Assembly (NCBI RefSeq): GCF_035975855.1
Contig: NZ_CP109055.1
Span: 3,100,001 to 3,164,000 of the forward strand
DNA: 64,000 nt
Direction of reading: 5' to 3'
DNA from: Streptomyces sp. NBC_01304
Lineage (GTDB): Bacteria; Actinomycetota; Actinomycetes; Streptomycetales; Streptomycetaceae
Made by a program: the position numbers and the translations under genes
The notes under the pieces: model-generated
Told to the model about the DNA's origin: nothing
What the model saw: the letters and a program-made list of their open reading frames with translations, nothing else
Databases searched by the model: none
Shown here: one piece after another, positions 1 through 64,000 of the stretch
Position numbering within the stretch: the stretch's first letter is position 1
How the letters are laid out: the number at the start of each line of letters is the position of its first letter

Positions 1-420
1 GAAGTGCCGGTGCAGCAGAGCGTGTTCGGCACCGTCACCGAGGCGATCGCACCGGCCATGGGGCCGGCCGGGTTCGGCGACTGGCATGCCTCGGCGGCGC
101 TCGCGACCGGGTTCGTGGCCAAGGAGGGCGTCGTGTCGACGGTCGCGCAGACCTATGGGGCCGATGAGGACGCGGTGGGCGGGCAGGCGCTCAACGAGCA
201 GTTGCACGCGACCTTCGAGCACGCCTCGGGCGGGCACGCGGACGCGGCGGCCATGGCCTTCCTCGTCTTCATCCTCGCCTATACGCCGTGCATGGCGACC
301 CTCGCCGCCCAGCGCGCGGAGATCGGGACGCGGCTGACGCTGATCGGGCTCGGGGTGCAGCTGGCGGTGGCGTGGCTGCTCGCGGTCGGGGTGTTCCAGC
401 TGCTGAAGGTGTTCTGGTGA
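1..420 (+). CDS. feoB: FeoB ferrous iron transporter, C-terminal fragment
   Basis: The reading frame is open from the first base of the window, so only about the last 139 residues are present. FeoB is the GTP-driven inner-membrane Fe(II) importer. The visible part carries the C-terminal membrane region: a segment with the family's Y-x-P-C-x-A type motif (YTPCMATLAAQ), then a last hydrophobic helix ending at LLKVFW. The start and the G domain lie upstream. The stop TGA overlaps the GTG of the next gene (GTGA), so the two are translationally coupled as a feo operon. The assignment rests on the C-terminal motif, the hydrophobic pattern and the FeoC-like neighbour. Confidence 0.85.
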   Translation, partial: EVPVQQSVFGTVTEAIAPAMGPAGFGDWHASAALATGFVAKEGVVSTVAQTYGADEDAVGGQALNEQLHATFEHASGGHADAAAMAFLVFILAYTPCMATLAAQRAEIGTRLTLIGLGVQLAVAWLLAVGVFQLLKVFW

Positions 421-698
421 GCGCCGGGCTGCGGGACTTCCTGCGCGAGTTCGAGCAGGCGGCGCCGGGCATGGGCCTGGCCGTGGTCGCGCGCCGCCTC
501 GGCGTCACGCTCGACGAGGCGCGCGCGATGGCGGACTACTGGGTCCGCAAGGGCCGCATCGAGCGGGAGCTCGTGGGCATGCCGGACTGCTCGGGCTGCG
601 TCTTCGCCTCGCGCGCGTGCACCGACTGCCCTTCCGTGTCCGGCAGTTCACCGCTGGTCCGGCTCACGCTTTCCGGCCCGTCCCCGGAACGGCAATAG
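417..698 (+). CDS. FeoC-like winged-helix cysteine-rich protein
   Basis: A 93-residue protein starting at the GTG that overlaps the feoB stop. Residues 1-55 look like a small winged helix (FLREFEQAAPG, ARRLGVTLDEARAMADYWVRKG). The C-terminal third has four cysteines close together (CSGC, then RACTDC), as in FeoC proteins that bind an Fe-S cluster or iron. FeoC is thought to modulate FeoB stability or activity or to act as an iron-responsive regulator; the exact role here is inferred from position and cysteine pattern. Confidence 0.75.
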   Translation: MSAGLRDFLREFEQAAPGMGLAVVARRLGVTLDEARAMADYWVRKGRIERELVGMPDCSGCVFASRACTDCPSVSGSSPLVRLTLSGPSPERQ

Positions 699-708
699 CT
701 CGGATCAA

Positions 709-754
709 CCCAGCGTGAGCCGCGGCTTCAGCCCAGCTTGAGCCGCGGTTTCGG
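709..754. repeat. 23-bp tandem duplication at a gene 3' end
   Basis: Two adjacent 23-bp copies (709-731 and 732-754) match at 20 of 23 positions. The second copy encodes the last residues of the monooxygenase on the minus strand and the first copy lies just past its stop. Read in another frame the outer copy encodes almost the same peptide end (KPRLTLG against KPRLKLG), so the terminal codons appear to have been duplicated. Confidence 0.8.
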
Positions 755-3175
755 CCCGTCCGTGCGCCCGGTCTGCGGGCGCCGGCTGCCCGCCCGGTAG
801 GGCTCCGGCCAGCTCGCCCCCGGCCCGCTGTAGCCCTGCTCGGCCGCCGCGTGCAGCGTCCAGTGCGGGTCGTACAGGTGCGGGCGGGCCAGCGCGCACA
901 GGTCGGTACGCCCGGCCAGGATCAGCGAGTTGACGTCGTCCCAGGACGAGATGGCGCCCACCGCGATCACCGGAACGGAGAGCTCGTTGCGGATCCGGTC
1001 GGCGTACGGCGTCTGGTACGAGCGGCCGTACGCGGGTCGCTCCTCGGCCACGACCTGCCCGGTCGACACGTCGATCGCGTCGGCGCCGTGCGCGACGAAG
1101 GCCCGTGCGATCTCCACCGCGTCCTCGGCCGTGGTGCCGCCCTCGGCCCAGTCGGTGGCGGAGATCCGCACCGTCATGGGCCGCTCGGCGGGCCAGATCG
1201 CCCGTACCGCGTCGAAGACTTCGAGCGGGAAGCGCAGGCGCTTGGCCAGGGATCCGCCGTACGCGTCGGTGCGTCGATTGGTCAGCGGGGACAGGAACCC
1301 GGACAGCAAGTAGCCGTGCGCGCAGTGCAGTTCGAGCAGGTCGAAGTCGCAGCGCGCCGCCCGCCAGGCGGCCGCCGCGAACTCCTCGCGGATCTCGGTG
1401 AGTCCGGCCCGCGACAGCTCGTGCGGGGTCTGGCTGCCCGGCTTGTAGGGGAGCGGCGACGCCGCGGACAGGGGCCAGTTGCCCGCCTCCAGCGGCTCGT
1501 CGATGCCTTCCCACATCAGCTTGGTCGAGCCCTTGCGGCCGGAGTGCCCGAGCTGCACGCCGATCGCGGTGCCGGGTGCCTGGGTGCGTACGAACGATGT
1601 GATGCGCCCCCACGCCGCGGCCTGCTCCGCGTTCCACAGACCGGCGCAGCCCGGCGTGATCCGGCCCTCGGCGCTGACGCACACCATCTCGGTCATCACC
1701 AGACCGGCGCCGCCGAGCGCCCGTGCGCCCAGGTGGACGAGGTGGAAGTCGCCCGGTACGCCGTCCGTGGCGACGTACATGTCCATCGGCGAGACGACCA
1801 CGCGGTTGCGCAGCTCCAGCTCGCGCAGCCTGAGCGGCGTGAACATCGGCGGGGTGCCCGGCGGGCAGCCGAATTCGCGCTCGACGGCCTCGGTGAAGTG
1901 TGCGTCGCGCAGCCGGAGGTTGTCGTGGGTGACGCGGCGGCTGCGGGTGAGCAGGTTGAACGCGAACTGCCGCGCCGGCTGGTCCGCGTACAGCTCCAGC
2001 TCCTCGAACCACTGCAGGCTGGCGCGGGCGGCGCGCTGCGTGGACTCGACGACGGGGCGCCGCTCGGTCTCGTACGCCGCCAACGCCTCCTGCAACGTGG
2101 GCTGTTCCTCGATGCACGCGGCGAGCGCGAGGGCGTCCTCGACGGCGAGCTTGGTGCCGGAGCCGATGGAGAAGTGCGCGGTGTGCGCGGCGTCGCCGAG
2201 CAGCACCGTATTGCCGTGCGACCAGCGGTCGTTGACGACGGTGCGGAAGGTGATCCAGGAGGAGTTGTTGGAGCGCAGCGGCCGTCCGCCGAGGGCGTCG
2301 GAGAACAGCTTGGCGCACCGCTCGACCGACTCGCGCTCGTCGAGCCCGTCGAAGCCGGCGGCCTTCCAGACCTCTTCGCGCATCTCGACGATGACGGTGG
2401 ATTCGCTGTCCGAGTACGGGTAGCCGTGCAGCTGCATCACGCCGTGCTCGGTCTCCGCGATCTCGAAGCGGAACGCGTCGAAGGCGAAGTCGGCGGCCAG
2501 CCAGATGTAGCGGCAGCGGTGTTCCTCGATGTGCGGACCGAACGCTTCGCGGCGGCCCTCGCGGGTGCCGCTGTGCACGCCGTCCGCCGCGATGACCAGG
2601 TCGTACGTCGACGACAGTGCCTCGGCCGTGGGTGCTTCGGTGCTGAAGCGGAGCTCGATGCCGAGGTCCCGGCAGCGCTCGTGCAGGATCTGCAGGAGCC
2701 GGCGGCGGCCGAGCGCGGCGAAGCCGTGGCCGCCGGAGGTGTGGCGGGTGCCCCGGTGCACGATGTCGATGTCGTCCCAGCGCACGAACTCGGCCTGCAG
2801 CGCGGCATAGACGACCGGGTCGGCGTGCTCGATGCCGCCCAGGGTCTCGTCGGAGAGGACGACGCCGAAGCCGAAGGTGTCGTCCGGTGCGTTGCGCTCC
2901 CAGACGGTGATCTCGCGCGCCGGGTCGAGGCGCTTGAGCAGGGCTGCGGCGTAGAGCCCTCCGGGGCCGCCGCCGACTACTGCTATCCGCAGGGGTGCGG
3001 GTCGGGGTGTGTTGTCGTCTCGGGGCTTCGCCCCGGGCCCCATCCCCGTTTGGCTTCTCGCCGTTGCTGGGGGCCAGCCCCCAGACCCCCGCTCCTCAAA
3101 CGCCGGAGGGGCTGAATTCGGCCCGGACGCCGGAGGGGCTGAATTCGGCCCGGACGCCGGACCGGGCGTGCTCAT
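728..3175 (-). CDS. Bifunctional aryl-CoA hydroxylase (SdgC-type): FAD monooxygenase fused to OYE-like reductase
   Basis: About 815 residues. After a poorly conserved N-terminal stretch there is a Rossmann FAD motif at residue 68 (VVGGGPGGLYAAALLKRLDP) and the GDAAH motif of p-hydroxybenzoate-hydroxylase-type monooxygenases. From about residue 445 to the end there is an old-yellow-enzyme TIM barrel (NRVVVSPMDMY, QLGHSGRKG, GGSLAKRLRFPLEV). This fusion is known from salicylyl-CoA 5-hydroxylase (SdgC) and 2-aminobenzoyl-CoA monooxygenase/reductase; which substrate applies cannot be read from sequence. The ATG at 3175 overlaps the hydratase stop (ATGA), implying coupling. Residues 1-61 are encoded by a repetitive element, so the true start may be at Met45 or near the CTG before RIAVVGGG. 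Confidence 0.85.
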   Translation of the reverse strand: MSTPGPASGPNSAPPASGPNSAPPAFEERGSGGWPPATARSQTGMGPGAKPRDDNTPRPAPLRIAVVGGGPGGLYAAALLKRLDPAREITVWERNAPDDTFGFGVVLSDETLGGIEHADPVVYAALQAEFVRWDDIDIVHRGTRHTSGGHGFAALGRRRLLQILHERCRDLGIELRFSTEAPTAEALSSTYDLVIAADGVHSGTREGRREAFGPHIEEHRCRYIWLAADFAFDAFRFEIAETEHGVMQLHGYPYSDSESTVIVEMREEVWKAAGFDGLDERESVERCAKLFSDALGGRPLRSNNSSWITFRTVVNDRWSHGNTVLLGDAAHTAHFSIGSGTKLAVEDALALAACIEEQPTLQEALAAYETERRPVVESTQRAARASLQWFEELELYADQPARQFAFNLLTRSRRVTHDNLRLRDAHFTEAVEREFGCPPGTPPMFTPLRLRELELRNRVVVSPMDMYVATDGVPGDFHLVHLGARALGGAGLVMTEMVCVSAEGRITPGCAGLWNAEQAAAWGRITSFVRTQAPGTAIGVQLGHSGRKGSTKLMWEGIDEPLEAGNWPLSAASPLPYKPGSQTPHELSRAGLTEIREEFAAAAWRAARCDFDLLELHCAHGYLLSGFLSPLTNRRTDAYGGSLAKRLRFPLEVFDAVRAIWPAERPMTVRISATDWAEGGTTAEDAVEIARAFVAHGADAIDVSTGQVVAEERPAYGRSYQTPYADRIRNELSVPVIAVGAISSWDDVNSLILAGRTDLCALARPHLYDPHWTLHAAAEQGYSGPGASWPEPYRAGSRRPQTGRTDGPKPRLKLG
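3016..3166. repeat. Streptomyces-type palindromic GC element with 27-bp tandem units
   Basis: The stretch contains a perfect 6-bp-stem hairpin (CGGGGC TTC GCCCCG, 3021-3035), a perfect 8-bp-stem hairpin (3067-3084), and a 27-bp unit repeated at 3101-3127 and 3128-3154 with a partial third copy. Similar REP-like sequences are normally intergenic in Streptomyces. Here the element sits at the junction of the hydratase and hydroxylase genes and stays open in the hydroxylase frame, because the 27-bp period equals nine codons and gives an SGPNSAPPA repeat. Confidence 0.75.
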
Positions 3176-4002
3176 CGGCCCTGCCACTTCGGCGGCCGCT
3201 TCGCGGTGAAGGCGGCGTGGAATTCCGCGTAGTCCTCGCCGTTCATGAGCAGGGCCTGGGTCGCCGCGTCCATCTCGACGGCGGCTGCGAGCGGCATGTC
3301 GAGCTCGGCGGTGAGCAGCGCCTTGGTCTGTGCGTAGGCGAGCGCGGGGCCCTCGGCGAGGCGTTGGGCGAGCTCGGCGGCGCGGGCGTCGACCTGGCCC
3401 TCCTCGGTCAACTCGCTGATCAGGCCGATCCGTTCGGCCTCGGGGGCGCGCACCGGGTCGCCGAGCATGAGGAGGCGGGTGGCGTGGCCGAGGCCGACGA
3501 CGCGGGGCAGCAGATAGGCCGCGCCCATGTCGCCGCCGGAGAGGCCGACCTTCGTGAAGAGGAAGGCGAAGCGCGCGGAGGGGTCGGCGATCCGGAAGTC
3601 GGCGGCCAGGGCGAGCACCGCACCCGCACCCGCGGCGACCCCGTGCACGGCCGCGATCACCGGGAAGGGGCACTCCCGGACGGCCCGGACCACCTGCCCC
3701 GTCATCCGGTTGAAGTCGAGCAGCTGCGAGGTGTCCATGCCGAGGGTCGCCCCGATGATCTCGTCGACGTCTCCGCCCGAGCAGAAGCCGCGCCCCTCGC
3801 CGGCCAGGACCAGGGCCCGGACCGTCTTCTCGCGGGACAGTTCGGCGAGGAGATCGCGCAGGTCGGCGTAGGCGCCGAAGGTCAGCGCGTTCAGCTTCTC
3901 GGGGCGGGCCAGCGTCACCGTGGCGACCCCGGCCTCGTCGGTCACCACCCTCAGGTGCTGCCAGTCGCGGGTGCGGGGCGTGGAACCGGTGAACGGGCTC
4001 AT
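3172..4002 (-). CDS. Enoyl-CoA hydratase/isomerase (crotonase) family protein
   Basis: 276 residues with the crotonase fold. The first oxyanion-hole segment is GRGFCSGGDVDE, the second is AAVHGVAAGAGAVLALAADF, followed by FTKVGLSGGDMGAAYLLPRV. The ATG at 4002 was chosen because GGAGG lies just upstream (positions 4006-4012). The gene overlaps the fused aryl-CoA monooxygenase by ATGA, so the two probably act in one pathway degrading an aromatic CoA thioester such as salicylyl-CoA or 2-aminobenzoyl-CoA. A CoA ligase is not in view; substrate and reaction direction are inference. Confidence 0.88.
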   Translation of the reverse strand: MSPFTGSTPRTRDWQHLRVVTDEAGVATVTLARPEKLNALTFGAYADLRDLLAELSREKTVRALVLAGEGRGFCSGGDVDEIIGATLGMDTSQLLDFNRMTGQVVRAVRECPFPVIAAVHGVAAGAGAVLALAADFRIADPSARFAFLFTKVGLSGGDMGAAYLLPRVVGLGHATRLLMLGDPVRAPEAERIGLISELTEEGQVDARAAELAQRLAEGPALAYAQTKALLTAELDMPLAAAVEMDAATQALLMNGEDYAEFHAAFTAKRPPKWQGR

Positions 4003-4228
4003 GCGGCCTCCTTCGGACGGGCTCTTCGAAGCTATCACCCTTCCATGACTGTCGTCACGAGTACGCAATAAGCCAAGTCCCACACTGGCTGGACGGCATC
4101 GGCGTACCGCCAATGGTCCCTACCTGTGTGGTGTACGTCCCACCAGGCCGGGGCCCCCTCCCCTACTCAGAGCGCCGGAGGCTTCGTAAGGTTGAAAGCA
4201 GGACAGCCCGCATCCGAACGGACATGCC

Positions 4229-4669
4229 TTGCACGAACCGCACGCATCACCCGCCTCCTGGCGTATCGCGCTTCCGCACACCCTCGCGGCGGTACCCGTG
4301 GCTCGCGCGCTGATCCGTACGGCGCTCGCGGAGATCACGGAGTTCGAGGTGTCCGCGGACTGCGACACGGCGGAGCTGCTCACCGCCGAGCTGGTGGCCA
4401 ATGCCGTGGAGCACACCTCGGGCGACGAGCCGATCGAGCTGGTCGTGGAGCTGCTGCCGGGCGGCTGTCAGGTCGAGGTGCACGACCGCGACCCGGAACC
4501 GCCTGGCGATCTGTCCCCGCCGGGACCCGCCGACGAGCCGGATCCCTGGCAGGAGCACGGGCGCGGGCTGCTCCTCATCCGCACCCTGAGCCAGGCTTGC
4601 GGGCATCGGCTGACCGGGTCCGGCAAGGCGGTGTGGTTCACACTGCCGGCACGTCCCGCGACGGCCTGA
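4229..4669 (+). CDS. ATP-binding protein, RsbW/HATPase_c_2 family
   Basis: About 146 residues with a GHKL ATPase core: N-box AELLTAELVANAVEHT and G-box EHGRGLLLIRTLS. Streptomyces encodes many of these small anti-sigma or serine-kinase-like regulators. A TTG at 4229 is the only ordinary start between the in-frame stop at 4193-4195 and the conserved ALPHTLAAVP stretch, with only a weak purine tract before it. No cognate sigma factor or STAS antagonist is adjacent, so the partner is unknown. The gene is divergent from the hydratase operon across about 226 bp. Confidence 0.75.
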   Translation: MHEPHASPASWRIALPHTLAAVPVARALIRTALAEITEFEVSADCDTAELLTAELVANAVEHTSGDEPIELVVELLPGGCQVEVHDRDPEPPGDLSPPGPADEPDPWQEHGRGLLLIRTLSQACGHRLTGSGKAVWFTLPARPATA

Positions 4670-4763
4670 TCACGCTGTCGGCACCCCCGCGACGGCCTGA
4701 TCACGCTGTCGGCACCCCCGCTACGGCCTGATCACGCTGCCGGCACGCCCCGCTACGGCCTGA
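4648..4763. repeat. 31-bp tandem repeat at convergent gene ends
   Basis: Units at 4648-4679 (32 bp), 4680-4710, 4711-4741 and a partial copy at 4742-4763, built around CGGCCTGATCACGCTG. The first unit contains the stop of the HATPase gene and the last contains the stop of the permease gene on the other strand, so the array exactly bridges two convergent 3' ends. Confidence 0.9.
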
Positions 4764-6180
4764 CCTTCCCGGTCGCGAGCCGTGAGTGGCGGCTGCTGTA
4801 GTACGTGTACACCAGCGCCCCCACCACCAGGAACACCGCGAACTGCACCCAGGTCTCCCAGCCGGTCCCCCAGATCAGATACAGGCAGAAGGCCACGCCG
4901 AGGACCGGGCTCACCGGGTACAGCGGAACCCGGAAGCGGCGCGGCAGTTCGGGCCGCTGACGACGCAGCGCGATCACCGCGATGTTCACCGCGATCATGA
5001 TGGCCAGGGTGCCGATGGTGGTCAGGTTGATCACCACGTCCAGGGGCACCACGGCCGCCGGGATCGCGAAGACGACCGCCATGATCCAGGTGTTGGCGAC
5101 CGGCGTCGACGTACGCGGGGAGATCCGCTCGAAGATCCGCGGGATGAGCCCGTCCCGGGCCATCGACATCAGGATCCTGCTCTGCCCGTACATCACGGCG
5201 AGCACGACCGAGGCGATGGCGACGACCGCGCCGAAGGCGATGATGCCGCCGCCGACCGTGGAGTCGGTGACCTGGTTGACGATGAGGGAGAGCGCGGCAG
5301 GCTTGTTGGCGACCTCCCCGGCGGAGAGCGCGCCGATCGCGGCGACCGCGACCAGGCAGTACAGGAGCGTCACCACGCCGATGCAGATCATGATCGCGAC
5401 GGGGATGTTCTTGTGCGGGTTCTTCACTTCCTCGCCGGCCGTGGTGATCGCGTCGAAGCCGATGAAGGAGAAGAAGGCGAGCGAGGCGCCCGAGGTGATG
5501 CCGGAGATCCCGTACGGCGCGAAGTCCGCGAGGTTGCCCGACTTGAAGGCGCTGAACGCGATCGCGCAGAACAGGATCAGGATGCCGATCTTCAGGACGG
5601 CCATCGCGGCGGTGGCCCGCGCGCTCTCCCGGATGCCGCGGACCAGGAGCAGCGCCGCGAGCAGCATCACCGTGACCGCGGGGATGTTGACGACGCCGCC
5701 CTCGCCGGGCGGGCTGGAGATCGCGGCGGGCAGGGTCCAGCCGAAGAGGCTGTCCAGGAGCTCGTTCAGATACTGGCCCCAGCCGACGGCCACCGCCGAG
5801 ACGGAGATGCCGTACTCCAGGAGCAGACACCAGCCGACGAGGAAGGCCACGCGCTCGCCGAGGGTGGCGTAGGCGAAGGAGTACGAGGATCCGGAGACCG
5901 GGATCGCGCTGCCCAGCTCGGCGAAGGAGAAGGCGGTGAAGATGCAGGTGATCGCCGCCAGGACGAACGAGACGATGACGGCGGGCCCGGCCTCGGCGAC
6001 CGTGTCGGAGAGGCCGACGAAGATGCCGGTGCCGACGATCGCGCCGACGCCGAAGCAGACCAGCTGGAACAGGCCCATGGTGCGCTGCAGGCCGTGCCCC
6101 TCCGAGTCACCGCCCGACTCGGCGACGAGGGCCTCGGGCGACTTGATGCGGAGCCCGGAGGGGGCTGACGGCGGGGACAT
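4753..6180 (-). CDS. APC-family amino acid permease
   Basis: 475 residues with about twelve hydrophobic segments. It opens with the APC signature GVGAIVGTGIFVGLSDTVAE and later has SFAELGSAIPVSGSSYSFAY and FFSFIGFDAITTAGEEVKNP, the usual cationic or neutral amino acid transporter landmarks. The ATG at 6180 is used. It is the last gene of a co-directional set with arginine deiminase and ornithine carbamoyltransferase (46 bp from the latter), so arginine/ornithine exchange or arginine uptake is the likely role; this is context inference. Confidence 0.85.
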   Translation of the reverse strand: MSPPSAPSGLRIKSPEALVAESGGDSEGHGLQRTMGLFQLVCFGVGAIVGTGIFVGLSDTVAEAGPAVIVSFVLAAITCIFTAFSFAELGSAIPVSGSSYSFAYATLGERVAFLVGWCLLLEYGISVSAVAVGWGQYLNELLDSLFGWTLPAAISSPPGEGGVVNIPAVTVMLLAALLLVRGIRESARATAAMAVLKIGILILFCAIAFSAFKSGNLADFAPYGISGITSGASLAFFSFIGFDAITTAGEEVKNPHKNIPVAIMICIGVVTLLYCLVAVAAIGALSAGEVANKPAALSLIVNQVTDSTVGGGIIAFGAVVAIASVVLAVMYGQSRILMSMARDGLIPRIFERISPRTSTPVANTWIMAVVFAIPAAVVPLDVVINLTTIGTLAIMIAVNIAVIALRRQRPELPRRFRVPLYPVSPVLGVAFCLYLIWGTGWETWVQFAVFLVVGALVYTYYSSRHSRLATGKVRP

Positions 6181-6225
6181 GCGTTCAGTTTGGGCAGGTT
6201 CGTACGGTTGTGCCTGCCCGGTGGG

Positions 6226-7224
6226 TCAGGCGAGTGTCGCCACCATGATCGCCTTGATGGTGTGCATCCGGTTCTCCGCCTCGTCGAACACGACGGAGTG
6301 CTCGGACTCGAAGACCTCGTCGGTGACCTCGAGGGACTCCAGGCCGTAGGTCTCGTGGATCTCCCGGCCGACCCGCGTGCCCAGGTCGTGGAAGGCCGGC
6401 AGGCAGTGCAGGAACTTCACGTCCGGATTGCCGGTGGCGCGCAGCACGTCCATCGTCACCGCGTACGGCACGAGGGCCTTGATGCGCTCGGCCCAGACCT
6501 CCTTGGGCTCACCCATGGACACCCAGACGTCGGTGACCACGAAGTCGGCGCCGCGGACGCCCTCCTCGACGGACTCGGTGAGCGTGATCCGGGCACCGCT
6601 CGCCTCGGCGAGCTCGCGCGCCCTGGCGACGATCTGGTCCGCGGGCCAGTACGCCTCGGGTGCCGCGATCCGTACGTCCATGCCCAGCAGGGCGCCGGTG
6701 ATCAGGTAGGAGTTGCCCATGTTGAAGCGGGCGTCGCCCAGGTAGGCGAAGGCCATCTCCTCCAGCGGCTTGCTGCTGTGCTCGGTCATGGTGAGCACGT
6801 CGGCGAGCATCTGGGTGGGGTGCCAGTCGTCGGTCAGGCCGTTGTAGACGGGCACGCCGGCGTGGGCGGCCAGCGTCTCCACGGTCTCCTGGGCGTCGCC
6901 GCGGAACTCGATCGCGTCAAACATCCGCCCGAGCACCCGCGCGGTGTCCTTCGGCGACTCCTTCTTGCCTATGTGCGAGCCGGCCGGGTCGATGTACGTC
7001 GTGGAGGCGCCCTGGTCGGCGGCGGCCACCTCGAAGGAGCACCGGGTGCGCGTCGAGGACTTCTCGAAGATCAACGCGATGTTCTTGCCCACCAGGCGGC
7101 GCTCTTCGGTGCCCGCCTTCTTGGCCGCCTTCAGCTCGGCCGCGAGCTCGACCAGGCCGCGGAACTCCTCGGCGGTGAAGTCCAGCTCCTTGAGGAAGTG
7201 GCGGCCGGTGAGGTCGGGGGCCAT
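6226..7224 (-). CDS. argF: Ornithine carbamoyltransferase
   Basis: 332 residues. The carbamoyl-phosphate motif ([12 protein letters not shown]), the HPTQ motif ([15 protein letters not shown]), the ornithine-binding SMG region (WVSMGE) and the catalytic HCLP motif ([10 protein letters not shown]) are all present. The ATG at 7224 follows AGGAGCACCTC. Because it lies directly downstream of arginine deiminase, the enzyme may work in the catabolic direction (citrulline phosphorolysis) as an ArcB; sequence alone cannot separate that from anabolic ArgF. No carbamate kinase is nearby. Confidence 0.92.
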
Positions 7225-7261
7225 GAGGTGCTCCTGGGTCGGGGTCGACAACGTATGACTG

Positions 7262-7292
7262 GAAGTCTATACGACGTGCAACATTTCTATAC
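7262..7292 (-). promoter_or_regulatory. AT-rich promoter/operator-like site before ornithine carbamoyltransferase
   Basis: A short low-GC stretch between arcA and argF has two TCTATAC copies in direct orientation (7266-7272 and 7286-7292; GTATAGA on the coding strand). One can act as a -10 element for argF. The layout resembles an ARG box for an ArgR/AhrC repressor, but no perfect match to a consensus could be shown by eye. Confidence 0.35.
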
Positions 7293-8519
7293 AGCGTCAC
7301 GCTCCACGGGACAGCTCATGCAACGCGGCCCGCCCCGGCCCCGCCCCAGCTCGCTTCCCCGGATCTCGATCACCTCGATGCCCTGCTTGCGCAGATGGGT
7401 ATTGGTGGTCGAGTTCCGCTCGTACGCGACGACGACGCCGGGCTCTACCGCGAGGACGTTGCAGCCGTCGTCCCACTGCTCGCGCTCGGCCGCGTGCACG
7501 TCCTGGGTGGCGGTGAGGACCCGGATCTCGCTCAGGCCGAGGGCCGCCGCGATCGCGCGGTGCATGTGCTCGGGCGGATGGTCGGTGACCTTCAACTCCC
7601 GCTCGCTGACGCCCGGTTCGATGGTGTACGAGCGCAGCATCCCGAGCCCCGCGTACTGCGTGAACGTATCGCTGTCGACCATCGTCATCACGGTGTCCAG
7701 ATGCATGAACGCCCGCCGCTTCGGCATGTCCAGCGCCACGATGGTGCGCGCGCTGCCCGCCGCGAACAGCTTGTGCGCGAGCATCTCGACGGCCTGCGGG
7801 GTGGTGCGCTCGCTCATCCCGATCAGCACCGCGCCCCGGCCGATGACCAGCACGTCGCCGCCCTCGATCGTCGAGGGATAGTCGCTCTGCCCCTCCGACC
7901 AGTGGTGGAAGGGGCCCGCGTCCGGGCCGGTGAACAGCGGGTGGTGCTTGTAGATCGCCTCGAAGTGCACGGTCTCGCGCTGCCGGGCGGGCCAGCGCAT
8001 CGCGTTGATGGAGACGCCGTCGTAGATCCAGGCCGAGGTGTCCCGGGTGAAGAGGTGGTTGGGCAGCGGCCCGAGCAGGAAGTCGTCCAGATCCATCGCG
8101 TGAAAGCGCACGGAGGTCGGCTCGGGGTGGCGCTCCAGGAATTCCCGCTTGGTCATCCCGCCGACCAGCGCCTCGGCGAGCTCGGCCGCCGGCATGGTCT
8201 CGAACGCGCCGCGCAGCGGGGCGGTGGCGAGCGGGCCGTACTCCTTCTCGTCGAAGACCCGGTCCAGGACGAGCGACTTGGCGGCCTCGATGGCAAGGGC
8301 CTCGGCGAGGAGGTCACCGAAGAGGTGCACCTCGACACCGCGGTCGCGCAGCACGTCCGCGAACCCGTCGTGCTCCTGGCGGGCCCGGCGCACCCACAGC
8401 ACGTCGTCGAAGAGCAGGGCGTCCTTGTTGCTGGGGGTGAGCCGCTTCAGCTCCAGATCGGGACGGTGCAGGATGACGCGGCGCAGCCGCCCGGTCTCGG
8501 AGTCGACATGGAATCCCAT
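7287..8519 (-). CDS. arcA: Arginine deiminase
   Basis: 410 residues. It hydrolyses arginine to citrulline and ammonia. Family landmarks are visible: [10 protein letters not shown] with the catalytic Asp, the [10 protein letters not shown] block with the catalytic His, the [10 protein letters not shown] block, and the nucleophilic cysteine near the C-terminus in CMSCPVERD. The ATG at 8519 has better spacing from GGAAGG than the ATG at 8528, which abuts it. It is first in an arcA-argF-permease transcription unit, a classical arginine deiminase pathway layout lacking carbamate kinase. Confidence 0.93.
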
Positions 8520-8609
8520 GGGAACCATCCTTCCCCGGCCGGGCGGCCTACGCGCGTGCTGCTCACCTTTCGTGCGCCTCGGCGCCCCGGAGCACCAAAG
8601 GCCCGGCGT

Positions 8610-11168
8610 CTAGAGGCGCGGGTCCACCGGCTCCGACTCCAGCGCAAGCACCGCGAACACCGCCTCGTGCACCCGCCACAGCGGCTCCCCCTCCGCCAGG
8701 CGGTCGAGGGCCTCCAGGCCGAGCGCGTACTCGCGCAGGGCGAGCGAGCGCTTGTGGCCGAGGAAGCGGCCGCGCAGGCGCTGCAGGTTGTCGGGGCGGG
8801 TGTACTCCGGGCCGTAGATGATGCGCAGGTACTCGCGGCCCCGGCACTTGATGCCGGGCTGTACGAGGCCCTTCTTGCCGCGCACCACCGCCTGCAACGG
8901 CTTCACGACCATGCCCTCGCCGCCGCGGCCCGTCATCTCCAGCCACCAGGCGACGCCCGCCTGCACCGACGCGGGGTCGGCGGTGTCGACGTACAGCCGT
9001 CGGGTCGTCTGAAGGAGACCGGTGCTGTCGTGCTCGACCACGCGGTCGAGCAGGGTCAGCTGCTCGTCGTGCGGCAGGCCCGCGAGGCTGCGGCCCTGGA
9101 CGGCGAGGATCTGGAAGGGCGCGAGGCGCACTCCCTCCAGGCCGTCCGTGGTCCAGCAGTAGCGCCGGTACGCGTCCGTGAACGCGGCTGCGTCCGCCGC
9201 CCGCTCCTGCTGACGGGTCAGCAGCTCGCCGGTGTCGACGCCCCGCGCCTTCGCCGCTTCGAGCGCGGCCAGGGCGCCGGGGAACACGGCACCGGAGGCC
9301 GCGCCCACGGCCGCGTACTGCGTGCGCAGCAGGCCAGACGCCTTGAGCGACCAGGGCAGCAACTCGCCGTCCAGGAGCAGCCAGTCGGTCTCGAGGTCCG
9401 ACCAGAGTCCGGCTTCGGTGACTGCCGTCCGGAGGCGGCCGAGGACCTCCTCCGTGACGGATTCGTCGCTGAAGAAGGGGCGTCCGGTACGGGTGTGGAC
9501 CGAGCCCGTCGGCCCGTCCACGCCGAAGCGTTCCCGCGCGGCGTCCGCGTCCTTGCAGAGCAGGACGACCGCGCGCGAGCCCATGTGCTTCTCCTCGCAC
9601 ACGACGCGCTCCACACCGTCCGACGCATACTGCGCGAACGCCTCCGCCGGGTGCTCCAAGTAGCCCTCGACCTGCGACGTCGCGGTGGGCGCCATGGTCG
9701 GCGGCAGGTACGGCACCAGGCGCGGGTCGACCGCGAAGCGGCTCATGACTTCGAGCGCCGCCGCCGCGTTCTCCTCGCGCACCGCGACCCGGCCCGCGTG
9801 CCTGGTCTCGACCACCCGGCGTCCGTGCACGTCCGCGAGGTCCAGCGGGCGTCCGTCGTGACCGCCGGGCGCCTCGGAGTTGAGGGGCTTGGCGGGTTCG
9901 TACCAGACCTTTTCGGCCGGTACGTCGACGAGTTCGCGCTCCGGCCAGCGCAGCGCGCTCATCTTGCCGCCGAAGACCACACCGGTGTCGAGGCAGATGG
10001 TGTTGTTCAGCCACGACGCGGTCGGCACGGGTGTGTGTCCGTACACCACGGCGGCGCGGCCCCGGTACTCCTCGGCCCACGGGTAGCGCACGGGCAGCCC
10101 GAACTCGTCGGTCTCCCCCGTGGTGTCCCCGTACAGGGCGTGCGAGCGCACCCGGCCCGACGTACGGCCGTGGTACTTCTCGGGCAGGCCCGCGTGGCAG
10201 ACGACGAGCTTGCCCTCGTCGAGGACGTAGTGGCTGACCAGGCCGTCGATGAACTCCCTTACCTCGGTGCGGAATTCGTCGCTCTCCGCCGCCATCTGCT
10301 CGATGGTCTCGGTGAGGCCGTGGGTGTGCTGGACGTTGCGGCCCTTGAGGTAGCGGCCGAACTTGTTCTCGTGGTTGCCGGGGACGCACAGCGCGTTCCC
10401 GGACTTCACCATCGCCATGACGCGGCGCAGCACGCCGGGGCTGTCCGGGCCGCGGTCGACGAGGTCGCCGACGAACACAGCCGTGCGGCCCTCGGGGTGT
10501 GCGCCGTCCACATAGCCGAGCTTGCCGAGCAGGGTGTCCAGCTCGGAGCGGCAGCCGTGGATGTCGCCGATGATGTCGAAGGGGCCGGTGAGGTGCGAGA
10601 GGTCGTTGTAGCGCTTCTCCGTGCTGATCTCGGCGGCTTCGACCTCCTCGACGCCGCGCAGGACGTGCACCTTGCGGAAGCCCTCGCGCTCCAAGTGCCG
10701 CAGGGAGCGGCGCAGTTCGCGCTGGTGGCGCTGGATGACGCGGCGCGGGATGCCGGCCCGGTCGGCGCGTGCGGCGTTGCGTGCGGCGCAGACCTCCTCG
10801 GGCACGTCGAGGACGATCGCGATGGGCAGCACGTCGTACTTGCGGGCCAGCTCGATCAGCTGCTTGCGGCTGTCGGACTGGACGCTGGTCGCGTCGACCA
10901 CGGTGCGCCGGCCTGCGGCGAGGCGCTTGCCCGCGATGTAGTGCAGGACGTCGAAGGCGTCGCGGCTGGCGCCCTGGTCGTTCTCGTCGTCGGCGACCAG
11001 GCCCCGGCAGAAGTCGCTGGAGATGACCTCGGTGGGCTTGAAGTGCTTGCGGGCGAAGGTGGACTTGCCGGAGCCGGTGGCGCCGACCAGGACCACGAGG
11101 GAGAGGTCGGTGACGGGCAGGACGCGCTGGGTGCTGGGGGTGCCCTCGGTGCTGGGGGTCTCGGTCAT
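8610..11168 (-). CDS. pnkp: Bacterial polynucleotide kinase-phosphatase (RNA repair Pnkp)
   Basis: 852 residues in three modules. An N-terminal kinase has a P-loop (VGATGSGKST, about residue 30). A calcineurin-type phosphatase has all metal motifs (DIIGDIHGC, FVGDLVDRG, VPGNHENKF, CHAGLPE, VYGHTP). A C-terminal ligase-like nucleotidyltransferase domain has the motif EKHMGSRAV. Bacterial Pnkp heals and seals tRNA cut by ribotoxins in complex with Hen1. The ATG at 11168 overlaps the Hen1 stop (ATGA), confirming a hen1-pnkp operon. Confidence 0.93.
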   Translation of the reverse strand: MTETPSTEGTPSTQRVLPVTDLSLVVLVGATGSGKSTFARKHFKPTEVISSDFCRGLVADDENDQGASRDAFDVLHYIAGKRLAAGRRTVVDATSVQSDSRKQLIELARKYDVLPIAIVLDVPEEVCAARNAARADRAGIPRRVIQRHQRELRRSLRHLEREGFRKVHVLRGVEEVEAAEISTEKRYNDLSHLTGPFDIIGDIHGCRSELDTLLGKLGYVDGAHPEGRTAVFVGDLVDRGPDSPGVLRRVMAMVKSGNALCVPGNHENKFGRYLKGRNVQHTHGLTETIEQMAAESDEFRTEVREFIDGLVSHYVLDEGKLVVCHAGLPEKYHGRTSGRVRSHALYGDTTGETDEFGLPVRYPWAEEYRGRAAVVYGHTPVPTASWLNNTICLDTGVVFGGKMSALRWPERELVDVPAEKVWYEPAKPLNSEAPGGHDGRPLDLADVHGRRVVETRHAGRVAVREENAAAALEVMSRFAVDPRLVPYLPPTMAPTATSQVEGYLEHPAEAFAQYASDGVERVVCEEKHMGSRAVVLLCKDADAARERFGVDGPTGSVHTRTGRPFFSDESVTEEVLGRLRTAVTEAGLWSDLETDWLLLDGELLPWSLKASGLLRTQYAAVGAASGAVFPGALAALEAAKARGVDTGELLTRQQERAADAAAFTDAYRRYCWTTDGLEGVRLAPFQILAVQGRSLAGLPHDEQLTLLDRVVEHDSTGLLQTTRRLYVDTADPASVQAGVAWWLEMTGRGGEGMVVKPLQAVVRGKKGLVQPGIKCRGREYLRIIYGPEYTRPDNLQRLRGRFLGHKRSLALREYALGLEALDRLAEGEPLWRVHEAVFAVLALESEPVDPRL

Positions 11169-12667
11169 GCTGCCGTCGCCTCCTTCTTGGTGTCGTCGGT
11201 CTTGGTCACGTCGGTCTTGGTCTCGTCGGTGGCCTTGATCGTGAAGACGGCCATCTGCGTGGGCGGGCCGACCTCGGGGTCGTCCGGTCCGACGGGCGTG
11301 AACTCCACGCCGTAGCCGTGCCGTTCGGCGACCTTCGCCGCCCAGGCGCGGAACTCGGCCCGCGTCCACTCGAAGCGGTGGTCGCCGTGCCGGACGTGCC
11401 CGGCAGGCAGGGACTCCCAGCGCACGTTGTACTCGACGTTCGGCGTGGTCACGAGCACGGTCGCGGGCCGCGCGGACCCGAACACCGCGTACTCCAGGGC
11501 GGGCAGCCGCGGCAGGTCGAGGTGCTCGATGACCTCGCTGAGCACGGCCGCGTCGTACCCCTTGAGCCGCTTGTCGGTGTAGGCGAGCGAGCCCTGGAAG
11601 AGCTTGACGCGGTCCGCCTGGCGCTCCCCCATCCGCTCCAGCTTGAGCCGGCGCGACGCGACGGCCAGCGCCCGCATCGACACGTCCACACCCACGATCT
11701 CGGTGAACCGCACGTCCTTGTGCAGCGCCTGCACCAACTGGCCCTGGCCACAGCCGAGATCGAGCACCCTGCTCGCGTTCGCGGCGCGCAGCGCCTCCAC
11801 GATCGCCTCCCGCCGCTGGACGACGAGCGGCACGGGCTTCTCTTCGCTGTCCGTCTCCTCGTCCACCGCGTTGTCGATCGCCTCGACCTCGACGTCGTCC
11901 GCCTCCGCGAGCCGCACCAGCTCCAGGCGCTCCTCAGCATCCCGGGTCAGCGACCAGCGCCGCGCGAGATAGCGGCTGGTGATCAGCTTCTGCTCGGGGT
12001 GCTCCGCGAGCCAGCCCTCGCCGACGCGCAGCAGCTTGTCGACCTCGTCCGGTGCGACCCAGTAGTGCTTGGCGTCGTCGAGCACCGGAAGCAGCACATA
12101 CAGGTGCCGCAGTGCCTCGGCGAGCGTCAATTCCCCTTCGAGTACGAGGCGTACGTAGCGCGAGTCGCCCCAGTCCGGGAACTGCTCGTCCAGCGCGATC
12201 GGTTCGGCCGTGACCACCCAGCCGAGCGGCTCGAAGAGCTTCACCACCAGCTCGGCCCCGCCGCGCGCGGGCAGCGCGGGCACCTCGATGCGGAGCGGCA
12301 GGGCCTGCCCGACCAGCTCGGGGCGGGCCGCGCAGTCGCCGCGCAGGGCGCTCTTGAACACCGTGCTCAGCGCGACCGCGAGCAGCGAGGACGCGGCATA
12401 CGGCCGGTCGTTCACATACTGCGCGAGCGCCGCGTCGGGCGCCCCGCCGCGGCCCTTGCCCTTGCCGCGCCGGACCAGCGCCACCGGATCCACCTCGAGC
12501 AGCAGCGCGGCCGTGCAGCGCTCCGCGGACGCCTCGGGGTAGAGGACGTGCGCGCGGCCGTGCGAGGTGGAGAACGCCTGCGATTTGTCGGGATGCTTGT
12601 GCAGCAGGTATCCGAGGTCGGTCGCGGGTTTTTCATCGGTGCCGGTGGTGCTGATCGTCAGGAACAC
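11165..12667 (-). CDS. hen1: Hen1 3'-terminal RNA ribose 2'-O-methyltransferase
   Basis: 500 residues. The C-terminal half is a SAM methyltransferase (VLDLGCGQGQLVQAL) with the Hen1 metal signature SEVIEHLDL followed by HVRHGDHRFEW, supplying the E-x-x-E-H and distal His ligands. The N-terminal half is the bacterial Hen1 domain that contacts Pnkp. Hen1 methylates the 3' end before sealing so that repaired RNA resists re-cleavage. The GTG at 12667 gives the usual VFLTISTTG start; its ribosome site is weak. The last ~20 residues are a short T/D/K-rich repeat. Confidence 0.92.
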   Translation of the reverse strand: MFLTISTTGTDEKPATDLGYLLHKHPDKSQAFSTSHGRAHVLYPEASAERCTAALLLEVDPVALVRRGKGKGRGGAPDAALAQYVNDRPYAASSLLAVALSTVFKSALRGDCAARPELVGQALPLRIEVPALPARGGAELVVKLFEPLGWVVTAEPIALDEQFPDWGDSRYVRLVLEGELTLAEALRHLYVLLPVLDDAKHYWVAPDEVDKLLRVGEGWLAEHPEQKLITSRYLARRWSLTRDAEERLELVRLAEADDVEVEAIDNAVDEETDSEEKPVPLVVQRREAIVEALRAANASRVLDLGCGQGQLVQALHKDVRFTEIVGVDVSMRALAVASRRLKLERMGERQADRVKLFQGSLAYTDKRLKGYDAAVLSEVIEHLDLPRLPALEYAVFGSARPATVLVTTPNVEYNVRWESLPAGHVRHGDHRFEWTRAEFRAWAAKVAERHGYGVEFTPVGPDDPEVGPPTQMAVFTIKATDETKTDVTKTDDTKKEATAA

Positions 12668-12889
12668 GTCTGCTGCTCTCGTCGTTCGCGCCCACGAGGT
12701 TCGTCGTCGCGGGCGTCTCAGGGTCGTCGCCGGCTCATCCCGCGCCCTGCTCGGCACGGGCTGATCGCCAGGAACACGCGTCCGAGTATCGCCGGGTTCG
12801 CCCCCTGTGGCGAGGGACTTTCTTCCGGGCCTGACGGGCCCCGGTACGGGACCGTGGTGTCAGAGGTCGCCGGTAGTGTGCCCGCCGTG

Positions 12890-13441
12890 ATGGTGGGAAC
12901 CGTGGGAACTGAAGAGACCCGGCTGATCGTCCTGCGCGGCAACAGCGCCTCGGGCAAGTCGTCCGTCGCGGCCGGTCTGCGCGAGCGGTTCGACGGCAAG
13001 CTGGCCGTGGTCGGCCAGGACAACCTGCGGCGCATCGTGCTGGGCGAGCACGACCGGCCCGGCGCGGCCAACATCGGTTTGATCGGCATGACCGCCCGGT
13101 ACGCGTTGGACTCCGGGTTCCACACGGTCGTCGAGGGAATCCTGTCCGCCGACCGGTACGGCAGCATGCTGGACGACCTCGTACGCGACCACCGGGGCAC
13201 CACACGCTGCTACTACCTCGACGTGCCGCTCCAGGAGACGCTGGCGCGCCATGCGACGAAGGCCGACCCGGACTACCTCGCGCAGGTCACCGACGAGCAT
13301 CTGCGTGAGTGGTACCGGGAGCGGGACTTCCTGCCCGGGGGGATCGAGTCCGTCATCGATGCCGCCAGCAGCCTGGAGGCGACCGTGGAGCGCATCATGC
13401 GCGAGACGCGATGGAGACGGGTGCCGGCGCTCGACCGCTGA
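12890..13441 (+). CDS. P-loop kinase of the AAA/zeta-toxin-like type
   Basis: 183 residues. A Walker A motif (LRGNSASGKSS) lies near residue 20, and the middle part (GFHTVVEGIL, TRCYYLDVPLQETLARH) fits small kinases that phosphorylate nucleotides, sugars or antibiotics. No partner antitoxin is visible. Several in-frame starts cluster at 12887-12902 (GTG, ATG, GTG, GTG); the ATG is chosen. It is transcribed divergently from hen1-pnkp across about 220 bp, so a role alongside RNA repair is possible but unproven. Confidence 0.7.
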   Translation: MVGTVGTEETRLIVLRGNSASGKSSVAAGLRERFDGKLAVVGQDNLRRIVLGEHDRPGAANIGLIGMTARYALDSGFHTVVEGILSADRYGSMLDDLVRDHRGTTRCYYLDVPLQETLARHATKADPDYLAQVTDEHLREWYRERDFLPGGIESVIDAASSLEATVERIMRETRWRRVPALDR

Positions 13442-13599
13442 GCCTGCTCAGCCTGCCGGCGCGGGCCGGGCCCGAGCGCGTCGGAGCAGCCCCCCTTGCC
13501 CTGGTCAGGACATCGCTTGACACACTTCACTCGATCCACTTCCCCACACCCCGCCCCCACGCTTCACCGCACCCCACCCCCCACGAAGCCGGAACACCC

Positions 13600-15681
13600 A
13601 TGCCTGAACTCAACCGCCGCCGCTTCCTCCAGATCGCGGGCGTCACCGCGGGAGCCGCGGGTGCGGCCGCCGGGGCCGCGGTGCTGGCCGGCAGCATCGA
13701 CCGGGCCAAGTCCATCCCGCCGAACCGCCGCTCCGGTTCGATCGAGGACGTCGAGCACGTCGTCGTGCTCATGCAGGAGAACCGGTCCTTCGACCACTAC
13801 TTCGGCACGATGAAGGGCGTACGCGGCTTCGGCGACCCCCGCCCGGTCACTCTGCCCGGCGGCAAGCCGGTCTGGCACCAGGCGGGCGACGACGGCACGG
13901 AGGTCCTGCCCTTCCACCCGGACGCCGAGGACCTGGGCATGCAGTTCATCGCGGGCCTCGACCACGACTGGGCGGGCGGCCACAGTGCCTTCAACGACGG
14001 TGCGTACGACAACTGGATCCCGGCCAAGGGCCTCGGCACGATGGCCCATCTCACGCGCGCGGACATACCGTTCCACTACGCCCTGGCCGACGCGTTCACG
14101 ATCTGCGACGCCTACCACTGCTCATTCATGGGCGCCACCGACCCCAACCGCTACTACATGTTCACCGGCCACGTCGGCAACGACGGCAAGGGTGGCGGCC
14201 CGGTCCTCGGCAACCAGGAGGCGGGCTACGGCTGGACGACGTATCCCGAGCGCCTGGAGCGGGCCGGGATCTCCTGGAAGGTCTACCAGGACATCGGCGA
14301 CGGGATGAGCGAGGAGGGCAAGTGGGGCTGGATCGACGACGCGTACCGCAGCAACTACGGCAACAACTCGCTCCTCTACTTCCACCAGTACCGCAACGCG
14401 AAGCCCGGTGACCCGCTCTACGACAAGGCCCGCACCGGCACCGACGCCAAGGCGGGCGACGGCTACTTCGACGTGCTCAAGGCAGACGTCAAGGCCGACA
14501 AGCTCCCGCAGGTCTCCTGGATAGCGGCGCCCGAGGCATTCTGCGAGCACCCCAACTGGCCGGTGAACTACGGGGCTTGGTACATCGCGCAGGTCCTGGA
14601 CGCGCTGACCTCGAACCCCGAGGTGTGGGCGAAGACCGCGCTGTTCATCACGTACGACGAGAACGACGGCTACTTCGACCACATGGTCCCGCCGTACGTG
14701 CCGAAGGACGCCTCCCGGGGCAGGTCCACCGTCGACACGACCCTCGATTACTTCCCCGGGGACGCCGCCTACGACGAGGGCGTGTACGGCCTCGGGCAGC
14801 GCGTCCCGATGATCGTGGTCTCGCCCTGGTCGACCGGTGGCTTCGTGAACTCCCAGGTCTTCGACCACACTTCGATCATCCGGTTCATGGAGCGGCGCTT
14901 CGGCGTCGAGGAGCCCAACATCTCGCCGTGGCGGCGCGCGGTCTGCGGCGACCTCACCTCGGCGTTCGACTTCAGCGGCAGGGACACCGACCCGGCGAGG
15001 CTCCCGGACACCGACGGCTACCGGCCCCCGGACCGCGAGCGGCACCCCGACTACGTCCCCCGCGCCCCTGCCGACCCGGCACTGCCGAAGCAGGAGAAGG
15101 GCTCCCGCCCCACACGTCCGCTCCCCTACGCACCTCGCGTCGACGCCGCCGTGACCCCGTCGACGGGCCTGCTCGAACTCACCTTCAGCGGCGGCGAGAA
15201 GGCCGGCGCCTGCTTCCACGTCCGTGCGGCCAATCGCACCGACGGTCCGTGGACGTACACCACGGAGGCAGGCAAGAAGATCTCCGACACCTGGAACTCG
15301 GCCTACTCCGACGACACTTACGACCTGTCGGCGTACGGACCGGGCGGCTTCCTGCGCGTCTTCCGGGGCCCCGCCAAGACCGCGGGCCCCGAGGTCACCG
15401 CCCGCCACGACGCGACGACCGGCAACCTCGAACTGACCCTCACCAACGCCGGTTCGGCGGACGTGCACCTCACCGTCTCCAACGCCTACGGGGACACGGA
15501 GGAGACCTTCAAGGTCAAGCCGGGCGCCACCGTCGAGCACACCGTGGACCTGCGCGCCGGCAAGCGCTGGTACGACCTCTCCGTCACCTCCGACGCCGAT
15601 CCGGCCTATCTGCGCCGCCTGGCGGGGCGGGTGGAGAACGGGCGGGCGGGGGTCAGCGATCCCGCGTTGATCACCGGCTGA
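13600..15681 (+). CDS. Tat-exported phospholipase C, phosphocholine-specific family
   Basis: 693 residues. It begins with a Tat signal (NRRRFLQIAGVTAG). The phosphoesterase catalytic domain follows with the hallmark MQENRSFDHYFGT, then NRYYMFTGH, ITYDENDGYFDH and FDHTSIIRFME. The last ~190 residues form two C-terminal DUF756-type beta domains seen in bacterial non-haemolytic phospholipases. It should act outside the cell on phosphatidylcholine or similar lipids. No clear PHO box was recognised in the short upstream region. Confidence 0.9.
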   Translation: MPELNRRRFLQIAGVTAGAAGAAAGAAVLAGSIDRAKSIPPNRRSGSIEDVEHVVVLMQENRSFDHYFGTMKGVRGFGDPRPVTLPGGKPVWHQAGDDGTEVLPFHPDAEDLGMQFIAGLDHDWAGGHSAFNDGAYDNWIPAKGLGTMAHLTRADIPFHYALADAFTICDAYHCSFMGATDPNRYYMFTGHVGNDGKGGGPVLGNQEAGYGWTTYPERLERAGISWKVYQDIGDGMSEEGKWGWIDDAYRSNYGNNSLLYFHQYRNAKPGDPLYDKARTGTDAKAGDGYFDVLKADVKADKLPQVSWIAAPEAFCEHPNWPVNYGAWYIAQVLDALTSNPEVWAKTALFITYDENDGYFDHMVPPYVPKDASRGRSTVDTTLDYFPGDAAYDEGVYGLGQRVPMIVVSPWSTGGFVNSQVFDHTSIIRFMERRFGVEEPNISPWRRAVCGDLTSAFDFSGRDTDPARLPDTDGYRPPDRERHPDYVPRAPADPALPKQEKGSRPTRPLPYAPRVDAAVTPSTGLLELTFSGGEKAGACFHVRAANRTDGPWTYTTEAGKKISDTWNSAYSDDTYDLSAYGPGGFLRVFRGPAKTAGPEVTARHDATTGNLELTLTNAGSADVHLTVSNAYGDTEETFKVKPGATVEHTVDLRAGKRWYDLSVTSDADPAYLRRLAGRVENGRAGVSDPALITG

Positions 15682-15715
15682 GCACCGGCTGAGCACCGGC
15701 TGAGCACCGGCTGAG
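15672..15715. repeat. 11-bp tandem repeat, four copies, at gene 3' end
   Basis: CACCGGCTGAG is repeated four times without spacer (15672-15682, 15683-15693, 15694-15704, 15705-15715). Because 11 is not a multiple of three, the four TGA triplets fall in all three forward frames. The array begins inside the last codons of the phospholipase gene and ends three bases before the convergent lipoprotein stop. Confidence 0.9.
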
Positions 15716-15717
15716 CA

Positions 15718-16593
15718 TCACCGCTCCCGGAGGGTCTTGCGCGCGGCGGCGAGGAGCCGGTCCTGGGACGACTTCCGCTCCTGGAAGTACGCGGGGTGCC
15801 GACGGATCGCGGCTTGCTGCAGCCGTGTTTCCGCCGCCGACCAGACCGTCACGAGCCGGCTCCGCTGTTTGCAGCGCACGTCCTTCGCGGCCGTCGCGAT
15901 TTCGCGGGGGGACGGCCGATCGGCCTTGCGCCAGCGGGGGTCGCGGGCAGGCTTGAGCGGGTGGTCGTAGTGGAATCCGGCGTCCTTCATGCATCCGCGC
16001 CAGGTACGTACGGCCCGGATGACCTCGGCGTCGCGCTGGGAGGCTGTGTACGCCTTCTCGTCCAGGTCGTCGAACCGCGAGTCGTCGCCGTCGGGAATGC
16101 CCTGCTGCAGTGCGGCACCGGCCCGCTTCCAACAGCCGCCCAGACCGTCCTTCCCGTACGCGGCCCGGAAATCGTCGTCCGACAGGCCGTTGTCACGCCG
16201 GTCTCGCAGGGCCGCGTGCCGCGCCTCCCCGACCGGCTCGGGCGGCGGGTGGTAGCCGAACCCGCGGGCGACCTCGGCCTCGATGACGCCGTAGCGGCGG
16301 CGGTTGGGCGGGTCGAGGCCCTGGTCCTCGGTGCGGGGCAGCAGCGTCCACCGCATGCCCCGGCGTTGCATGCAGTCGCGCAGCAGCACGTCCTGGGCCG
16401 CCTCGACGGTGAGCGTGGAGGCATCGTCGAGCTTGTACGCGTCGAAGGGCAGGGCGAGTTCCGCGGCTTGCTCGCTCACCGCGGGCGCGGTCGGCTTCTT
16501 CTCGGGGGTGGGCGTGGCCGCGCCCGCTGCGCAGCCGGTGGCCGCAAGGGTCAGGAGCAGAGCTGCGGCGATCGGGCGCAGGGGCGCGGTCAC
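15718..16593 (-). CDS. Secreted lipoprotein of unknown function
   Basis: 291 residues. The N-terminus is a lipoprotein signal (LRPIAAALLLTLAATGCAAG) with a lipobox cysteine near residue 21, so the protein should be anchored on the outer face of the membrane. The mature part is charged, rich in Arg and Asp, with several cysteines (RDCMQRRG, GGCWKRAG, WRGCMKDAG, DVRCKQRS) that could pair. No catalytic motif was recognised; the pattern is typical of uncharacterised Streptomyces lipoproteins. It is separated from the small secreted-protein gene upstream by only 9 bp, so they may be co-transcribed. Confidence 0.75.
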   Translation of the reverse strand: MTAPLRPIAAALLLTLAATGCAAGAATPTPEKKPTAPAVSEQAAELALPFDAYKLDDASTLTVEAAQDVLLRDCMQRRGMRWTLLPRTEDQGLDPPNRRRYGVIEAEVARGFGYHPPPEPVGEARHAALRDRRDNGLSDDDFRAAYGKDGLGGCWKRAGAALQQGIPDGDDSRFDDLDEKAYTASQRDAEVIRAVRTWRGCMKDAGFHYDHPLKPARDPRWRKADRPSPREIATAAKDVRCKQRSRLVTVWSAAETRLQQAAIRRHPAYFQERKSSQDRLLAAARKTLRER

Positions 16594-16602
16594 GGGGTCT
16601 CC

Positions 16603-17022
16603 CTAGAGGAAGTCGATGCTGTCGGCGGCGTCGTTGCCGACGTTGAGGTCCCTCAGGTGGGGGTACTTCTTGCCCGGCTTCAGCAGGGAGTCACGGCCCT
16701 GGTGGAACGTGTCCGAATAGATGCGGACCTTCTTGCGGGACGTGTTCTTGGCCGAACTGGCGCTGTCATGCAGGTTCTTGCCGTTGTGGTACTTGTTGTT
16801 GCTGAACTTCATGTCGTCGCGGGTGAACTTCTTCTTGCCCTGCTTGTAGTTCGCCGCCTGGTAGATCCAGACGCCCCCGGCACGGGCCTCGCGGTCGACA
16901 GTGGTGGAGTCGGACGTGGTGGGCGTGGCCGACTGATCGGCGTCGGCGACCGCCGGCAGGGCCGCTCCGAGCATGAGCGCGGTCGCGATGGCGCCCACGG
17001 TGGTGATGGTGCGTATGCGCAT
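16603..17022 (-). CDS. Small secreted protein, peptidase inhibitor I36/crystallin-like
   Basis: 139 residues with a Sec signal peptide (RTITTVGAIATALMLGAALP, cleavage after AVA-DA). The mature domain (GGVWIYQAANYKQGKKKF, later YSDTFHQGRDSLL) resembles the beta/gamma-crystallin-like I36 inhibitor family common in Streptomyces, where Greek-key repeats carry a YxxxxxxG-like pattern. The ATG at 17022 begins the positively charged n-region. Protease inhibition is a family suggestion, not something visible in a reactive loop here. It likely forms a transcription unit with the downstream lipoprotein. Confidence 0.6.
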   Translation of the reverse strand: MRIRTITTVGAIATALMLGAALPAVADADQSATPTTSDSTTVDREARAGGVWIYQAANYKQGKKKFTRDDMKFSNNKYHNGKNLHDSASSAKNTSRKKVRIYSDTFHQGRDSLLKPGKKYPHLRDLNVGNDAADSIDFL

Positions 17023-17306
17023 TCTGAGAGTTCCGTTCGGTTGGTTCCTGTGATCGGTGTGACAGCGCGAACCGCCCGACACCCCGGCGAGAAGCCCGGG
17101 GCCAGTGCGGCCCGACGAGATCGAGTTCACCGGCCGCGGAGTTGTTTGGCAGCCCACCCGGCCTGCACCAATCAATTCTTCTGGCACCCAACTCGTCGGC
17201 GGCTCCCGGCCGTTGCGGTCCTCCGGAATGCCGTGCCCCTTGATCCACTCCTTAGGGGTGCAGTGCTTGCATAGGTGCTTCGGGGAACGCGGGAAAGGAG
17301 AGACCA

Positions 17307-20300
17307 GTGGGGCGTCCGGAGAATCCGATCGATCCACAGGATGGTCCGGTACAGCGATTCGCCCACGAGTTACGCAAGTTGCGCGACGAGGCGGACTCGC
17401 CCGCCTACCGGACGATGGCCCGCCGCGCCGGCTACTCGGCCGCCACGCTGTCCCAGGCCGCGGCGGGCGAACGCCTGCCGACACTGCCGGTGCTCCTGGC
17501 GTACGTACGCGCCTGCGACGGCGACACGGCGGACTGGCAGCAGCGCTGGGAACAGGTCACCGAGGAGCTGCTGCGAGAGCCGCGCCCGGAGCAGGAGGAC
17601 GCCGACCCGCCCTACCGCGGCCTTGCCCGCTTCGAACCGGATGACGCCCAACTGTTCTTCGGCCGCGAACAGTTGGCGGTCGAGCTCGAGGAAATGGCCC
17701 GCCGGCATCGCGTCAGCGCGCTGGTGGGTGCCTCGGGCAGCGGCAAGTCCTCACTGCTGCGCGCCGGTCTCATACCCCGTCTGCGCGACCCGGGCGAGAA
17801 CACGGGCGAGGCGCCGGCCGCGGTGCGGATCCTCACCCCGGGGCAGCACCCGATGGCGCAGGCCGCACGCCTGGAACCGGCCCCCGGCAAGGGCGATACC
17901 TGGGTCCTAGTGGACCAGTACGAGGAGCTGTTCACCCTCTGCGCCGACGAAGCGGAACGGGCCGCGTTCGTGGCGCGCCTCCTTGCCGCCCTCGAAGACG
18001 ACAGCCGACTGCGCGTGATCCTTGCCGTACGCGCCGACTTCTTCGCCCGCTGCGCCGAGGACGGAGCGCAGGCCGCCGCCCTCAAGGACGCCACACTCCT
18101 GGCCGGACCCATGAGCAACGACCAGCTGCGAGCCGCGATCGTCCAACCGGCCGCCGCAGGGGGCCTGATCGTCGAACGGGACCTGACCGCCCGCATCATC
18201 GAGGAGGTCGGGGACGAACCCGGCGCGCTGCCGCTGATGTCCCACGCCCTGATGGAGACCTGGCGCCGCCGCCGCGGACGGACCCTGACCGTCCAGGCGT
18301 ACGAAGCCGCCGGTGGCCTGCGCGGCGCCATCGCCCGCACCGCCGAGGACGCGTACCACCGGCTGACCCCCGCCCAGGCCACCGTCGCCCGGCGCATCCT
18401 GCTGCGCCTGGTCGCCCCGGGCAACGGCACTCAGGACACCCACCGCCCCACGCCCCGGCCCGAGTTCGCGACCGGCGACCGCCCCACCACCGGCGCCGAC
18501 AGCGACGCGGTCCTCGACCGCCTCGCGCACGCCCGCCTGCTCACCGTCGACGACGGGCAGGTCCTCCTCGCCCACGAAGCACTGCTCACCGCCTGGCCGC
18601 GGCTGCACGGCTGGATCGAGGAGGACCGCGAACGCCTGCGCGTACACCGTCAGTTGACGCATGACGCCACCGCCTGGGACGAACTCGACCGCGACCCGGG
18701 AGCGCTCTACCGCGGCACCCGCCTGGTGCGGGCCGAGGAGACCTTCGCCGCAACAGAGCACGCCGCGCTGACCCCGCTGGAGGCGGCCTTCCTCGACGCC
18801 GGCACCGCCGCCCGGGAAGCGGAACGCAGACGCGCGGTGCGCGCCGCGCTCCGGTCGCGGCAGTTCACCGTCGCGCTCGCCACGGTGTGCGTACTCGCCC
18901 TGATGGCAGGGGTGGTGGCCTGGCAGCAGAACCGCAGCAGCGACCGACAGCGCACCCAGGCCGCGGCCCGCCGCATCGCGTCGGTCGCCGCGAACCTCCG
19001 CACCACGGACCCCGTGCGCGCCATGCGCCTGAGCATTGCCGCATGGCGACTGGCCGACACCCCCGAGACGCGCGGCGCGGTGCTCGCGGCCCTGTCGCAG
19101 AGCGAGCGGGATGCCATGCTGCTGCCTGCCGGCGTGAATCCCACGGAGTCGGTACTCAGCGGTGACGGGCACACACTGCTCCACGCCGGCGAGAACCGCG
19201 TACGCCGCTGGGACGTTCGTACACGCCGTGAGCTGCCGTCACAACGAGGCTTTCCGTCCCAGGCGTCGACTCCCGCTGCCGCGCGTGGCGAGGGTCCGGC
19301 CGACTTTCATGCCTCGGCCATCGACCGGGCGCCGAAGTTCGGCGACAGCGGGCGGACGATGCTGAGCATGACCAACGACGTCGCGCTGTGGGACCTGCGG
19401 CGTCGACGTCCGCTCTTCGAGCCCGCCGTGCCCGACCACGGGGCGGCATCCACCGCGACGGCGGTGAGCGCGGACGACCGCTATCTGGCCGCCTGTGCCG
19501 GGCAGTCGCACCTGTGGGTGTGGGACGTGGCCAAGAACAGAAGGGTGCCGGTGCCCTTCGCCCGCGCACGGCGACCGATGCGCTGCGAGCCGGACTCGAT
19601 GCATTTCGGCGCCGCCGGGCGGAGCCTGCTGACCGTGACCGCGGCAGGCAGGGCCGAGATGCGCAGCCTCGCCTCGGGCCGCATCCTCTGGCGGATCGAG
19701 CACGCCGGCCTGAAGGGGGTGGAACTGAGCCGGGACGGCAAGCTGATGGCCGCCCGGGACGAGGACGAAATCCTGGTGTGGCACACCGGCCGGACCGCAT
19801 CGCCGGCACTGCGCTACCCGATCCCCGACGAGGACGTGACGAGCCTCCGGATAGACACCGATCACCAGGTGATCCGCTACCTGGGCGGCGGCGCGGTCCG
19901 CACCGTCTCCCTCGACCGTCTCATGCACCGGCCGGCCCACGAGGCGCTGACGGCCGCGGAGTTCGACCGGGACGGAAGCCGACTGGCCACGGTCCGAAAG
20001 ACCGCAGAGGGAGAGCGTTTCGAAGTGTTCCGCACCCGCGCGGGCAAGACATCGCCCCTGCCGCGCCCCGCCCCCTGCACTCCGCCGCGCGACGATTTCG
20101 GGAGCTGCGGCACTTCTCCGCTGCTCGCCCTGCGGCCCGACGGACGTCACGTCGTCTACAGCGCGGAGTCCGGCGGCAACGCACCTCTGTACCTGTGGGA
20201 CACGCTCGCGCACAGGCGCATCCGGATGCCCGACTCCCTTCAGCCGAAGGGTGGATGGGGAGTGCACGACGTTCTCTACAGCGCGAACGGCAGATACTTG

Positions 20301-20978
20301 TTCGCCGATGTCGACAACGTCGAGGGCATCACGGTCTGGGACACCCGGCGCCGCACCGTCCGGTCCGTCAAGGGAGTCGAGGGACCCTTGCTGGCAGCAC
20401 ATCCCGACGGGCGCTCACTCGTCGTCGATACCGGCATGATCACCACCGGCCGGCTCACCGACCCGCGCGCACGCCGGATCGCCCGCCGCCCCCTCACCGG
20501 CGAGGAGACCACGGTCGCGGCGTTCAGCCCCGATGGCCGCCTGCTCGCCGCAGGAGACGGGACGGGCCGGGTGACCCTCTGGGACGGGCAGGCCCGGCAC
20601 CGACTGGGCCAGCTGCCCGCCACCGACGGCGTCGCGCAAGGGGCCGACCCGGAAGCGGTGACCGCTCTCGCCTTCACCCGGGACGGCAAGACACTCGCCA
20701 CAGCGGGAGACAAGGGCACCACACGGCTGTGGGACACGACTTCCAACCAGGCCCTGGGCGGCCCCTTGCCCACCGCACCCGGCGACCCGATCCTCGCGCT
20801 GGCCTTCACCCCCGACGGCGGGGCCCTGCGCGCGGTGGGCCGTCGCAGCCCCGTACGGACCTACACGACGACCCCCACCCATGCCATCCGCACCCTCTGC
20901 CGACGCACCAAGGGCGGCCTTTCGCCGGCGGAGTGGCGCCGCTACCTGCCCGACGCCTCCTACCGCTCCACATGCTGA
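17307..20978 (+). CDS. HTH - nSTAND NTPase - WD40 repeat protein
   Basis: 1223 residues. Residues 10-85 form a Cro/C1-type helix-turn-helix (ARRAGYSAATLSQAAAGERL). A novel-STAND NTPase follows: FFGREQLAVELEEM, Walker A GASGSGKSSLLRAGLIP, Walker B VLVDQYEEL. A hydrophobic segment near residue 530 (FTVALATVCVLALMAGVVAW) could anchor it. The rest is WD40-type beta-propeller repeats (SPDGRLLAAGDGTGRVTLWD, TRDGKTLATAGDKGTTRLWD). Such proteins act as ATP-dependent molecular switches in signalling or defence. The GTG at 17307 follows GGAAAGGAG. Confidence 0.85.
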   Translation: MGRPENPIDPQDGPVQRFAHELRKLRDEADSPAYRTMARRAGYSAATLSQAAAGERLPTLPVLLAYVRACDGDTADWQQRWEQVTEELLREPRPEQEDADPPYRGLARFEPDDAQLFFGREQLAVELEEMARRHRVSALVGASGSGKSSLLRAGLIPRLRDPGENTGEAPAAVRILTPGQHPMAQAARLEPAPGKGDTWVLVDQYEELFTLCADEAERAAFVARLLAALEDDSRLRVILAVRADFFARCAEDGAQAAALKDATLLAGPMSNDQLRAAIVQPAAAGGLIVERDLTARIIEEVGDEPGALPLMSHALMETWRRRRGRTLTVQAYEAAGGLRGAIARTAEDAYHRLTPAQATVARRILLRLVAPGNGTQDTHRPTPRPEFATGDRPTTGADSDAVLDRLAHARLLTVDDGQVLLAHEALLTAWPRLHGWIEEDRERLRVHRQLTHDATAWDELDRDPGALYRGTRLVRAEETFAATEHAALTPLEAAFLDAGTAAREAERRRAVRAALRSRQFTVALATVCVLALMAGVVAWQQNRSSDRQRTQAAARRIASVAANLRTTDPVRAMRLSIAAWRLADTPETRGAVLAALSQSERDAMLLPAGVNPTESVLSGDGHTLLHAGENRVRRWDVRTRRELPSQRGFPSQASTPAAARGEGPADFHASAIDRAPKFGDSGRTMLSMTNDVALWDLRRRRPLFEPAVPDHGAASTATAVSADDRYLAACAGQSHLWVWDVAKNRRVPVPFARARRPMRCEPDSMHFGAAGRSLLTVTAAGRAEMRSLASGRILWRIEHAGLKGVELSRDGKLMAARDEDEILVWHTGRTASPALRYPIPDEDVTSLRIDTDHQVIRYLGGGAVRTVSLDRLMHRPAHEALTAAEFDRDGSRLATVRKTAEGERFEVFRTRAGKTSPLPRPAPCTPPRDDFGSCGTSPLLALRPDGRHVVYSAESGGNAPLYLWDTLAHRRIRMPDSLQPKGGWGVHDVLYSANGRYLFADVDNVEGITVWDTRRRTVRSVKGVEGPLLAAHPDGRSLVVDTGMITTGRLTDPRARRIARRPLTGEETTVAAFSPDGRLLAAGDGTGRVTLWDGQARHRLGQLPATDGVAQGADPEAVTALAFTRDGKTLATAGDKGTTRLWDTTSNQALGGPLPTAPGDPILALAFTPDGGALRAVGRRSPVRTYTTTPTHAIRTLCRRTKGGLSPAEWRRYLPDASYRSTC

Positions 20979-20980
20979 GC

Positions 20981-21055
20981 CGTGGACATCCAGTCGTGGA
21001 CGTGGCAGGTCGTGGACGTGGCAGGTCGTGGACGTCCAGTCGTGGGCGTCTACAT
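20981..21055. repeat. 14/16-bp imperfect tandem repeat at convergent gene ends
   Basis: Five successive units all starting CGTGGAC or CGTGGGC: 20981-20994, 20995-21010, 21011-21026, 21027-21040 and 21041-21055. The two central units are identical. The array starts two bases after the nSTAND-WD40 stop and ends inside the final codons of the convergent small membrane protein gene. Confidence 0.85.
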
Positions 21056-21331
21056 CGCACCGAACATGAACAGATACGGCACCAACTGGCTGACCAGCAG
21101 CACCCCGGCCCCCGTGACCAGCCCGGTCAGGTGCAGGGTCCTGCGCCGCGAGGCGTCGCCCCACTGGGACTCCTTGATCAAGCCGATCACCGCGCAGACA
21201 CCCGCGATGAGCGCCATGACGGCCGCCGTGGACCAGTCCACCCCGAGGGCCAGCACGGCCCCCACCCCGACGGCCGGGCTCACCACCGCGAGTATCCATG
21301 CGGCGGCCCCGGCACCATGCGTCTGACTCAT
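21050..21331 (-). CDS. Small membrane protein
   Basis: 93 residues with three hydrophobic helices: AAWILAVVSPAVGVGAVLAL, STAAVMALIAGVCAVIGLI and LTGLVTGAGVLLVSQLVPYL. A short charged loop (KESQWGDASRRR) lies between the second and third. No family could be named. The final codons lie within the tandem repeat between this gene and the nSTAND-WD40 gene, so the C-terminal residues may be variable between strains. Confidence 0.65.
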   Translation of the reverse strand: MSQTHGAGAAAWILAVVSPAVGVGAVLALGVDWSTAAVMALIAGVCAVIGLIKESQWGDASRRRTLHLTGLVTGAGVLLVSQLVPYLFMFGAM

Positions 21332-21416
21332 ACGCCCCCCTGGTTCAGCCGGACACCCTAGCCAACGGGGGCGGGGCGAGTGCCGCAGGGGTCTCCCCGC
21401 GGCACCCGCCCCAAGG

Positions 21417-22343
21417 TCACTTCCTCAGCTGCGACTGCACCTGCGAGGAGATCAGTTCAAGGTGATCCAGGTCGTCCAGGTCCAGGACCTGGAGGTATAC
21501 GCGACTCGCCCCGAGCTCCGCATAGCGCCCGATCTTCTCGACCACCTCGGCGGGCGAACCGGCAAGCCCGTTGGCCTTCAGCTCGTCCACGTCCCGCCCG
21601 ATGACGGCCGCGCGCCGGGCCACTTCGGCGTCGTCCTTGCCCACGCAGGCGACCAGCGCGTTGGAGTACACGAGGTCGTCGGCGTTGCGCCCGGCCCGCT
21701 CGGCGGCCGCACGCACCCGCTTGAACTGCCGTTCGCTGTCCTCGATCGAGGCGAACGGGATGTTGAACTCGTCCGCGTACTGAGCCGCGAGCCTCGGTGT
21801 GCGGTTCGCACCGTGGCCGCCGATCAGCACCGGGACCTTCGCCTGCGCGGGCTTGGGCAGCGCGGGCGAGTCGGTCAGCTGGTAGTGCTTGCCAGCGTGG
21901 TCGAAGGTCTTGCCCGGCTCGGTGGCCCACAGGCCGGTGACGATGGCGAGCTGTTCCTCGAGGCGGGCGAACTTCTCCTTGGGGAACGGAATGCCGTACG
22001 CCTTGTGCTCCTCCTCGAACCAGCCTGCCCCGAGGCCGAGTTCGACCCGCCCGCCCGACATCTGATCGACCTGGGCGACCTGGATGGCCAGCACCCCCGG
22101 CAACCGGAAGGTGCCCGCGGTCATCAGCGTGCCGAGGCGGATGCGCTTGGTCTCCCGGGCGAGACCGGCGAGCGTGATCCACGCGTCCGTGGGTCCGGGC
22201 AGCCCGTCACTGGAGCCCATGCGCAGGTAATGATCGGAGCGGAAGAAGGCGTCGAAGCCCAAATCCTCGGTGGCCTTGGCAACGGTGAGCAGCGCGTCAT
22301 AGGTCGCCCCCTGCTGGGGCTCGGTGAAGATGCGAAGATCCAT
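21417..22343 (-). CDS. LLM-class F420-dependent oxidoreductase
   Basis: 308 residues with the luciferase-like TIM barrel: GFDAFFRSDHYLRMG, RIRLGTLMTAGTFRLPGVLA, GGRVELGLGAGWFEEEHKAYG and PVLIGGHGANRTPRLAAQYAD. Streptomyces members mostly use cofactor F420 rather than FMN. The substrate cannot be predicted. It appears monocistronic, with about 260 bp to the next gene upstream. Confidence 0.88.
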   Translation of the reverse strand: MDLRIFTEPQQGATYDALLTVAKATEDLGFDAFFRSDHYLRMGSSDGLPGPTDAWITLAGLARETKRIRLGTLMTAGTFRLPGVLAIQVAQVDQMSGGRVELGLGAGWFEEEHKAYGIPFPKEKFARLEEQLAIVTGLWATEPGKTFDHAGKHYQLTDSPALPKPAQAKVPVLIGGHGANRTPRLAAQYADEFNIPFASIEDSERQFKRVRAAAERAGRNADDLVYSNALVACVGKDDAEVARRAAVIGRDVDELKANGLAGSPAEVVEKIGRYAELGASRVYLQVLDLDDLDHLELISSQVQSQLRK

Positions 22344-22603
22344 ACCCCCATCCTGCCCGGTCGAACGGGCGTCAACTGTGGTGATCCCTCCGTTCCACCG
22401 CCCTCTCGGTCGGGTGAAGTTCCGTCAACCCGGCGCCCCCGTGAGCCCCTGGCCAGTGACCGCCCACCACCGGTGATCGTTGGCTCGGGCGGAGCCGGAT
22501 CGCCCGGCCCGCGCGCAGGCACCCGCATTCGGCGGCCGTTGCCGACGCGTCGCTTGCACCACCGCTCTCCCCACGTCGGGCGAGCCGGGCCGAGGAGGCC
22601 GTC

Positions 22604-22819
22604 ATGTCCCAGGAAGCCGCGCCGGAACAGTCCACGCAGCCGCAACACACCGCAGGGCCACTGCAGTCCGTGCCAGAACAGAGCGGCCGCCCCAAGGGCC
22701 TGCTGCAGCAGATGGAAGAGCTGATGGCCGCACTCAACGCGGATCTGTCCCAGCTGGACGCCGACCTTCAATCCTCCGGCGGCCACTCGCCGTCCGACGG
22801 GAGCCGGCACTCTTCCTGA
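22604..22819 (+). CDS. Small acidic Gln/Ser-rich protein of unknown function
   Basis: 71 residues starting at an ATG preceded by GAGGAGG, a strong ribosome site. The N- and C-terminal parts are low-complexity (Gln/Pro/Glu-rich, then Ser/Gly-rich). The middle KGLLQQMEELMAALNADLSQ has a heptad-like leucine/methionine spacing and could form a short amphipathic or coiled-coil helix. No cysteines. A peptide-precursor role was considered, but no modifying enzyme lies nearby. Confidence 0.5.
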   Translation: MSQEAAPEQSTQPQHTAGPLQSVPEQSGRPKGLLQQMEELMAALNADLSQLDADLQSSGGHSPSDGSRHSS

Positions 22820-23013
22820 CGCCCCGAGGAACGCGGCGCGCCTCTCGCCGAGCCGGCGCCCCGATGCCGGGGCTCAGCAGTGCGGCGCGCCCATCCGTCG
22901 ACACCGGGAGCCAAGGGCCCCCTGCCACTCCCCATTGCCTGTTTCATGGCCCCGCAACGGGGCCTTCCACGGACCCATCCCGCCGCAGCCCGGTGAGGGT
23001 TCATCACCATCGG

Positions 23014-23247
23014 TCAGTCTTCCGGTCGCAGTCGCTGCCTAGCGGCCTCAAGTCGCTGGTCGTAGTCGGAGGCGAACAGGCCAGGCAGCGACTTGTCCAG
23101 CGCTCCGGCGATCCGATGGATCGGCGCCCAGAGCGCCGGATCATCGACAACATGACGGAGATCCGTCATCTGAAGCTCCCCCAGCCAGTGCGACAGCACC
23201 AGTGCCTCGTCACCCGTGAGCTCGATCGTGACCTGACCATCGCCCAT
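23014..23247 (-). CDS. Small conserved actinobacterial protein, unknown function
   Basis: 77 residues beginning MGDGQVTIELTGDEALVLSH. The ATG at 23247 is chosen over earlier in-frame starts because GGAAGGGG stands just upstream. The protein is acidic, with a compact helical look (VLSHWLGELQMTDL, APIHRIAGALDKSL) and no signal peptide, so it should be cytoplasmic. I recognise it as a recurrent small Streptomyces protein but know no function. Confidence 0.65.
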   Translation of the reverse strand: MGDGQVTIELTGDEALVLSHWLGELQMTDLRHVVDDPALWAPIHRIAGALDKSLPGLFASDYDQRLEAARQRLRPED

Positions 23248-23336
23248 GCACACCCCTTCCCGCTTGGCCCCCACTGCGACCCATGACTCCACCGGCATCT
23301 CCCCACGCCACGGCACGCCTTGCTACGCCACACCCC

Positions 23337-23816
23337 CTACGCCCCACCCGTAGAATCCGGCGCCGACATCCCCGCCTCCCGCACCGCGAGCCTGCGCAGC
23401 ATCTCGAGTACCCGGTCCCGCGACTCGTCCGCGGCGTCGATCGCCTCGATGCACTGCCAGTAGTCCGCCTGCTCCCCCGCCGAACAGGCGACACCGACGA
23501 GTGCGATGCCGACCTCGCCGAGCAGTCCGCCGAGCAGGAGCAGCACGATCCGCGCGTCCTCGATGCTCGTGAGCTGCGCCGCGCGTATGCCGTTGACCCC
23601 CAGGTCGGGTGCGTCCAGGGCGGCGCAGCCCCGGCCGCTCACCTCGGTCAACCCCAGTGCCTCACCGCGCAGTTCGGGCGGTCCGCTGACCGCGAGGCGG
23701 CTGCCGATGGCCTGGGCGAGCGCCTGGGCCTGCCAGGCCTCCGCGAGTATGTCGGGAGGGTCATGGCTCCGGGCCAAGGCACCTCTGCTCGCCCTGATGA
23801 GTCGTAACGCGTCCAT
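23337..23816 (-). CDS. DUF6099 family protein
   Basis: 159 residues, start at the ATG of MDALRLIRASRGALARSHD. The body (AEAWQAQALAQAIGSRLAVS, LLGEVGIALVGVACSAGEQ, YWQCIEAIDAADESRDRV) matches the Streptomyces DUF6099 family as I remember it. It is mostly helical, cytoplasmic, of unknown role. The family name is from memory and moderately certain. Confidence 0.65.
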   Translation of the reverse strand: MDALRLIRASRGALARSHDPPDILAEAWQAQALAQAIGSRLAVSGPPELRGEALGLTEVSGRGCAALDAPDLGVNGIRAAQLTSIEDARIVLLLLGGLLGEVGIALVGVACSAGEQADYWQCIEAIDAADESRDRVLEMLRRLAVREAGMSAPDSTGGA

Positions 23817-23960
23817 GCACCCGCCCCCGCACCGTCGATGAGTCGAACTGCCGTCCTGTCGAGCTCTGTTGAGTCCACTACCCAGAGTGAGGGTCGCCAG
23901 ACCGAAAAGCCAGGGGAATACGGAAATCTGTGGACAGGACGCCGACTGTGGATAAGCCAC

Positions 23961-24440
23961 TCACTCCGTAGAGTGACCACGAGGGATCACAGGCCGGGAC
24001 GAACCCACCGGAAATCGCCCCTCGTTGCGGTCGATCTTCGCCGCGAGCGCGGCCAGCGCGTCGATGCCGAGCACCTCGCACAGCTGCAGCAGATACGCCA
24101 GCACGTCGGCCACTTCGTCCGTCACGCGGTCCGCGTACTTCGGGTCCTCCATCACCCGCGCCGACTGCTCGGGGGTCAGCCACTGGAAGATCTCGACGAG
24201 TTCGGAGGCCTCCACACTGAGCGCCGCCGTGAGGTTCTTGGGGGTGTGGTACGGCTGCCAGTCCCGGGCCGCCGCGAAGTCGGCGAGCCTGCGCTGGAGC
24301 GCCGCCACGTCCAGCCCGTGGCCGAGGCTGCTTACGTCCGACCCGTGCCCGGGGCCGCTCACCGCCGACCCGTGCCCGGGGCCGTTCACGTCCAGCCCGT
24401 CTCCGGGGCCGTTTTCGTGTCCATGTTCCTGTTCAGTCAC
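23961..24440 (-). CDS. MazG-like nucleotide pyrophosphohydrolase with a repeated N-terminal tail
   Basis: 159 residues. Residues ~48-145 are an all-alpha NTP pyrophosphatase domain: WQPYHTPKNLTAALSVEASE, ELVEIFQWL and DEVADVLAYLL supply the E-x-x-E and E-x-x-D metal motifs. Such enzymes clear non-canonical NTPs. The first ~45 residues are an unusual Gly/His/Ser tail made of imperfect GPGHGSDV-type repeats, encoded by a DNA repeat at about 24310-24415. The GTG start at 24440 overlaps the stop of the upstream ATPase gene (GTGA), so the two are coupled. Confidence 0.82.
   Translation of the reverse strand: MTEQEHGHENGPGDGLDVNGPGHGSAVSGPGHGSDVSSLGHGLDVAALQRRLADFAAARDWQPYHTPKNLTAALSVEASELVEIFQWLTPEQSARVMEDPKYADRVTDEVADVLAYLLQLCEVLGIDALAALAAKIDRNEGRFPVGSSRPVIPRGHSTE
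24310..24415. repeat. Imperfect ~30-bp tandem repeat inside the MazG-like gene
   Basis: Successive units share GCCCGTG(G/C)CC(G/C)(A/G)GG followed by a GTCC or GCCC run. They encode the GPGDGLDV, GPGHGSAV, GPGHGSDV and LGHGLDV peptides. The period is close to a multiple of three, so the frame is kept while copy number could change. Confidence 0.7.
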
Positions 24441-25591
24441 GGCTCAAGGTCTACCACCGACACGCCCGCCACCTCCCGCGCCCACGACGCGTCGTGCACC
24501 GCACCGACCAGGCGGATGTGCCCCCTGGCGCACATCCGCACCGCTAGCTCGGTGAGCTGCCGGGCCTGCCGGGCGTCCAGCCCGCGCAACAGCCCGTCCG
24601 CGACGACCGTCAGGGTCTGGTAGGCGTCCGGCACCTCCACGACCGGATCGACCGCGAGCACGCCCGGCCCCGTGAGGAGCACCAGGCACAGGGCGAGATA
24701 TCTCAACTCGCCGTCCCCTAGCCGCTCCACGGGCGTCCGGCCCAGCCCCGCGCCCCGCTCGACCACCGCGCGTACCACTCCGTCCCCGGACACCTGGGCC
24801 AGCACATCGGCGACGGTCCCGGCGCATCCGGCCCGCACCGCCCCGACGAGCTGCGCATGCCGGTTTCCGCACTCGGCCCGGGTGCGGAGCAGCACCTCGG
24901 CGAGGTTGTCGCAGCCGCGCAGCAGCAGCCCGTCGCCGGCCTGGGCCGGCACCCGCATGCGCGACGGCTGGGGGTCGCAGCCGAAGACGGAGCGCAGCGC
25001 CACCACGACCTGCTCGGCCGCGGCGAGCACCCGGCGCTGCCCCTCCGTCTTGCCCGCGACGCGCAGTGGAAGCAGCGCCGTGCCCAGGCAGTCGTCGGGC
25101 AGCGGGCCCCGCGTCACCGGTGTCGTACCGGCCGTGTGCCAGGCCGCCTGGACGCTGCGCCGGGACGGATCGCGCAGCGCGGAGGCGAGCAGCACCACCT
25201 CGCCGCAGGTCAGCCGCTCGCCCACGACACGGAGTTCGGGCTCGGCCTGCACCGCGAGGTCGAGGCGGACCTGGCCGGCGGGCCCGTCGACGGTGCAGCC
25301 GATGCGGAAGCCGCGCCGGCGCTCCCGGTCGGGGCGGGCCTGCTCGGGTACGCAGGCCTCCGGTGCGGGGAACGCCTCGGCGAGGGTGGCGCCCGCGGCG
25401 AGCCGCGCCAACGCCTCGTACGCCTGCAGCGCACTGCTCTTGCCGCTGCCGCTGGGTCCGGCGAGGAGGGTGACGGGGCCGAGCGGAAACGCCGCGCCCC
25501 GATGGGACTTGAAGGCGGAGAGCCGCAGTTCGGTGACCGCGGGCCCGGCCGCAGTCCCGGCGGTGGGCGCGCCTTCTAAGTGCACAGTCAT
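24437..25591 (-). CDS. AAA-family (RecF/SMC-like) ATPase
   Basis: 384 residues. The N-terminus has the RecF/AAA_21-like opening ELRLSAFKSHRGAAFPLGPV with a P-loop (LLAGPSGSGKSSALQAYEAL). The signature region is RLGDGELRYLALCLVLLTGP, and a Walker B-like VLAVDPVVEVPDAYQT follows. No coiled-coil arm is evident, so it is closer to the short ATPases found in regulatory or defence pairs than to SMC. It is translationally coupled to the MazG-like gene. A joint function is suggested by coupling but not known. Confidence 0.75.
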   Translation of the reverse strand: MTVHLEGAPTAGTAAGPAVTELRLSAFKSHRGAAFPLGPVTLLAGPSGSGKSSALQAYEALARLAAGATLAEAFPAPEACVPEQARPDRERRRGFRIGCTVDGPAGQVRLDLAVQAEPELRVVGERLTCGEVVLLASALRDPSRRSVQAAWHTAGTTPVTRGPLPDDCLGTALLPLRVAGKTEGQRRVLAAAEQVVVALRSVFGCDPQPSRMRVPAQAGDGLLLRGCDNLAEVLLRTRAECGNRHAQLVGAVRAGCAGTVADVLAQVSGDGVVRAVVERGAGLGRTPVERLGDGELRYLALCLVLLTGPGVLAVDPVVEVPDAYQTLTVVADGLLRGLDARQARQLTELAVRMCARGHIRLVGAVHDASWAREVAGVSVVDLEP

Positions 25592-25646
25592 GATCGGACG
25601 CTATGCGGGCGCACGCGCGGCGAACCGTTTTGCCTCGTTGACCTTC

Positions 25647-26054
25647 CTACGATCGAGGGACGCCGCCCGCTCCGGCGACGCCCTCGACGAGCCCCTGCAC
25701 CTCGGTTCCGGAAGGAGCCAGCAGGAAGACGTTCCGGTCGACGCGGTGCATGCCGCAGCCGAGCCCGAAGACGACGCCGCTGCTGAAGTCCAGGACCCGC
25801 TTGGCGACTACGGTCTCCGCGCCGGTCAGGTCGAGCAGGACCGGAATGTGGGCCATGAGGGTTTCGGCCACTTCGCGGGCGTCCCCGAACACGTTCACCC
25901 GCAGCACCACGAAGCGCCGTCTGGTCTCGGTCTGCGCCTCGGGCATGGCACGATGCCCGGGCCAGGACGGCCATTCGTCGCGGCTCCGCAGCGGTACTAC
26001 CTGGGCGAGCCCTTCCCACTGTTCATCGGTGACGTCGTGGCTGTGGCTGCTCAC
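25647..26054 (-). CDS. SepF-like cell division protein
   Basis: 135 residues from the GTG at 26054, which follows a GGAGGGGGTG tract. The C-terminal 90 residues match the SepF (DUF552) domain: RRFVVLRVNVFGDAREVAE, TVVAKRVLDFSSGVVFGLG and MHRVDRNVFLLAPSG. SepF polymers tether FtsZ to the membrane; Streptomyces has SepF plus shorter SepF-like paralogues. The N-terminal membrane-binding helix of true SepF is not evident, and the gene lies away from a division cluster, so this is more likely a paralogue than SepF itself. Confidence 0.8.
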   Translation of the reverse strand: MSSHSHDVTDEQWEGLAQVVPLRSRDEWPSWPGHRAMPEAQTETRRRFVVLRVNVFGDAREVAETLMAHIPVLLDLTGAETVVAKRVLDFSSGVVFGLGCGMHRVDRNVFLLAPSGTEVQGLVEGVAGAGGVPRS

Positions 26055-26164
26055 GGCCTCACCCCCTCCTGGCTCGCACTGGTTGTCTGCACCGGCCAAT
26101 TCTTACGCCTACTCACCCGTTCGGCCCAACAGCGACACGGATGAAGCCTGGGGATGAAGCCTAG

Positions 26165-26221
26165 GGAGGACTGCCGATGTGTGTCCCGCGCGTGGGGCGA
26201 TTCACACATCGGCAGCCCTCC
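26165..26221 (-). terminator. Long hairpin terminator after the encapsulin cargo gene
   Basis: A perfect 13-bp inverted repeat, CTGCCGATGTGTG at 26171-26183 and its complement at 26203-26215, has a 19-nt loop. The pairing extends five more base pairs beyond one mismatch. It lies directly after the cysteine desulfurase stop and before the co-directional SepF-like gene, so it probably ends the encapsulin operon. No clear T-tract is present, as is usual in Streptomyces. Confidence 0.8.
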
Positions 26222-26227
26222 GGAGCG

Positions 26228-27820
26228 TCAGCCCGCCTGTTGCAGCCGGCGCAGCGACGCGACCAGTTGGTCCACCTCCTCGGACGTGTTGTAGAGCGCG
26301 AGCGAGGCGCGGGCCGCGAATTCGAGGCCGTAGTGGGCGAGGGCCGGCTGGGCGCAATGGTGACCCGCGCGGATCGCGATTCCGTCGCGATCCAGCCAGT
26401 CGGCGATCGTCGCCGGGTCGTGTCCGGCGAGCGTGAAGGTCAGCACGGCGATCCGGTCGGGCGCCGCGCCCAGGATGTCGAGCCCGGGGACGGTGGCCAT
26501 CGCTTGTTGTGCGTACGTCATGAGCGCTTCCTCGTACGCGGCGATGGCGTTCCGGTCGAACGAGGTGAGCCAGTTGATCGCGGCCAACAGGCCGACGACG
26601 CCGGAGATGTGGCCAGTGCCGGCCTCCAGGAGGTGGGGTGGCGGTGCGAAGGTCGTCCGGTCGAAGCCGACCGATTCGATCATGTTGCCGCCGCCCTGCC
26701 AGGGATTCATCGTGGCGAGCAGCTCCGGCTTGGCGTACAGGGCGCCGATGCCCGTGGGGGCGAAGAGCTTGTGCCCGGAGAAGGCGTAGAAGTCGGCTCC
26801 CAAGTCCGTTACGTCGACGGGGAAATGGGCGACCGCCTGTGCACCGTCGACCAGTACCTTGGCGCCGTACCGGTGGGCGAGTGCGGTCATCTCCTTGACC
26901 GGTGGGACGGTGCCGAGGACGTTCGACGCCTGGCTGATCGCGACCAGTTGGGTGCGCGCGGAGAGCAGGTCCGCGTATGCCTTCTGGTCGATCTGCCCGT
27001 CCGCGTCGAGCGGAATCGGCACCACGCGCGCGCGGGTCTCCTTCGCGATCATCTGCCAGGGGACGATGTTGGAGTGGTGCTCGAGAACGGGCACAAGGAT
27101 GTCGTCACCGGGTCCGAGGTTGCTCCGCCCCCAGCTCTGGGCGACGAGGTTGACGGCCTCGGTGGTGCCGCGCACGAAGACGATGGACTCGGGTGCTTCG
27201 GCGCCCAGGAAGGCGGCGACCGCGGCCCGGCCCGCCTCGTACATCTCGGTGGCCTCGCGGGCCATGGTGTGGGCGCCCCGGTGAATGTTGGAGTTGGCGG
27301 CGCCGTAGAAGGCGCTCAGCGCCTCGATGACCTGGCGCGGCTTCTGGGTGGTGGCGCCGTTGTCCAGCCAGACCAACGGGTGGCCGTTCACCGTGCGGTG
27401 CAGGATCGGGATGTCCTGGCGTGCCTGCTCGGGGGTGAAGGTGCCGGGCGGCTGTGCGCCGGGGAGGGCGGGGGCGGCGGTCTCGGCGGGCACGGCCGAT
27501 GGTGCCGGTGCTGCTGCCGGTGATGCCGGTGCCTGGGCTCCTGGCATGGCGGGAATCCCGGCTGCCGCCGGACCGGTCGGCAGGGCTGGAACCGCTGGAA
27601 CAGCCGGAACAGCCGGACCAGCCGGAACAGCCGGAACAGTTGGGGCTGTTGGGACGGCCGCCACCGAGGGCACACCGGGCGCTCCCGGAATCGCAGGCAA
27701 GCCCGGCACCCGAGCCGGAACGCCGCCCGACCCCGCCACCGGAGCCGGAGCAGGCGCCGGCGCCCCACCAAGACCCGTACCGACTCCGCCGGCAGCCCGC
27801 GTAACGTCAGGAATAGTCAT
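26228..27820 (-). CDS. SufS-type cysteine desulfurase, encapsulin cargo
   Basis: 530 residues. Residues ~145-530 are a class V PLP enzyme: HRGAHTMAREATEMYE, PLP lysine in SGHKLFAPTGIGAL, active-site cysteine in AGHHCAQPALAH. The first ~140 residues are a disordered tail rich in Ala, Pro, Gly and Val with VPAVPA-like repeats, as in desulfurases packaged in family 2 encapsulins, where the tail directs loading. The ATG at 27820 lies 14 nt inside the end of the shell gene. It should produce persulfide sulfur from cysteine inside the shell. Confidence 0.92.
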   Translation of the reverse strand: MTIPDVTRAAGGVGTGLGGAPAPAPAPVAGSGGVPARVPGLPAIPGAPGVPSVAAVPTAPTVPAVPAGPAVPAVPAVPALPTGPAAAGIPAMPGAQAPASPAAAPAPSAVPAETAAPALPGAQPPGTFTPEQARQDIPILHRTVNGHPLVWLDNGATTQKPRQVIEALSAFYGAANSNIHRGAHTMAREATEMYEAGRAAVAAFLGAEAPESIVFVRGTTEAVNLVAQSWGRSNLGPGDDILVPVLEHHSNIVPWQMIAKETRARVVPIPLDADGQIDQKAYADLLSARTQLVAISQASNVLGTVPPVKEMTALAHRYGAKVLVDGAQAVAHFPVDVTDLGADFYAFSGHKLFAPTGIGALYAKPELLATMNPWQGGGNMIESVGFDRTTFAPPPHLLEAGTGHISGVVGLLAAINWLTSFDRNAIAAYEEALMTYAQQAMATVPGLDILGAAPDRIAVLTFTLAGHDPATIADWLDRDGIAIRAGHHCAQPALAHYGLEFAARASLALYNTSEEVDQLVASLRRLQQAG

Positions 27821-29195
27821 GGTAGTTGGACACCTCGACGTTCTGGAGCACCGCGATCGCGTCCTCGACCAGGACCGCCGCATTGAAGTAGGCCGTCATC
27901 AGGTACGAGGTGATGCCCTTGTTGTCGACGCCCATGTTCCGCATGGACAGGCCCGGTTCGACCTCGTCCGCGACGCCGGAGGGCCGCAGCCCCACCACGC
28001 CCTGCTCGGCCTCGCCCATCCGCATGAGCAGGATCTCCGTGGTGCCGGCGCCCGCGCCCGCGCCGTTGGTGAACGGCACCTTGTCGGACGGCAGGAGCGG
28101 CACTCCGCGCCAGGTCAGCAGCGGGCTGCCGAACCTGTTGTCGGTCACCGGGGGCACACCCCGCCGGGTACATTCGCGGCCGAACGCGGCGATCGCCCTG
28201 GGGTGCGCGAGGAAGTAGCCGGGCTGCTTCCACACCTTCGCGAGGAGTTCGTCGAGGTCGTCCGGCGTCGGGGCGCCGGTGCGCGTCTGGACGCGCTGGC
28301 CGGGGGCGACGTTACGGAAGAGGCCGAACGACGGGTGGTTGAGCAGCTGTGCCTCCTGCCGCTCGCGCAGCGCCTCGACGGTGAGGTTGGCCTGGGCCCT
28401 GGTCTGGTCGATGGGCCCGCTGTAGAGGTCGGCCACCCGCGTGTGGACCCGCAGCACCGTCTGGGCGAGGGTCATGTGGTACTCGCGCGGCGTGTCCTCG
28501 TAGTCGACGTACGTGCCCGGCAGTTCGGGCTCGCCTATGTGGCCCGAGGAGAGATCGACGGGCACCTCGGAGCCGGGCACCGGCGCGCCCTCGGCGGAGT
28601 AAGTGCCGACCGCGGAGCGCAGTGCCTCGTCGCGGTCCATGAGCCCGGCCAGCGTGGAGCGCTCGGCGCAGAGCGCGACGCCGGGCGTGAGGGCCTGCAC
28701 CCGGTAGGGCATGCCCTCGCCCCGGGTCCAGGCGCCGAGGTCGAAGAACTGGCCGTCGCCGACGACTTCGAGCAGCTGGTCCTCGCCGTACCGGCCGGTG
28801 AGCCGCTTCTCGGCGCGGCCGGTCACGATCACCCACATGCGGTCGGCGGCGTCGCCCTCCTGGACGAGGACCTGCCCGGCCTCGAAGGTGACCTCGGTGA
28901 ACGCGCCGGCGAGTTCCGCGAGCAGTGCGTCGTCGGCCTCGCGCAGATAGGGCACCTCGCGTAAGTCGCCGGGCATGACGCGCGGCGAGCCGTTCTCGGT
29001 GTAGGTGCTGATGCGGTCGTCGCCGAGCACGAAGGTGCGGCGGCGGTTGACGCGGTAGACGCCGGACTCGAGGTCGACCCAGGGCAGGGCCCGCAGCAGA
29101 TAGCGCGGGGTGATGCCGCGCATCTGCGGTGTGGTCTTGGTGGCGGTGGCGAGTTGCCGTGCGGCATCCGGGCTGAGCGACAGGCGATCGGTCAC
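27807..29195 (-). CDS. Family 2 encapsulin shell protein with cyclic-nucleotide-binding domain
   Basis: 462 residues. The N-terminal (GITPRYLLRALPWVDLESGV) and C-terminal (GIDNKG-like VDNKGITSYLMTAYFNAAVL, EVSNYHDYS end) parts match family 2 encapsulins, which share the HK97 capsid fold. A CRP-like domain is inserted from about residue 90 to 190 (FEAGQVLVQEGDAADRMWVI, VVGDGQFFDLGAW), the feature defining the 2B subtype. The shell should self-assemble around the desulfurase encoded by the overlapping downstream gene. Ligand binding by the insert is inferred from family. Confidence 0.93.
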   Translation of the reverse strand: MTDRLSLSPDAARQLATATKTTPQMRGITPRYLLRALPWVDLESGVYRVNRRRTFVLGDDRISTYTENGSPRVMPGDLREVPYLREADDALLAELAGAFTEVTFEAGQVLVQEGDAADRMWVIVTGRAEKRLTGRYGEDQLLEVVGDGQFFDLGAWTRGEGMPYRVQALTPGVALCAERSTLAGLMDRDEALRSAVGTYSAEGAPVPGSEVPVDLSSGHIGEPELPGTYVDYEDTPREYHMTLAQTVLRVHTRVADLYSGPIDQTRAQANLTVEALRERQEAQLLNHPSFGLFRNVAPGQRVQTRTGAPTPDDLDELLAKVWKQPGYFLAHPRAIAAFGRECTRRGVPPVTDNRFGSPLLTWRGVPLLPSDKVPFTNGAGAGAGTTEILLMRMGEAEQGVVGLRPSGVADEVEPGLSMRNMGVDNKGITSYLMTAYFNAAVLVEDAIAVLQNVEVSNYHDYS

Positions 29196-29602
29196 GGGAT
29201 CCTCCTCGGGACGTTCAGGACGTCAGGGATGCGAACGAGGACCGATCGTGTGCGCTCACCGAGGTGGCCACAAGGTGTCATTTATCAGCAAGATGTGGAG
29301 TAGGCCGGAAATAGCCGACCTGAGCCTCGCGCGGCCCTTCCTGCCGGGCCACCCCCACACCCTCGCACCACCTCCACACTCCATACGCGACCGGAATCAG
29401 CCCGATACCGAGGCTTTGCGACTCCCGAAGCCCGCCTTATGCGCGCCGCACACATCCCCATTGGTGGCTCTCTGTACTGCTTGATGCTTTCGGGTTGTTT
29501 TATATGTATTTATGGACGCAGCCGAAGGGCGTGACGCCGTCGGCCGACCACTGTCCGTTTTGATACGTCTGCCCATGAGGACTGGATCTTGGAGGACGTA
29601 CG
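29196..29602. other. Divergent intergenic region, 407 bp
   Basis: This spacer separates the encapsulin operon (minus) from the L,D-transpeptidase (plus), so it must hold both promoters. It has a marked low-GC patch at about 29,455-29,530 with runs of T and TATAT. No coding frame, convincing hairpin or known riboswitch was recognised. Confidence 0.6.
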
Positions 29603-31051
29603 GTGAGCTCACGGTCGGCGGGATCGCGGTTGGCGGGATCACGGTGGGCGGGATGGGGCGCGCTGTCCGCGGCGACGGGCGCCCTGCTGGTGGTCGCGGC
29701 AGCCCCGACGCCCGGCACCGACACCGCCCCAAGTGCCGCGCCCGGCAAGCCCGTCACGGCCTGGACGGCCGCCGCCCGCCCGGCGATCGGCGTCAGTGCC
29801 GCCCCGCCCGACGGCACCCTGTGGCGGGGCACCCGCTGCACGGCGATCCCCGGCAACCACGGCCTCTGCCTGCCCCCGGGCGGGACCCCGTCCGGTGTGC
29901 TGCAGCCGCTGGCGTTCGGCAGCGGTGCCGCGCGGCAGGCGGTCCACCCGGGCGGGCCGCTCGTGGTGGCGGCCGGCGAGCGCGAGGCCCGGCTGCTCGA
30001 CGTGTCCGTACGTGACGACCGGGGGCTCGCCCTGGCCGGCGTCCTCAGCGGCGACGCCCGCCAATGGAGCAACAGCGAGCCGCTGCGGGCCGGGACGCGC
30101 TACACCGTGACGGTCACCGCCGAGCGCATCGGCTCCGGGCACACCGTCGAACGGACGCTGCGCTTTCGCACCGCGCCGCCCACGGATCGCCGACTAACTG
30201 TCACCTTCGGCCCCAAGTCGGGGACGTACGGCGTGGGGCAGCCGGTGGAAGCGGTGCTCAGCCACCCCGTCCCGGCCCGCGACCCGCAAGCCCGGGCGGT
30301 CGTCGAGCGGGCGCTGCGGGTCACGTCGCAACCCGCCGTGGAGGGGTCCTGGCACTGGGTGGACAACGCCACGCTGCACTACCGGCCCAAGCAGTTCTGG
30401 CCGCCCAACTCCCGCGTCGAGGTGCACAGCGCGCTGGACGGGATCCGGGTCAACGCGTGGCTGTACGGCGGCCGCGCCTATCCCGCGAAGTCGCTGCGAC
30501 TCACCATCGGCGACCGCATCGAGGCGATCACCGACGCCTCGGAGCACTACATGACCGTGAAGCGCAACGGCCGCGTCATCAACACCATCCCGGTGACCAC
30601 CGGCAAGGCGGGCTACCGCACCCGCAACGGCATCAAGGTGGTCCTCGAGAAGACCCGGCAGCTCCGCATGCGCGGCGAGTCCATCGGCATCGCCCGGGGC
30701 AGCCGCGACTACTTCGACCTGCCGGTGCACTACGCGACCCGGGTCACCTGGAGCGGCGAGTACGTGCACGCCGCGCCCTGGTCGGTGGCCTCGCAGGGCA
30801 GCGCCAACGTCAGCCACGGCTGTACGGGCATGAGCATGGACGACGCCGCCTGGTTCTACGAGACGGTCAGGCCGGGCGACATCGTGCAGGTCATCAACAG
30901 CGAGGGCGAGCGGATGGCGCCCTTCGGCAACGGCTTCGGTGACTGGAACCTGACGTGGAAGAAGTGGCGGGGCAAGCACCCCGCGCGCGTCGACACGGCC
31001 TGGCGCACGGCCGACACGGTCTCGGCGCGACTGCGGCCCGGAGCGGCCTGA
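29603..31051 (+). CDS. L,D-transpeptidase with Ig-like domains (YkuD)
   Basis: 482 residues. A hydrophobic signal segment at residues ~12-35 exports it. The middle part (~100-290) is beta-rich, as in actinobacterial Ldt proteins with two immunoglobulin-like domains. The YkuD catalytic domain is C-terminal with the active-site motif SHGCTGMS (Cys at about residue 407) and HYATRVTWSGEYVHAAPW before it. It forms 3-3 peptidoglycan cross-links. The GTG at 29603 follows GGAGGACGTACG. The standard lipobox cysteine is missing, so it may be membrane-anchored by an uncleaved helix or secreted. Confidence 0.9.
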   Translation: MSSRSAGSRLAGSRWAGWGALSAATGALLVVAAAPTPGTDTAPSAAPGKPVTAWTAAARPAIGVSAAPPDGTLWRGTRCTAIPGNHGLCLPPGGTPSGVLQPLAFGSGAARQAVHPGGPLVVAAGEREARLLDVSVRDDRGLALAGVLSGDARQWSNSEPLRAGTRYTVTVTAERIGSGHTVERTLRFRTAPPTDRRLTVTFGPKSGTYGVGQPVEAVLSHPVPARDPQARAVVERALRVTSQPAVEGSWHWVDNATLHYRPKQFWPPNSRVEVHSALDGIRVNAWLYGGRAYPAKSLRLTIGDRIEAITDASEHYMTVKRNGRVINTIPVTTGKAGYRTRNGIKVVLEKTRQLRMRGESIGIARGSRDYFDLPVHYATRVTWSGEYVHAAPWSVASQGSANVSHGCTGMSMDDAAWFYETVRPGDIVQVINSEGERMAPFGNGFGDWNLTWKKWRGKHPARVDTAWRTADTVSARLRPGAA

Positions 31052-31122
31052 GGACGAGTCCGGTGGCCGGGCGGGGCGCCCCTCCCGGCCACCGGGCGCC
31101 GCCCGCGGAGTAGGTTGCCCGC

Positions 31123-32421
31123 GTGGCAAGAGATGCGGGTGGGGCGGGTCAGGGTCGCGGAGCGGCCATAGCGGTGGCGAGCGCCTTGGGCGGCCTCGCG
31201 GGGGCGGCGCTCGGCGGCCACCGGGGAGCAAGGACGGCCGCCACCGGAGCAGTTGCCGGAGCCGTCGGGCTCGGCGTCGCCGAAGCCGTGGCGCGCGGCC
31301 GGCAGCGGCCCGGCGAACTCCCCCCGTTGTGGCAGCGCATCGCGATGAGCGGCGCCCTGACCGCGCCCGTCGCCTGGGCGGCGGGCCGGCTCACCGGTGC
31401 GGGTCCGGTCGCGGTCGGCACCGTGGCCGGGGCGGCCGCGGGCGCACTCGGGATCCGCCCGGCGAAGGTGGCACTCGGACCGGTGGTCGGTGCGGCCGTC
31501 GGGGCCGCGTACGGGCTGCGCGGGCGCCCGGCGTCCCCGGCCGTGGTGGCGAGCACGGCGGTCGTCGCCTTCCGGACGCTCTCCGCCCTGGTGTTCCGCG
31601 ACGCGCAGGTGAGCCTGGTGGCCGAGCAGGTGCCCGAGGACCAACTGCCGTTCGTGGTGCCGCTCGAGGCACGGTCCCGCTATGTGGGCACCGACTACAT
31701 CCGGGACCTCGCGGACGTGCTCGGCGGACAGTACACACCGAACGCCCCGGACGTCGGCATCGTCGCGTCCCTCGACGAGCTGGCGGGACCGGACTTCGAC
31801 CCGGCCCAAGTCGACCCGCGGGTAAGGGAGTTCTACGAGCACACCGCACGCTTCACGCTCGACATCGAGCCGCGCTGGCGGCTGTGGGTACGCCCCGGCT
31901 ATCTGCTCTACCGCACCTTCGTGGCCCGCCCGCTCGGCCAGGCCAATCTGCCGATGAACCAGCGCGAGGTGCAGCGCGGCATGCGCAGCCGCATCGACAC
32001 GATCTCCACCGGCCGGGCCGTCGACGAAGCCGTCACGGTACGCGGCTGGATCCGCTCGTACGCCGACACCGACGAGCCCATCTACGTGGGCGTCTACACC
32101 ACTTACCGGCACGAGGACCGCGGCTACGTCAGCGTCGGCTTCCCCGTCCCGCAGGGCAGCTTCACCGCCACCCTGCTGCCCCGGGCCCGCTCCGGCGGCG
32201 GCCTCGTCCTGACCAGCCGCAGCGCCCTCGACCAGCCGGGCCACTATCTGACCCTCATCGATCCTGACACCCGGAAGCTGACCACGCTGGCGGTCCACGG
32301 CTTCACCGAGCAGCTCGACGTGTACGTCGCCGACGACGAGCTCCGGGCCGAACACGCCTTCTCGGTCTTCGGCATCCCGTTCCTGGTGCTGCACTACCGG
32401 CTGTCGCGCAAGGAGAGCTGA
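31123..32421 (+). CDS. Membrane protein of unknown function
   Basis: 432 residues. The first ~160 are Gly/Ala-rich hydrophobic stretches that look like several short membrane segments ([53 protein letters not shown]). The remaining ~270 form a soluble domain with no recognised motif ([40 protein letters not shown]). It is plausibly in the same transcription unit as the L,D-transpeptidase 70 bp upstream, suggesting an envelope role; this is inference. Confidence 0.7.
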
Positions 32422-32446
32422 CCGGCCCGGAGTTGTATACCAAATG

Positions 32447-32470
32447 GGGCGCCGCGCTCCGTTGGCGCCC
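32447..32470 (+). terminator. Hairpin downstream of the membrane-protein gene
   Basis: A perfect 7-bp inverted repeat (GGGCGCC at 32447-32453 and GGCGCCC at 32464-32470) with a 10-nt loop sits 26 bp after the stop codon. It is a likely intrinsic or stabilising terminator of the preceding unit. Confidence 0.55.
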
Positions 32471-32668
32471 TGTTGGCTCGGGGTGCCCGTTCTGTCGTGC
32501 CGCCGACCGATGACCGTCATGTAAACGGTTTCTAGACATTCCGGTTCAAGGTATCCCGCTTCGCTGCACGCCTATTGATCCAACCTCTGGCGCTCTGAAT
32601 ACTGCCCGGCGCAGGCCCACCCGCGGTATACAACCGCGCGCACCAGCTCCGACCACCAGAGGATTCAC

Positions 32669-35600
32669 GTGCGAACCAAGGCAAGAAGACCCGTGCTCAT
32701 GGCCGTGGCCGTCACCACGGTCGTGGCCGTGACCGCGGGGTTCGGCCCGGCGGTCACCCCCGCTTCCGACGCTCCGGCAAAGGCGGCCAAGGCGACGAAG
32801 ACGGCCAAGGCCGGGAAGAGCCCGAGCCCGCACCGCGTACAGCTGATCACCGGGGACACGGCGGAGGTGACGTCCGGCCGTGTAACCGGTTTCGAACCGG
32901 CACCGGGCCGCGAGGACATCCCCGTCCACATCCAGAGCGACGGCGACCACTCCCTGGTCGTGCCGCTCGACGCCCAACGGCTGATCACCTCCGGCAAGGT
33001 GGACAAGAGGCTCTTCGACGTCACCGGCCTCGACACCGCCGCCGCGCGCAAGGCGTACCGCAACGGCCTCAAGGTCATGGTCGGTTACCGGGGCGAGGCG
33101 TCCACGGCCCGCACCGAGGTCCGCGACGCCGGTTCCACCAAGGTCCGCCGGACCCTGAAGTCGCTGAACGCGGAGGCCGTCACCACCGGGCAGGACGACC
33201 TGCCGAAGCTCTGGAAGGCCCTGACCAGCGAGGGCAGCGGCCAGACCCTGAGCACTGCCTCGGGTGTCGGCCGCATCTGGCTGGACGGCACCGTCAAGGC
33301 CCAACTCGACGTCAGCGTCCCGCAGATCGGCGCGGACAAGGCGTGGGCCGCCGGATACGACGGCAAGGGCGTGAAGGTCGCCGTCCTCGACACCGGAGTC
33401 GACGAGACCCACCCCGACCTCGCCGGGCAGCAGCTCGTCGAGAAGAACTTCTCGACCTCGGCCGACAACAAGGACCGCCAGGGCCACGGCACGCACGTCG
33501 CCTCGACCATCGCGGGCACCGGCGCCAAGGGCGGCGGCAAGTTCAAGGGCGTCGCCCCCGGCGCCGGCCTCATCGACGGCAAGGTCCTCGACGACACCGG
33601 AAGCGGCAGCGAGTCGGACATCATCGAGGCCATCGAGTGGGCGGTCGGCGAGGGCGCCGACATCGTCAGCATGAGCCTCGGCGGCCCGGACAGCCCCGGC
33701 GTGGAGCCCCTGGAAGAGACGGTCAACACGTACACCGACCAAGGTGTGCTCTTCACCGTCGCCGCAGGCAACGAGGGCCCCGGCGAGGGCACCATCGGCA
33801 CCCCGGGTGCCGCGGACGGCGCGCTCACGGTCGGTGCCGTCGACGGCACCGACGCGATGGCCGACTTCTCCAGCCGAGGCCCGCGCGTCGGTGACGGAGC
33901 GATCAAGCCCGATGTCACCGCCCCCGGCGTCGACATCACCGCCGCCTCCGCCCCGGGCAACTCCATCGCCGCGGAGGTCGGCGAGAACCCCGAGGGCTAC
34001 ATGACCATCTCGGGCACCTCGATGGCCACCCCGCACGTCGCGGGCGCGGCCGCCATCCTCAAGCAGCAGCACCCCGGCTGGAAGGCCGCCGAGCTCAAGG
34101 GCGCGCTGACCGGATCCACCAAGGACACCGGCTTCACCGCGTTCGAGCAGGGCTCGGGCCGCATCCAGGTGGACAAGGCGATCGAGCAGAACGTGTACGC
34201 CGCACCGGTGTCACTCAGCCTCGGCAAGGCCGCCTGGCCGCATGACGACGACGAGCCGATCACCCGCAAGGTGACCTACCGCAACACCGGTTCGTCCGAC
34301 ACGACCCTGGACCTCGCCCTCGCGGGCAAGGGCCCGGGCGGAGCGGCCGCACCCGAGGGGATGTTCCAGGTCAGCCCAGCCCAACTCACCGTCCCCGCAG
34401 GCACAACCGCGGACGCGACCGTCACCACGGACACCTCCGTCGAGGCGCCCGACGGCCGGTACAGCGCCGCCGTGACCGCCAACGACGGTGCGCAGAGCGT
34501 GCGTACGGCACTCGCCGTGGAGCGCGAGACCACCTCGTACCCCCTCTCGCTGAAGCACCTGGGCCGCGACGGCAAGGACGCCGCGCAGTTCCAGACCTAC
34601 GTCACGGGCCTGACCGGCGAGGCAGCCGGCAAGGAGTTCGCCCTCGACGAGGCGAGCGGGTCCACCACGCTGCGGCTGCCGAAGGGCGAGTACAGCGTGG
34701 AGGGCATCGTCATCGCCGACCGCGGCGACACCACCAAGGGACTCGACTGGATCGCCCAGCCACGCCTCACCGTGGACGGCGCCAAGGACCTGACGCTGGA
34801 CGCCCGTACGGCCGAGCCGGTCGACATCACGGTGCCGGATGACAACGCTGTCGCACGCCAGGCCTACGCGGCGTACCAGGTGCGGGGCAAGTCCTACCCG
34901 ATGACGTTCGCCTGGCAGCTGGGCTCCTACGAGGGCTTCCGCTCCGCCCACCTCGGCCCCGAAATCGCCGAGGGCGAGCTGTTGAACCAGGTGTGGGACG
35001 CCGACTTCGCCACGGGCGAGGACACCCAGTACTCGCTGGTCTACGGCGGCGCGGTGAAGCGCCTCTCGGACGGCTTCACCAAGCACGTGCAGCGGCCCGA
35101 ACTGGCCCGGATCGAGGCGGGCATGGGGTCGGCCGCCCCGGGCAAGACCGCATGGCTCTCGGCCGGCGGAAAGGTGACTGCCGGCAACTCCTCGATGAGC
35201 GGCTTCACTTCGGGCCGCTTCCTGCCCGCGCTCACCACGCAGCACCTGTACGTGTCCACCGAGGACAACGCCGACTGGACGCTGTTCGCCGACCAGATCG
35301 GCGACCCGCTGCCGAACGGCTGGCTGCCCACGGAGGTCTCGTACCAGATCTTCTTCGAGAAGTTCGAGGCCGACAAGACCCGTCATATCGACTTCAACAC
35401 CGGGGTGTTCGGGCCGGCCTTGAACAAGGACCAGCGCGCGGGCATCACCCGCTCCGGCGACACGCTCTACGCCTTCCTCAACATGTTCGCGGACTCCGCG
35501 GGCCACCGGGGCAGCTCGGAGGGCGTCACGGCGACCACGGCGTTCTACCGCAACGGCGAGAAGGTCTCGGAGAGTGACAACTCCCTGGCCTCCGCCTCGT

Positions 35601-36034
35601 TCCCCGCGGCCAAGGAGGACAGCGAGTACAAGATCACCACGTCGCAGGTGCGTGACCCCGAGATGTTCAAGGTGGGTACGCGGATCGACGCCGACTGGAC
35701 GTTCCGCTCCAAGACCGGCGACAAGGGCAACGCACCCGTCTCCACGGTCCGCTTCCACCCGGCCCTCGACCTCGGGTCGAAGGCCAGGGCGAACCGGCTC
35801 ATGGCGATGCCGTACGAGATCCAGGGTGCCGCGGCCGGGGACAACCTCAAGTCCCTGAAGGTCGAGGCCAGTTACGACGGCGGCAAGACCTGGCTCAAGC
35901 TGCCCAAGGTGTTCGGCAAGTACATGCTGCTCACCCCGGCCAAGGACAAGTCCGTGTCACTGCGGGCCGCGATCGTGGACAAGCAGGGCAACAAGTCCGG
36001 CCTCACGGTGTACGACGCCTTCCTGGGCCGCTGA
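32669..36034 (+). CDS. Large secreted subtilisin-family (S8) serine protease
   Basis: 1121 residues with a Sec signal (ARRPVLMAVAVTTVVAVTAG). A propeptide region runs to about residue 210. The S8 catalytic domain has Asp near 240 (VAVLDTGVDETHPDL), His near 273 (GHGTHVAST), the AAGNEGPG oxyanion region and Ser 451 (GTSMATPHVAGAA). About 600 residues of beta-rich C-terminal domains follow, including a Fn3-like region (TYRNTGSSDTTLDLALAGKG). The GTG at 32669 follows CAGAGGA. An extracellular degradative protease is expected; it stands alone with terminators on both sides. Confidence 0.92.
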   Translation: MRTKARRPVLMAVAVTTVVAVTAGFGPAVTPASDAPAKAAKATKTAKAGKSPSPHRVQLITGDTAEVTSGRVTGFEPAPGREDIPVHIQSDGDHSLVVPLDAQRLITSGKVDKRLFDVTGLDTAAARKAYRNGLKVMVGYRGEASTARTEVRDAGSTKVRRTLKSLNAEAVTTGQDDLPKLWKALTSEGSGQTLSTASGVGRIWLDGTVKAQLDVSVPQIGADKAWAAGYDGKGVKVAVLDTGVDETHPDLAGQQLVEKNFSTSADNKDRQGHGTHVASTIAGTGAKGGGKFKGVAPGAGLIDGKVLDDTGSGSESDIIEAIEWAVGEGADIVSMSLGGPDSPGVEPLEETVNTYTDQGVLFTVAAGNEGPGEGTIGTPGAADGALTVGAVDGTDAMADFSSRGPRVGDGAIKPDVTAPGVDITAASAPGNSIAAEVGENPEGYMTISGTSMATPHVAGAAAILKQQHPGWKAAELKGALTGSTKDTGFTAFEQGSGRIQVDKAIEQNVYAAPVSLSLGKAAWPHDDDEPITRKVTYRNTGSSDTTLDLALAGKGPGGAAAPEGMFQVSPAQLTVPAGTTADATVTTDTSVEAPDGRYSAAVTANDGAQSVRTALAVERETTSYPLSLKHLGRDGKDAAQFQTYVTGLTGEAAGKEFALDEASGSTTLRLPKGEYSVEGIVIADRGDTTKGLDWIAQPRLTVDGAKDLTLDARTAEPVDITVPDDNAVARQAYAAYQVRGKSYPMTFAWQLGSYEGFRSAHLGPEIAEGELLNQVWDADFATGEDTQYSLVYGGAVKRLSDGFTKHVQRPELARIEAGMGSAAPGKTAWLSAGGKVTAGNSSMSGFTSGRFLPALTTQHLYVSTEDNADWTLFADQIGDPLPNGWLPTEVSYQIFFEKFEADKTRHIDFNTGVFGPALNKDQRAGITRSGDTLYAFLNMFADSAGHRGSSEGVTATTAFYRNGEKVSESDNSLASASFPAAKEDSEYKITTSQVRDPEMFKVGTRIDADWTFRSKTGDKGNAPVSTVRFHPALDLGSKARANRLMAMPYEIQGAAAGDNLKSLKVEASYDGGKTWLKLPKVFGKYMLLTPAKDKSVSLRAAIVDKQGNKSGLTVYDAFLGR

Positions 36035-36041
36035 TGCGTCA

Positions 36042-36081
36042 GGCCTGAGCCGGGGGCGCGGCGGCGCGCCCGGCTCAGGCC
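36042..36081 (+). terminator. Strong hairpin terminator after the subtilase
   Basis: A perfect 13-bp stem (GGCCTGAGCCGGG at 36042-36054, complement at 36069-36081) with a 14-nt GC-rich loop lies eight bases after the protease stop codon. Confidence 0.85.
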
Positions 36082-36106
36082 CTTCACATCGTCAACGGGC
36101 CGCGGG

Positions 36107-36181
36107 TCACTGGCCCTTGGAAACGGGCTCCAGAACCGCGACGCACTCCACGTGATGCGTCATCGGGAAGATGTACAGGTG
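36107..36181 (-). pseudogene. Orphan 3' end of a TrmA/RlmD-type rRNA methyltransferase gene; probable attachment site
   Basis: Read on the minus strand, the last 24 codons before a TGA at 36107-36109 encode HLYIFPMTHHVECVAVLEPV followed by SKGQ. This is the typical C-terminus of class I SAM-dependent 23S rRNA uracil-C5 methyltransferases. The open frame is closed by a TGA a few codons further upstream and no other part of such a gene exists in the window. With a tyrosine integrase 236 bp away, this is best read as the displaced gene end at one attachment site of an integrative element. Which end is displaced is inferred. Confidence 0.75.
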
Positions 36182-36416
36182 GTCATTCACAAGGGAACAT
36201 GCAGGTCAGAGGGCATACCGCTCATGCTCTCGCAGGCCCCCGTGCGTCATACGTGCGTCACCCTGCATGGCCACGCGCAGCAGGGGGCGTACCGCGCTGC
36301 GGCTGACCGACCAGAAGCGCCTAGAGCCCACCCGCCTTACCACCACACGAAAAGCCCTGCCGGTTCGGAGCGAACCGGCAGGGCTGACAGTTTACGAGGC
36401 GCCAAGACGCCGGCCT
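36182..36416. other. Intergenic DNA between attachment site and integrase
   Basis: No coding frame is convincing here. The stretch should include the rest of the attachment arm sites for the integrase. The only clear structure is the terminator hairpin at 36353-36385. Confidence 0.5.
36353..36385 (-). terminator. Rho-independent terminator of the integrase gene
   Basis: A perfect 15-bp stem (AGCCCTGCCGGTTCG, loop GAG, then the complement) is followed on the minus strand by TTTTCG. It lies 31 bp past the integrase stop codon and has the form of a classic intrinsic terminator. Confidence 0.9.
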
Positions 36417-37556
36417 TCAATCACTGCACCCAGCCAAGGCGGGGCTAGTTTCCGCGGGAACTACAAGCTGTGATTCGAGCCTTGTCCACGCCCCAAGAAC
36501 CGCCTCGTGCGCATCAGGCGCAAGGTGGGCGTAGCGCTGAGTAGTCTGATAACTCTCATGCCCCAGCAGATGCTGCACCTCGTACAGGGACACCCCCTTC
36601 TGCACGAGCCAAGAAGCGCATGTGTGACGCATGGAGTGCGGCGGATACTCGGGGACAGCTCGCCGCTTGCCATCCGCTTCGAGATAGAAGGCTTTGCGTA
36701 CGGCGGGCCACCACGTCTGGCGCCGCCAATTTCCGTCGTCGAGCAATCGGCCGGCACGCCCCTTAGTGACGGTGGTGAAGACGACACCGTCACGATCCCT
36801 TCCATGCATGTGCCGCGCCAAGGCATCGAGCACGTGATCCGGCAGGGGGACCTCCCGTCGACTTTTTGCAGTCTTGGGGTACTCCTTGATGCCCGACTTC
36901 GTGTTGACCTCGACGACGAATAGCCGCGACCTTCGCCAGTCAATCCTCTTCCCGTGGAGGCCCGACAACTCGCCCCAACGGAGACCGGTGTAGAAGCCCA
37001 ACAGGGCCATTGTCTGCCACGGCTGTTGCAGCTCATCGAGAATCGCCTGGGCTTGATTGAGCGTAAACCACTCCGGCGGCTTCACTACCTCCGGCGGCAG
37101 ATCTATGCGCCGGCACGGCGTAACCGGGATAAGGTCTTCGTCGACCGCAGCCTGCATCAGCGAGTGCAGCAAATTGTAAGAGCGCCGGATCGCCGATGCG
37201 CCCTTCTTGTCAAGTATCAGCTTGCGAACCCACGTCTGCACGTCAATGCGACCTATAGTCCGCATTTCCCAGTCCGCCCAATACGGCATGACGTGGTTAC
37301 GTATCGAGGACGCGTCCCCGCGCAGGGTATGGGGCTCAACAACGCGCGCATCCCACCAACGGTCGTGCCATTCGCGAAATTTCATCTTCCCGGCGCGTGC
37401 ATCACGGTGCACGCCCCGCCTAAATTGAGCCTCCCGCTCACCCGCCCAGTCGCGAGCCTGGTCCTTAAGCGCAAAGGTCTCCGTGTCCCGATCGCCCGCC
37501 GGCGTCCTTACGGTCGCTTGCCACTTCCCCGAGGGAAGTTTACGGAGGTAAGCCAT
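36417..37556 (-). CDS. Tyrosine recombinase (integrase)
   Basis: 379 residues, complete. An N-terminal SAM-like core-binding domain (about 60-160) is followed by the catalytic domain with Arg 193 (FYTGLRWGELSGL), the H-x-x-R box (HSMRHTCASWLVQKG), the second His (LLGHES) and the nucleophile Tyr 342 (TQRYAHLAP). It resembles actinophage and SLP1/pSAM2-type element integrases. It lies next to an orphan methyltransferase 3' end, its presumed attachment site, and just downstream of an excisionase-like gene. Lower GC than its neighbours supports foreign origin. Confidence 0.95.
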   Translation of the reverse strand: MAYLRKLPSGKWQATVRTPAGDRDTETFALKDQARDWAGEREAQFRRGVHRDARAGKMKFREWHDRWWDARVVEPHTLRGDASSIRNHVMPYWADWEMRTIGRIDVQTWVRKLILDKKGASAIRRSYNLLHSLMQAAVDEDLIPVTPCRRIDLPPEVVKPPEWFTLNQAQAILDELQQPWQTMALLGFYTGLRWGELSGLHGKRIDWRRSRLFVVEVNTKSGIKEYPKTAKSRREVPLPDHVLDALARHMHGRDRDGVVFTTVTKGRAGRLLDDGNWRRQTWWPAVRKAFYLEADGKRRAVPEYPPHSMRHTCASWLVQKGVSLYEVQHLLGHESYQTTQRYAHLAPDAHEAVLGAWTRLESQLVVPAETSPALAGCSD

Positions 37557-37596
37557 TTCACCTTTCTCGACTCATTCAGCAAATGGACACGCGGGG

Positions 37597-37812
37597 TTAA
37601 TTTGCCCGAGAGCCGGAGGAAGCGGGCGAGCTAGTGCGTCGCTCGACGAGCGCCTTCACGTCACTTCCGGAAATTCGCACGCGAGAGCGTTCCGTGCCGG
37701 TGCGTAGATCGATAGCCGAAAGCTCCCCCAGAGCTATGTACCGGTAGACGGAGCGCCGGCTTACATCCAAAATTTCCGCAACGCTCTGTATCGATAGCAA
37801 TTTCTCACACAC
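37597..37812 (-). CDS. Excisionase-like MerR/BldC-type helix-turn-helix protein
   Basis: 71 residues. The helix-turn-helix LLSIQSVAEILDVSRRSVYR followed by YIALGELSAIDL and RVRISGSDVKALVERR is the standard excisionase/AlpA DNA-binding layout. It lies 40 bp upstream of the integrase on the same strand, as in many actinobacterial integrative elements where Xis directs excision. The ATG at 37812 gives a natural start. Confidence 0.88.
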   Translation of the reverse strand: MCEKLLSIQSVAEILDVSRRSVYRYIALGELSAIDLRTGTERSRVRISGSDVKALVERRTSSPASSGSRAN

Positions 37813-37904
37813 GGCAGGCTCCGATGGATAGGGCAGGACGACGGTCAGTCCGCACTCGATCCACCGCCAAGCAGTCGGTGCGGACGCCCTAAACGATCCG
37901 GAGA

Positions 37905-37929
37905 ATCCCCGGTTTCGGTAACCGGGGAT
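37905..37929 (-). terminator. Perfect 10-bp hairpin upstream of the excisionase gene
   Basis: ATCCCCGGTT at 37905-37914 pairs perfectly with 37920-37929 around a 5-nt loop. It lies between the stop of the winged-helix gene and the start of the excisionase gene, so it may terminate the former or serve as an operator for the latter. Confidence 0.65.
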
Positions 37930-37960
37930 CGTGGCCTATATTCCGCCCCACACGCGACGG

Positions 37961-38353
37961 CTACGAGGTCAGCCGGTACGACCGGAGCGCAGGGTGGGCG
38001 TCGTCTTCGACCAGGACCACCAGCCCGTCAGCGGTGAGTCGGCTGAGGTTGCGAGTCACGACTCGCTCACTGACACCGACGGCTCGGGCGATGCCACGGG
38101 CCTCGGCACCCGGGTGCGCCGCGACGTGTGCAAGCACCACCAGGTCTTGGCGATGCCCGCGCTGCACCAGGTCCTCGCCGAAAAGGCCGGCGGCGCAGAC
38201 GCAGAGGCACAGGGCAGTAGAGAGGGCGGCGTAGTCGGCTTTCGTCTGGGCGGTCCATGCGTTCATGGCGCCGAGCGCCAGGAGGATCGGAGCTGTGACG
38301 CGGGCCGATCGAAGTGCGGCTTTCGGCAGGTGTGCCTCCTTGCTAGTGACCAA
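37961..38353 (-). CDS. Winged-helix regulator with a hydrophobic N-terminal half
   Basis: Up to 130 residues. The C-terminal ~60 residues are a MarR-like winged helix (EARGIARAVGVSERVVTRNL then SRLTADGLVVLVEDD). The N-terminal half has two hydrophobic segments (VTAPILLALGAMNAW, LSTALCLCVCAAGLF) that could span the membrane, giving a membrane-tethered regulator like those in integrative elements. The TTG at 38353 lacks a ribosome site; a perfect AAGGAGG lies just inside the frame and would place a CTG at 38329 in good position, so the start is uncertain. Confidence 0.65.
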   Translation of the reverse strand: MVTSKEAHLPKAALRSARVTAPILLALGAMNAWTAQTKADYAALSTALCLCVCAAGLFGEDLVQRGHRQDLVVLAHVAAHPGAEARGIARAVGVSERVVTRNLSRLTADGLVVLVEDDAHPALRSYRLTS

Positions 38354-38519
38354 GCGCGAGACGGGAGGCGGAAGCCAGCGCCAGAATGCTGGCCCTCGCT
38401 CGCTTAGGGCGTCTCTGACCTGGTGTTTTCCGGGAGGTTGTACGTTGACATGGTCTCCGGGAAAGGTTCCAGTCCCTCAAGGCTCTTTCTCGTCTGCCGT
38501 GGGCGAATGCGTCCTCGAG
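38354..38519. other. Intergenic DNA left of the transposon
   Basis: No gene was recognised. This was the left part of the intergenic space that the transposon split; its other half is at 61,610-61,765. Confidence 0.5.
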
Positions 38520-38622
38520 CCTGCTGTCCTTTGACAACGAAGCCAGTCGCTTTGTCATCCAATCGAAGCGGTTGACAGCGAATCCAGTCGTTTCGGCTCT
38601 TTGACAGCGAACCTAGTCGTGT
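38520..38622. repeat. Transposon left end: target duplication and three TnsB-type repeats
   Basis: CCTGC (38520-38524) precedes the terminal TGT at 38525. Three direct copies of a ~21-bp motif TTGACA(A/G)CGAA(N3)AGTCG follow at 38531-38551, 38572-38592 and 38601-38621. Several spaced, same-direction sites at an end are characteristic of Tn7-like transposase binding. The third copy overlaps the region just before tnsA, so transposase binding could also repress tnsA. Confidence 0.9.
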
Positions 38623-38648
38623 GGGGTGCGCAAGGCTGGGGGTGTCGT

Positions 38649-39464
38649 ATGGCCGTACCTGCTGGGGTGGACGGGGCCATGCCGTACGTCGAGGTGTCGT
38701 GTCGGCAGGGCGTAGGTGCGCGTCGTCGGCGTCCGCTGCTGGACTGCGTCACGGTCAGGTTCGAGGATGTTCGTCCGGTGCGGCCGTTTCGGTGGCCGAA
38801 GGGTGGGTGTCATTTCCCGGGCTGGTACTGGGCGGCGACGACCGGGCAGCATGTCGGCTTCGAGTCGTGGCTGGAGCGGGACAGGCTCGTGCTCATGGAT
38901 TTCGACCCTGCCGTGGTGGGGATCGCCTCCCAGCCGTTCTGGTTGCACTGGCACGACGGGACGCGTGCGCGTCGGCATGCCCCGGACTTCTTCGTGCGCC
39001 GCGCGGACGGTTCGGCCGTGGTCGTCGATGTGCGCGCCGACGATCAGATCGCGCCGCGCGATGCCGCGGCGTTCGAGGTGACGCGCAGTGCCTGCACCGA
39101 GGCCGGGTGGGGCTTCGAGCGGGTGGGGAGGCCGGAGCCGGTGTTGCTGGCGAACGTGCGGTGGTTGTCGCGCTACCGTCACCCCCGCTGTCGGCAGGAT
39201 CCGGTCGCGGCCCGGCTGATGGAGGTTCTTGCGCACCCTGGGCCGCTCTTGGCCGGGGCCGGCAAAGCTGGCGACTGGCTCGCGACACTGCCCGTGTTGT
39301 TCCACCTGCTGTGGCGGCAAGAGCTGGCCGCCGTGAGGTTGGCGGTCGAGCTGATGGGCCCACACACGGTCGTGCGCCTGGCCGGTGGGGTGCCTAATGA
39401 CCGAGGAGCGGCGGCGGGCTCCGCCGACGGCCCGGATCGCAGAATTCCCCAAGAAGGCTGCTGA
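38649..39464 (+). CDS. tnsA: TnsA-like transposon endonuclease
   Basis: 271 residues, close to the 273 of Tn7 TnsA. The restriction-endonuclease-like core has Glu 72 (GFESWLERDRLVLMDFDP), Asp 113 (RRHAPDFFVRRADG) and Asp 127-x-Arg 129 (VVVDVRADD), matching the spacing of the E, D and Q-x-K residues of Tn7 TnsA. TnsA cuts the 5' ends during cut-and-paste transposition. The ATG at 38649 follows GGGGGTG. The C-terminal ~22 residues overlap the tnsB-like start by 68 nt and look unlike a folded tail, so a late frameshift is possible. Confidence 0.85.
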   Translation: MAVPAGVDGAMPYVEVSCRQGVGARRRRPLLDCVTVRFEDVRPVRPFRWPKGGCHFPGWYWAATTGQHVGFESWLERDRLVLMDFDPAVVGIASQPFWLHWHDGTRARRHAPDFFVRRADGSAVVVDVRADDQIAPRDAAAFEVTRSACTEAGWGFERVGRPEPVLLANVRWLSRYRHPRCRQDPVAARLMEVLAHPGPLLAGAGKAGDWLATLPVLFHLLWRQELAAVRLAVELMGPHTVVRLAGGVPNDRGAAAGSADGPDRRIPQEGC

Positions 39465-39597
39465 CCAGGCCCGTTGGTGGGAGGGGCACATCCTGGAGGT
39501 GCTGCACGGTTTACCGCCGGACCAGTCGAGCAGATCAGCATGCCGTACACGGCCCTCTGCGTCAGGCGTTCCCGGGGCTTCTTCCACGCCCTTGTAG
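39397..39597 (+). pseudogene. Truncated TnsB-like transposase gene (N-terminus only)
   Basis: The frame opens MTEERRRAPPTARIAEFPKK and continues AADQARWWEGHILEVLHGLP, which resembles the beginnings of actinobacterial Tn7-like DDE (TnsB/Mu-type) transposases. After about residue 43 the sequence turns to arginine/serine-rich filler and stops within 67 residues; a full TnsB is about 700. Everything after about 39,530 appears lost by deletion. The similarity is from memory and the breakpoint is approximate. Confidence 0.6.
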
Positions 39598-39930
39598 GTG
39601 GCGGCGCCGCCTCTGGTCCCCATGAGCCCCCCAAAAAAATGGTCGGGTCTCGGCTCCCCGCCGCCTTCGCCGCTTCTTGCTGAGCCGATCTCGCGACCCG
39701 CGCCGCCGCCGAAGCCGACAGCCGGGATGATCTTGCCTCTCGGGAATGTCAACTGCGACTTCGCGGCGAGCTGCCAGTCCTGTCCCAGATCCCCGGGGAG
39801 CCTCGCGCGCGGGCCTCCCACCAACAGGTGAAGGGAGGAGCAAAATGACAAGAACCGGAGAGCGGGACAGTATCTTGGGGCCAGTCTTTCGGGCTGCTGC
39901 CTTGGGCCGAGATCCTGGGGAGAGGGTGCT
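39598..39930. other. Non-coding scar between tnsB remnant and cargo
   Basis: No convincing gene on either strand. Open minus-strand frames exist but show no family resemblance and are probably GC shadow or a decayed gene. A run of seven A follows a run of C at about 39,639-39,646. This is presumably the join left when tnsB and tnsC were deleted. Confidence 0.45.
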
Positions 39931-40281
39931 GTGGTGGGTGTGTCGGTCGAGCTGGCCACATGCACACCGCGCCATCTGGTGGCGCGGGTCACCGGCGACA
40001 TGGACTACTCGACCGATCGGGTATTGCGTGCCCGGCTCACCGATCTGATCGGCCACAGCACCCGCATGATCGTGCTGGACCTGTCGGGGGTTTCGTTCTG
40101 CGACTCCGCCGGGTTGAGTGTGCTGCTCGCAGCACACAGACAGACAGAGGCCAAGGGGACCACGCTTGCCCTGGCGTGTGTGCCCCAGTCGATGCGGTTT
40201 GTCCTCGAGATGACCGGCACGCACCAAATCCTGCGCATCTTCGAAACCGTCGCCGACGCAGAAACCTCACTCGGCGGCTAA
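39931..40281 (+). CDS. STAS-domain anti-sigma factor antagonist
   Basis: 116 residues filled by one STAS domain: ELATCTPRHLVARVTGDMDY, then MIVLDLSGVSFCDSAGLSVL with the Ser of the DSAGL motif that partner kinases phosphorylate. Such SpoIIAA/RsbV-like proteins release sigma factors by binding HATPase anti-sigma factors. The GTG at 39931 follows GGGGAGAGGGTGCT. It is likely paired functionally with the HATPase and MEDS-STAS genes 0.7-2 kb away within the same transposon. Confidence 0.85.
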   Translation: MVGVSVELATCTPRHLVARVTGDMDYSTDRVLRARLTDLIGHSTRMIVLDLSGVSFCDSAGLSVLLAAHRQTEAKGTTLALACVPQSMRFVLEMTGTHQILRIFETVADAETSLGG

Positions 40282-40646
40282 CGCGTCGAGGCGGAACGGG
40301 CGGGAGGGCGGCCGTCATCACTGGGCGAACCGCGAAGGACACTGTCGCTGCAGCCCCCGCCGACGACCGCAAGTTCCACAAGCGCACGCACACTCAGGCC
40401 GGCTTCCGCTGGGTGCCGCAAGGGCTGGTCGAGATGGAGAATGTACTCATTTCGCCGTCCGACCCGGTGCCGCTCCAGGTAGCCGGCCTGCTCGAGGTCG
40501 CCGATGACGATCTGCACAGTCCGCTCGGTGATCTCGCAGGCGGCGGCGACGGAACGCAATCGTGCATTCGGCGCTCGGGCAAGTGCGAGCAGCACCCTGG
40601 CATGACTGGTCACGAACGCCCACTGTCGGTCTCGCCGGCGGTGCAT
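40278..40646 (-). CDS. Winged-helix transcriptional regulator (MarR-like)
   Basis: 122 residues from the ATG at 40646 (GAGGGCG before it). The core is a winged helix: HARVLLALARAPNARLRSVA, AACEITERTVQIVIGDLEQA and GYLERHRVGRRNEYIL. A start further upstream at 40670 (GTG) is also possible. The C-terminal tail is Arg/Ser-rich. Its stop region overlaps the convergent STAS gene end by 4 bp. Ligand and targets are unknown. Confidence 0.8.
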   Translation of the reverse strand: MHRRRDRQWAFVTSHARVLLALARAPNARLRSVAAACEITERTVQIVIGDLEQAGYLERHRVGRRNEYILHLDQPLRHPAEAGLSVRALVELAVVGGGCSDSVLRGSPSDDGRPPARSASTR

Positions 40647-40938
40647 CGCCCTCAGTGCCTCTCCACCCACTCCGCTCTCTGGATGTCACAACTACCCGGT
40701 GTTGAGCGCCGAAAACCCGGCCGCGCTCAGATGATCCGGGTCAACGGCTGTTCACGCCGTCGCTACCCTGGCGCTAGAACGTCCACATCGGCGAACCGCG
40801 CGAGGCGAGCAGTCGGGGCCGTCTCGCACGCAGTTCATGGGTCAGGCCCGGGGGCTGGGATCTGCTGATACCACGAAGGGATAGTGCGGGACGATTCCCG
40901 CGCCTGGCTGGAGGTGTAGCGAGGCCGCCCGGCGGGTG

Positions 40939-41364
40939 TCACCGGTTCCATCGCATCGCGAAGACGACTGTGGTGCCGACAGCTTTGGGGATAACGGTGA
41001 GGTCGTCGGTGATCAGGCGTGCCAGCCATAGCCCTTGGCCCGCACCGTTGATGCCGACAGCGAGGTCGGGTATGGCCTCGACCGTGAAACCGGGGCCTCG
41101 ATCGCTGATCCGGCAGCGCAGTTCGTGACAGTGTGCGCGGGTCAAGGTCAGCAGGCCGTGTCCGCCGCCGTGCTGGACCACGTTGCCGGCCACGGCGTCC
41201 ATGGCCACCACGAAGTCACCTCGCCGCTGCTCGGGCAAACCAACCAAGGACGCGTGTCCCTCGACCAACACCCGCAAGCGAGGAACATCCCTGGCCGCGA
41301 AAGGAACGCTGAGGAGAACTTCCTCAACACCTTGCTGTTGACCGCTGTATGCGTCGAAGATCAT
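40939..41364 (-). CDS. HATPase anti-sigma-type regulatory protein
   Basis: 141 residues. An RsbW-like ATPase fold: LRVLVEGHASLVGLPEQRRG, the N-box DFVVAMDAVAGNVVQHGGG, ISDRGPGF and GINGAGQGLWLARLITDDL as G-boxes. The ATG at 41364 overlaps the stop of the MEDS-STAS gene (ATGA), so the two proteins are made together. It would act as kinase or anti-sigma partner for STAS proteins. The cognate sigma factor is not obvious, since SigK here has its own zinc-type anti-sigma factor. Confidence 0.85.
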   Translation of the reverse strand: MIFDAYSGQQQGVEEVLLSVPFAARDVPRLRVLVEGHASLVGLPEQRRGDFVVAMDAVAGNVVQHGGGHGLLTLTRAHCHELRCRISDRGPGFTVEAIPDLAVGINGAGQGLWLARLITDDLTVIPKAVGTTVVFAMRWNR

Positions 41365-42245
41365 GACCCTTTCACCTGGGCGACGTCGATAACTGCGGGA
41401 TCTGCACCGAGACGCCGAAGCACGAGGGCGACGCTGTCCGTACAGCGGACCCGCACCGGTCGGTGCGCCGAGGTGCAGTCCATCATCCGTATCAGTTCCC
41501 TCGCGCACTCCACGCCCAGGAACACCACCCCGCACAGGTCGATGGTCAGTCCCGTGCGCGTGGCAGGTGAGCGAGCAGCTTCGGCCAACACATGGGTGAA
41601 CTGTTCGCGCGTGGCCAGGTCCACTTCCCCGGCCAGCCGCAGGGTGTCGTCAGTCTGCCGGGCCCGCAACTGTCCCAGTGCCGGCAGGAGGTTTTGGGGG
41701 TGCGCCTGGCACATGGCTTCCAGGACCTGTTGAGGGAAGCGGTCCCGCTCGTAGGCGCAGATCTCACTGTAGAGCCCCGTGGTGAACAGGTGCCCTGCCT
41801 GGCGTTCGCGGGCCATCATCACATTCAGATCGGCCTCGAGGTCGGCCACCCATCCCATGTCGATGTAGGTGCGCAGCCCGGTGAAGCCGCGCGCCCGCGC
41901 CGATTCGATCTCCTCGACGATCCGCCGCCACTGCTGAGCGGCGGTGAACGTACGGTCGGGCAGGATGAGTTGGCGCATGCTGTTCAGTTCCAGACGACCG
42001 CTGTCGTACCCCTGAGCCAGCAGCACTCCCGGCACGTCCTTGAGGCGTCGCAGCACGTCGCCGGGGTTCAAACGAGGGTCAGGGAAAACGATGACCTTCT
42101 CCCCGCGAGCCAGACCCGTCCACACGAAGGCCGACAGCACATCCCACCCCTGAAGGTGGTCGTCGTAGCAGAGGAAGGCATGATCGCCGGCCCTCATCTG
42201 CTGCACAGGCAGTGTCCCAGGGTGTTCCGGATCCGAAGCGAGCAT
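41361..42245 (-). CDS. MEDS-STAS sensor protein
   Basis: 294 residues from the ATG at 42245, which follows GGAAGGCG. Residues ~15-175 form a MEDS (DcmR-type) sensory domain: RAGDHAFLCYDDHLQGWDVL, WTGLARGEKVIVFPDP and GFTGLRTYIDMGW. Residues ~200-290 are a STAS-like domain (DDTLRLAGEVDLATREQFTH, LTIDLCGVVFLGVECARELI). MEDS domains sense small organic or redox signals; here one is fused to a partner-switching output and coupled to an HATPase gene. The MEDS ligand cannot be read from sequence. Confidence 0.85.
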   Translation of the reverse strand: MLASDPEHPGTLPVQQMRAGDHAFLCYDDHLQGWDVLSAFVWTGLARGEKVIVFPDPRLNPGDVLRRLKDVPGVLLAQGYDSGRLELNSMRQLILPDRTFTAAQQWRRIVEEIESARARGFTGLRTYIDMGWVADLEADLNVMMARERQAGHLFTTGLYSEICAYERDRFPQQVLEAMCQAHPQNLLPALGQLRARQTDDTLRLAGEVDLATREQFTHVLAEAARSPATRTGLTIDLCGVVFLGVECARELIRMMDCTSAHRPVRVRCTDSVALVLRRLGADPAVIDVAQVKGS

Positions 42246-42362
42246 CGCCTTCCGCTCCCTGCCAAGGCTGGCTGCTGTAACGGGAAAGATACTCGCCGTA
42301 AGGGCAGCGTGAGGGCGGTACAGGAAGGTGGTCGGCAATCGACGCTGGGCCAGGTCCACTTG

Positions 42363-42935
42363 TCACGCGTGCGGGCGATGCTGCTCGATCAGCGTGCGGG
42401 CCATCGCCTGGGCCCGTCGGGCGGCCTCAGTGTCTCCCTCCGCCGCGGAAATGATCGAGCCCTTCATCAGGATGTGCCACGACCGAGCAAAAGAATCCGT
42501 ATCGCGCAAGCCCGCATCTTCGGCCATCGAGCGCACGATGGCCCGGATGTTCTCCAGGTACTGAATGCTCGCCCGGCCCAGCGGGTGCCCCCAGCCCATC
42601 TCCAGCAGGACGTTGATGAACGCACAGGCATCGAAGTCGTCGCGTCGAAACCATTCGTCGAACACATCGAAGACGGCAAGCAGCCGCTCCTCCGGGGTAC
42701 GGCCACGCTCGCGGGCGCCGGCCTCGACCGTCTCCAGCGTCCACCGCTGCTCCCGGCGCGCCAGGAAGGCCAGGACCAGGGCGTCCTTCGACGGAAAGTG
42801 CCGGTAGAGAGTGGCCTTGGCCACCCCGGAACGGGTAATGACCTCCTCCACCCCGACATCGCGGATGCCGCGCTGCGAGAACAACTCGTACGCGGTGCTC
42901 AAGATCCGCTCACGGGGCGGCAGTTCATGCTCCAT
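42363..42935 (-). CDS. TetR-family transcriptional regulator
   Basis: 190 residues. The N-terminal TetR DNA-binding domain is clear (RERILSTAYELFSQRGIRDV, GVEEVITRSGVAKATLYRHF), and the C-terminal ligand domain is helical. The ATG at 42935 has GGAG immediately before it, which is closer than ideal, so expression may be weak or another start used. No divergent target gene adjoins it; the 1.2 kb upstream is non-coding. Confidence 0.88.
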   Translation of the reverse strand: MEHELPPRERILSTAYELFSQRGIRDVGVEEVITRSGVAKATLYRHFPSKDALVLAFLARREQRWTLETVEAGARERGRTPEERLLAVFDVFDEWFRRDDFDACAFINVLLEMGWGHPLGRASIQYLENIRAIVRSMAEDAGLRDTDSFARSWHILMKGSIISAAEGDTEAARRAQAMARTLIEQHRPHA

Positions 42936-43625
42936 CTCCTGTCCAGAATAGACCTGTCCCGCCACGCCAACCGTTGCCAAGATGAGGACGTGCACACAAG
43001 ACAGAGCGGTCTTACTCCCCCGGCAAGACTGCCCCACCGCGCCTGCGCACAACGGCGGCGCATCGGGCGGGCAGGCACACAGGACCGCCCCGCGCTTGTG
43101 CAGCACCACGAAGAACCGCCTGCCAACCCCATAACCCTGGCGGAAAGCGGCACCTGGCGCGAGTGGCCGCCGCGGGAGGTCCGGCCACTCATGCCACCGC
43201 CGGGGATCATCCGGCGAGTGGGGAGTGCCAGCCCGGACTCCCCTCACCGGGCACTCCCCACTCGCCAGACCATCGCCAGCAGGCAGGCGCATGCCCTCGC
43301 GCCGGGGAAGGACGCCCCTACGAAGAAGTGCCGCTGCCAAGTGCGTCCGCATCCACAAGGACGGACAGGACGCACCCACCGTGCTCGCGATCTCCAAGCT
43401 CGCACGGAAGAGACAGGCAAGTCGGCCGCTGAAGCCGGGACCGGACACTGCATGTCGGCCCCCCGCAGGCGTCGGACCGATGCGCGCGCGTGCTCTGTTC
43501 CGGCCGCGTGGCCGTGCAGCTCAGAGCTCGCCACATCAGCTACCCGGACACGGGTATCGGCATCTGGCGAAGGGGTAGTCGGGTGATGACACCCATCACC
43601 CGGCCCAGCCCCCGCCAGGTGGTGT

Positions 43626-43661
43626 GCGGTCGCCGCTGGGATCTCACCCAGCGGCGACCGC
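43626..43661. terminator. Perfect 15-bp hairpin
   Basis: GCGGTCGCCGCTGGG at 43626-43640 pairs without mismatch with 43647-43661 across the loop ATCTCA. Form and stability fit a transcription terminator, though the nearest genes on either strand are 0.45-0.7 kb away. Confidence 0.6.
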
Positions 43662-44041
43662 AAGCGTCGGGAGCTGTCGGCGGTTCCTGACGCAGAAGGT
43701 CCTTCCAGTGCGGGGTACGCGGGATTTCACCCCGCGCTGGAAGGCCAGGCCGAGCACTATGGTGTGGGCCCAGAGGCCGACGTACGTACTCCTAGCGTAG
43801 AACGCGGCGAAGGGGTCGCACAGGGCTGAATTACGGCCAGCTCAGGGCAACTACAGTCAGTCACCGCGCGCTAGACCTCTCCCTGGGTAGGTCACGGTGG
43901 CTGCCTATAGAACCGCCCCGACAACCGGACGGACCTGTGACCTGGGACAGCAGTACCTTCTGTCGGCCGACCGAGGTCCACCTCCTGCCGGTCGAAGAAC
44001 CATAGGAGCGGATGACTCTTCGAGACCGCAAGCAATGTATG

Positions 44042-44068
44042 GCTCGAATACGTAGAAAGTATTCGAGC
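44042..44068 (-). terminator. Hairpin terminator of the fasciclin operon
   Basis: GCTCGAATAC at 44042-44051 pairs perfectly with GTATTCGAGC at 44059-44068 over a 7-nt loop. It lies about 50 bp past the fasciclin lipoprotein stop on the same strand. Confidence 0.6.
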
Positions 44069-44118
44069 GGCTGACCACGGAGTCAGCCTCCACGACCAGC
44101 CGCCCGTAATCCCTGGTG

Positions 44119-44766
44119 TCACATCTTGGGCATCAGAACCGTGTCGACGATGTAGACGGTGGCGTTGGCGGTCGGGACGTTGCCACAGACGACCTTCGAT
44201 GTGTCATTCACCGTGAACGACTCACCGGATCCGGCGGTGGTGAGCTTGCTCTTCTCGAGCGTGTCAAAGGAGCCGTTCTCCAGCTGCTGCGGGGTCAGCT
44301 TCTGGCCCACGACGTGGTAGGTCAGGATCTTGGTGAGGGTGGCCTTGTCGTTGAGGACCTTGTCGAGGTCGGCCTTGGGAATCTTCGCGAAGGCGTCGTT
44401 GGTAGGCGCGAACACCGTGATGTTCTCTGCGCTGTTGAGCGTGTCGACCAGGCCCGCCTTCTTCACGGCGGTGACGAGCGTGGACAGCGCAGGGTTGTTG
44501 GAGGCAGCCGTGGCGACGGGGTCCTTCGCCATACCGTCGAAGCTGCCGGCGCCGTCCTGCGGGACGGAGGCGCAAGCGGGTCCGAACGGTCCGGCCATCG
44601 CGTCCGCGGTGGGGGTCTCCTCGGTCTCGGTGGCGGCCGGCGTCTTGTCCGCCGCCTGGTCGGTGCTGCCCTTGTCGTCGGAGGAGCAGGCGGCCAGCGA
44701 GAGCGGCAGGACGAGCGCGGCGGTGGTGGCCACGGTGAGGCGGCGCAGGCGGAGGGTGGCGTTCAT
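44119..44766 (-). CDS. Fasciclin-domain lipoprotein (MPT83/MPT70-like)
   Basis: 215 residues. A lipoprotein signal with lipobox (LVLPLSLAACSSDD, Cys near residue 27) is followed by a Thr/Glu/Ala linker. One FAS1 domain follows: NNPALSTLVTAVKKAGLVDT, ENITVFAPTNDAFAKIP, ILTYHVVGQKLTPQQLENGS and ending ATVYIVDTVLMPKM. This is the architecture of mycobacterial MPT83, a major SigK-regulated surface protein. The ATG at 44766 follows AAGGAG. It is 83 bp downstream of the molybdo-oxidoreductase and has no promoter of its own of the SigK type, so co-transcription is likely. Confidence 0.9.
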   Translation of the reverse strand: MNATLRLRRLTVATTAALVLPLSLAACSSDDKGSTDQAADKTPAATETEETPTADAMAGPFGPACASVPQDGAGSFDGMAKDPVATAASNNPALSTLVTAVKKAGLVDTLNSAENITVFAPTNDAFAKIPKADLDKVLNDKATLTKILTYHVVGQKLTPQQLENGSFDTLEKSKLTTAGSGESFTVNDTSKVVCGNVPTANATVYIVDTVLMPKM

Positions 44767-44849
44767 GGTGTTCTCCTTGAGCACAGGCCCAGAGGCTGCT
44801 GGGCCTTGGTGTGTTGGGGGTTGTCGGGCGTGGTGGGGGAGCTGTGGGG

Positions 44850-46451
44850 TCAGGTCACGTTGACCACCACCGAGTGCCAGCCGGAGGCGCCGTCCGGGAT
44901 GGTCCGGGTGCGCTTGTCGGTCTGGGTGTAGCCGGTGCGGTCGGTGGCGCGGACCTGGAGGGTGTGGGAGCCGGGGGTGGCGGGCCAGTCCCAGCTCCAT
45001 TGCCGCCAGGTGTCCAGGGGGCCTTCGGTCGCCAGGCGGGTGTCCTGCCAAGGGCCGTCGTCGACGCGGATCTCGACGCGGTCGATGCCCTTGTGCTGGG
45101 CCCACGCCACTCCGGCCACGACGACCGTGCCGGCGTTCGGGCGGGCGAAGGGCTTGGGGGTGTCGATACGGGACTGGGTCTTGATGGGGGCCTCGCGGGC
45201 CCAGTCGCGCTTGACCCAGTACGCGTCGTAGTCGTCGAACGTGGTCAGCTCGATGTCCTGGATCCACTTGCAGGCCGAGACGTAGCCGTACAGGCCGGGT
45301 ACGAGCATCCGGACAGGGAAGCCGTGGTCGAAGGGCAATGGTTCGCCGTTCATGCCGACGGCGAGCATCGCGTCGCGGCCGTCCATGACGGTCTCCACCG
45401 GGGTGCCGATGGTCATCCCGTCGACGGAGCGGGCCACCAACTGGTCGGCGGGCCCGCCCCGTGACGGCGGTCGTACCCCTGCCTCCTCGAGCAGCGCTCT
45501 CAGGGGTACGCCGAGCCAGCGCGCCGAACTCACATAAGGCCCGCCAACCTCATTCGAGACACACGTCATCGTGATGTCCCGCTCGATCAGGTCCCGGCGC
45601 AGAAGGTCCGCGAAGTCCAGGGTGACGGGAGCGTCGACCCCTTTGCCGTGCAGGCGAAGACGCCAGCGATCAGCGTCGAGACGGGGCACGGTCAGCGCGG
45701 TGTCCACACGGTAGAAGTCCCGGTTCGGCGTGGTGAACGGCACTGTTCCCGGCACCTTCACCTGGACACCCCGCGGCAGTTCGGGGGCGGGTGAGGCGGG
45801 TGCGGGAAGGCGGACTGCGGCGCGGGATGCCTCGGCGTCGGCCGCGGTCGTGGCGTTGAGTCGCCGGGCGGCGAAGCCCGCTCCGGTCGAGAAGGCCGCG
45901 ACACCGGCCGTGGCCAGGACGAAGCGCCGTCGGCCGAGGCCCTGGCCGGACGTGTCCGTGGACTCTTCGTCAGCCCCGCCACCGTCTTGCGGGGCTGACG
46001 AAGAGCGAACCAGGCCGGAGAGGAAGTACAGGACCGCGGCCCCGGCGAGCGCTCCGATCAGCGACGGCACCGCGTCCAAGACGCTGGTCGAGTCGGGCCG
46101 GCCGGTAGCGGCAAGCGCCCCGACCACGCCGAACACCAGCACGCCGACCGTGGCAACACGTCGGTGGCGCAGCGCCAACAGGCCCATGGCGAGGGCGAAC
46201 AGGGCCAGTGCCGCGAGGATGCCGAGCTGCAGCACGAGTTTGTCGTTGGTGCCGAACTGGCGGATCGCCCAGTCCTTCACCGCCGACGGGGTGCGGTCGA
46301 TCATCGCCCCGCCGACCGCGGTGACGGGGCCGGCCTCGGGCCGTACGGCCACGGCGACCAGTTCCGCGACGGCCAGGGCCGTGTAGCCGGCCACCAGACC
46401 GCTCAGTGCGGCTGACGCGCCTTTGATCGCTGTGGTTCCTCGTGTGCTCAC
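44850..46451 (-). CDS. Membrane-anchored molybdopterin-dependent oxidoreductase (sulfite-oxidase fold)
   Basis: 533 residues. Residues 1-150 carry about four membrane helices. A twin-arginine-like stretch (LGRRRFVLATAGVAAFSTG, near 175) precedes the sulfite-oxidase-type Mo-binding domain with the Mo-ligand cysteine in TMTCVSNEVGGPYV and later HGFPVRMLVPGLYGYVSACK. A C-terminal dimerisation domain follows (DGPWQDTRLA). The catalytic part should face outward, perhaps repairing oxidised proteins or sulfur compounds. The GTG at 46451 lies only about 8 bases after the -10 box of a SigK-type promoter, so the mRNA may be leaderless. Confidence 0.9.
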   Translation of the reverse strand: MSTRGTTAIKGASAALSGLVAGYTALAVAELVAVAVRPEAGPVTAVGGAMIDRTPSAVKDWAIRQFGTNDKLVLQLGILAALALFALAMGLLALRHRRVATVGVLVFGVVGALAATGRPDSTSVLDAVPSLIGALAGAAVLYFLSGLVRSSSAPQDGGGADEESTDTSGQGLGRRRFVLATAGVAAFSTGAGFAARRLNATTAADAEASRAAVRLPAPASPAPELPRGVQVKVPGTVPFTTPNRDFYRVDTALTVPRLDADRWRLRLHGKGVDAPVTLDFADLLRRDLIERDITMTCVSNEVGGPYVSSARWLGVPLRALLEEAGVRPPSRGGPADQLVARSVDGMTIGTPVETVMDGRDAMLAVGMNGEPLPFDHGFPVRMLVPGLYGYVSACKWIQDIELTTFDDYDAYWVKRDWAREAPIKTQSRIDTPKPFARPNAGTVVVAGVAWAQHKGIDRVEIRVDDGPWQDTRLATEGPLDTWRQWSWDWPATPGSHTLQVRATDRTGYTQTDKRTRTIPDGASGWHSVVVNVT

Positions 46452-46458
46452 ACCCCTG

Positions 46459-46486
46459 ATTCGGAGCTGCTCGGCATCCGGCTTGG
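46459..46486 (-). promoter_or_regulatory. SigK-type promoter of the molybdo-oxidoreductase/fasciclin operon
   Basis: On the minus strand CCAAGC (46486-46481) is followed after 16 nt by CCGAAT (46464-46459), with GCT just before the -10. It matches, from memory, the mycobacterial SigK pattern CCATCC-N16/17-CCGAAT in the -10 and spacing. It is one of five such sites in this cargo. Confidence 0.8.
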
Positions 46487-46542
46487 TCGTTCACCCGATC
46501 GGATCAATAGCGCCTCGGTTCACGCAGGTCACAGCCGCCTCA

Positions 46543-46570
46543 CCAAGCCGCAGCGCGAGCTGCTCCGAAT
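46543..46570 (+). promoter_or_regulatory. SigK-type promoter of the lipid-modification operon
   Basis: CCAAGC (46543-46548), 16-nt spacer, CCGAAT (46565-46570) preceded by GCT. The -35 hexamer is identical to that of the divergent promoter 57 bp away. A start site near 46,577 would give a ~42-nt leader to the FAD oxidoreductase ATG. Confidence 0.8.
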
Positions 46571-46618
46571 GACGGGTGTGAGGGCGAAAGGGCTCTCGCG
46601 CGCGAGCGAAGGGGCGGC

Positions 46619-47911
46619 ATGCAAAGACAACGGGACTCATCGGCGGCAGGCGGGCGCCGGCGCACCGCAGTGGTGGGTGGCGGCATCGCGGGCCTGACGG
46701 CCGCGTACATCCTGGGCGCCGCGCATGACGTCACGCTGTACGAGGCGGACGGCCGGCTCGGTGGGCACGCGCACACGCACGATGTGGTGGCCTCCGACGG
46801 CCGGGTGCGCCAGGTGGACTCCGGGTTCATCGTGCACAACCGGCGCACCTATCCCTATCTCCTGCGCCTCTTCGCAGAGTTGGGCGTGGCCACGCAGGAG
46901 ACCGAGATGAGCATGTCGGTGCGGTGCGAGGGCTGCGGTCTGGAGTACGCGGGCGCCCGCGGCGTCCGCGGCCTGCTCGCCCGGCCGCGCAACGCCCTGC
47001 GCCCCGCCTATCTCCGGATGCTCACGGAGGTGCCGCGCTTCCACACCGCGGCACGCGAGTTGCTCGCCGACCGGGCCCGCAGCGAGATGCCGTTGGGCGA
47101 GTTCCTGGCCGGCCAGCGCTTTTCCGCGTACTTCGTACAGCACTTCATGACCCCGGTGGTCTCCGCCGTCTGGTCGTGCCCGCCGCACACGGCTCTGCGT
47201 TACCCGGCCCGGTATCTGTTCCGGTTCCTCGATCACCACGGCATGCTCTCGGTCACCGGCTCGCCCACCTGGCGCACCGTCACCGGGGGTTCGCAGGCGT
47301 ACGTGGCGCGCCTCGGCAAACAGCTCACCGCCGTCCGCACATCGACGCCGGTCCGGGCGGTGCGCCGCGGCCCTGCGCGGGCCGAGGTGACGACCGAGGA
47401 CGGCGCGGTCACCCCGTACGACTCGGTGGTCATCGCCACCCACCCGGACCAGGCACTTCGGATCCTGGCCGACCCGAGCGACGCGGAGACCCGGATCCTG
47501 GGCGCCTTCCGCTACTCCCGCAATCCGACCCTCCTGCACACGGACACCTCGGTGCTGCCGCGCAGTTCGGGAGCCAAGGCCGCTTGGAATTACCTGATGC
47601 CGGACTGCCGGGCCAGCGCGGACCGGGTGCGGGTCAGTTACGACATGAACCGGTTGCAGCGCCTCGACGCCCCTCAGACGTACGTCGTGACCCTGGGTGA
47701 CGAGGGGCGGGTCCCGGGCGACCGGGTGCTCGCGCGGATGGTCTACGAACACCCTCAGTACACCCCGGAGTCGGTGGCGGCGCAGCGCCGACTGCCCTCG
47801 CTGAGCGGGCCGGTCACCGCTTTCGCCGGGGCGTACCACGGCTGGGGATTCCACGAGGACGGCTGCCGCTCGGGTGTCGAGGCGGCCGCGGCCCTGGGGG
47901 TGACGTGGTGA
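46619..47911 (+). CDS. FAD-dependent oxidoreductase (Rv0449c-like)
   Basis: 430 residues. The N-terminal Rossmann motif TAVVGGGIAGLTAAYILGAA is followed by DSGFIVHNRRTYPYLLRLFA. The C-terminal FAD motif is SLSGPVTAFAGAYHGWGFHE. It belongs to the amine-oxidase-like flavoproteins that accompany DUF1365 and cyclopropane-synthase genes in stress regulons, including the mycobacterial SigK locus. It may desaturate or oxidise a methylated fatty acyl chain; this is inference from pathway neighbours. First gene of a five-gene operon; ATG 46619 follows GAAGGGG. Confidence 0.9.
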   Translation: MQRQRDSSAAGGRRRTAVVGGGIAGLTAAYILGAAHDVTLYEADGRLGGHAHTHDVVASDGRVRQVDSGFIVHNRRTYPYLLRLFAELGVATQETEMSMSVRCEGCGLEYAGARGVRGLLARPRNALRPAYLRMLTEVPRFHTAARELLADRARSEMPLGEFLAGQRFSAYFVQHFMTPVVSAVWSCPPHTALRYPARYLFRFLDHHGMLSVTGSPTWRTVTGGSQAYVARLGKQLTAVRTSTPVRAVRRGPARAEVTTEDGAVTPYDSVVIATHPDQALRILADPSDAETRILGAFRYSRNPTLLHTDTSVLPRSSGAKAAWNYLMPDCRASADRVRVSYDMNRLQRLDAPQTYVVTLGDEGRVPGDRVLARMVYEHPQYTPESVAAQRRLPSLSGPVTAFAGAYHGWGFHEDGCRSGVEAAAALGVTW

Positions 47912-48660
47912 GGTTCTCCGCAGCCGCCCTGTATCCGAGCGTGATCACCCATGTCCGCACCGAGCCCCGGCGTTACGCCCTCAAGCACCGCACGTACCTG
48001 TGGCTGGTCGACCTCGATCGGCTGCCTCTGCTGCCTCGCCCGCTCCGGCCGCTGGCGCGGTTCGACGGGCGCGACCACTTCGCCGGTCGGGCGGGCAGCA
48101 TCCGGGCCGGCCTCGAAACCTTTCTGGCTGCCCGGGGAGTCGACCTCGCGGGCGGGCAGGTCCTGATGCTGGGCCATGCCCGGGTCCTGGGGCACGTCTT
48201 CAACCCGCTGACGCTGTTCTGGTGTTACGGCCCGGACGGGGAGCTGCGCTGTGTTGTGGCCGAGGTGCACAACACCTACGGCGAACGGCACTCCTATCTG
48301 CTGCACCCGGACGGCGACACCGGCGTCGGCCCGAGCGCGGAGTACCGCGTGGCCAAGGAGTTCTACGTCTCCCCGTTCTTCCCCGTCGACGGGGACTACC
48401 GGATGCGGCTGCCCGCGCCGGACCAGCACCTCAGGGTCACCGTGCATCTGGAGCGGGCCGGCGCCCGCCCGTTCACCGCGACCGTACGGGGTGAGCGCGT
48501 ACCGGTGACGTACCGAACCCTGCTGTGTGCGCTCGCGCGCCATCCCTGGCCGACCCTCGCCGTGAGCGCCGCCATCCGCCGGCACGGCATCCGGCTGTGG
48601 CTGCGCGGACTGCCCGTCCAGCCCCGCTCCCCGCACACTCCGCAGAGAGGAATGCAGTGA
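47908..48660 (+). CDS. DUF1365 family protein (Rv0448c-like)
   Basis: 250 residues covering one DUF1365 domain: TEPRRYALKHRTYLWLVDLD, GHARVLGHVFNPLTLFWCYG, VVAEVHNTYGERHSYLL and KEFYVSPFFPVDGDYRMRLP. The function is unknown; the family almost always neighbours the FAD oxidoreductase and cyclopropane-synthase-like methyltransferase seen here. The GTG at 47908 overlaps the previous stop and the gene's own stop overlaps the next GTG, so it is coupled on both sides. Confidence 0.9.
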   Translation: MRFSAAALYPSVITHVRTEPRRYALKHRTYLWLVDLDRLPLLPRPLRPLARFDGRDHFAGRAGSIRAGLETFLAARGVDLAGGQVLMLGHARVLGHVFNPLTLFWCYGPDGELRCVVAEVHNTYGERHSYLLHPDGDTGVGPSAEYRVAKEFYVSPFFPVDGDYRMRLPAPDQHLRVTVHLERAGARPFTATVRGERVPVTYRTLLCALARHPWPTLAVSAAIRRHGIRLWLRGLPVQPRSPHTPQRGMQ

Positions 48661-49991
48661 CCACGTACGCCTTCGAACCTCCCGCCCTCGACCGTGAGCG
48701 CTGGCCCGATGTGGCGGTCGTGCCGCAGTGCTCGGCGGCGCGACGGGCTGTCGCGGCGGCACTCGTCGGGCGCGCACTGGACCGGCTGCCGCTGCGGGTG
48801 GTGCTGGCCGGGACCGGACGGTCGGGCGCCTGCGAACAGCTCGACAGAGCCGGACGGTCGGGCAGGCAGAGACAGTTGGGCAGGGGTGGCCCTTTGCTCA
48901 TCGTGCGTGACACGGACGCGTTCATGCGCCGGATCGCGGTCGGCGGGCTGATCGGCTTCGGTGAGTCCTACATGGCCCGCGAGTGGGAGTCCGAGGACCT
49001 CGTGGGCGTGCTGAGCGTCCTGGCGAAACACGCGGCCACACTCGTACCGGCGCCTCTGCAGCGGCTACGCGGGCTGTGGGCAACTCGTCAGCCGGAAGCA
49101 CAGCGCAACACGCTGACCGGCGCGCGGGCGAACATCCACCGGCACTACGACCTGTCGAACGACCTGTTCGGGCTGTTCCTGGACGAGACCCTCAGCTATT
49201 CCTCAGCGCTGTTCGACGACCACCCGGCCACGTGGGACGACCTGCCGACCGCCCAGCACCGCAAGATCGACCGGCTGCTCGACCTGTGCGGAGCCGGACC
49301 AGGCGTGAAGCTCCTCGAAATCGGCACCGGCTGGGGAGAACTGGCGATCCGAGCCGCCGCCCGCGGCGCCGTCGTACATTCGGTGACCCTCTCCGCCGAG
49401 CAGCAGGCACTCGCGCGCGAACGAGTACGGGCCGCCGGAAACGACGACCGCGTCCGCATCGAACTCTGCGACTACCGGCAGGTCACCGGCCGCTACGACG
49501 CGATCGTCAGCGTCGAGATGATCGAGGCGGTCGGCGCGGAGTACTGGCCCGTCTACTTCCGGACCTTGGAAGCCAGGCTCGCTCCGGGCGGACGGGTCGC
49601 CCTGCAGGCCATCACCATGCCGCACGAGCGCATGCTCGCCTCGGCAGGCACCCACACGTGGATCCAGAAGTACATCTTCCCCGGCGGCCTGATCCCGTCC
49701 GTGCAAGCCATCGAGGAGACCGCGGCGGCGCACACCTCGCTGCGCGTCACGTCGTGCGAGGGGTACGGACCGCACTACGCCGAGACCCTACGGCTGTGGC
49801 GCCAGCGCTTCACCCAACAGGCCGCACACGTGGACACCTTGGGCTTCGACTCCACTTTCCGGCGGATGTGGACCTTCTACCTCGCCTACTCCGAGGCCGG
49901 GTTCCGCTCCCGCTATCTCGACCTGCACCAGTTCCTGCTGACCGCCCCGCCCAAGGCGGCGCTGCCCGCTCAGATCGGAGTTCCCCGATGA
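48657..49991 (+). CDS. Cyclopropane-fatty-acid-synthase-type methyltransferase 1
   Basis: 444 residues. SAM-binding core LLEIGTGWGELAIRAAARGA, preceded by the family block IHRHYDLSNDLFGLFLDETL, and later VSVEMIEAVGAEYWPVYFRT and GYGPHYAETLRLWRQRF. It should methylate unsaturated phospholipid acyl chains to cyclopropane, 10-methyl or related products. Between about residues 58 and 85 there is an odd Gly/Arg/Ser stretch (two GRSG copies) that looks like a local duplication. GTG start 48657 overlaps the DUF1365 stop. Closest in context to mycobacterial Rv0447c (UfaA1). Confidence 0.9.
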   Translation: MTTYAFEPPALDRERWPDVAVVPQCSAARRAVAAALVGRALDRLPLRVVLAGTGRSGACEQLDRAGRSGRQRQLGRGGPLLIVRDTDAFMRRIAVGGLIGFGESYMAREWESEDLVGVLSVLAKHAATLVPAPLQRLRGLWATRQPEAQRNTLTGARANIHRHYDLSNDLFGLFLDETLSYSSALFDDHPATWDDLPTAQHRKIDRLLDLCGAGPGVKLLEIGTGWGELAIRAAARGAVVHSVTLSAEQQALARERVRAAGNDDRVRIELCDYRQVTGRYDAIVSVEMIEAVGAEYWPVYFRTLEARLAPGGRVALQAITMPHERMLASAGTHTWIQKYIFPGGLIPSVQAIEETAAAHTSLRVTSCEGYGPHYAETLRLWRQRFTQQAAHVDTLGFDSTFRRMWTFYLAYSEAGFRSRYLDLHQFLLTAPPKAALPAQIGVPR

Positions 49992-51262
49992 CCACCGCCG
50001 CGGACCGGATCACCGTCCTGCTGGAGAACGTTCTCGGGGGCCCGTCACCGGTGCGGCTACGGGCCTGGGACGGATCGCTCAGCGGCCCGGGCGACGCACC
50101 CGTCGTGACACTGCGCTCGCGCCGCGCGCTGCGCCGGCTGCTGTGGCAGCCGGGCGAACTCGGCCTGGCGGAGGCGTACATCAGCGGCGACCTCGACATC
50201 GAGGGCGACCTAGCGGACGGGCTGCGGGCCCTGTGGGGCAGCCCCGTCGCAGCACCCCGCCCGCGGCTGCGTCAGGTGCCCGGGGCCGCGCTCGCGCTCG
50301 CCCGTCTCGGGGCGCTCGGCCCGCGCCCGCCGGCACCGGGCGCGAGCCGGGCACGGCTGCGCGGGGACCGGCACAGCACCGCCCGCGACAAGGCCGCGAT
50401 CAGCCATCACTACGACCTCTCCAACGACTTCTACGCCCTGCTTCTCGACGCGTCGATGGCGTACTCCTGCGCGTACTGGACGAGCGCAGACCCCTCCTAC
50501 TCCCTCGCCGACGCCCAGCGCGACAAGCTCGAACTGATCTGCCGCAAGCTGGCGCTGCGGCCCGGGGCACGGCTGCTCGACGTCGGCTGCGGCTGGGGCG
50601 CGCTGACGCTGTACGCGGCCGAGCAACACCAGGTCCAAGTCACCGCGGTGACCCTCTCCGCACGCCAGCGCGACCACGTGCGCGACCAGGTCCGCGCACG
50701 TGGCCTGGAGGCGCTGGTGCAGGTGGAGCTGCGGCACTGGCGCGAAGTCGAGGGCGGACATTACGACGCGGTGAGCACCATCGAGATGGGTGAGCACGTC
50801 GGGGACGAGGAGTACCACGACTTCGCGCGACTGCTGCGGCGGATGCTCCGGCCACGCGGGCGCCTCCTGGTCCAGCAGATGTCCCGGGGCGCCAAGGCTC
50901 CCGGCGGCGGTGCGTTCATCGAGTCGTACATCGCCCCCGACATGCATATGCGCCCGGTCGGCGAAACGCTCGGCCTCCTCGAAGGTGCCGGCCTGGAGGT
51001 GCGCTCGGTGGAGTCGCTGCGGGAGCACTATGTCCGCACCGTCGCCGCCTGGCACCGCACCCTGGAGGAGCGCTGGGCGGAATTCGTGGCCCTGGCCGGT
51101 GAGCCGACCGCGAGGGTGTGGCGGCTGTATCTCGTGGGCGGCGCGCTCGCGTTCGAGGCCCGGCGCATGGGAGTCGACCAGATCCTGGCGGTGCGCCCCG
51201 ACGTCCGAGGCGGTTCTGGAATGCCGGCAACGCCCGCGAGCTGGTACAGGAGCCGGGCATGA
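49988..51262 (+). CDS. Cyclopropane-fatty-acid-synthase-type methyltransferase 2
   Basis: 424 residues. The same family as its upstream neighbour but clearly diverged. The N-terminal substrate domain has LAEAYISGDLDIEGDLADGL, then ISHHYDLSNDFYALLLDASM, SAM motif LLDVGCGWGALTLYAAEQHQ, VSTIEMGEHVGDEEYHDFAR and FIESYIAPDMHM. Two paralogues in one operon suggest successive or alternative acyl modifications. The ATG at 49988 and the stop both form ATGA overlaps with the adjacent genes. Confidence 0.9.
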   Translation: MTTAADRITVLLENVLGGPSPVRLRAWDGSLSGPGDAPVVTLRSRRALRRLLWQPGELGLAEAYISGDLDIEGDLADGLRALWGSPVAAPRPRLRQVPGAALALARLGALGPRPPAPGASRARLRGDRHSTARDKAAISHHYDLSNDFYALLLDASMAYSCAYWTSADPSYSLADAQRDKLELICRKLALRPGARLLDVGCGWGALTLYAAEQHQVQVTAVTLSARQRDHVRDQVRARGLEALVQVELRHWREVEGGHYDAVSTIEMGEHVGDEEYHDFARLLRRMLRPRGRLLVQQMSRGAKAPGGGAFIESYIAPDMHMRPVGETLGLLEGAGLEVRSVESLREHYVRTVAAWHRTLEERWAEFVALAGEPTARVWRLYLVGGALAFEARRMGVDQILAVRPDVRGGSGMPATPASWYRSRA

Positions 51263-52065
51263 ACGGATTCTCCTGGGGCGCCTTCGCCGGCCAACTCGCC
51301 GCCACGGCGGCCGTTGCCCTGGCGGTGCTGCTCGGCACGTTCGTGATCGGGCTGCGGACCGGCCGACACCGGGTCGTCGACATCGCCTGGGGCGTGGCCT
51401 TCTCGGCGGTCGCGCTGAGCTCGTACGTGCTGTCCGCGGGACACGGCGACGACGGGCGGCGGCTGCTGGTCACCGTACTGACCTGCGTATGGGGGCTACG
51501 GCTCGCGGCGCACATCGCATGGCGCGGACGCGGGCACGGCGAGGACCCGCGCTATGAGCGTCTGCTGGCCAAGGCGCCGCACAGCCGGGCCGCGTACGCG
51601 TTGCGCATGGTCTATCTGCTGCAGGCCGCACTGGTCTGGCTGGTGTCGCTGCCGGTGCAGGCGGCCGGGTATGTCACCGGGCCGATGGGGCCCGTCGCGC
51701 TCGCGGGTGTGCTGCTGTGGCTGACCGGTCTGCTCTTCGAGGCCGTCGGCGATCACCAACTCGCCCGGTTCAAGGCCGATCCGGGCAACCGGGGCCGCAT
51801 CATGGACCGCGGCCTGTGGTCCTGGACGCGGCACCCCAACTACTTCGGCGACTTCTGCGTCTGGTGGGGACTCTTCCTCATCGTGTGCGACGCCCCGGCC
51901 GCCGCGGCGGCGACTGTGGTCGGGCCGGTGGTGATGAGCCTGCTGCTGGCACGCGGCAGCGGCAAGGCGCTCCTTGAGCGGCAGATGGCCGACCGGCCCG
52001 GCTATGCGGCCTACGGGCGACGCACCAGCGGGTTTCTCCCCCGGCCTCCGCGCCGGCACCTCTGA
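51259..52065 (+). CDS. DUF1295 membrane protein (steroid 5-alpha-reductase-like, Rv0446c-like)
   Basis: 268 residues with about six hydrophobic helices. The family motif near the C-terminus is RGLWSWTRHPNYFGDFCVWW, with RPGYAAYGRRTSGFLPRPP at the end. DUF1295 proteins share the membrane fold of isoprenylcysteine methyltransferases and steroid reductases, and may reduce double bonds in lipids with NADPH. It is the last gene of the operon, coupled by ATGA to the second methyltransferase, so it probably finishes the modified acyl chain. Confidence 0.88.
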   Translation: MNGFSWGAFAGQLAATAAVALAVLLGTFVIGLRTGRHRVVDIAWGVAFSAVALSSYVLSAGHGDDGRRLLVTVLTCVWGLRLAAHIAWRGRGHGEDPRYERLLAKAPHSRAAYALRMVYLLQAALVWLVSLPVQAAGYVTGPMGPVALAGVLLWLTGLLFEAVGDHQLARFKADPGNRGRIMDRGLWSWTRHPNYFGDFCVWWGLFLIVCDAPAAAAATVVGPVVMSLLLARGSGKALLERQMADRPGYAAYGRRTSGFLPRPPRRHL

Positions 52066-52120
52066 GGCGCTATCCGGTACGGGAGCAACTGAAGGCGACC
52101 GGGCCGGCAGCCCTGCGTGG

Positions 52121-53485
52121 TCACCCGTGCGAGCGCGCTCGCTGGAAGCGCCGCAGCCCGTCAGCCAGTTGAACGAGCGGGTCCGGGTAGTCGAACCGGG
52201 CCCGCTCAAGGGCGGGGAGCTTCCACGGCTCGTGGATCGCGGGCCCTTCGAGAGCGGACAGCTCCGGAACCCATCGCCGGACGTAGGTCCCCTGAGGATC
52301 GTGGCGCTTGGCTTGGACGACGGGGTTGAGGACCCGGTTGGGCCGGGTGTCGGTGCCCGTGCCCGCCACCCACTGCCAGTTGAGCTGGTTGTTGGACACA
52401 TCCCCGTCGACCAGCAGATCGAGGAAGTGCCGCGCGCCGGTCCGCCAGTCCACGTAGAGGGTCTTGGTCAGAAAGCTCGCGGCCAGCAGCCGCGCCCGGC
52501 CCGGCAGCCATCCCTCATAACGGAGCTGACGCATCGCGGCGTCGATCACCGGATAGCCGGTGCGGCCGTCCCGCCATGCCTGCACCTCCCGTTCGGCGCG
52601 TCGCCAGCGGTCCTGCCGCGGCCGGTAGTCGACGCTCGCCGACCGGGGGCGGGCGGCGAGCACCTGGTGCTGGAAGTCCCGCCAGGCCAGCTGCCGTACG
52701 AACGCGTCCGCGCCCGCACCGTCCACCGCGCGGGCGCGCCGCGCGAGTTCGGTGGCGGACAGCGACCCGAAGTGCAGATGCGCAGAAAGCCGCGAGGTGG
52801 CGTCCGACGCGAGCTCGGCCTGCTGATCGGCATAGTGAATCAGTCCGTCGGGCAGCCAGGCCGCCAGGCGGCTGCGCGCCTCCCGCTCGCCGCCGTTGCC
52901 AAGACCCGGAGAGACCCCCGCCACCGCCGTACGTTCGGGGAGCGGAGCCGATCCGACGCCCGCAGGGACATCGATCCGCCGGGGAACCGGCGCCAGGTCA
53001 CGGATCGCGGAGCCTTGCCACCGCCGGAAGTACGGCGTGAACACCGCGAAGTGGTCGCCGTCCTGCGGGACATGGGCTCCCGGGGCCACCACCGTGACCA
53101 CGGCTTCGTGGACCCGCAGGTCGCACCCCTGGGCCGTGAGGGCCGCGGCCAGCCGCTCCTCGCGGCGGCGTGCGTACGCACTCGACCCCGCCGCCACGTG
53201 CACCTGCCGCGCGCCCGTCTCGGCGGCGAGCGCGCACACCTCGCGGACCACGGGCCCGCAGCGCACCACAAGGCGGCCGCCGCGCTGTCGCAGTCCCGCA
53301 TCGAGATCGGCCAGGCAGTCGGCGAGGAAGGCCCTGCGGTTGGGGACGTCGAAACCTGCCGCGCGCACGCCGTCGTCCACGACGAACAGCGGAACGACCT
53401 GCTCGCTGTCGCGTGCGGCGGCGGCGAGCACCGGGTTGTCGTGCAGTCGCAGGTCGGCGGTGAACAGGCAGAGGGAAACGCTCAT
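52121..53485 (-). CDS. Deoxyribodipyrimidine photolyase (cryptochrome/photolyase family)
   Basis: 454 residues. The N-terminal alpha/beta antenna domain (LCLFTADLRLHDNPVLAAAA) is followed by the FAD-binding helical domain: SRLSAHLHFGSLSATELARR, RQLAWRDFQHQVLAARP, DGRTGYPVIDAAMRQLRYEG and DVSNNQLNWQWVAGTGTDT ending in PNRVLNP. It repairs cyclobutane pyrimidine dimers with blue light. The ATG at 53485 lies 14 bp after the anti-sigma stop, so it is the third gene of the sigK-rskA-phr operon, linking the regulon to light stress. Confidence 0.92.
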   Translation of the reverse strand: MSVSLCLFTADLRLHDNPVLAAAARDSEQVVPLFVVDDGVRAAGFDVPNRRAFLADCLADLDAGLRQRGGRLVVRCGPVVREVCALAAETGARQVHVAAGSSAYARRREERLAAALTAQGCDLRVHEAVVTVVAPGAHVPQDGDHFAVFTPYFRRWQGSAIRDLAPVPRRIDVPAGVGSAPLPERTAVAGVSPGLGNGGEREARSRLAAWLPDGLIHYADQQAELASDATSRLSAHLHFGSLSATELARRARAVDGAGADAFVRQLAWRDFQHQVLAARPRSASVDYRPRQDRWRRAEREVQAWRDGRTGYPVIDAAMRQLRYEGWLPGRARLLAASFLTKTLYVDWRTGARHFLDLLVDGDVSNNQLNWQWVAGTGTDTRPNRVLNPVVQAKRHDPQGTYVRRWVPELSALEGPAIHEPWKLPALERARFDYPDPLVQLADGLRRFQRARSHG

Positions 53486-53499
53486 GCCGGGTCGTGCTC

Positions 53500-54243
53500 C
53501 TAGGCGGGGAAGGACATCAGGCCGAGGGGGGCTGTCGTGGGCTGGTCGGATCCGCCTGCCGGCTCGACGGTGACGCCCATCCCGGAGGCGTTGCCGACAG
53601 GGCCGTCGAGCAGGGTCGCGCTGCTGGTGTCCGGGGTGTTCAGCAGTCCGGCGGAGCGCATCTGCCCGCCGTCGTCGAACCACAGCTGGTAGACCTTGCC
53701 GTCCGGCAGCCCGGGCAGCTTCGAGGTGAGCAGGGCGGCACGGTCCATGGACCGGGACACCACGACCGTTCCGGTCGCCTCGTCGGTGAGCTTGCCGGTA
53801 CTGGTCCGCGCGTCGGGCGCCGCGAGCACGGCGGCCAGTTCGGCGGCCTCCTGCTGAGTCCGGCGTGCCTGGTCCCGCGCGTCCTGGGCCGACTGGTACT
53901 GCCATACGGCCACCCCGCCGAATGCCACGGCCGCGGCGAGGCACGCGGCGAGCGCCATCCGCGGAAGGGACCGGGTCCACCGGCCCGCCCGGCCGCGCGC
54001 CGAAGTCTGCGGCGGCTCCTGGCGAACCGTGGCGATCTGCCGGAGCACCTGCTCTCTCATGTGCGCGGGTGGCGCGGTGGCCACGGCAAGGCCGAGGCGC
54101 TCCGCGGTGGCGGCCAGCTCCCGTACTTCCTGGGTGCAGGATTCGCAGGCGGCCAAGTGCCGTTCGAAATCGGTCCGTTCGGCGGGCAGCAGTGCGTGCA
54201 GGACATAGGCGCCGGTGGCGGTGTGCAGATCGGCGGTGGTCAT
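53500..54243 (-). CDS. Membrane anti-sigma factor, RskA/anti-sigma-K type
   Basis: 247 residues. The N-terminal cytosolic domain carries a zinc-type anti-sigma signature (TDFERHLAACESCTQEVREL). One membrane helix lies near residues 95-115 (ALAACLAAAVAFGGVAVW). The external C-terminal domain is of the RskA type (LPDGKVYQLWFDDGGQMRSA, GPVGNASGMGVTVEP). It should hold the sigma factor inactive until regulated proteolysis releases it. The ATG overlaps the sigma stop (ATGA). No dedicated protease is in the cargo, so host proteases would be needed. Confidence 0.92.
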   Translation of the reverse strand: MTTADLHTATGAYVLHALLPAERTDFERHLAACESCTQEVRELAATAERLGLAVATAPPAHMREQVLRQIATVRQEPPQTSARGRAGRWTRSLPRMALAACLAAAVAFGGVAVWQYQSAQDARDQARRTQQEAAELAAVLAAPDARTSTGKLTDEATGTVVVSRSMDRAALLTSKLPGLPDGKVYQLWFDDGGQMRSAGLLNTPDTSSATLLDGPVGNASGMGVTVEPAGGSDQPTTAPLGLMSFPA

Positions 54244-54830
54244 ACGGTCACCCCCAGACAGTCGCGCAGCCGGATCAGTCCGTCACGCAGGCGGGTTTTG
54301 ACGGTGCCCAGCGGCAATGTCAGGAGCTGGGCGACCTCGCGATAGGTCAGGCCCCGGTAGTAGGCGAGGGTCACGGCCTCGCGCTGCAAAGTGGTGAGGG
54401 CGCTCATACATCGGCGTACCCGTTGCTGTTCCAGGCGGGTCTCGACCTGCTCGCTCACCTCGTCGTACGCGGGGACCTGGTCCAGGAGCGCCGCCTTGTG
54501 CTCACGCTCGGCGGCGGCCTGTACGGAGCGCACCCGGTCGACGGCGCGACGGTGGGCCAGCGTCATCACCCAGGTCATCGCGCTTCCCTTCTCGGGCCGG
54601 AACCGGGCGGCGGTGCGCCACACTTCCACCAGGACCTCCTGCGCCACCTCCTCGGACTGCGCCGGATCCCGCAGGACGCTGCGCACCAGGCCGAGGACGG
54701 GCCCGCTGACCGCGTCGTACAGGGCGGCGAACGCATCCTGATCACCTCGGGCCACCTCTGTCAGGCGGGCATTGAGATCAGGCCCCGTCCCAGGCGGCGG
54801 GGTGGCATGGACGTTCTCGGCCGGCCTCAT
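54240..54830 (-). CDS. sigK: ECF sigma factor, SigK-like
   Basis: 196 residues. Region 2: DQDAFAALYDAVSGPVLGLV, DPAQSEEVAQEVLVEVWRTA and RFRPEKGSAMTWVMTLAHRR. Region 4: LTTLQREAVTLAYYRGLTYR and EVAQLLTLPLGTVKTRLRDG. It is paired with an RskA-type anti-sigma factor and surrounded by homologues of the mycobacterial SigK neighbourhood, which supports the SigK assignment. A matching promoter lies ~95 bp upstream, so it is probably autoregulated. The gene name is by analogy. Confidence 0.9.
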   Translation of the reverse strand: MRPAENVHATPPPGTGPDLNARLTEVARGDQDAFAALYDAVSGPVLGLVRSVLRDPAQSEEVAQEVLVEVWRTAARFRPEKGSAMTWVMTLAHRRAVDRVRSVQAAAEREHKAALLDQVPAYDEVSEQVETRLEQQRVRRCMSALTTLQREAVTLAYYRGLTYREVAQLLTLPLGTVKTRLRDGLIRLRDCLGVTV

Positions 54831-54923
54831 GCGGCTGCCTCGTGGACCATCTGGGGGCCTTCCTCGTCACCTGCCGCCCCGGTAAGGGGACGGACACCGG
54901 GGTTGATCGCCTTTGCAAGGGTG

Positions 54924-54951
54924 ATTCGGAGCGGATGCGACCTTGGATTGG
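54924..54951 (-). promoter_or_regulatory. SigK-type autoregulatory promoter of sigK-rskA-phr
   Basis: On the minus strand CCAATC (54951-54946), 16-nt spacer, CCGAAT (54929-54924) preceded by GCT. The start site would be near 54,917, giving a leader of about 87 nt to sigK. Confidence 0.8.
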
Positions 54952-55003
54952 TCCGCCAGGCGAAACCCGGGGCGATCCCCCGAACGGCCCTGCCGCCCCT
55001 TGT

Positions 55004-55705
55004 TCAGTACTCGCGCTGGTGAAGGCCGCCGAACCCGCTGTTGCGCGCCATGACGGCAGGCTCGGGTCCGATTCCGAGCAGCGCGCTCACCACGTCGGCC
55101 GTCAGGCTGTGCCACAGCCGAGCGCGGCGCAGCATCGCATGATCGGCGCCACGGAGCAGGACCATGCTCACGTCGGCGCCCGCAGCGCCTGCACGCGCCG
55201 CCAGCTCCGCGGACGCGCGCGGGTCGGTCACGCGGTCCATCTCGCCGTGCAGCAAGACCACGCGTCGCCCGGCCAGTTGAGCCACCGGCTCACCCGGCGG
55301 ACACCAGGGCGCGAGCCCCACCACTCCCCGTACCGATGGATGCCCGGCCGCCCTCAATGCGGCTCGGCCGCCCATGGAGTGCCCCACCAGGACCGTGGGC
55401 ACGTCGCCGAAGCGCTGCGCCAGCGTGTCCAGCGCCTGCCGGGCATCGCGTACGGGGTCCTCGCAGGCGCCGTTCCAGCCTCGGCAACGGTAGCGCACAC
55501 GCCCCACGACAACCCCGTGTCCCCGGGTGGCCCGGGTGAGCGCGCCGGCGAACGGACGCATCCGCAGAGCGGCGAGACTCCATGGCGGGGGCGCCGCCGT
55601 GCCGATTTCGCGGCCACCGTGCAGCAGCAGCACCGCCGCCGTGGGGCGAGCGGCGCTGTCGCCCATCACCAATGGGGTGCGGGGGTCGTCATCCCATACG
55701 AGCAC
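55004..55705 (-). CDS. Alpha/beta hydrolase (dienelactone-hydrolase-like)
   Basis: 233 residues. Alpha/beta-hydrolase landmarks: AAVLLLHGGREIG (oxyanion region), nucleophile elbow VLVGHSMGGRAALRAAG, catalytic Asp in GEMDRVTDPRASAEL and His in RGADHAMLRRARL. No signal peptide, so cytoplasmic. The GTG at 55705 was chosen because AGGGAG lies five bases upstream and a SigK-type promoter ends ~67 bp before it; the frame extends further upstream but across the promoter. The substrate is unknown; a lipid or peroxidised ester fits the regulon. Confidence 0.85.
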   Translation of the reverse strand: MLVWDDDPRTPLVMGDSAARPTAAVLLLHGGREIGTAAPPPWSLAALRMRPFAGALTRATRGHGVVVGRVRYRCRGWNGACEDPVRDARQALDTLAQRFGDVPTVLVGHSMGGRAALRAAGHPSVRGVVGLAPWCPPGEPVAQLAGRRVVLLHGEMDRVTDPRASAELAARAGAAGADVSMVLLRGADHAMLRRARLWHSLTADVVSALLGIGPEPAVMARNSGFGGLHQREY

Positions 55706-55771
55706 GTGTACTCCCTGGCCTGTGCTGTGCCTGAACTGGCCGGCCTCGCTGACGAGAAGCCACCGCGATCT

Positions 55772-55799
55772 ATTCGGAGCCGGAGCCGTTACGGATGGG
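55772..55799 (-). promoter_or_regulatory. SigK-type promoter of the alpha/beta hydrolase
   Basis: On the minus strand CCCATC (55799-55794), 16-nt spacer, CCGAAT (55777-55772) preceded by GCT. Shifting the -35 by one base gives CCATCC, the mycobacterial SigK -35 as remembered, at 15-nt spacing. Confidence 0.78.
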
Positions 55800-55838
55800 T
55801 CGCCCCCAGCCGTTCTCCCACGGCATCGCCCCGGATGA

Positions 55839-55866
55839 CCAATCCCTTCCGGCATCGGCTCCGAAT
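55839..55866 (+). promoter_or_regulatory. SigK-type promoter of the peroxiredoxin
   Basis: CCAATC (55839-55844), 16-nt spacer, CCGAAT (55861-55866) preceded by GCT. It is back-to-back with the hydrolase promoter, 39 bp apart, and gives a leader of about 106 nt. Confidence 0.8.
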
Positions 55867-55978
55867 CCCAAGGGGCACGCGGCTGCCGTGGCTGCATGAT
55901 CCCCCCCCGGCCTTGTCTGGTGTGACCTGGAATGCCCTCAACCATGCTCCCTCCTACTTGATCCGACTGGAGCTGCCC

Positions 55979-56464
55979 ATGGCCTCGTTCCCTGAACCCG
56001 GCGAGCACGTCCCCGATTTCTCCCTTCCGGGCGGCCGGCTCACCGAGGGTCATTTCCTGCGGCACGACTACGAGCTGTGCTCTCAGCGGGGGCGGCCGCT
56101 CGTCCTGGCCTTCTATCCAGGGGATGGCACACCCGTCTGCACCAGGCAGTTGTGCTCCTACTCCCACGCGTTGGACGGGCTCAGCGACCTCGGCGCGGAG
56201 GTCTGGGCGATCAGCCCGCAGGACGTGAGCAGTCACGAGGCATTCGCGCGGCGGCACGACCTGCGCATGCCCCTGCTCGCGGACACCGATCTCGTGGTGG
56301 CTCGCATGTTCGGCATCGCCCTGCCCGGACTCGGCTTACGGCGGTCGGTGTTCCTGATCGCCGCGGACGGCACTCTCCGCTGGAAGCATGTCTCCTGGGT
56401 GGGCGCCACGTTCCAGTCGGTGCACAAACTGAAGGGCCGCATCGCCGCCCTCACCGAACACTGA
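55979..56464 (+). CDS. Peroxiredoxin (AhpC/TSA, BCP-like)
   Basis: 161 residues in the thioredoxin fold: GEHVPDFSLPGGRLTEGHFL, then LVLAFYPGDGTPVCTRQLCS. The peroxidatic cysteine sits in the PVCT context and a second cysteine five residues later could resolve it. RSVFLIAADGTLRWKHVSWV follows. It reduces hydroperoxides in the cytoplasm. The ATG at 55979 follows GGAG. Its SigK-type promoter ties it to the oxidative side of the regulon. Confidence 0.9.
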   Translation: MASFPEPGEHVPDFSLPGGRLTEGHFLRHDYELCSQRGRPLVLAFYPGDGTPVCTRQLCSYSHALDGLSDLGAEVWAISPQDVSSHEAFARRHDLRMPLLADTDLVVARMFGIALPGLGLRRSVFLIAADGTLRWKHVSWVGATFQSVHKLKGRIAALTEH

Positions 56465-56818
56465 TCGCCCGGGTGGCGTAGCGGGCCCGCCCCGTGCCCA
56501 TGTCGGCTCACGGCGTCCGCTGCGGCCATCATCACCGCGTTCACCTGGGCTTTCTGCGTGGACTCCGGAAGCACAGGACGACTCCTCACCCCCAGGTTGC
56601 GCAAAACGGGATGGTTTACGTGGTTTGCTGCGGCCTGCGCATTCACTGCGCGGTGCATCTCCGACCGGCGAGGGCCTCCTGCCCTCGTGGAAGCCGCCCG
56701 GACACGCTCGTGTCCCGCCCGCTGGGTCGATCACCCCACTCGTTGAACTCTCCGCAGCCGCAGCACGGCCGAAGTCGTGCTGCCCTGACGCGAGTTCACG
56801 GTTCGAGAGGATCTCCCC
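56465..56818. other. Intergenic region between the SigK block and the DUF4331 module
   Basis: No gene supported. No CCGAAT-type promoter was found here, so the DUF4331-TPR-NicO genes probably answer to another sigma factor. Confidence 0.55.
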
Positions 56819-58390
56819 TTGAAGCTCCCTGCCGCGCGGCCACGCTCCCGCCGCGCCGTCGAGCACACGCTGCTCACCCTCGGGGCCGGCGCACTGGCCA
56901 CCGGCCTGGCCGCCCTGACGCTCGCGCCCACCAGCAGTGTGGCCTCGAGCCACCGCGAGGCACCCGCGGTCGCCGGGGACCCGCGAGTGGACAACACCGA
57001 CGTCTACGCCTTCACCAGCCCCGACCATGCCGACACCGTGACGCTCGTCGCCAACTGGATCCCGTTCCAGGAGCCCGACGGCGGCCCGAACTTCTACGCC
57101 TTCGCCGACGACGCCCGCTACCACATCAAGATCGACAACACCGGTGACGGAAAGGCCGACGTCACCTACACCTGGCGTTTCCGCAACGAGATCAGAGACG
57201 CGGACGGCCAGTTCCTCTACAACACCGGGCCGGTCCGCTCGCTGAAGGACCCCAACCTCAACTTCCGCCAGGTGTACGACCTCACCGTCACTGACGCCCG
57301 CGGCACCCGCACCCTGCTGCGCGGCGCGCCCGCGGCTCCCTCCCGCACCGGGCAGGCGTCCATGCCCGACTACGCCTCGTTGCGCGACGAGGCCGTACGG
57401 TCCGTGCCGGGCGGCGGCCAGGTATTCGTCGGGCAGGCGGAGGACCCGTTCTTCGGCGACCTGCGGGTCTTCGACCTGCTGTACGGCGGCGATCTGAGCA
57501 AGCGCGGCGAGGACACCCTCGCCGGCTACAACGTCAACTCGGTTGCCCTGCAAATCCCCAAGAAGCAGCTGGCCTTGAAGAACAACGCGGCCCGCAACCC
57601 CGTGATCGGTGTCTGGTCGACCACCGAACGACGCGGAGCCGGCGTGACCGACAGCCGCGCCGAGCAGGGCGCCGACTGGCGCCAGGTCTCCCGGCTCGGC
57701 AACCCGCTGGTCAACGAAGTCGTCGTACCGCTGAAGTACAAGGACGCCTTCAACACCATCTCGCCCGACCAGGACCGCACGGTCAAGCCAGTCGTCGACA
57801 AGGTCTACGACCCGATCCTGCCCAAACTGGTCAACAAGGTGTACGGAGTGCCCGCTCCCAAGGCCCCGCGCAACGACATCGCTGAGATCTATCTGACCGG
57901 TGTCTGCAAGGCGTGCGGCCCGGTCAAGGCGGACCTCAACGCCCACCGGCTGAACAAGGACGCGCTGCCGCGCCAGATCGTGCCGGCCGAGGAGCTGCGC
58001 CTGAACATGATGGTTCCGCCGGCCGAGGACCCGGAGCGCCTCGGTGTACTCGCCGGCGACCTGGGCGGGTTCCCCAACGGCCGGCGCCTTGGCGACGATG
58101 TCATCGACATCTCGCTGCAGGCCGTGATGGGCGCGGCCCAGACCGGCGAGCTGGTCGAGGCGCTGGAGGACGGCGACGAGGTCGATGCCAACGACGCCGA
58201 GTTCAGCAGCAGCTTCCCCTACCTGGCGCTGCCGCACGGTGGCGATGGTGACGGCGCTCGAGCGGCCGGCGTAGTCGAGCGTTCTTCGGCGGAACTGGAA
58301 GCTTCCAGCAGCGTTGCGCTCGGGGCAGCGGGTGTCGCGATGCTCGGTGCCGGCGGCCTCAGCAGGTACCGGCGCCGCCCCGTCGCCTGA
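56819..58390 (+). CDS. DUF4331 domain secreted protein
   Basis: 523 residues from a TTG at 56819 preceded by GAGAGGATCTCC. A Sec/Tat-like signal (HTLLTLGAGALATGLAALTL) precedes a DUF4331 domain starting SSHREAPAVAGDPRVDNTDV. That opening continues YAFTSPDHADTVTLVANWIP. The C-terminus has a hydrophobic stretch and basic tail (VALGAAGVAMLGAGGLSRYR) suggesting membrane anchoring. The function is unknown; the conserved opening (SSHREAP) is a family hallmark. It precedes TPR and NicO genes on the same strand. Confidence 0.88.
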   Translation: MKLPAARPRSRRAVEHTLLTLGAGALATGLAALTLAPTSSVASSHREAPAVAGDPRVDNTDVYAFTSPDHADTVTLVANWIPFQEPDGGPNFYAFADDARYHIKIDNTGDGKADVTYTWRFRNEIRDADGQFLYNTGPVRSLKDPNLNFRQVYDLTVTDARGTRTLLRGAPAAPSRTGQASMPDYASLRDEAVRSVPGGGQVFVGQAEDPFFGDLRVFDLLYGGDLSKRGEDTLAGYNVNSVALQIPKKQLALKNNAARNPVIGVWSTTERRGAGVTDSRAEQGADWRQVSRLGNPLVNEVVVPLKYKDAFNTISPDQDRTVKPVVDKVYDPILPKLVNKVYGVPAPKAPRNDIAEIYLTGVCKACGPVKADLNAHRLNKDALPRQIVPAEELRLNMMVPPAEDPERLGVLAGDLGGFPNGRRLGDDVIDISLQAVMGAAQTGELVEALEDGDEVDANDAEFSSSFPYLALPHGGDGDGARAAGVVERSSAELEASSSVALGAAGVAMLGAGGLSRYRRRPVA

Positions 58391-58423
58391 CGCAGCCATC
58401 CGGCCTGGCCGAATCCGCTCTTC

Positions 58424-58453
58424 GGGCGGGCAGATCTGTGGATCTGCCCGCCC
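58424..58453 (+). terminator. Perfect 13-bp hairpin between DUF4331 and TPR genes
   Basis: GGGCGGGCAGATC at 58424-58436 pairs perfectly with 58441-58453 across a 4-nt loop. It starts 34 bp after the DUF4331 stop and ends 34 bp before the TPR start, so it may attenuate read-through into the downstream genes. Confidence 0.8.
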
Positions 58454-58487
58454 GGGTGCCGGCCCGCAACCCTCTTCTCGGAGGCCC

Positions 58488-59837
58488 GTGTTGAACCGAC
58501 CCAGCCTTGTGCGCCGTCCCCGTGCGGGCGTCCGCCTCCGCAATGCGGCGGCGGTCCTCGCTCTGGCTGCCGCTCTGTTCACAGCCGGAGCTGTGGTGCT
58601 GGATCCGCTCGGCGCCCCTGGCCTGCCGGACGACTTCGCTGCGCCTTCGCGCACGGAGGGCCCTGGCGGTTCCGGTTCCCTCGAAGCCCTGCGTCAACGG
58701 GCACGTGAACTCCCACGTGACCCCTCGGCCTGGGCCCGTCTGGGCATGGCCCACGTGGAGCGGGCCCGTGTCTCCGCGGATCCCGCGAACTACGCCGCTG
58801 CGGAAGACGCGCTGCGCAAGTCGTTGGCCCTGCAGCCGCACGGCAACTACACGGCCGAGACCGGCATGGGCGCCCTGGCCGCGGCGCGTCATGACTTTCC
58901 CCGGGCGCTGACCTGGGCCCGCGCAGCGGTCACCAGCAACGCATACAGCGCTCCCGCGCACGGGGTGCTCGCTGATGCCTACACGCAACTGGGCCGATAC
59001 GAGGAGGCGTTCGCCGCCGTCCAGCGCATGAGCGACCTGCGCCCGGACGCATCGTCCTTGGCCAGGGCCTCCTACGCGTGGGAACTGCGCGGCGATGCAC
59101 CCCGGGCCCGTGCACTGATGAACCGGTCATTGCGCGAGGGCGCCGGTGACGCGGAGACGGTTTTCGCACGGACGCATCTCGCCTCGCTGGCACAGGACTC
59201 GGGCGACCATCGCCGTGCGCTGCGTGAAGCCGAGGAAGGACTGCGCGTTGCGCCCCGCGACGCCGGTCTACTGGAGGCCCGCGCCCGAGCGCGAGCCGCA
59301 CTCGGCGACACCGATGGCGCGGTCGCCGACTACACCGCAGCCATCGCGATCGTCCCGCTGCCGCACTTCCTCATCGGCCTCGGTGAACTCCAAGAGGCGC
59401 TCGGACACCGGGAGCAGGCGCAAACACAGTACGCGTTGCTGCGAGCTCAGCAACGCCTCCTACGTGCCGGCGGCTCCCCACCCGACGTGGACGACATCCT
59501 GTTCGAGGCCGACCACGGGCGGCCCGCCCGAGCCGTCGCCCAATGCCGCACGACGCTCACGTCCCGGCCCTTCCTCGCTGTCCACGACGCTTGCGCCTGG
59601 GCCCTGCACCAGGCGGGCAAGGACAGCGAAGCGTTGCACCACGCAGATGAAGCACTCGCCCTCGGTACACGCAGTGCCCTCTTCCACTATCACCGAGCGA
59701 TGATCCACCGCTCGCTGGGCAACCTACCCGGCGCCCGCGCGGACCTCAGGCGAGCTCTTGGGATCGACGCCCGTTTCCATCCGTTGCACGGGCCCGCGGC
59801 CCGCACCGCACTCAGCCGAATCGACAGCAACCGATGA
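58488..59837 (+). CDS. TPR-repeat membrane-anchored protein
   Basis: 449 residues from a GTG at 58488 after TCGGAGG. A single N-terminal hydrophobic segment (AAAVLALAAALFTAGAVVL) anchors or exports it. The rest is helical repeats of TPR type (HGVLADAYTQLGRYEEAFAA, SALFHYHRAMIHRSLGNLPG). TPRs mediate protein contacts. It is coupled by ATGA to the NicO transporter gene, and sits between that and the DUF4331 gene, so a three-component envelope system is likely. Confidence 0.85.
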   Translation: MLNRPSLVRRPRAGVRLRNAAAVLALAAALFTAGAVVLDPLGAPGLPDDFAAPSRTEGPGGSGSLEALRQRARELPRDPSAWARLGMAHVERARVSADPANYAAAEDALRKSLALQPHGNYTAETGMGALAAARHDFPRALTWARAAVTSNAYSAPAHGVLADAYTQLGRYEEAFAAVQRMSDLRPDASSLARASYAWELRGDAPRARALMNRSLREGAGDAETVFARTHLASLAQDSGDHRRALREAEEGLRVAPRDAGLLEARARARAALGDTDGAVADYTAAIAIVPLPHFLIGLGELQEALGHREQAQTQYALLRAQQRLLRAGGSPPDVDDILFEADHGRPARAVAQCRTTLTSRPFLAVHDACAWALHQAGKDSEALHHADEALALGTRSALFHYHRAMIHRSLGNLPGARADLRRALGIDARFHPLHGPAARTALSRIDSNR

Positions 59838-61456
59838 ACCTCATGCTCCGCCGTACTCTGCCCGTCGGCACCCTGGCGTTCCTTGCCCTGGCCCTGGCCG
59901 GCGCACCTGCTGCCGAGGCCCACCCGCTGGGAAACTTCACGGTCAACCACCACACCGGGCTGACCCTGCGCCCCGACCGTATCGACGCCGTCATCATCAC
60001 CGACCACGCCGAAATCGCCGCCGCCCAGGAGCAGACCCTGGTGGACACCGATCACGACGGCGACGTCACGACAAGCGAACGCAGAGCCCACGCCCGCACC
60101 GCATGCGCGGTGCTCGCCACTCAACTGCGCGTGGCCCAGAGAGGTGTTCCCGTCACCTGGAAGAGCACCGATACCCGCTTCCAGTACCTGCCCGGCGAAG
60201 CCGGACTGCCCACCAGCAGGCTGACCTGCACCCTCACCAGCCCCGCACGGTTGACTAAGCCCGCGCAGCTGAACGTCCGCACCACATACGACACACGACG
60301 CCTCGGCTGGCATGAACTCACAGCCCGCGGACTGGGGATCTCGCTCTCCCGGTCCGACGTACCCGCCACCTCGCCCACGGACGAACTGCGCAGCTACCCA
60401 CAAGACCCGTTGGCCACCCCACTGGACCAGCGCACCGCAACCCTCCACACCCAACCGGGCCCGAGCACCACACCAGGGCAAGCCTCTGCTCCGGCCCCCG
60501 GAACGGGCTGGTTCAGCCCTCTCCTGGACAGAATCTCCAGCACCTTCAACTCCGCAGTCGGAAGCCGCGAACTCACCTTCTCCGTCGGACTCCTGGCACT
60601 GCTCCTTTCCCTCGTCCTCGGCGCCTCCCACGCCCTCATGCCCGGTCACGGCAAGACCATCATGGCCGCCTACCTCGCAGGACGAAGGGGAACTCCCCGG
60701 GACGCCCTCACGGTGGGCGCCACTGTCACCATCACCCACACGGCAGGGGTCCTGCTCCTCGGATTGGCTCTTCCCCTGGCTACGACGCTCGCCGGTGAAA
60801 CCGTGCTCGCCTGGCTCGGCCTTGCCAGCGGCCTGCTCGTCACGGGCATCGGCGTGTGGCTCCTACACTCCGCGGTCCTGCGGCGCCCCACACACCAGCA
60901 CCACCACCATCACGGCCACTCGCACGATGGCCCGGGCCACACCCACCACGGACACGCCCATAGCCACCATCCGATCCCCGCAACTCCCGACACCACGATC
61001 CCGCAAAGCCGTCAACCAGCCTCGCGCACCCGCCAAAAACGAAGCATCGCCGTACTACCACCGGCACTCGCCCCATCACCGTTTCCGTCTCCTCGGCCGA
61101 GCCCACCCCGCCAACCGCACAGGCACCGTGCGGGGACCATCGGACTGGGCATCGCCGGCGGCCTGGTCCCCAGCCCCTCGGCCCTGGTCGTCCTCCTCGG
61201 AGCCGTGGCGCTGGGCAGAACCGCCTTCGGCGTACTCCTGGTGATCGGATACGGACTCGGCATGGCCGCCACACTCACCGCGGCCGGCCTCCTCCTCGTA
61301 CGCCTCCGCGACCGCATCAAAGCGCACACCCGCACCACGAAGCCCCGCTGGGCCGGTTGGCGCACACTCGCCCGACTTGGCCCCCTTGCAACCTCAACCC
61401 TCGTACTCATCGTCGGACTGGGCCTGATCGCCAGATCATCCTTCGGTCCTTGGTGA
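59834..61456 (+). CDS. NicO-family nickel/cobalt transporter with His-rich loop
   Basis: 540 residues. A signal-like start (FLALALAGAPAAEAHPLGNF) opens a long external domain. Membrane helices follow from about residue 250, containing the NicO motif LGASHALMPGHGKTIMAAYL and VTITHTAGVLLLGL. A histidine-rich loop (HQHHHHHGHSHDGPGHTHHG) after about residue 355 is typical of RcnA-like Ni/Co exporters. A second helical block follows (GLVPSPSALVVLLGAVALG). It is the last cargo gene, ending ~150 bp before the transposon right end. Confidence 0.88.
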   Translation: MNLMLRRTLPVGTLAFLALALAGAPAAEAHPLGNFTVNHHTGLTLRPDRIDAVIITDHAEIAAAQEQTLVDTDHDGDVTTSERRAHARTACAVLATQLRVAQRGVPVTWKSTDTRFQYLPGEAGLPTSRLTCTLTSPARLTKPAQLNVRTTYDTRRLGWHELTARGLGISLSRSDVPATSPTDELRSYPQDPLATPLDQRTATLHTQPGPSTTPGQASAPAPGTGWFSPLLDRISSTFNSAVGSRELTFSVGLLALLLSLVLGASHALMPGHGKTIMAAYLAGRRGTPRDALTVGATVTITHTAGVLLLGLALPLATTLAGETVLAWLGLASGLLVTGIGVWLLHSAVLRRPTHQHHHHHGHSHDGPGHTHHGHAHSHHPIPATPDTTIPQSRQPASRTRQKRSIAVLPPALAPSPFPSPRPSPPRQPHRHRAGTIGLGIAGGLVPSPSALVVLLGAVALGRTAFGVLLVIGYGLGMAATLTAAGLLLVRLRDRIKAHTRTTKPRWAGWRTLARLGPLATSTLVLIVGLGLIARSSFGPW

Positions 61457-61765
61457 CGCCGAGGTGAGCCTGACTGCACGCGGGCCCGTCCCGGGACCTA
61501 AGCGGCCCATCTGGACGCCAGACGCCAAGAGATTGGCTCCCCGTTGACATCCAATCCAGTCGCCCCAGGTCAGCACCATGCAGGCGACTAAGTTCGTTGT
61601 CAAAGGACACCTGCCGTGGTGAGATCCCGCCCACCTCGGCACGAAGAGGGCTCGTCCCAGACGGGCGGCCCCCATAGGGACTGCGATGGCGATCCAAGTG
61701 CCACACCAGCGTCACGGCTCGCCCGTCGTCCCCCGCGCCGCTTGCCCGGCCGCCATGATGGAGAC
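61457..61765. other. Transposon right end and adjoining intergenic DNA
   Basis: No gene. Bases to 61,609 belong to the transposon end region; 61,610 onward is host-element DNA that lay next to 38,519 before insertion. Confidence 0.7.
61544..61614. repeat. Transposon right end with target duplication
   Basis: The terminal repeat in inverted orientation covers 61583-61609 and ends ACA at 61609, followed by the duplicated CCTGC (61610-61614). A further copy, TTGACATCCAATCCAGTCG, starts at 61544 but points the same way as the left-end repeats, that is, away from what a simple right end would show. Confidence 0.9.
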
Positions 61766-62158
61766 ATGCCCTCCAGCCCGCAGCACGCCGAACCCGAGTC
61801 CGGTGATCTCTCGGTCCCGGTCGCCGAGGACCTCGCGTCGTACCGGGAAAAGTTCCGGCTGCGTCTGCCGGTGTCACTGGACGACCTGCGCGGCCCCGCC
61901 CAAGGGGTCATCGAGCTGCCGCTGCACATCGTCTGGTCCGGAATGACCTCGTACGACATGAGCAACCCGCGCCAGCGCATGGGCCTGTACCGCACCGTCC
62001 TGCACGAGGGCCTGCGCGAGGACCTGCCGCGCTACCTCAACCACGACCTGCTCCTCCAGCTGTGGCCGGTACTGCGCAAGCTCGTCGGCCGCACGGTACG
62101 CACAGTATGGGAGGCCGCCTTTCCCCAGCTCGCCTCCCGCGCCCGAGCCGCCGCGTGA
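61766..62158 (+). CDS. Conserved integrative-element protein of unknown function
   Basis: 130 residues. It begins MPSSPQHAEPESGDLSVPVA with an acidic N-terminus, then YREKFRLRLPVSLDDLRGPA, LPLHIVWSGMTSYDMSNPRQ and RYLNHDLLLQLWPVLRKLVG. I recognise it as a recurrent Streptomyces protein, often near regulators and mobile DNA, but no biochemical function is known. The ATG at 61766 follows a short GGAG. It lies directly outside the transposon. Confidence 0.7.
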   Translation: MPSSPQHAEPESGDLSVPVAEDLASYREKFRLRLPVSLDDLRGPAQGVIELPLHIVWSGMTSYDMSNPRQRMGLYRTVLHEGLREDLPRYLNHDLLLQLWPVLRKLVGRTVRTVWEAAFPQLASRARAAA

Positions 62159-62239
62159 CGGACATGCCGGAGCTGCACACGCGACTCCTGTCGGTCGTGA
62201 ACGGTACGTCCTCTCTTCGTGTAGGAGGGACAGCCGCGG

Positions 62240-63034
62240 TCAGGCAGCGGGCTGCAGGACCGTGTGGTCGGCGGCGAGCGCCTGGAGGCGGTCGATCACG
62301 GGATCCGGGCCCAGGGCAGCTAGGGCCCACAGCGCGCTGAGCCGACGGCCAGAAGACCAGATACTGCCCGCCGGCGGCCTGAACGGCATCACGGCGATAT
62401 CCCGTGCGGCAAACGGGGCCTGGTCGAGGTAGACCATCCCGCCGGTCCCGCACAGATACGCGCGAGCGCCGGTTACGGCTGCGAGGTCGGCGAGCCGCTG
62501 GGATCGACCTGGCCGAGAAGTCAGTTGACTGCTAGTCAGGATCTTTCCCTTCCAGCCGAGTAGGTCCAGCAGGACTCGGGTGGAGATCTCGGCGACGGCC
62601 GCAGTCCGGCCGGTGGGGAAAGTGTCCAGCACCCGGTCCAGGGCCTGGGCGAGGACGGGCCAGTGCGGGCTGATCCCATAGTGCTGCTGCAGCATCCCGG
62701 CGGCCCGACGGCGGGCCAGGTCCGGGGCGGCGATCACCGCGTCCCGGATGAGGGTGGGGCGTCCACTCGGCAGATGGGTGGGGATGGTAAGCCATCGGTG
62801 GCGGGCCGGGTCGTCGAGACCACCGAGGCGGGCTCGGTGCTGGTAGTCGCGGCGGGTGAACTGCACGTCGTCTAGGACGATCCAGTAGTCCGCCGCGAAG
62901 AGCTTGGCCAGCGTGGTCAGCCGCGGGAACATATTGGGCTGGTGAATGGCACACAGCCCACCCGGGGCGGGCAGGTCAGGGGTTGATGAGGCGGCTGGTG
63001 AAGCCGTCGCGGATGAGAGATTCGTACGCGGCAT
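62240..63034 (-). CDS. WbqC-family protein
   Basis: 264 residues if the ATG at 63034 is used, which overlaps the YdcF-like gene by 59 nt; a later start near LCAIHQPNMFPRLT would fit the family better. Recognisable parts are CAIHQPNMFPRLTTLAKLFA, DYWIVLDDVQFTRRDYQHRA and WLTIPTH. WbqC-like proteins occur with glycan or small-molecule biosynthesis genes; their reaction is unclear, and some are proposed nucleotide-sugar or amide-bond-related enzymes. Confidence 0.82.
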   Translation of the reverse strand: MPRTNLSSATASPAASSTPDLPAPGGLCAIHQPNMFPRLTTLAKLFAADYWIVLDDVQFTRRDYQHRARLGGLDDPARHRWLTIPTHLPSGRPTLIRDAVIAAPDLARRRAAGMLQQHYGISPHWPVLAQALDRVLDTFPTGRTAAVAEISTRVLLDLLGWKGKILTSSQLTSRPGRSQRLADLAAVTGARAYLCGTGGMVYLDQAPFAARDIAVMPFRPPAGSIWSSGRRLSALWALAALGPDPVIDRLQALAADHTVLQPAA

Positions 63035-63644
63035 GCACGTCCTCCGGGACCTCCTGCTCGATGGCGAATCCGAGCTTCGGATACTCGATGACCCGCTGGA
63101 GGTCGCCGACGAGCATGTCCAGGACGAGCTTCTCGTCGCCGATGGACTTCACGTAGTCGTCGAACTCCAGCGGCTCCGACGCGCAGAGGATCTCGACGTC
63201 GGGCCACAGCTTGCGGGCGGTCGCGAACGATCGCCTCTCCATATAGGGCTTGGACACCAGCAGCACCGTGGTCGGGGTGATGGCCGCGCCTGCGAGGACC
63301 TCACGCGAGAGGGTGATGTTCTGCCCGGTGTTGCCCGCGTTGGGCTCCAGCAGGATCGCGTCGGCGGGGACGCCGAGGTCGATGGCATGCTCGCGGAAGT
63401 GGACAGCCTCGCCGCGCGGGAAGACCTTGGCGGTGGTGGGGCTGTTGCCGCCGGTGAAGACCAGGGTTGGGAAGAGTCCGGCCCGATACAGGTCGGCGGC
63501 GTGACTGGCGACGCCAAGGTCGTGGCTGCCCAGCCCGATCGCCACGTCGACGGGCCTCAGCTCGTGGCTCATCTGGTGGTAGTCCCAGATCAGCTTGGCC
63601 CGGCGCCACTGGTCTTCGGTGATGGTCTGCTGGTTGTCGCTCAC
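62976..63644 (-). CDS. YdcF-family protein (DUF218-like)
   Basis: 222 residues. Core motifs are VDVAIGLGSHDLGVASHAAD, GLFPTLVFTGGNSPTTAKVF and NAGNTGQNITLSREVLAG, typical of the DUF218/YdcF fold that binds SAM in some members. No membrane helix, so this is the soluble type. The GTG at 63644 follows AGGGAGAACACGC. It precedes and overlaps the WbqC-like gene, so they form one unit. Confidence 0.85.
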   Translation of the reverse strand: MSDNQQTITEDQWRRAKLIWDYHQMSHELRPVDVAIGLGSHDLGVASHAADLYRAGLFPTLVFTGGNSPTTAKVFPRGEAVHFREHAIDLGVPADAILLEPNAGNTGQNITLSREVLAGAAITPTTVLLVSKPYMERRSFATARKLWPDVEILCASEPLEFDDYVKSIGDEKLVLDMLVGDLQRVIEYPKLGFAIEQEVPEDVHAAYESLIRDGFTSRLINP

Positions 63645-63659
63645 GCGTGTTCTCCCTGG

Positions 63660-64000
63660 TCACCGCTGCCGGGGGCCGGTCGGCCCCTCGCTCATGGCCT
63701 TGATGCCCTCGATACTGCGCAGTTGGTGCACGAGTCCGTACTGCGCGGCTGTCCTGGCGGCCTGGTCGAGGACGAGGAGTCCATCATCCCGGGTCGCTGC
63801 GTCTGAGAGCAGGATGTGGCCATGAGCGGTGTCCAGTCGCACGCGTTGCATTGGTGATTCGGTGGTCCCGCTGTTGCGGGCGATGTCGATGAAGTGCAGG
63901 GCCTGGGTGAGGTCGCCTGCACCACGGGCGGCCAGGGCGAGCTTCTGGTGGGCCACTGACCAGTCGTCAGGTTCCTGAAGGTCTTCGAAGTCGCGGGTCG
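63660..64000 (-). CDS. C-terminal part of a TPR-containing regulator (partial)
   Basis: The frame is open to the window's right edge, so only the last ~113 residues are present. They form TPR-like helical repeats (HQKLALAARGAGDLTQALHF, IDIARNSGTTESPMQRVRLD). Streptomyces HTH regulators with such C-terminal TPR arrays often precede WbqC/YdcF-like genes; the HTH part would lie outside the window. Confidence 0.65.
   Translation of the reverse strand, partial: TRDFEDLQEPDDWSVAHQKLALAARGAGDLTQALHFIDIARNSGTTESPMQRVRLDTAHGHILLSDAATRDDGLLVLDQAARTAAQYGLVHQLRSIEGIKAMSEGPTGPRQR

Follow-up and report, generated by a model that had tools for sequence, protein, structure and literature searches.

A Tn7-like insertion with paired ends and a 5-bp target duplication, lacking most of its core genes, in Streptomyces sp. 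NBC_01304

Ends, core genes and cargo of the element

The analysed stretch of 64,000 nucleotides of Streptomyces sp. NBC_01304 (hereafter the window) carries a Tn7-like insertion, the features of which are compiled in Table 1. The left junction (38520-38541) reads CCTGC followed by TGTCCTTTGACAACGAA, and the right junction (61593-61614) reads TTCGTTGTCAAAGGACA followed by CCTGC. The identical inverted 17-bp ends at 38525-38541 and 61593-61609, the TGT/ACA tips and the flanking CCTGC copies described in the first-pass annotation were all recovered upon direct re-reading. Since two random 5-mers from the window agree with a probability of 0.0022, the CCTGC pair is unlikely to be due to chance. 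The 17-mer occurs twice in the whole 10.99-Mb genome, once per orientation, and a search of the genome allowing up to two mismatches yielded no further copies (reversed control: 0); by this measure, the element is present in a single copy. The several transposase sites previously ascribed to the ends are also borne out as sequence matches, with four putative TnsB-type sites on the left and two on the right. In Benler et al. (PMC8649781), Tn7-like transposons are described with arrays of TnsB sites at their ends and with the roles of their genes, and 6,549 such elements were delimited with median lengths of 14-29 kb, so that a length of 23 kb is ordinary by these figures; further background is given by Faure et al. 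(PMC10293859).

Table 1 Features of the element and its surroundings, and loci assigned to target classes B and C.
Feature	Coordinates	Strand	Basis or content
MarR-type wHTH gene, upstream region is the target	37961..38353	-	Pfam
Class A att-like site (conserved target), external to the element	38415..38511		75-89% identical stretches elsewhere
Target duplication CCTGC, left copy	38520..38524		Read directly
Left end	38525..38619	+	Terminal repeat of 17 bp (38525-38541); four matches to TnsB-type sites
Putative TnsB-type sites, left	38530-38549, 38551-38570 (weak), 38571-38590, 38600-38619		Sequence match
tnsA (TnsA_like_Actin, 271 aa)	38649..39464	+	NF033179, PF08722
tnsB remnant, first ~41 codons, in frame	39397..39521	+	tblastn and alignment to L011, L010, L012, L017
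Cargo, 22.0 kb, in place of the rest of tnsB-tnsC-tniQ	39522..61536		Pfam annotation
Cargo, left sub-region	39931..43448
STAS	39931-40281	+	Pfam
MarR-type wHTH	40278-40670	-	Pfam
HATPase	40939-41535	-	Pfam
MEDS	41361-42359	-	Pfam
TetR	42363-43448	-	Pfam
Cargo, central block	44119..54830		Pfam: fasciclin, molybdopterin oxidoreductase, FAD amine oxidase, DUF1365, two CMAS, DUF1295, photolyase, RskA anti-sigma, ECF sigma (SigK-type)
Cargo, right sub-region	54842..61456
Peroxiredoxin	54842-56464	+	Pfam
Alpha/beta hydrolase	55004-56257	-	Pfam
DUF4331	56819-58390	+	Pfam
TPR	58314-59837	+	Pfam
NicO-type transporter	59834-61456	+	Pfam
Right end	61537..61609	-	Terminal repeat of 17 bp (61593-61609); two matches to TnsB-type sites
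Putative TnsB-type sites, right	61585-61604	-	Sequence match
	61543-61562	+	Sequence match
Target duplication CCTGC, right copy	61610..61614		Read directly
Class B loci			L016, L018-L020, L022, L023, L029-L031, L033-L035, L037, L038, L041, L043, L046, L087
Class C loci			L040, L042, L045, L051, L059, L065, L082, L084

The first gene inside the left end is tnsA, which scored 300 bits against NCBIfam NF033179 (cut-off 110; scored on the longer ORF 38601-39464), lies above the PF08722 cut-off as well and encodes a protein 83% identical over 247 residues to TnsA of the Streptomyces fulvoviolaceus element (locus L011). At the nucleotide level, the window matches L011 with 85% identity over 38415-39521 and 86% over the 73 bp of the right end (61537-61609), with no other substantial match; at the left end, identity to the corresponding ends of L010 and L011 is about 87%. 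Thus, homology to the core is lost at 39521, roughly 41 codons past the start of tnsB, and is not regained before the right end. Inside the element, tnsB is absent beyond these codons, tnsC gave no match and tniQ gave nothing more than 23 residues overlapping the right end (E 0.022). The element is a real Tn7-like insertion with exact ends and a 5-bp duplication, belonging to a family whose core is recognisable, as first proposed, but a gutted one: three of four core genes are missing, and the description as complete could not be upheld. Because of this loss, the element is likely unable to transpose on its own. A search of the window against Rfam at the gathering threshold gave no match.

Other TnsB and TnsC matches in the same genome are only 41-43% identical. 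A distant TnsABC set (37%, 43% and 41% identity) lies near one chromosome end (C1:47-51 kb), and TnsB and TnsC matches with identical scores lie near the other (C1:10.608-10.611 Mb), which fits terminal repeats. Judging from its sequence divergence (37-43% identity), this system would not be expected to serve the ends in the window.

The tnsA reading frame is open and extends about 27 residues beyond the usual stop. Its dN/dS values relative to L010-L012 are 0.35-0.42, compared to 0.26-0.43 for intact copies at similar distance relative to L017, and there is no clear sign of decay. Since these values fall within the range of intact copies, they do not date the loss of the other genes, and dN/dS, which we had considered as a clock for it, was set aside as not decisive. 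This leaves room for a working non-autonomous element that would be mobilised in trans whenever cognate TnsB, TnsC and TniQ are present. The well-matched sites at both ends and an open tnsA with dN/dS below 1 are consistent with such an element, but we consider it improbable, as this genome has no cognate tnsB or tnsC, holds a single copy of the element and has a tnsA that runs past the usual stop.

In an alignment of 80 TnsA sequences of the family, residues E76, D78 and D113 are invariant, and 77 of the sequences have Arg at the position that would correspond to the catalytic Lys of Tn7 TnsA. A PDB sequence search with TnsA returned one chance-level match (E 0.73).

The cargo, which comprises stress and metabolic genes, has a GC content of 0.66-0.71, similar to the host, and none of its DNA matches any of the loci of 79 relatives. 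At least a partial match to its sigma/anti-sigma/photolyase block is found in 387 of 392 congeneric genomes, and the genome itself has a second SigK/RskA-photolyase-lipid cluster with 77% identity at C1:725555-728187. Clusters related to the 44119..54830 block are also present in G002 and G346, the latter largely colinear. This arrangement presumably resembles the SigK-RskA locus of mycobacteria and the light-stress clusters of Rhodobacter. Plasmid records with similarity to parts of the element number 18; the matching parts are single cargo genes or gene pairs, together with three short stretches, and no record covers 80% of it.

Related elements and the target site

A scan of one genome per species yielded 79 related loci from the best 80 of 97. 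Among these, some of which are cut by contig ends, tnsB was detected in 71, tnsC in 67 and tniQ in 58, with 55 loci having all three. In L011, tnsA-tnsB-tnsC-tniQ fill an element of 4.5 kb, with Pfam matches to a Mu-type transposase C-terminus and TniB, and with TniQ below its cut-off; L012 measures 7.2 kb. An exact 5-bp duplication was found in six of 11 tested end pairs (L010, L011, L012, L014, L071 and L072) and not in the other five (L015, L032, L036, L063 and L073), for two of which, L032 and L036, the wrong left tip was used. Some relatives carry extra DNA: the 10.8-kb element L014, which matches all core genes (tnsB and tnsC each as two tblastn pieces), carries metabolic ORFs, among them PhzF and amidohydrolase, in the interval from tniQ to the right end, and in a relative from S. 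scabiei (L017/G295) the right-end match lies about 12.4 kb from the left end.

The approximately 95 bp to the left of the element, upstream of the wHTH gene, are conserved in many genomes, mostly without an element. The distance from the class A motif ACGTTGACATG in this stretch to the tip is 56-59 bp in eight of nine class A relatives (58 bp in L014), 66 bp in L013 and 72 bp in the window. In L010 and L012, the tip directly follows GGCGAAT(C/G)C. The unoccupied sites L108, L116 and L256 have a similar extension of 15 bp, with one CCTG(C/T) as its last bases, and for this reason the CCTGC in the window looks like native target. Sequence resembling a left or right transposon end lies next to the motif in L099, L107, L110 and L125, which marks the site as a hot spot.

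An island bounded by the tyrosine integrase gene (36417-37556) was considered and set aside, since the integrase lies outside the element ends. Between this gene and the wHTH gene, a hairpin-like stretch (37897-37951) is shared by many genomes with 84-100% identity across 33-55 bp and has a second copy 112 kb away (C1:3249588-3249642). On the other side, a short conserved ORF (61698-62203) recurs in many genomes, in some of them twice, and most of the matches listed stop at 62203, as if there were a different join beyond.

For the comparison with an empty site, in which 38519 would join 61610 with one CCTGC, 295 genomes were searched flank by flank, and both flanks together were found in none among the matches listed; the joined query gave no significant match in 209 genomes. 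Unoccupied left halves of the site are present in many genomes. Only G057 aligns past the join, by 16 bp, with a right-hand score reached by 1.4-2.1% of random stretches; as this is the best of 27 matching genomes, the p of 0.014-0.02 is not significant. A tblastx synteny scan was too noisy for judging the flanks.

Assembly of the element

The ends and the duplication prove just one thing, namely that both ends were inserted as a pair. They do not prove joint entry of the interior, because DNA between them can later be lost or gained, and since the family inserts repeatedly at this site, the matching duplication argues less strongly here for a single event. We consider it very unlikely that left and right ends stem from two separate insertions at the hot site and were fused by a deletion. 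The repeated hits at the site in the four loci named above, the fact that such hits at one point would give the same 5 bp and the locus L230 with its two TnsA genes about 12 kb apart are compatible with this scenario, but the 17-bp ends in the window are identical and thereby closer to each other than those of L010-L012, and the unusual insertion point makes two independent hits exactly there less likely.

In our preferred explanation, which we hold to be moderately probable, a Tn7-like transposon of the TnsA_like type, now with both ends, the 5-bp duplication and tnsA and without tnsB-tnsC-tniQ, most likely bore its cargo when it arrived near the usual promoter-proximal site, and the three genes were deleted later. 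The order of events, as we infer it, would be the following: TnsA and TnsB excised the element from a donor and joined it here, with TniQ directing the insertion to a point about 15 bp beyond the usual one; the 22-kb cargo originally lay between tniQ and the right end; and one deletion from about codon 42 of tnsB into the left edge of the cargo then disabled the element. Renewed movement would be expected only if cognate TnsB, TnsC and TniQ were supplied from outside. The cargo between tniQ and the right end in some relatives is a precedent for this explanation. The right junction itself is silent on the history, because cargo-bearing relatives keep the same right homology of about 70 bp; an argument for an originally cargo-free element, based on the tniQ tail, was dropped, as the cargo-bearing L014 and L015 keep this same right end. 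The following observations speak against the preferred explanation: insertion is shifted by 15 bp relative to the closest relatives; the host-like GC content of the cargo, the lack of clear decay in tnsA and the absence of a significant empty site with both flanks among the genomes searched give it no backing; and no second genome with the tnsA-cargo fusion was found among the matches listed for 392 congeneric genomes, so that the cargo has never been seen to move.

Alternatively, an ordinary element may have arrived, and its tnsB-tniQ interior may later have been exchanged in situ for 22 kb of host-type DNA, in which case the cargo never moved with the transposon. The cargo is indeed typical Streptomyces DNA, as judged from the wide occurrence of the sigma/photolyase block and its copy elsewhere in the genome, and the tnsA-cargo junction, among the matches listed, is common to no other genome. 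On the other hand, this course of events needs a replacement rather than one deletion, cargo adjoining the right end is the usual arrangement in L014, and no genome exceeds 77% identity over the block among the matches listed. We thus regard the replacement as possible but unlikely. For the last-mentioned reason, no donor of the cargo is known among the sampled genomes.

The earlier statement that everything between the ends moved together did not find support: among the matches listed for the 392 congeneric genomes, none crosses the tns/cargo junction, none spans the cargo through the right end, and no significant empty site was obtained. Nevertheless, joint movement of the cargo with the element is likely. 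The notion of a complete mobile unit is to be corrected to that of an element likely without the means to move, and its 23 kb should therefore not be counted as demonstrated horizontal transfer.

Targets of the family and comparison with known systems

Motifs were counted in the 400 bp upstream of tnsA in the 79 loci, with 146 control stretches, each of 400 bp, taken from these loci. The class A motif was found in nine loci, the class B motif (TCTCGATGTCGAGATAAC) in 18, the class C motif (CAACGATATATCGG) in eight and a fourth palindrome in two, leaving 42 loci without a motif, of which seven offer under 260 bp of upstream sequence. The A, B and C motifs occurred 0 times in the control stretches and the fourth palindrome once; because these very loci had served for choosing the motifs, the counts are a description rather than an independent test. 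The tip lies 39-41 bp beyond the motif in 16 of the 18 class B loci and 35-40 bp beyond it in six of the eight class C loci, and was unrecognised in the rest. Where the divergent neighbour was examined, it is an aconitase-type ORF in class B (15 of 15 loci, out of 18) and a PadR-type ORF in class C (seven of seven loci, out of eight), with Pfam run on one of each. At class A sites, the neighbour is a wHTH gene in the window and L010 and a shared DUF317 gene in L013-L015, L017 and L049 (Pfam on two).

These results raise the idea, to which we give about an even chance, that the target selectors of this Streptomyces branch of Tn7-like elements read promoter or operator DNA, with sub-lineages inserting about 40 or 57 bp past a conserved operator-like motif that lies upstream of aconitase, padR or wHTH/DUF317 genes. 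If true, housekeeping promoters, rather than gene 3' ends or tRNAs, would be the safe harbour of these elements. In the open-licence PMC literature, we found no report on aconitase- or padR-side targets of Tn7-like elements in Streptomyces. This by-product on targeting may be more important than the element itself: the family represents several natural, differently targeted Tn7-like systems for Streptomyces, and the conserved, intergenic sites upstream of aconitase and padR genes and of class A are candidate insertion sites in these hard-to-engineer bacteria.

Tn7 of Escherichia coli has TGT/ACA tips, several TnsB sites per end, a 5-bp duplication and a TnsA-type endonuclease, and its target is the 3' end of glmS. 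The element in the window is like Tn7 in its tips, in the several TnsB-type sites per end, in the duplication and in its TnsA-type gene. It differs in the loss of core genes and in its target upstream of a regulator gene, and the TnsA proteins of its family differ in mostly having Arg at the putative position of the active-site Lys. With L011, as a representative of the NF033179 elements, it shares tnsA (83% at the amino acid level), both ends, the 5-bp duplication and the class A target, but unlike L011 it lacks tnsB past about 41 codons, tnsC and tniQ, carries 22 kb of other genes and is inserted 15 bp beyond the usual point. L014 and L017/G295 resemble it as elements of the family with extra DNA, located in L014 between tniQ and the right end; in contrast to the window, L014 has matches to all core genes, and its cargo is unrelated.
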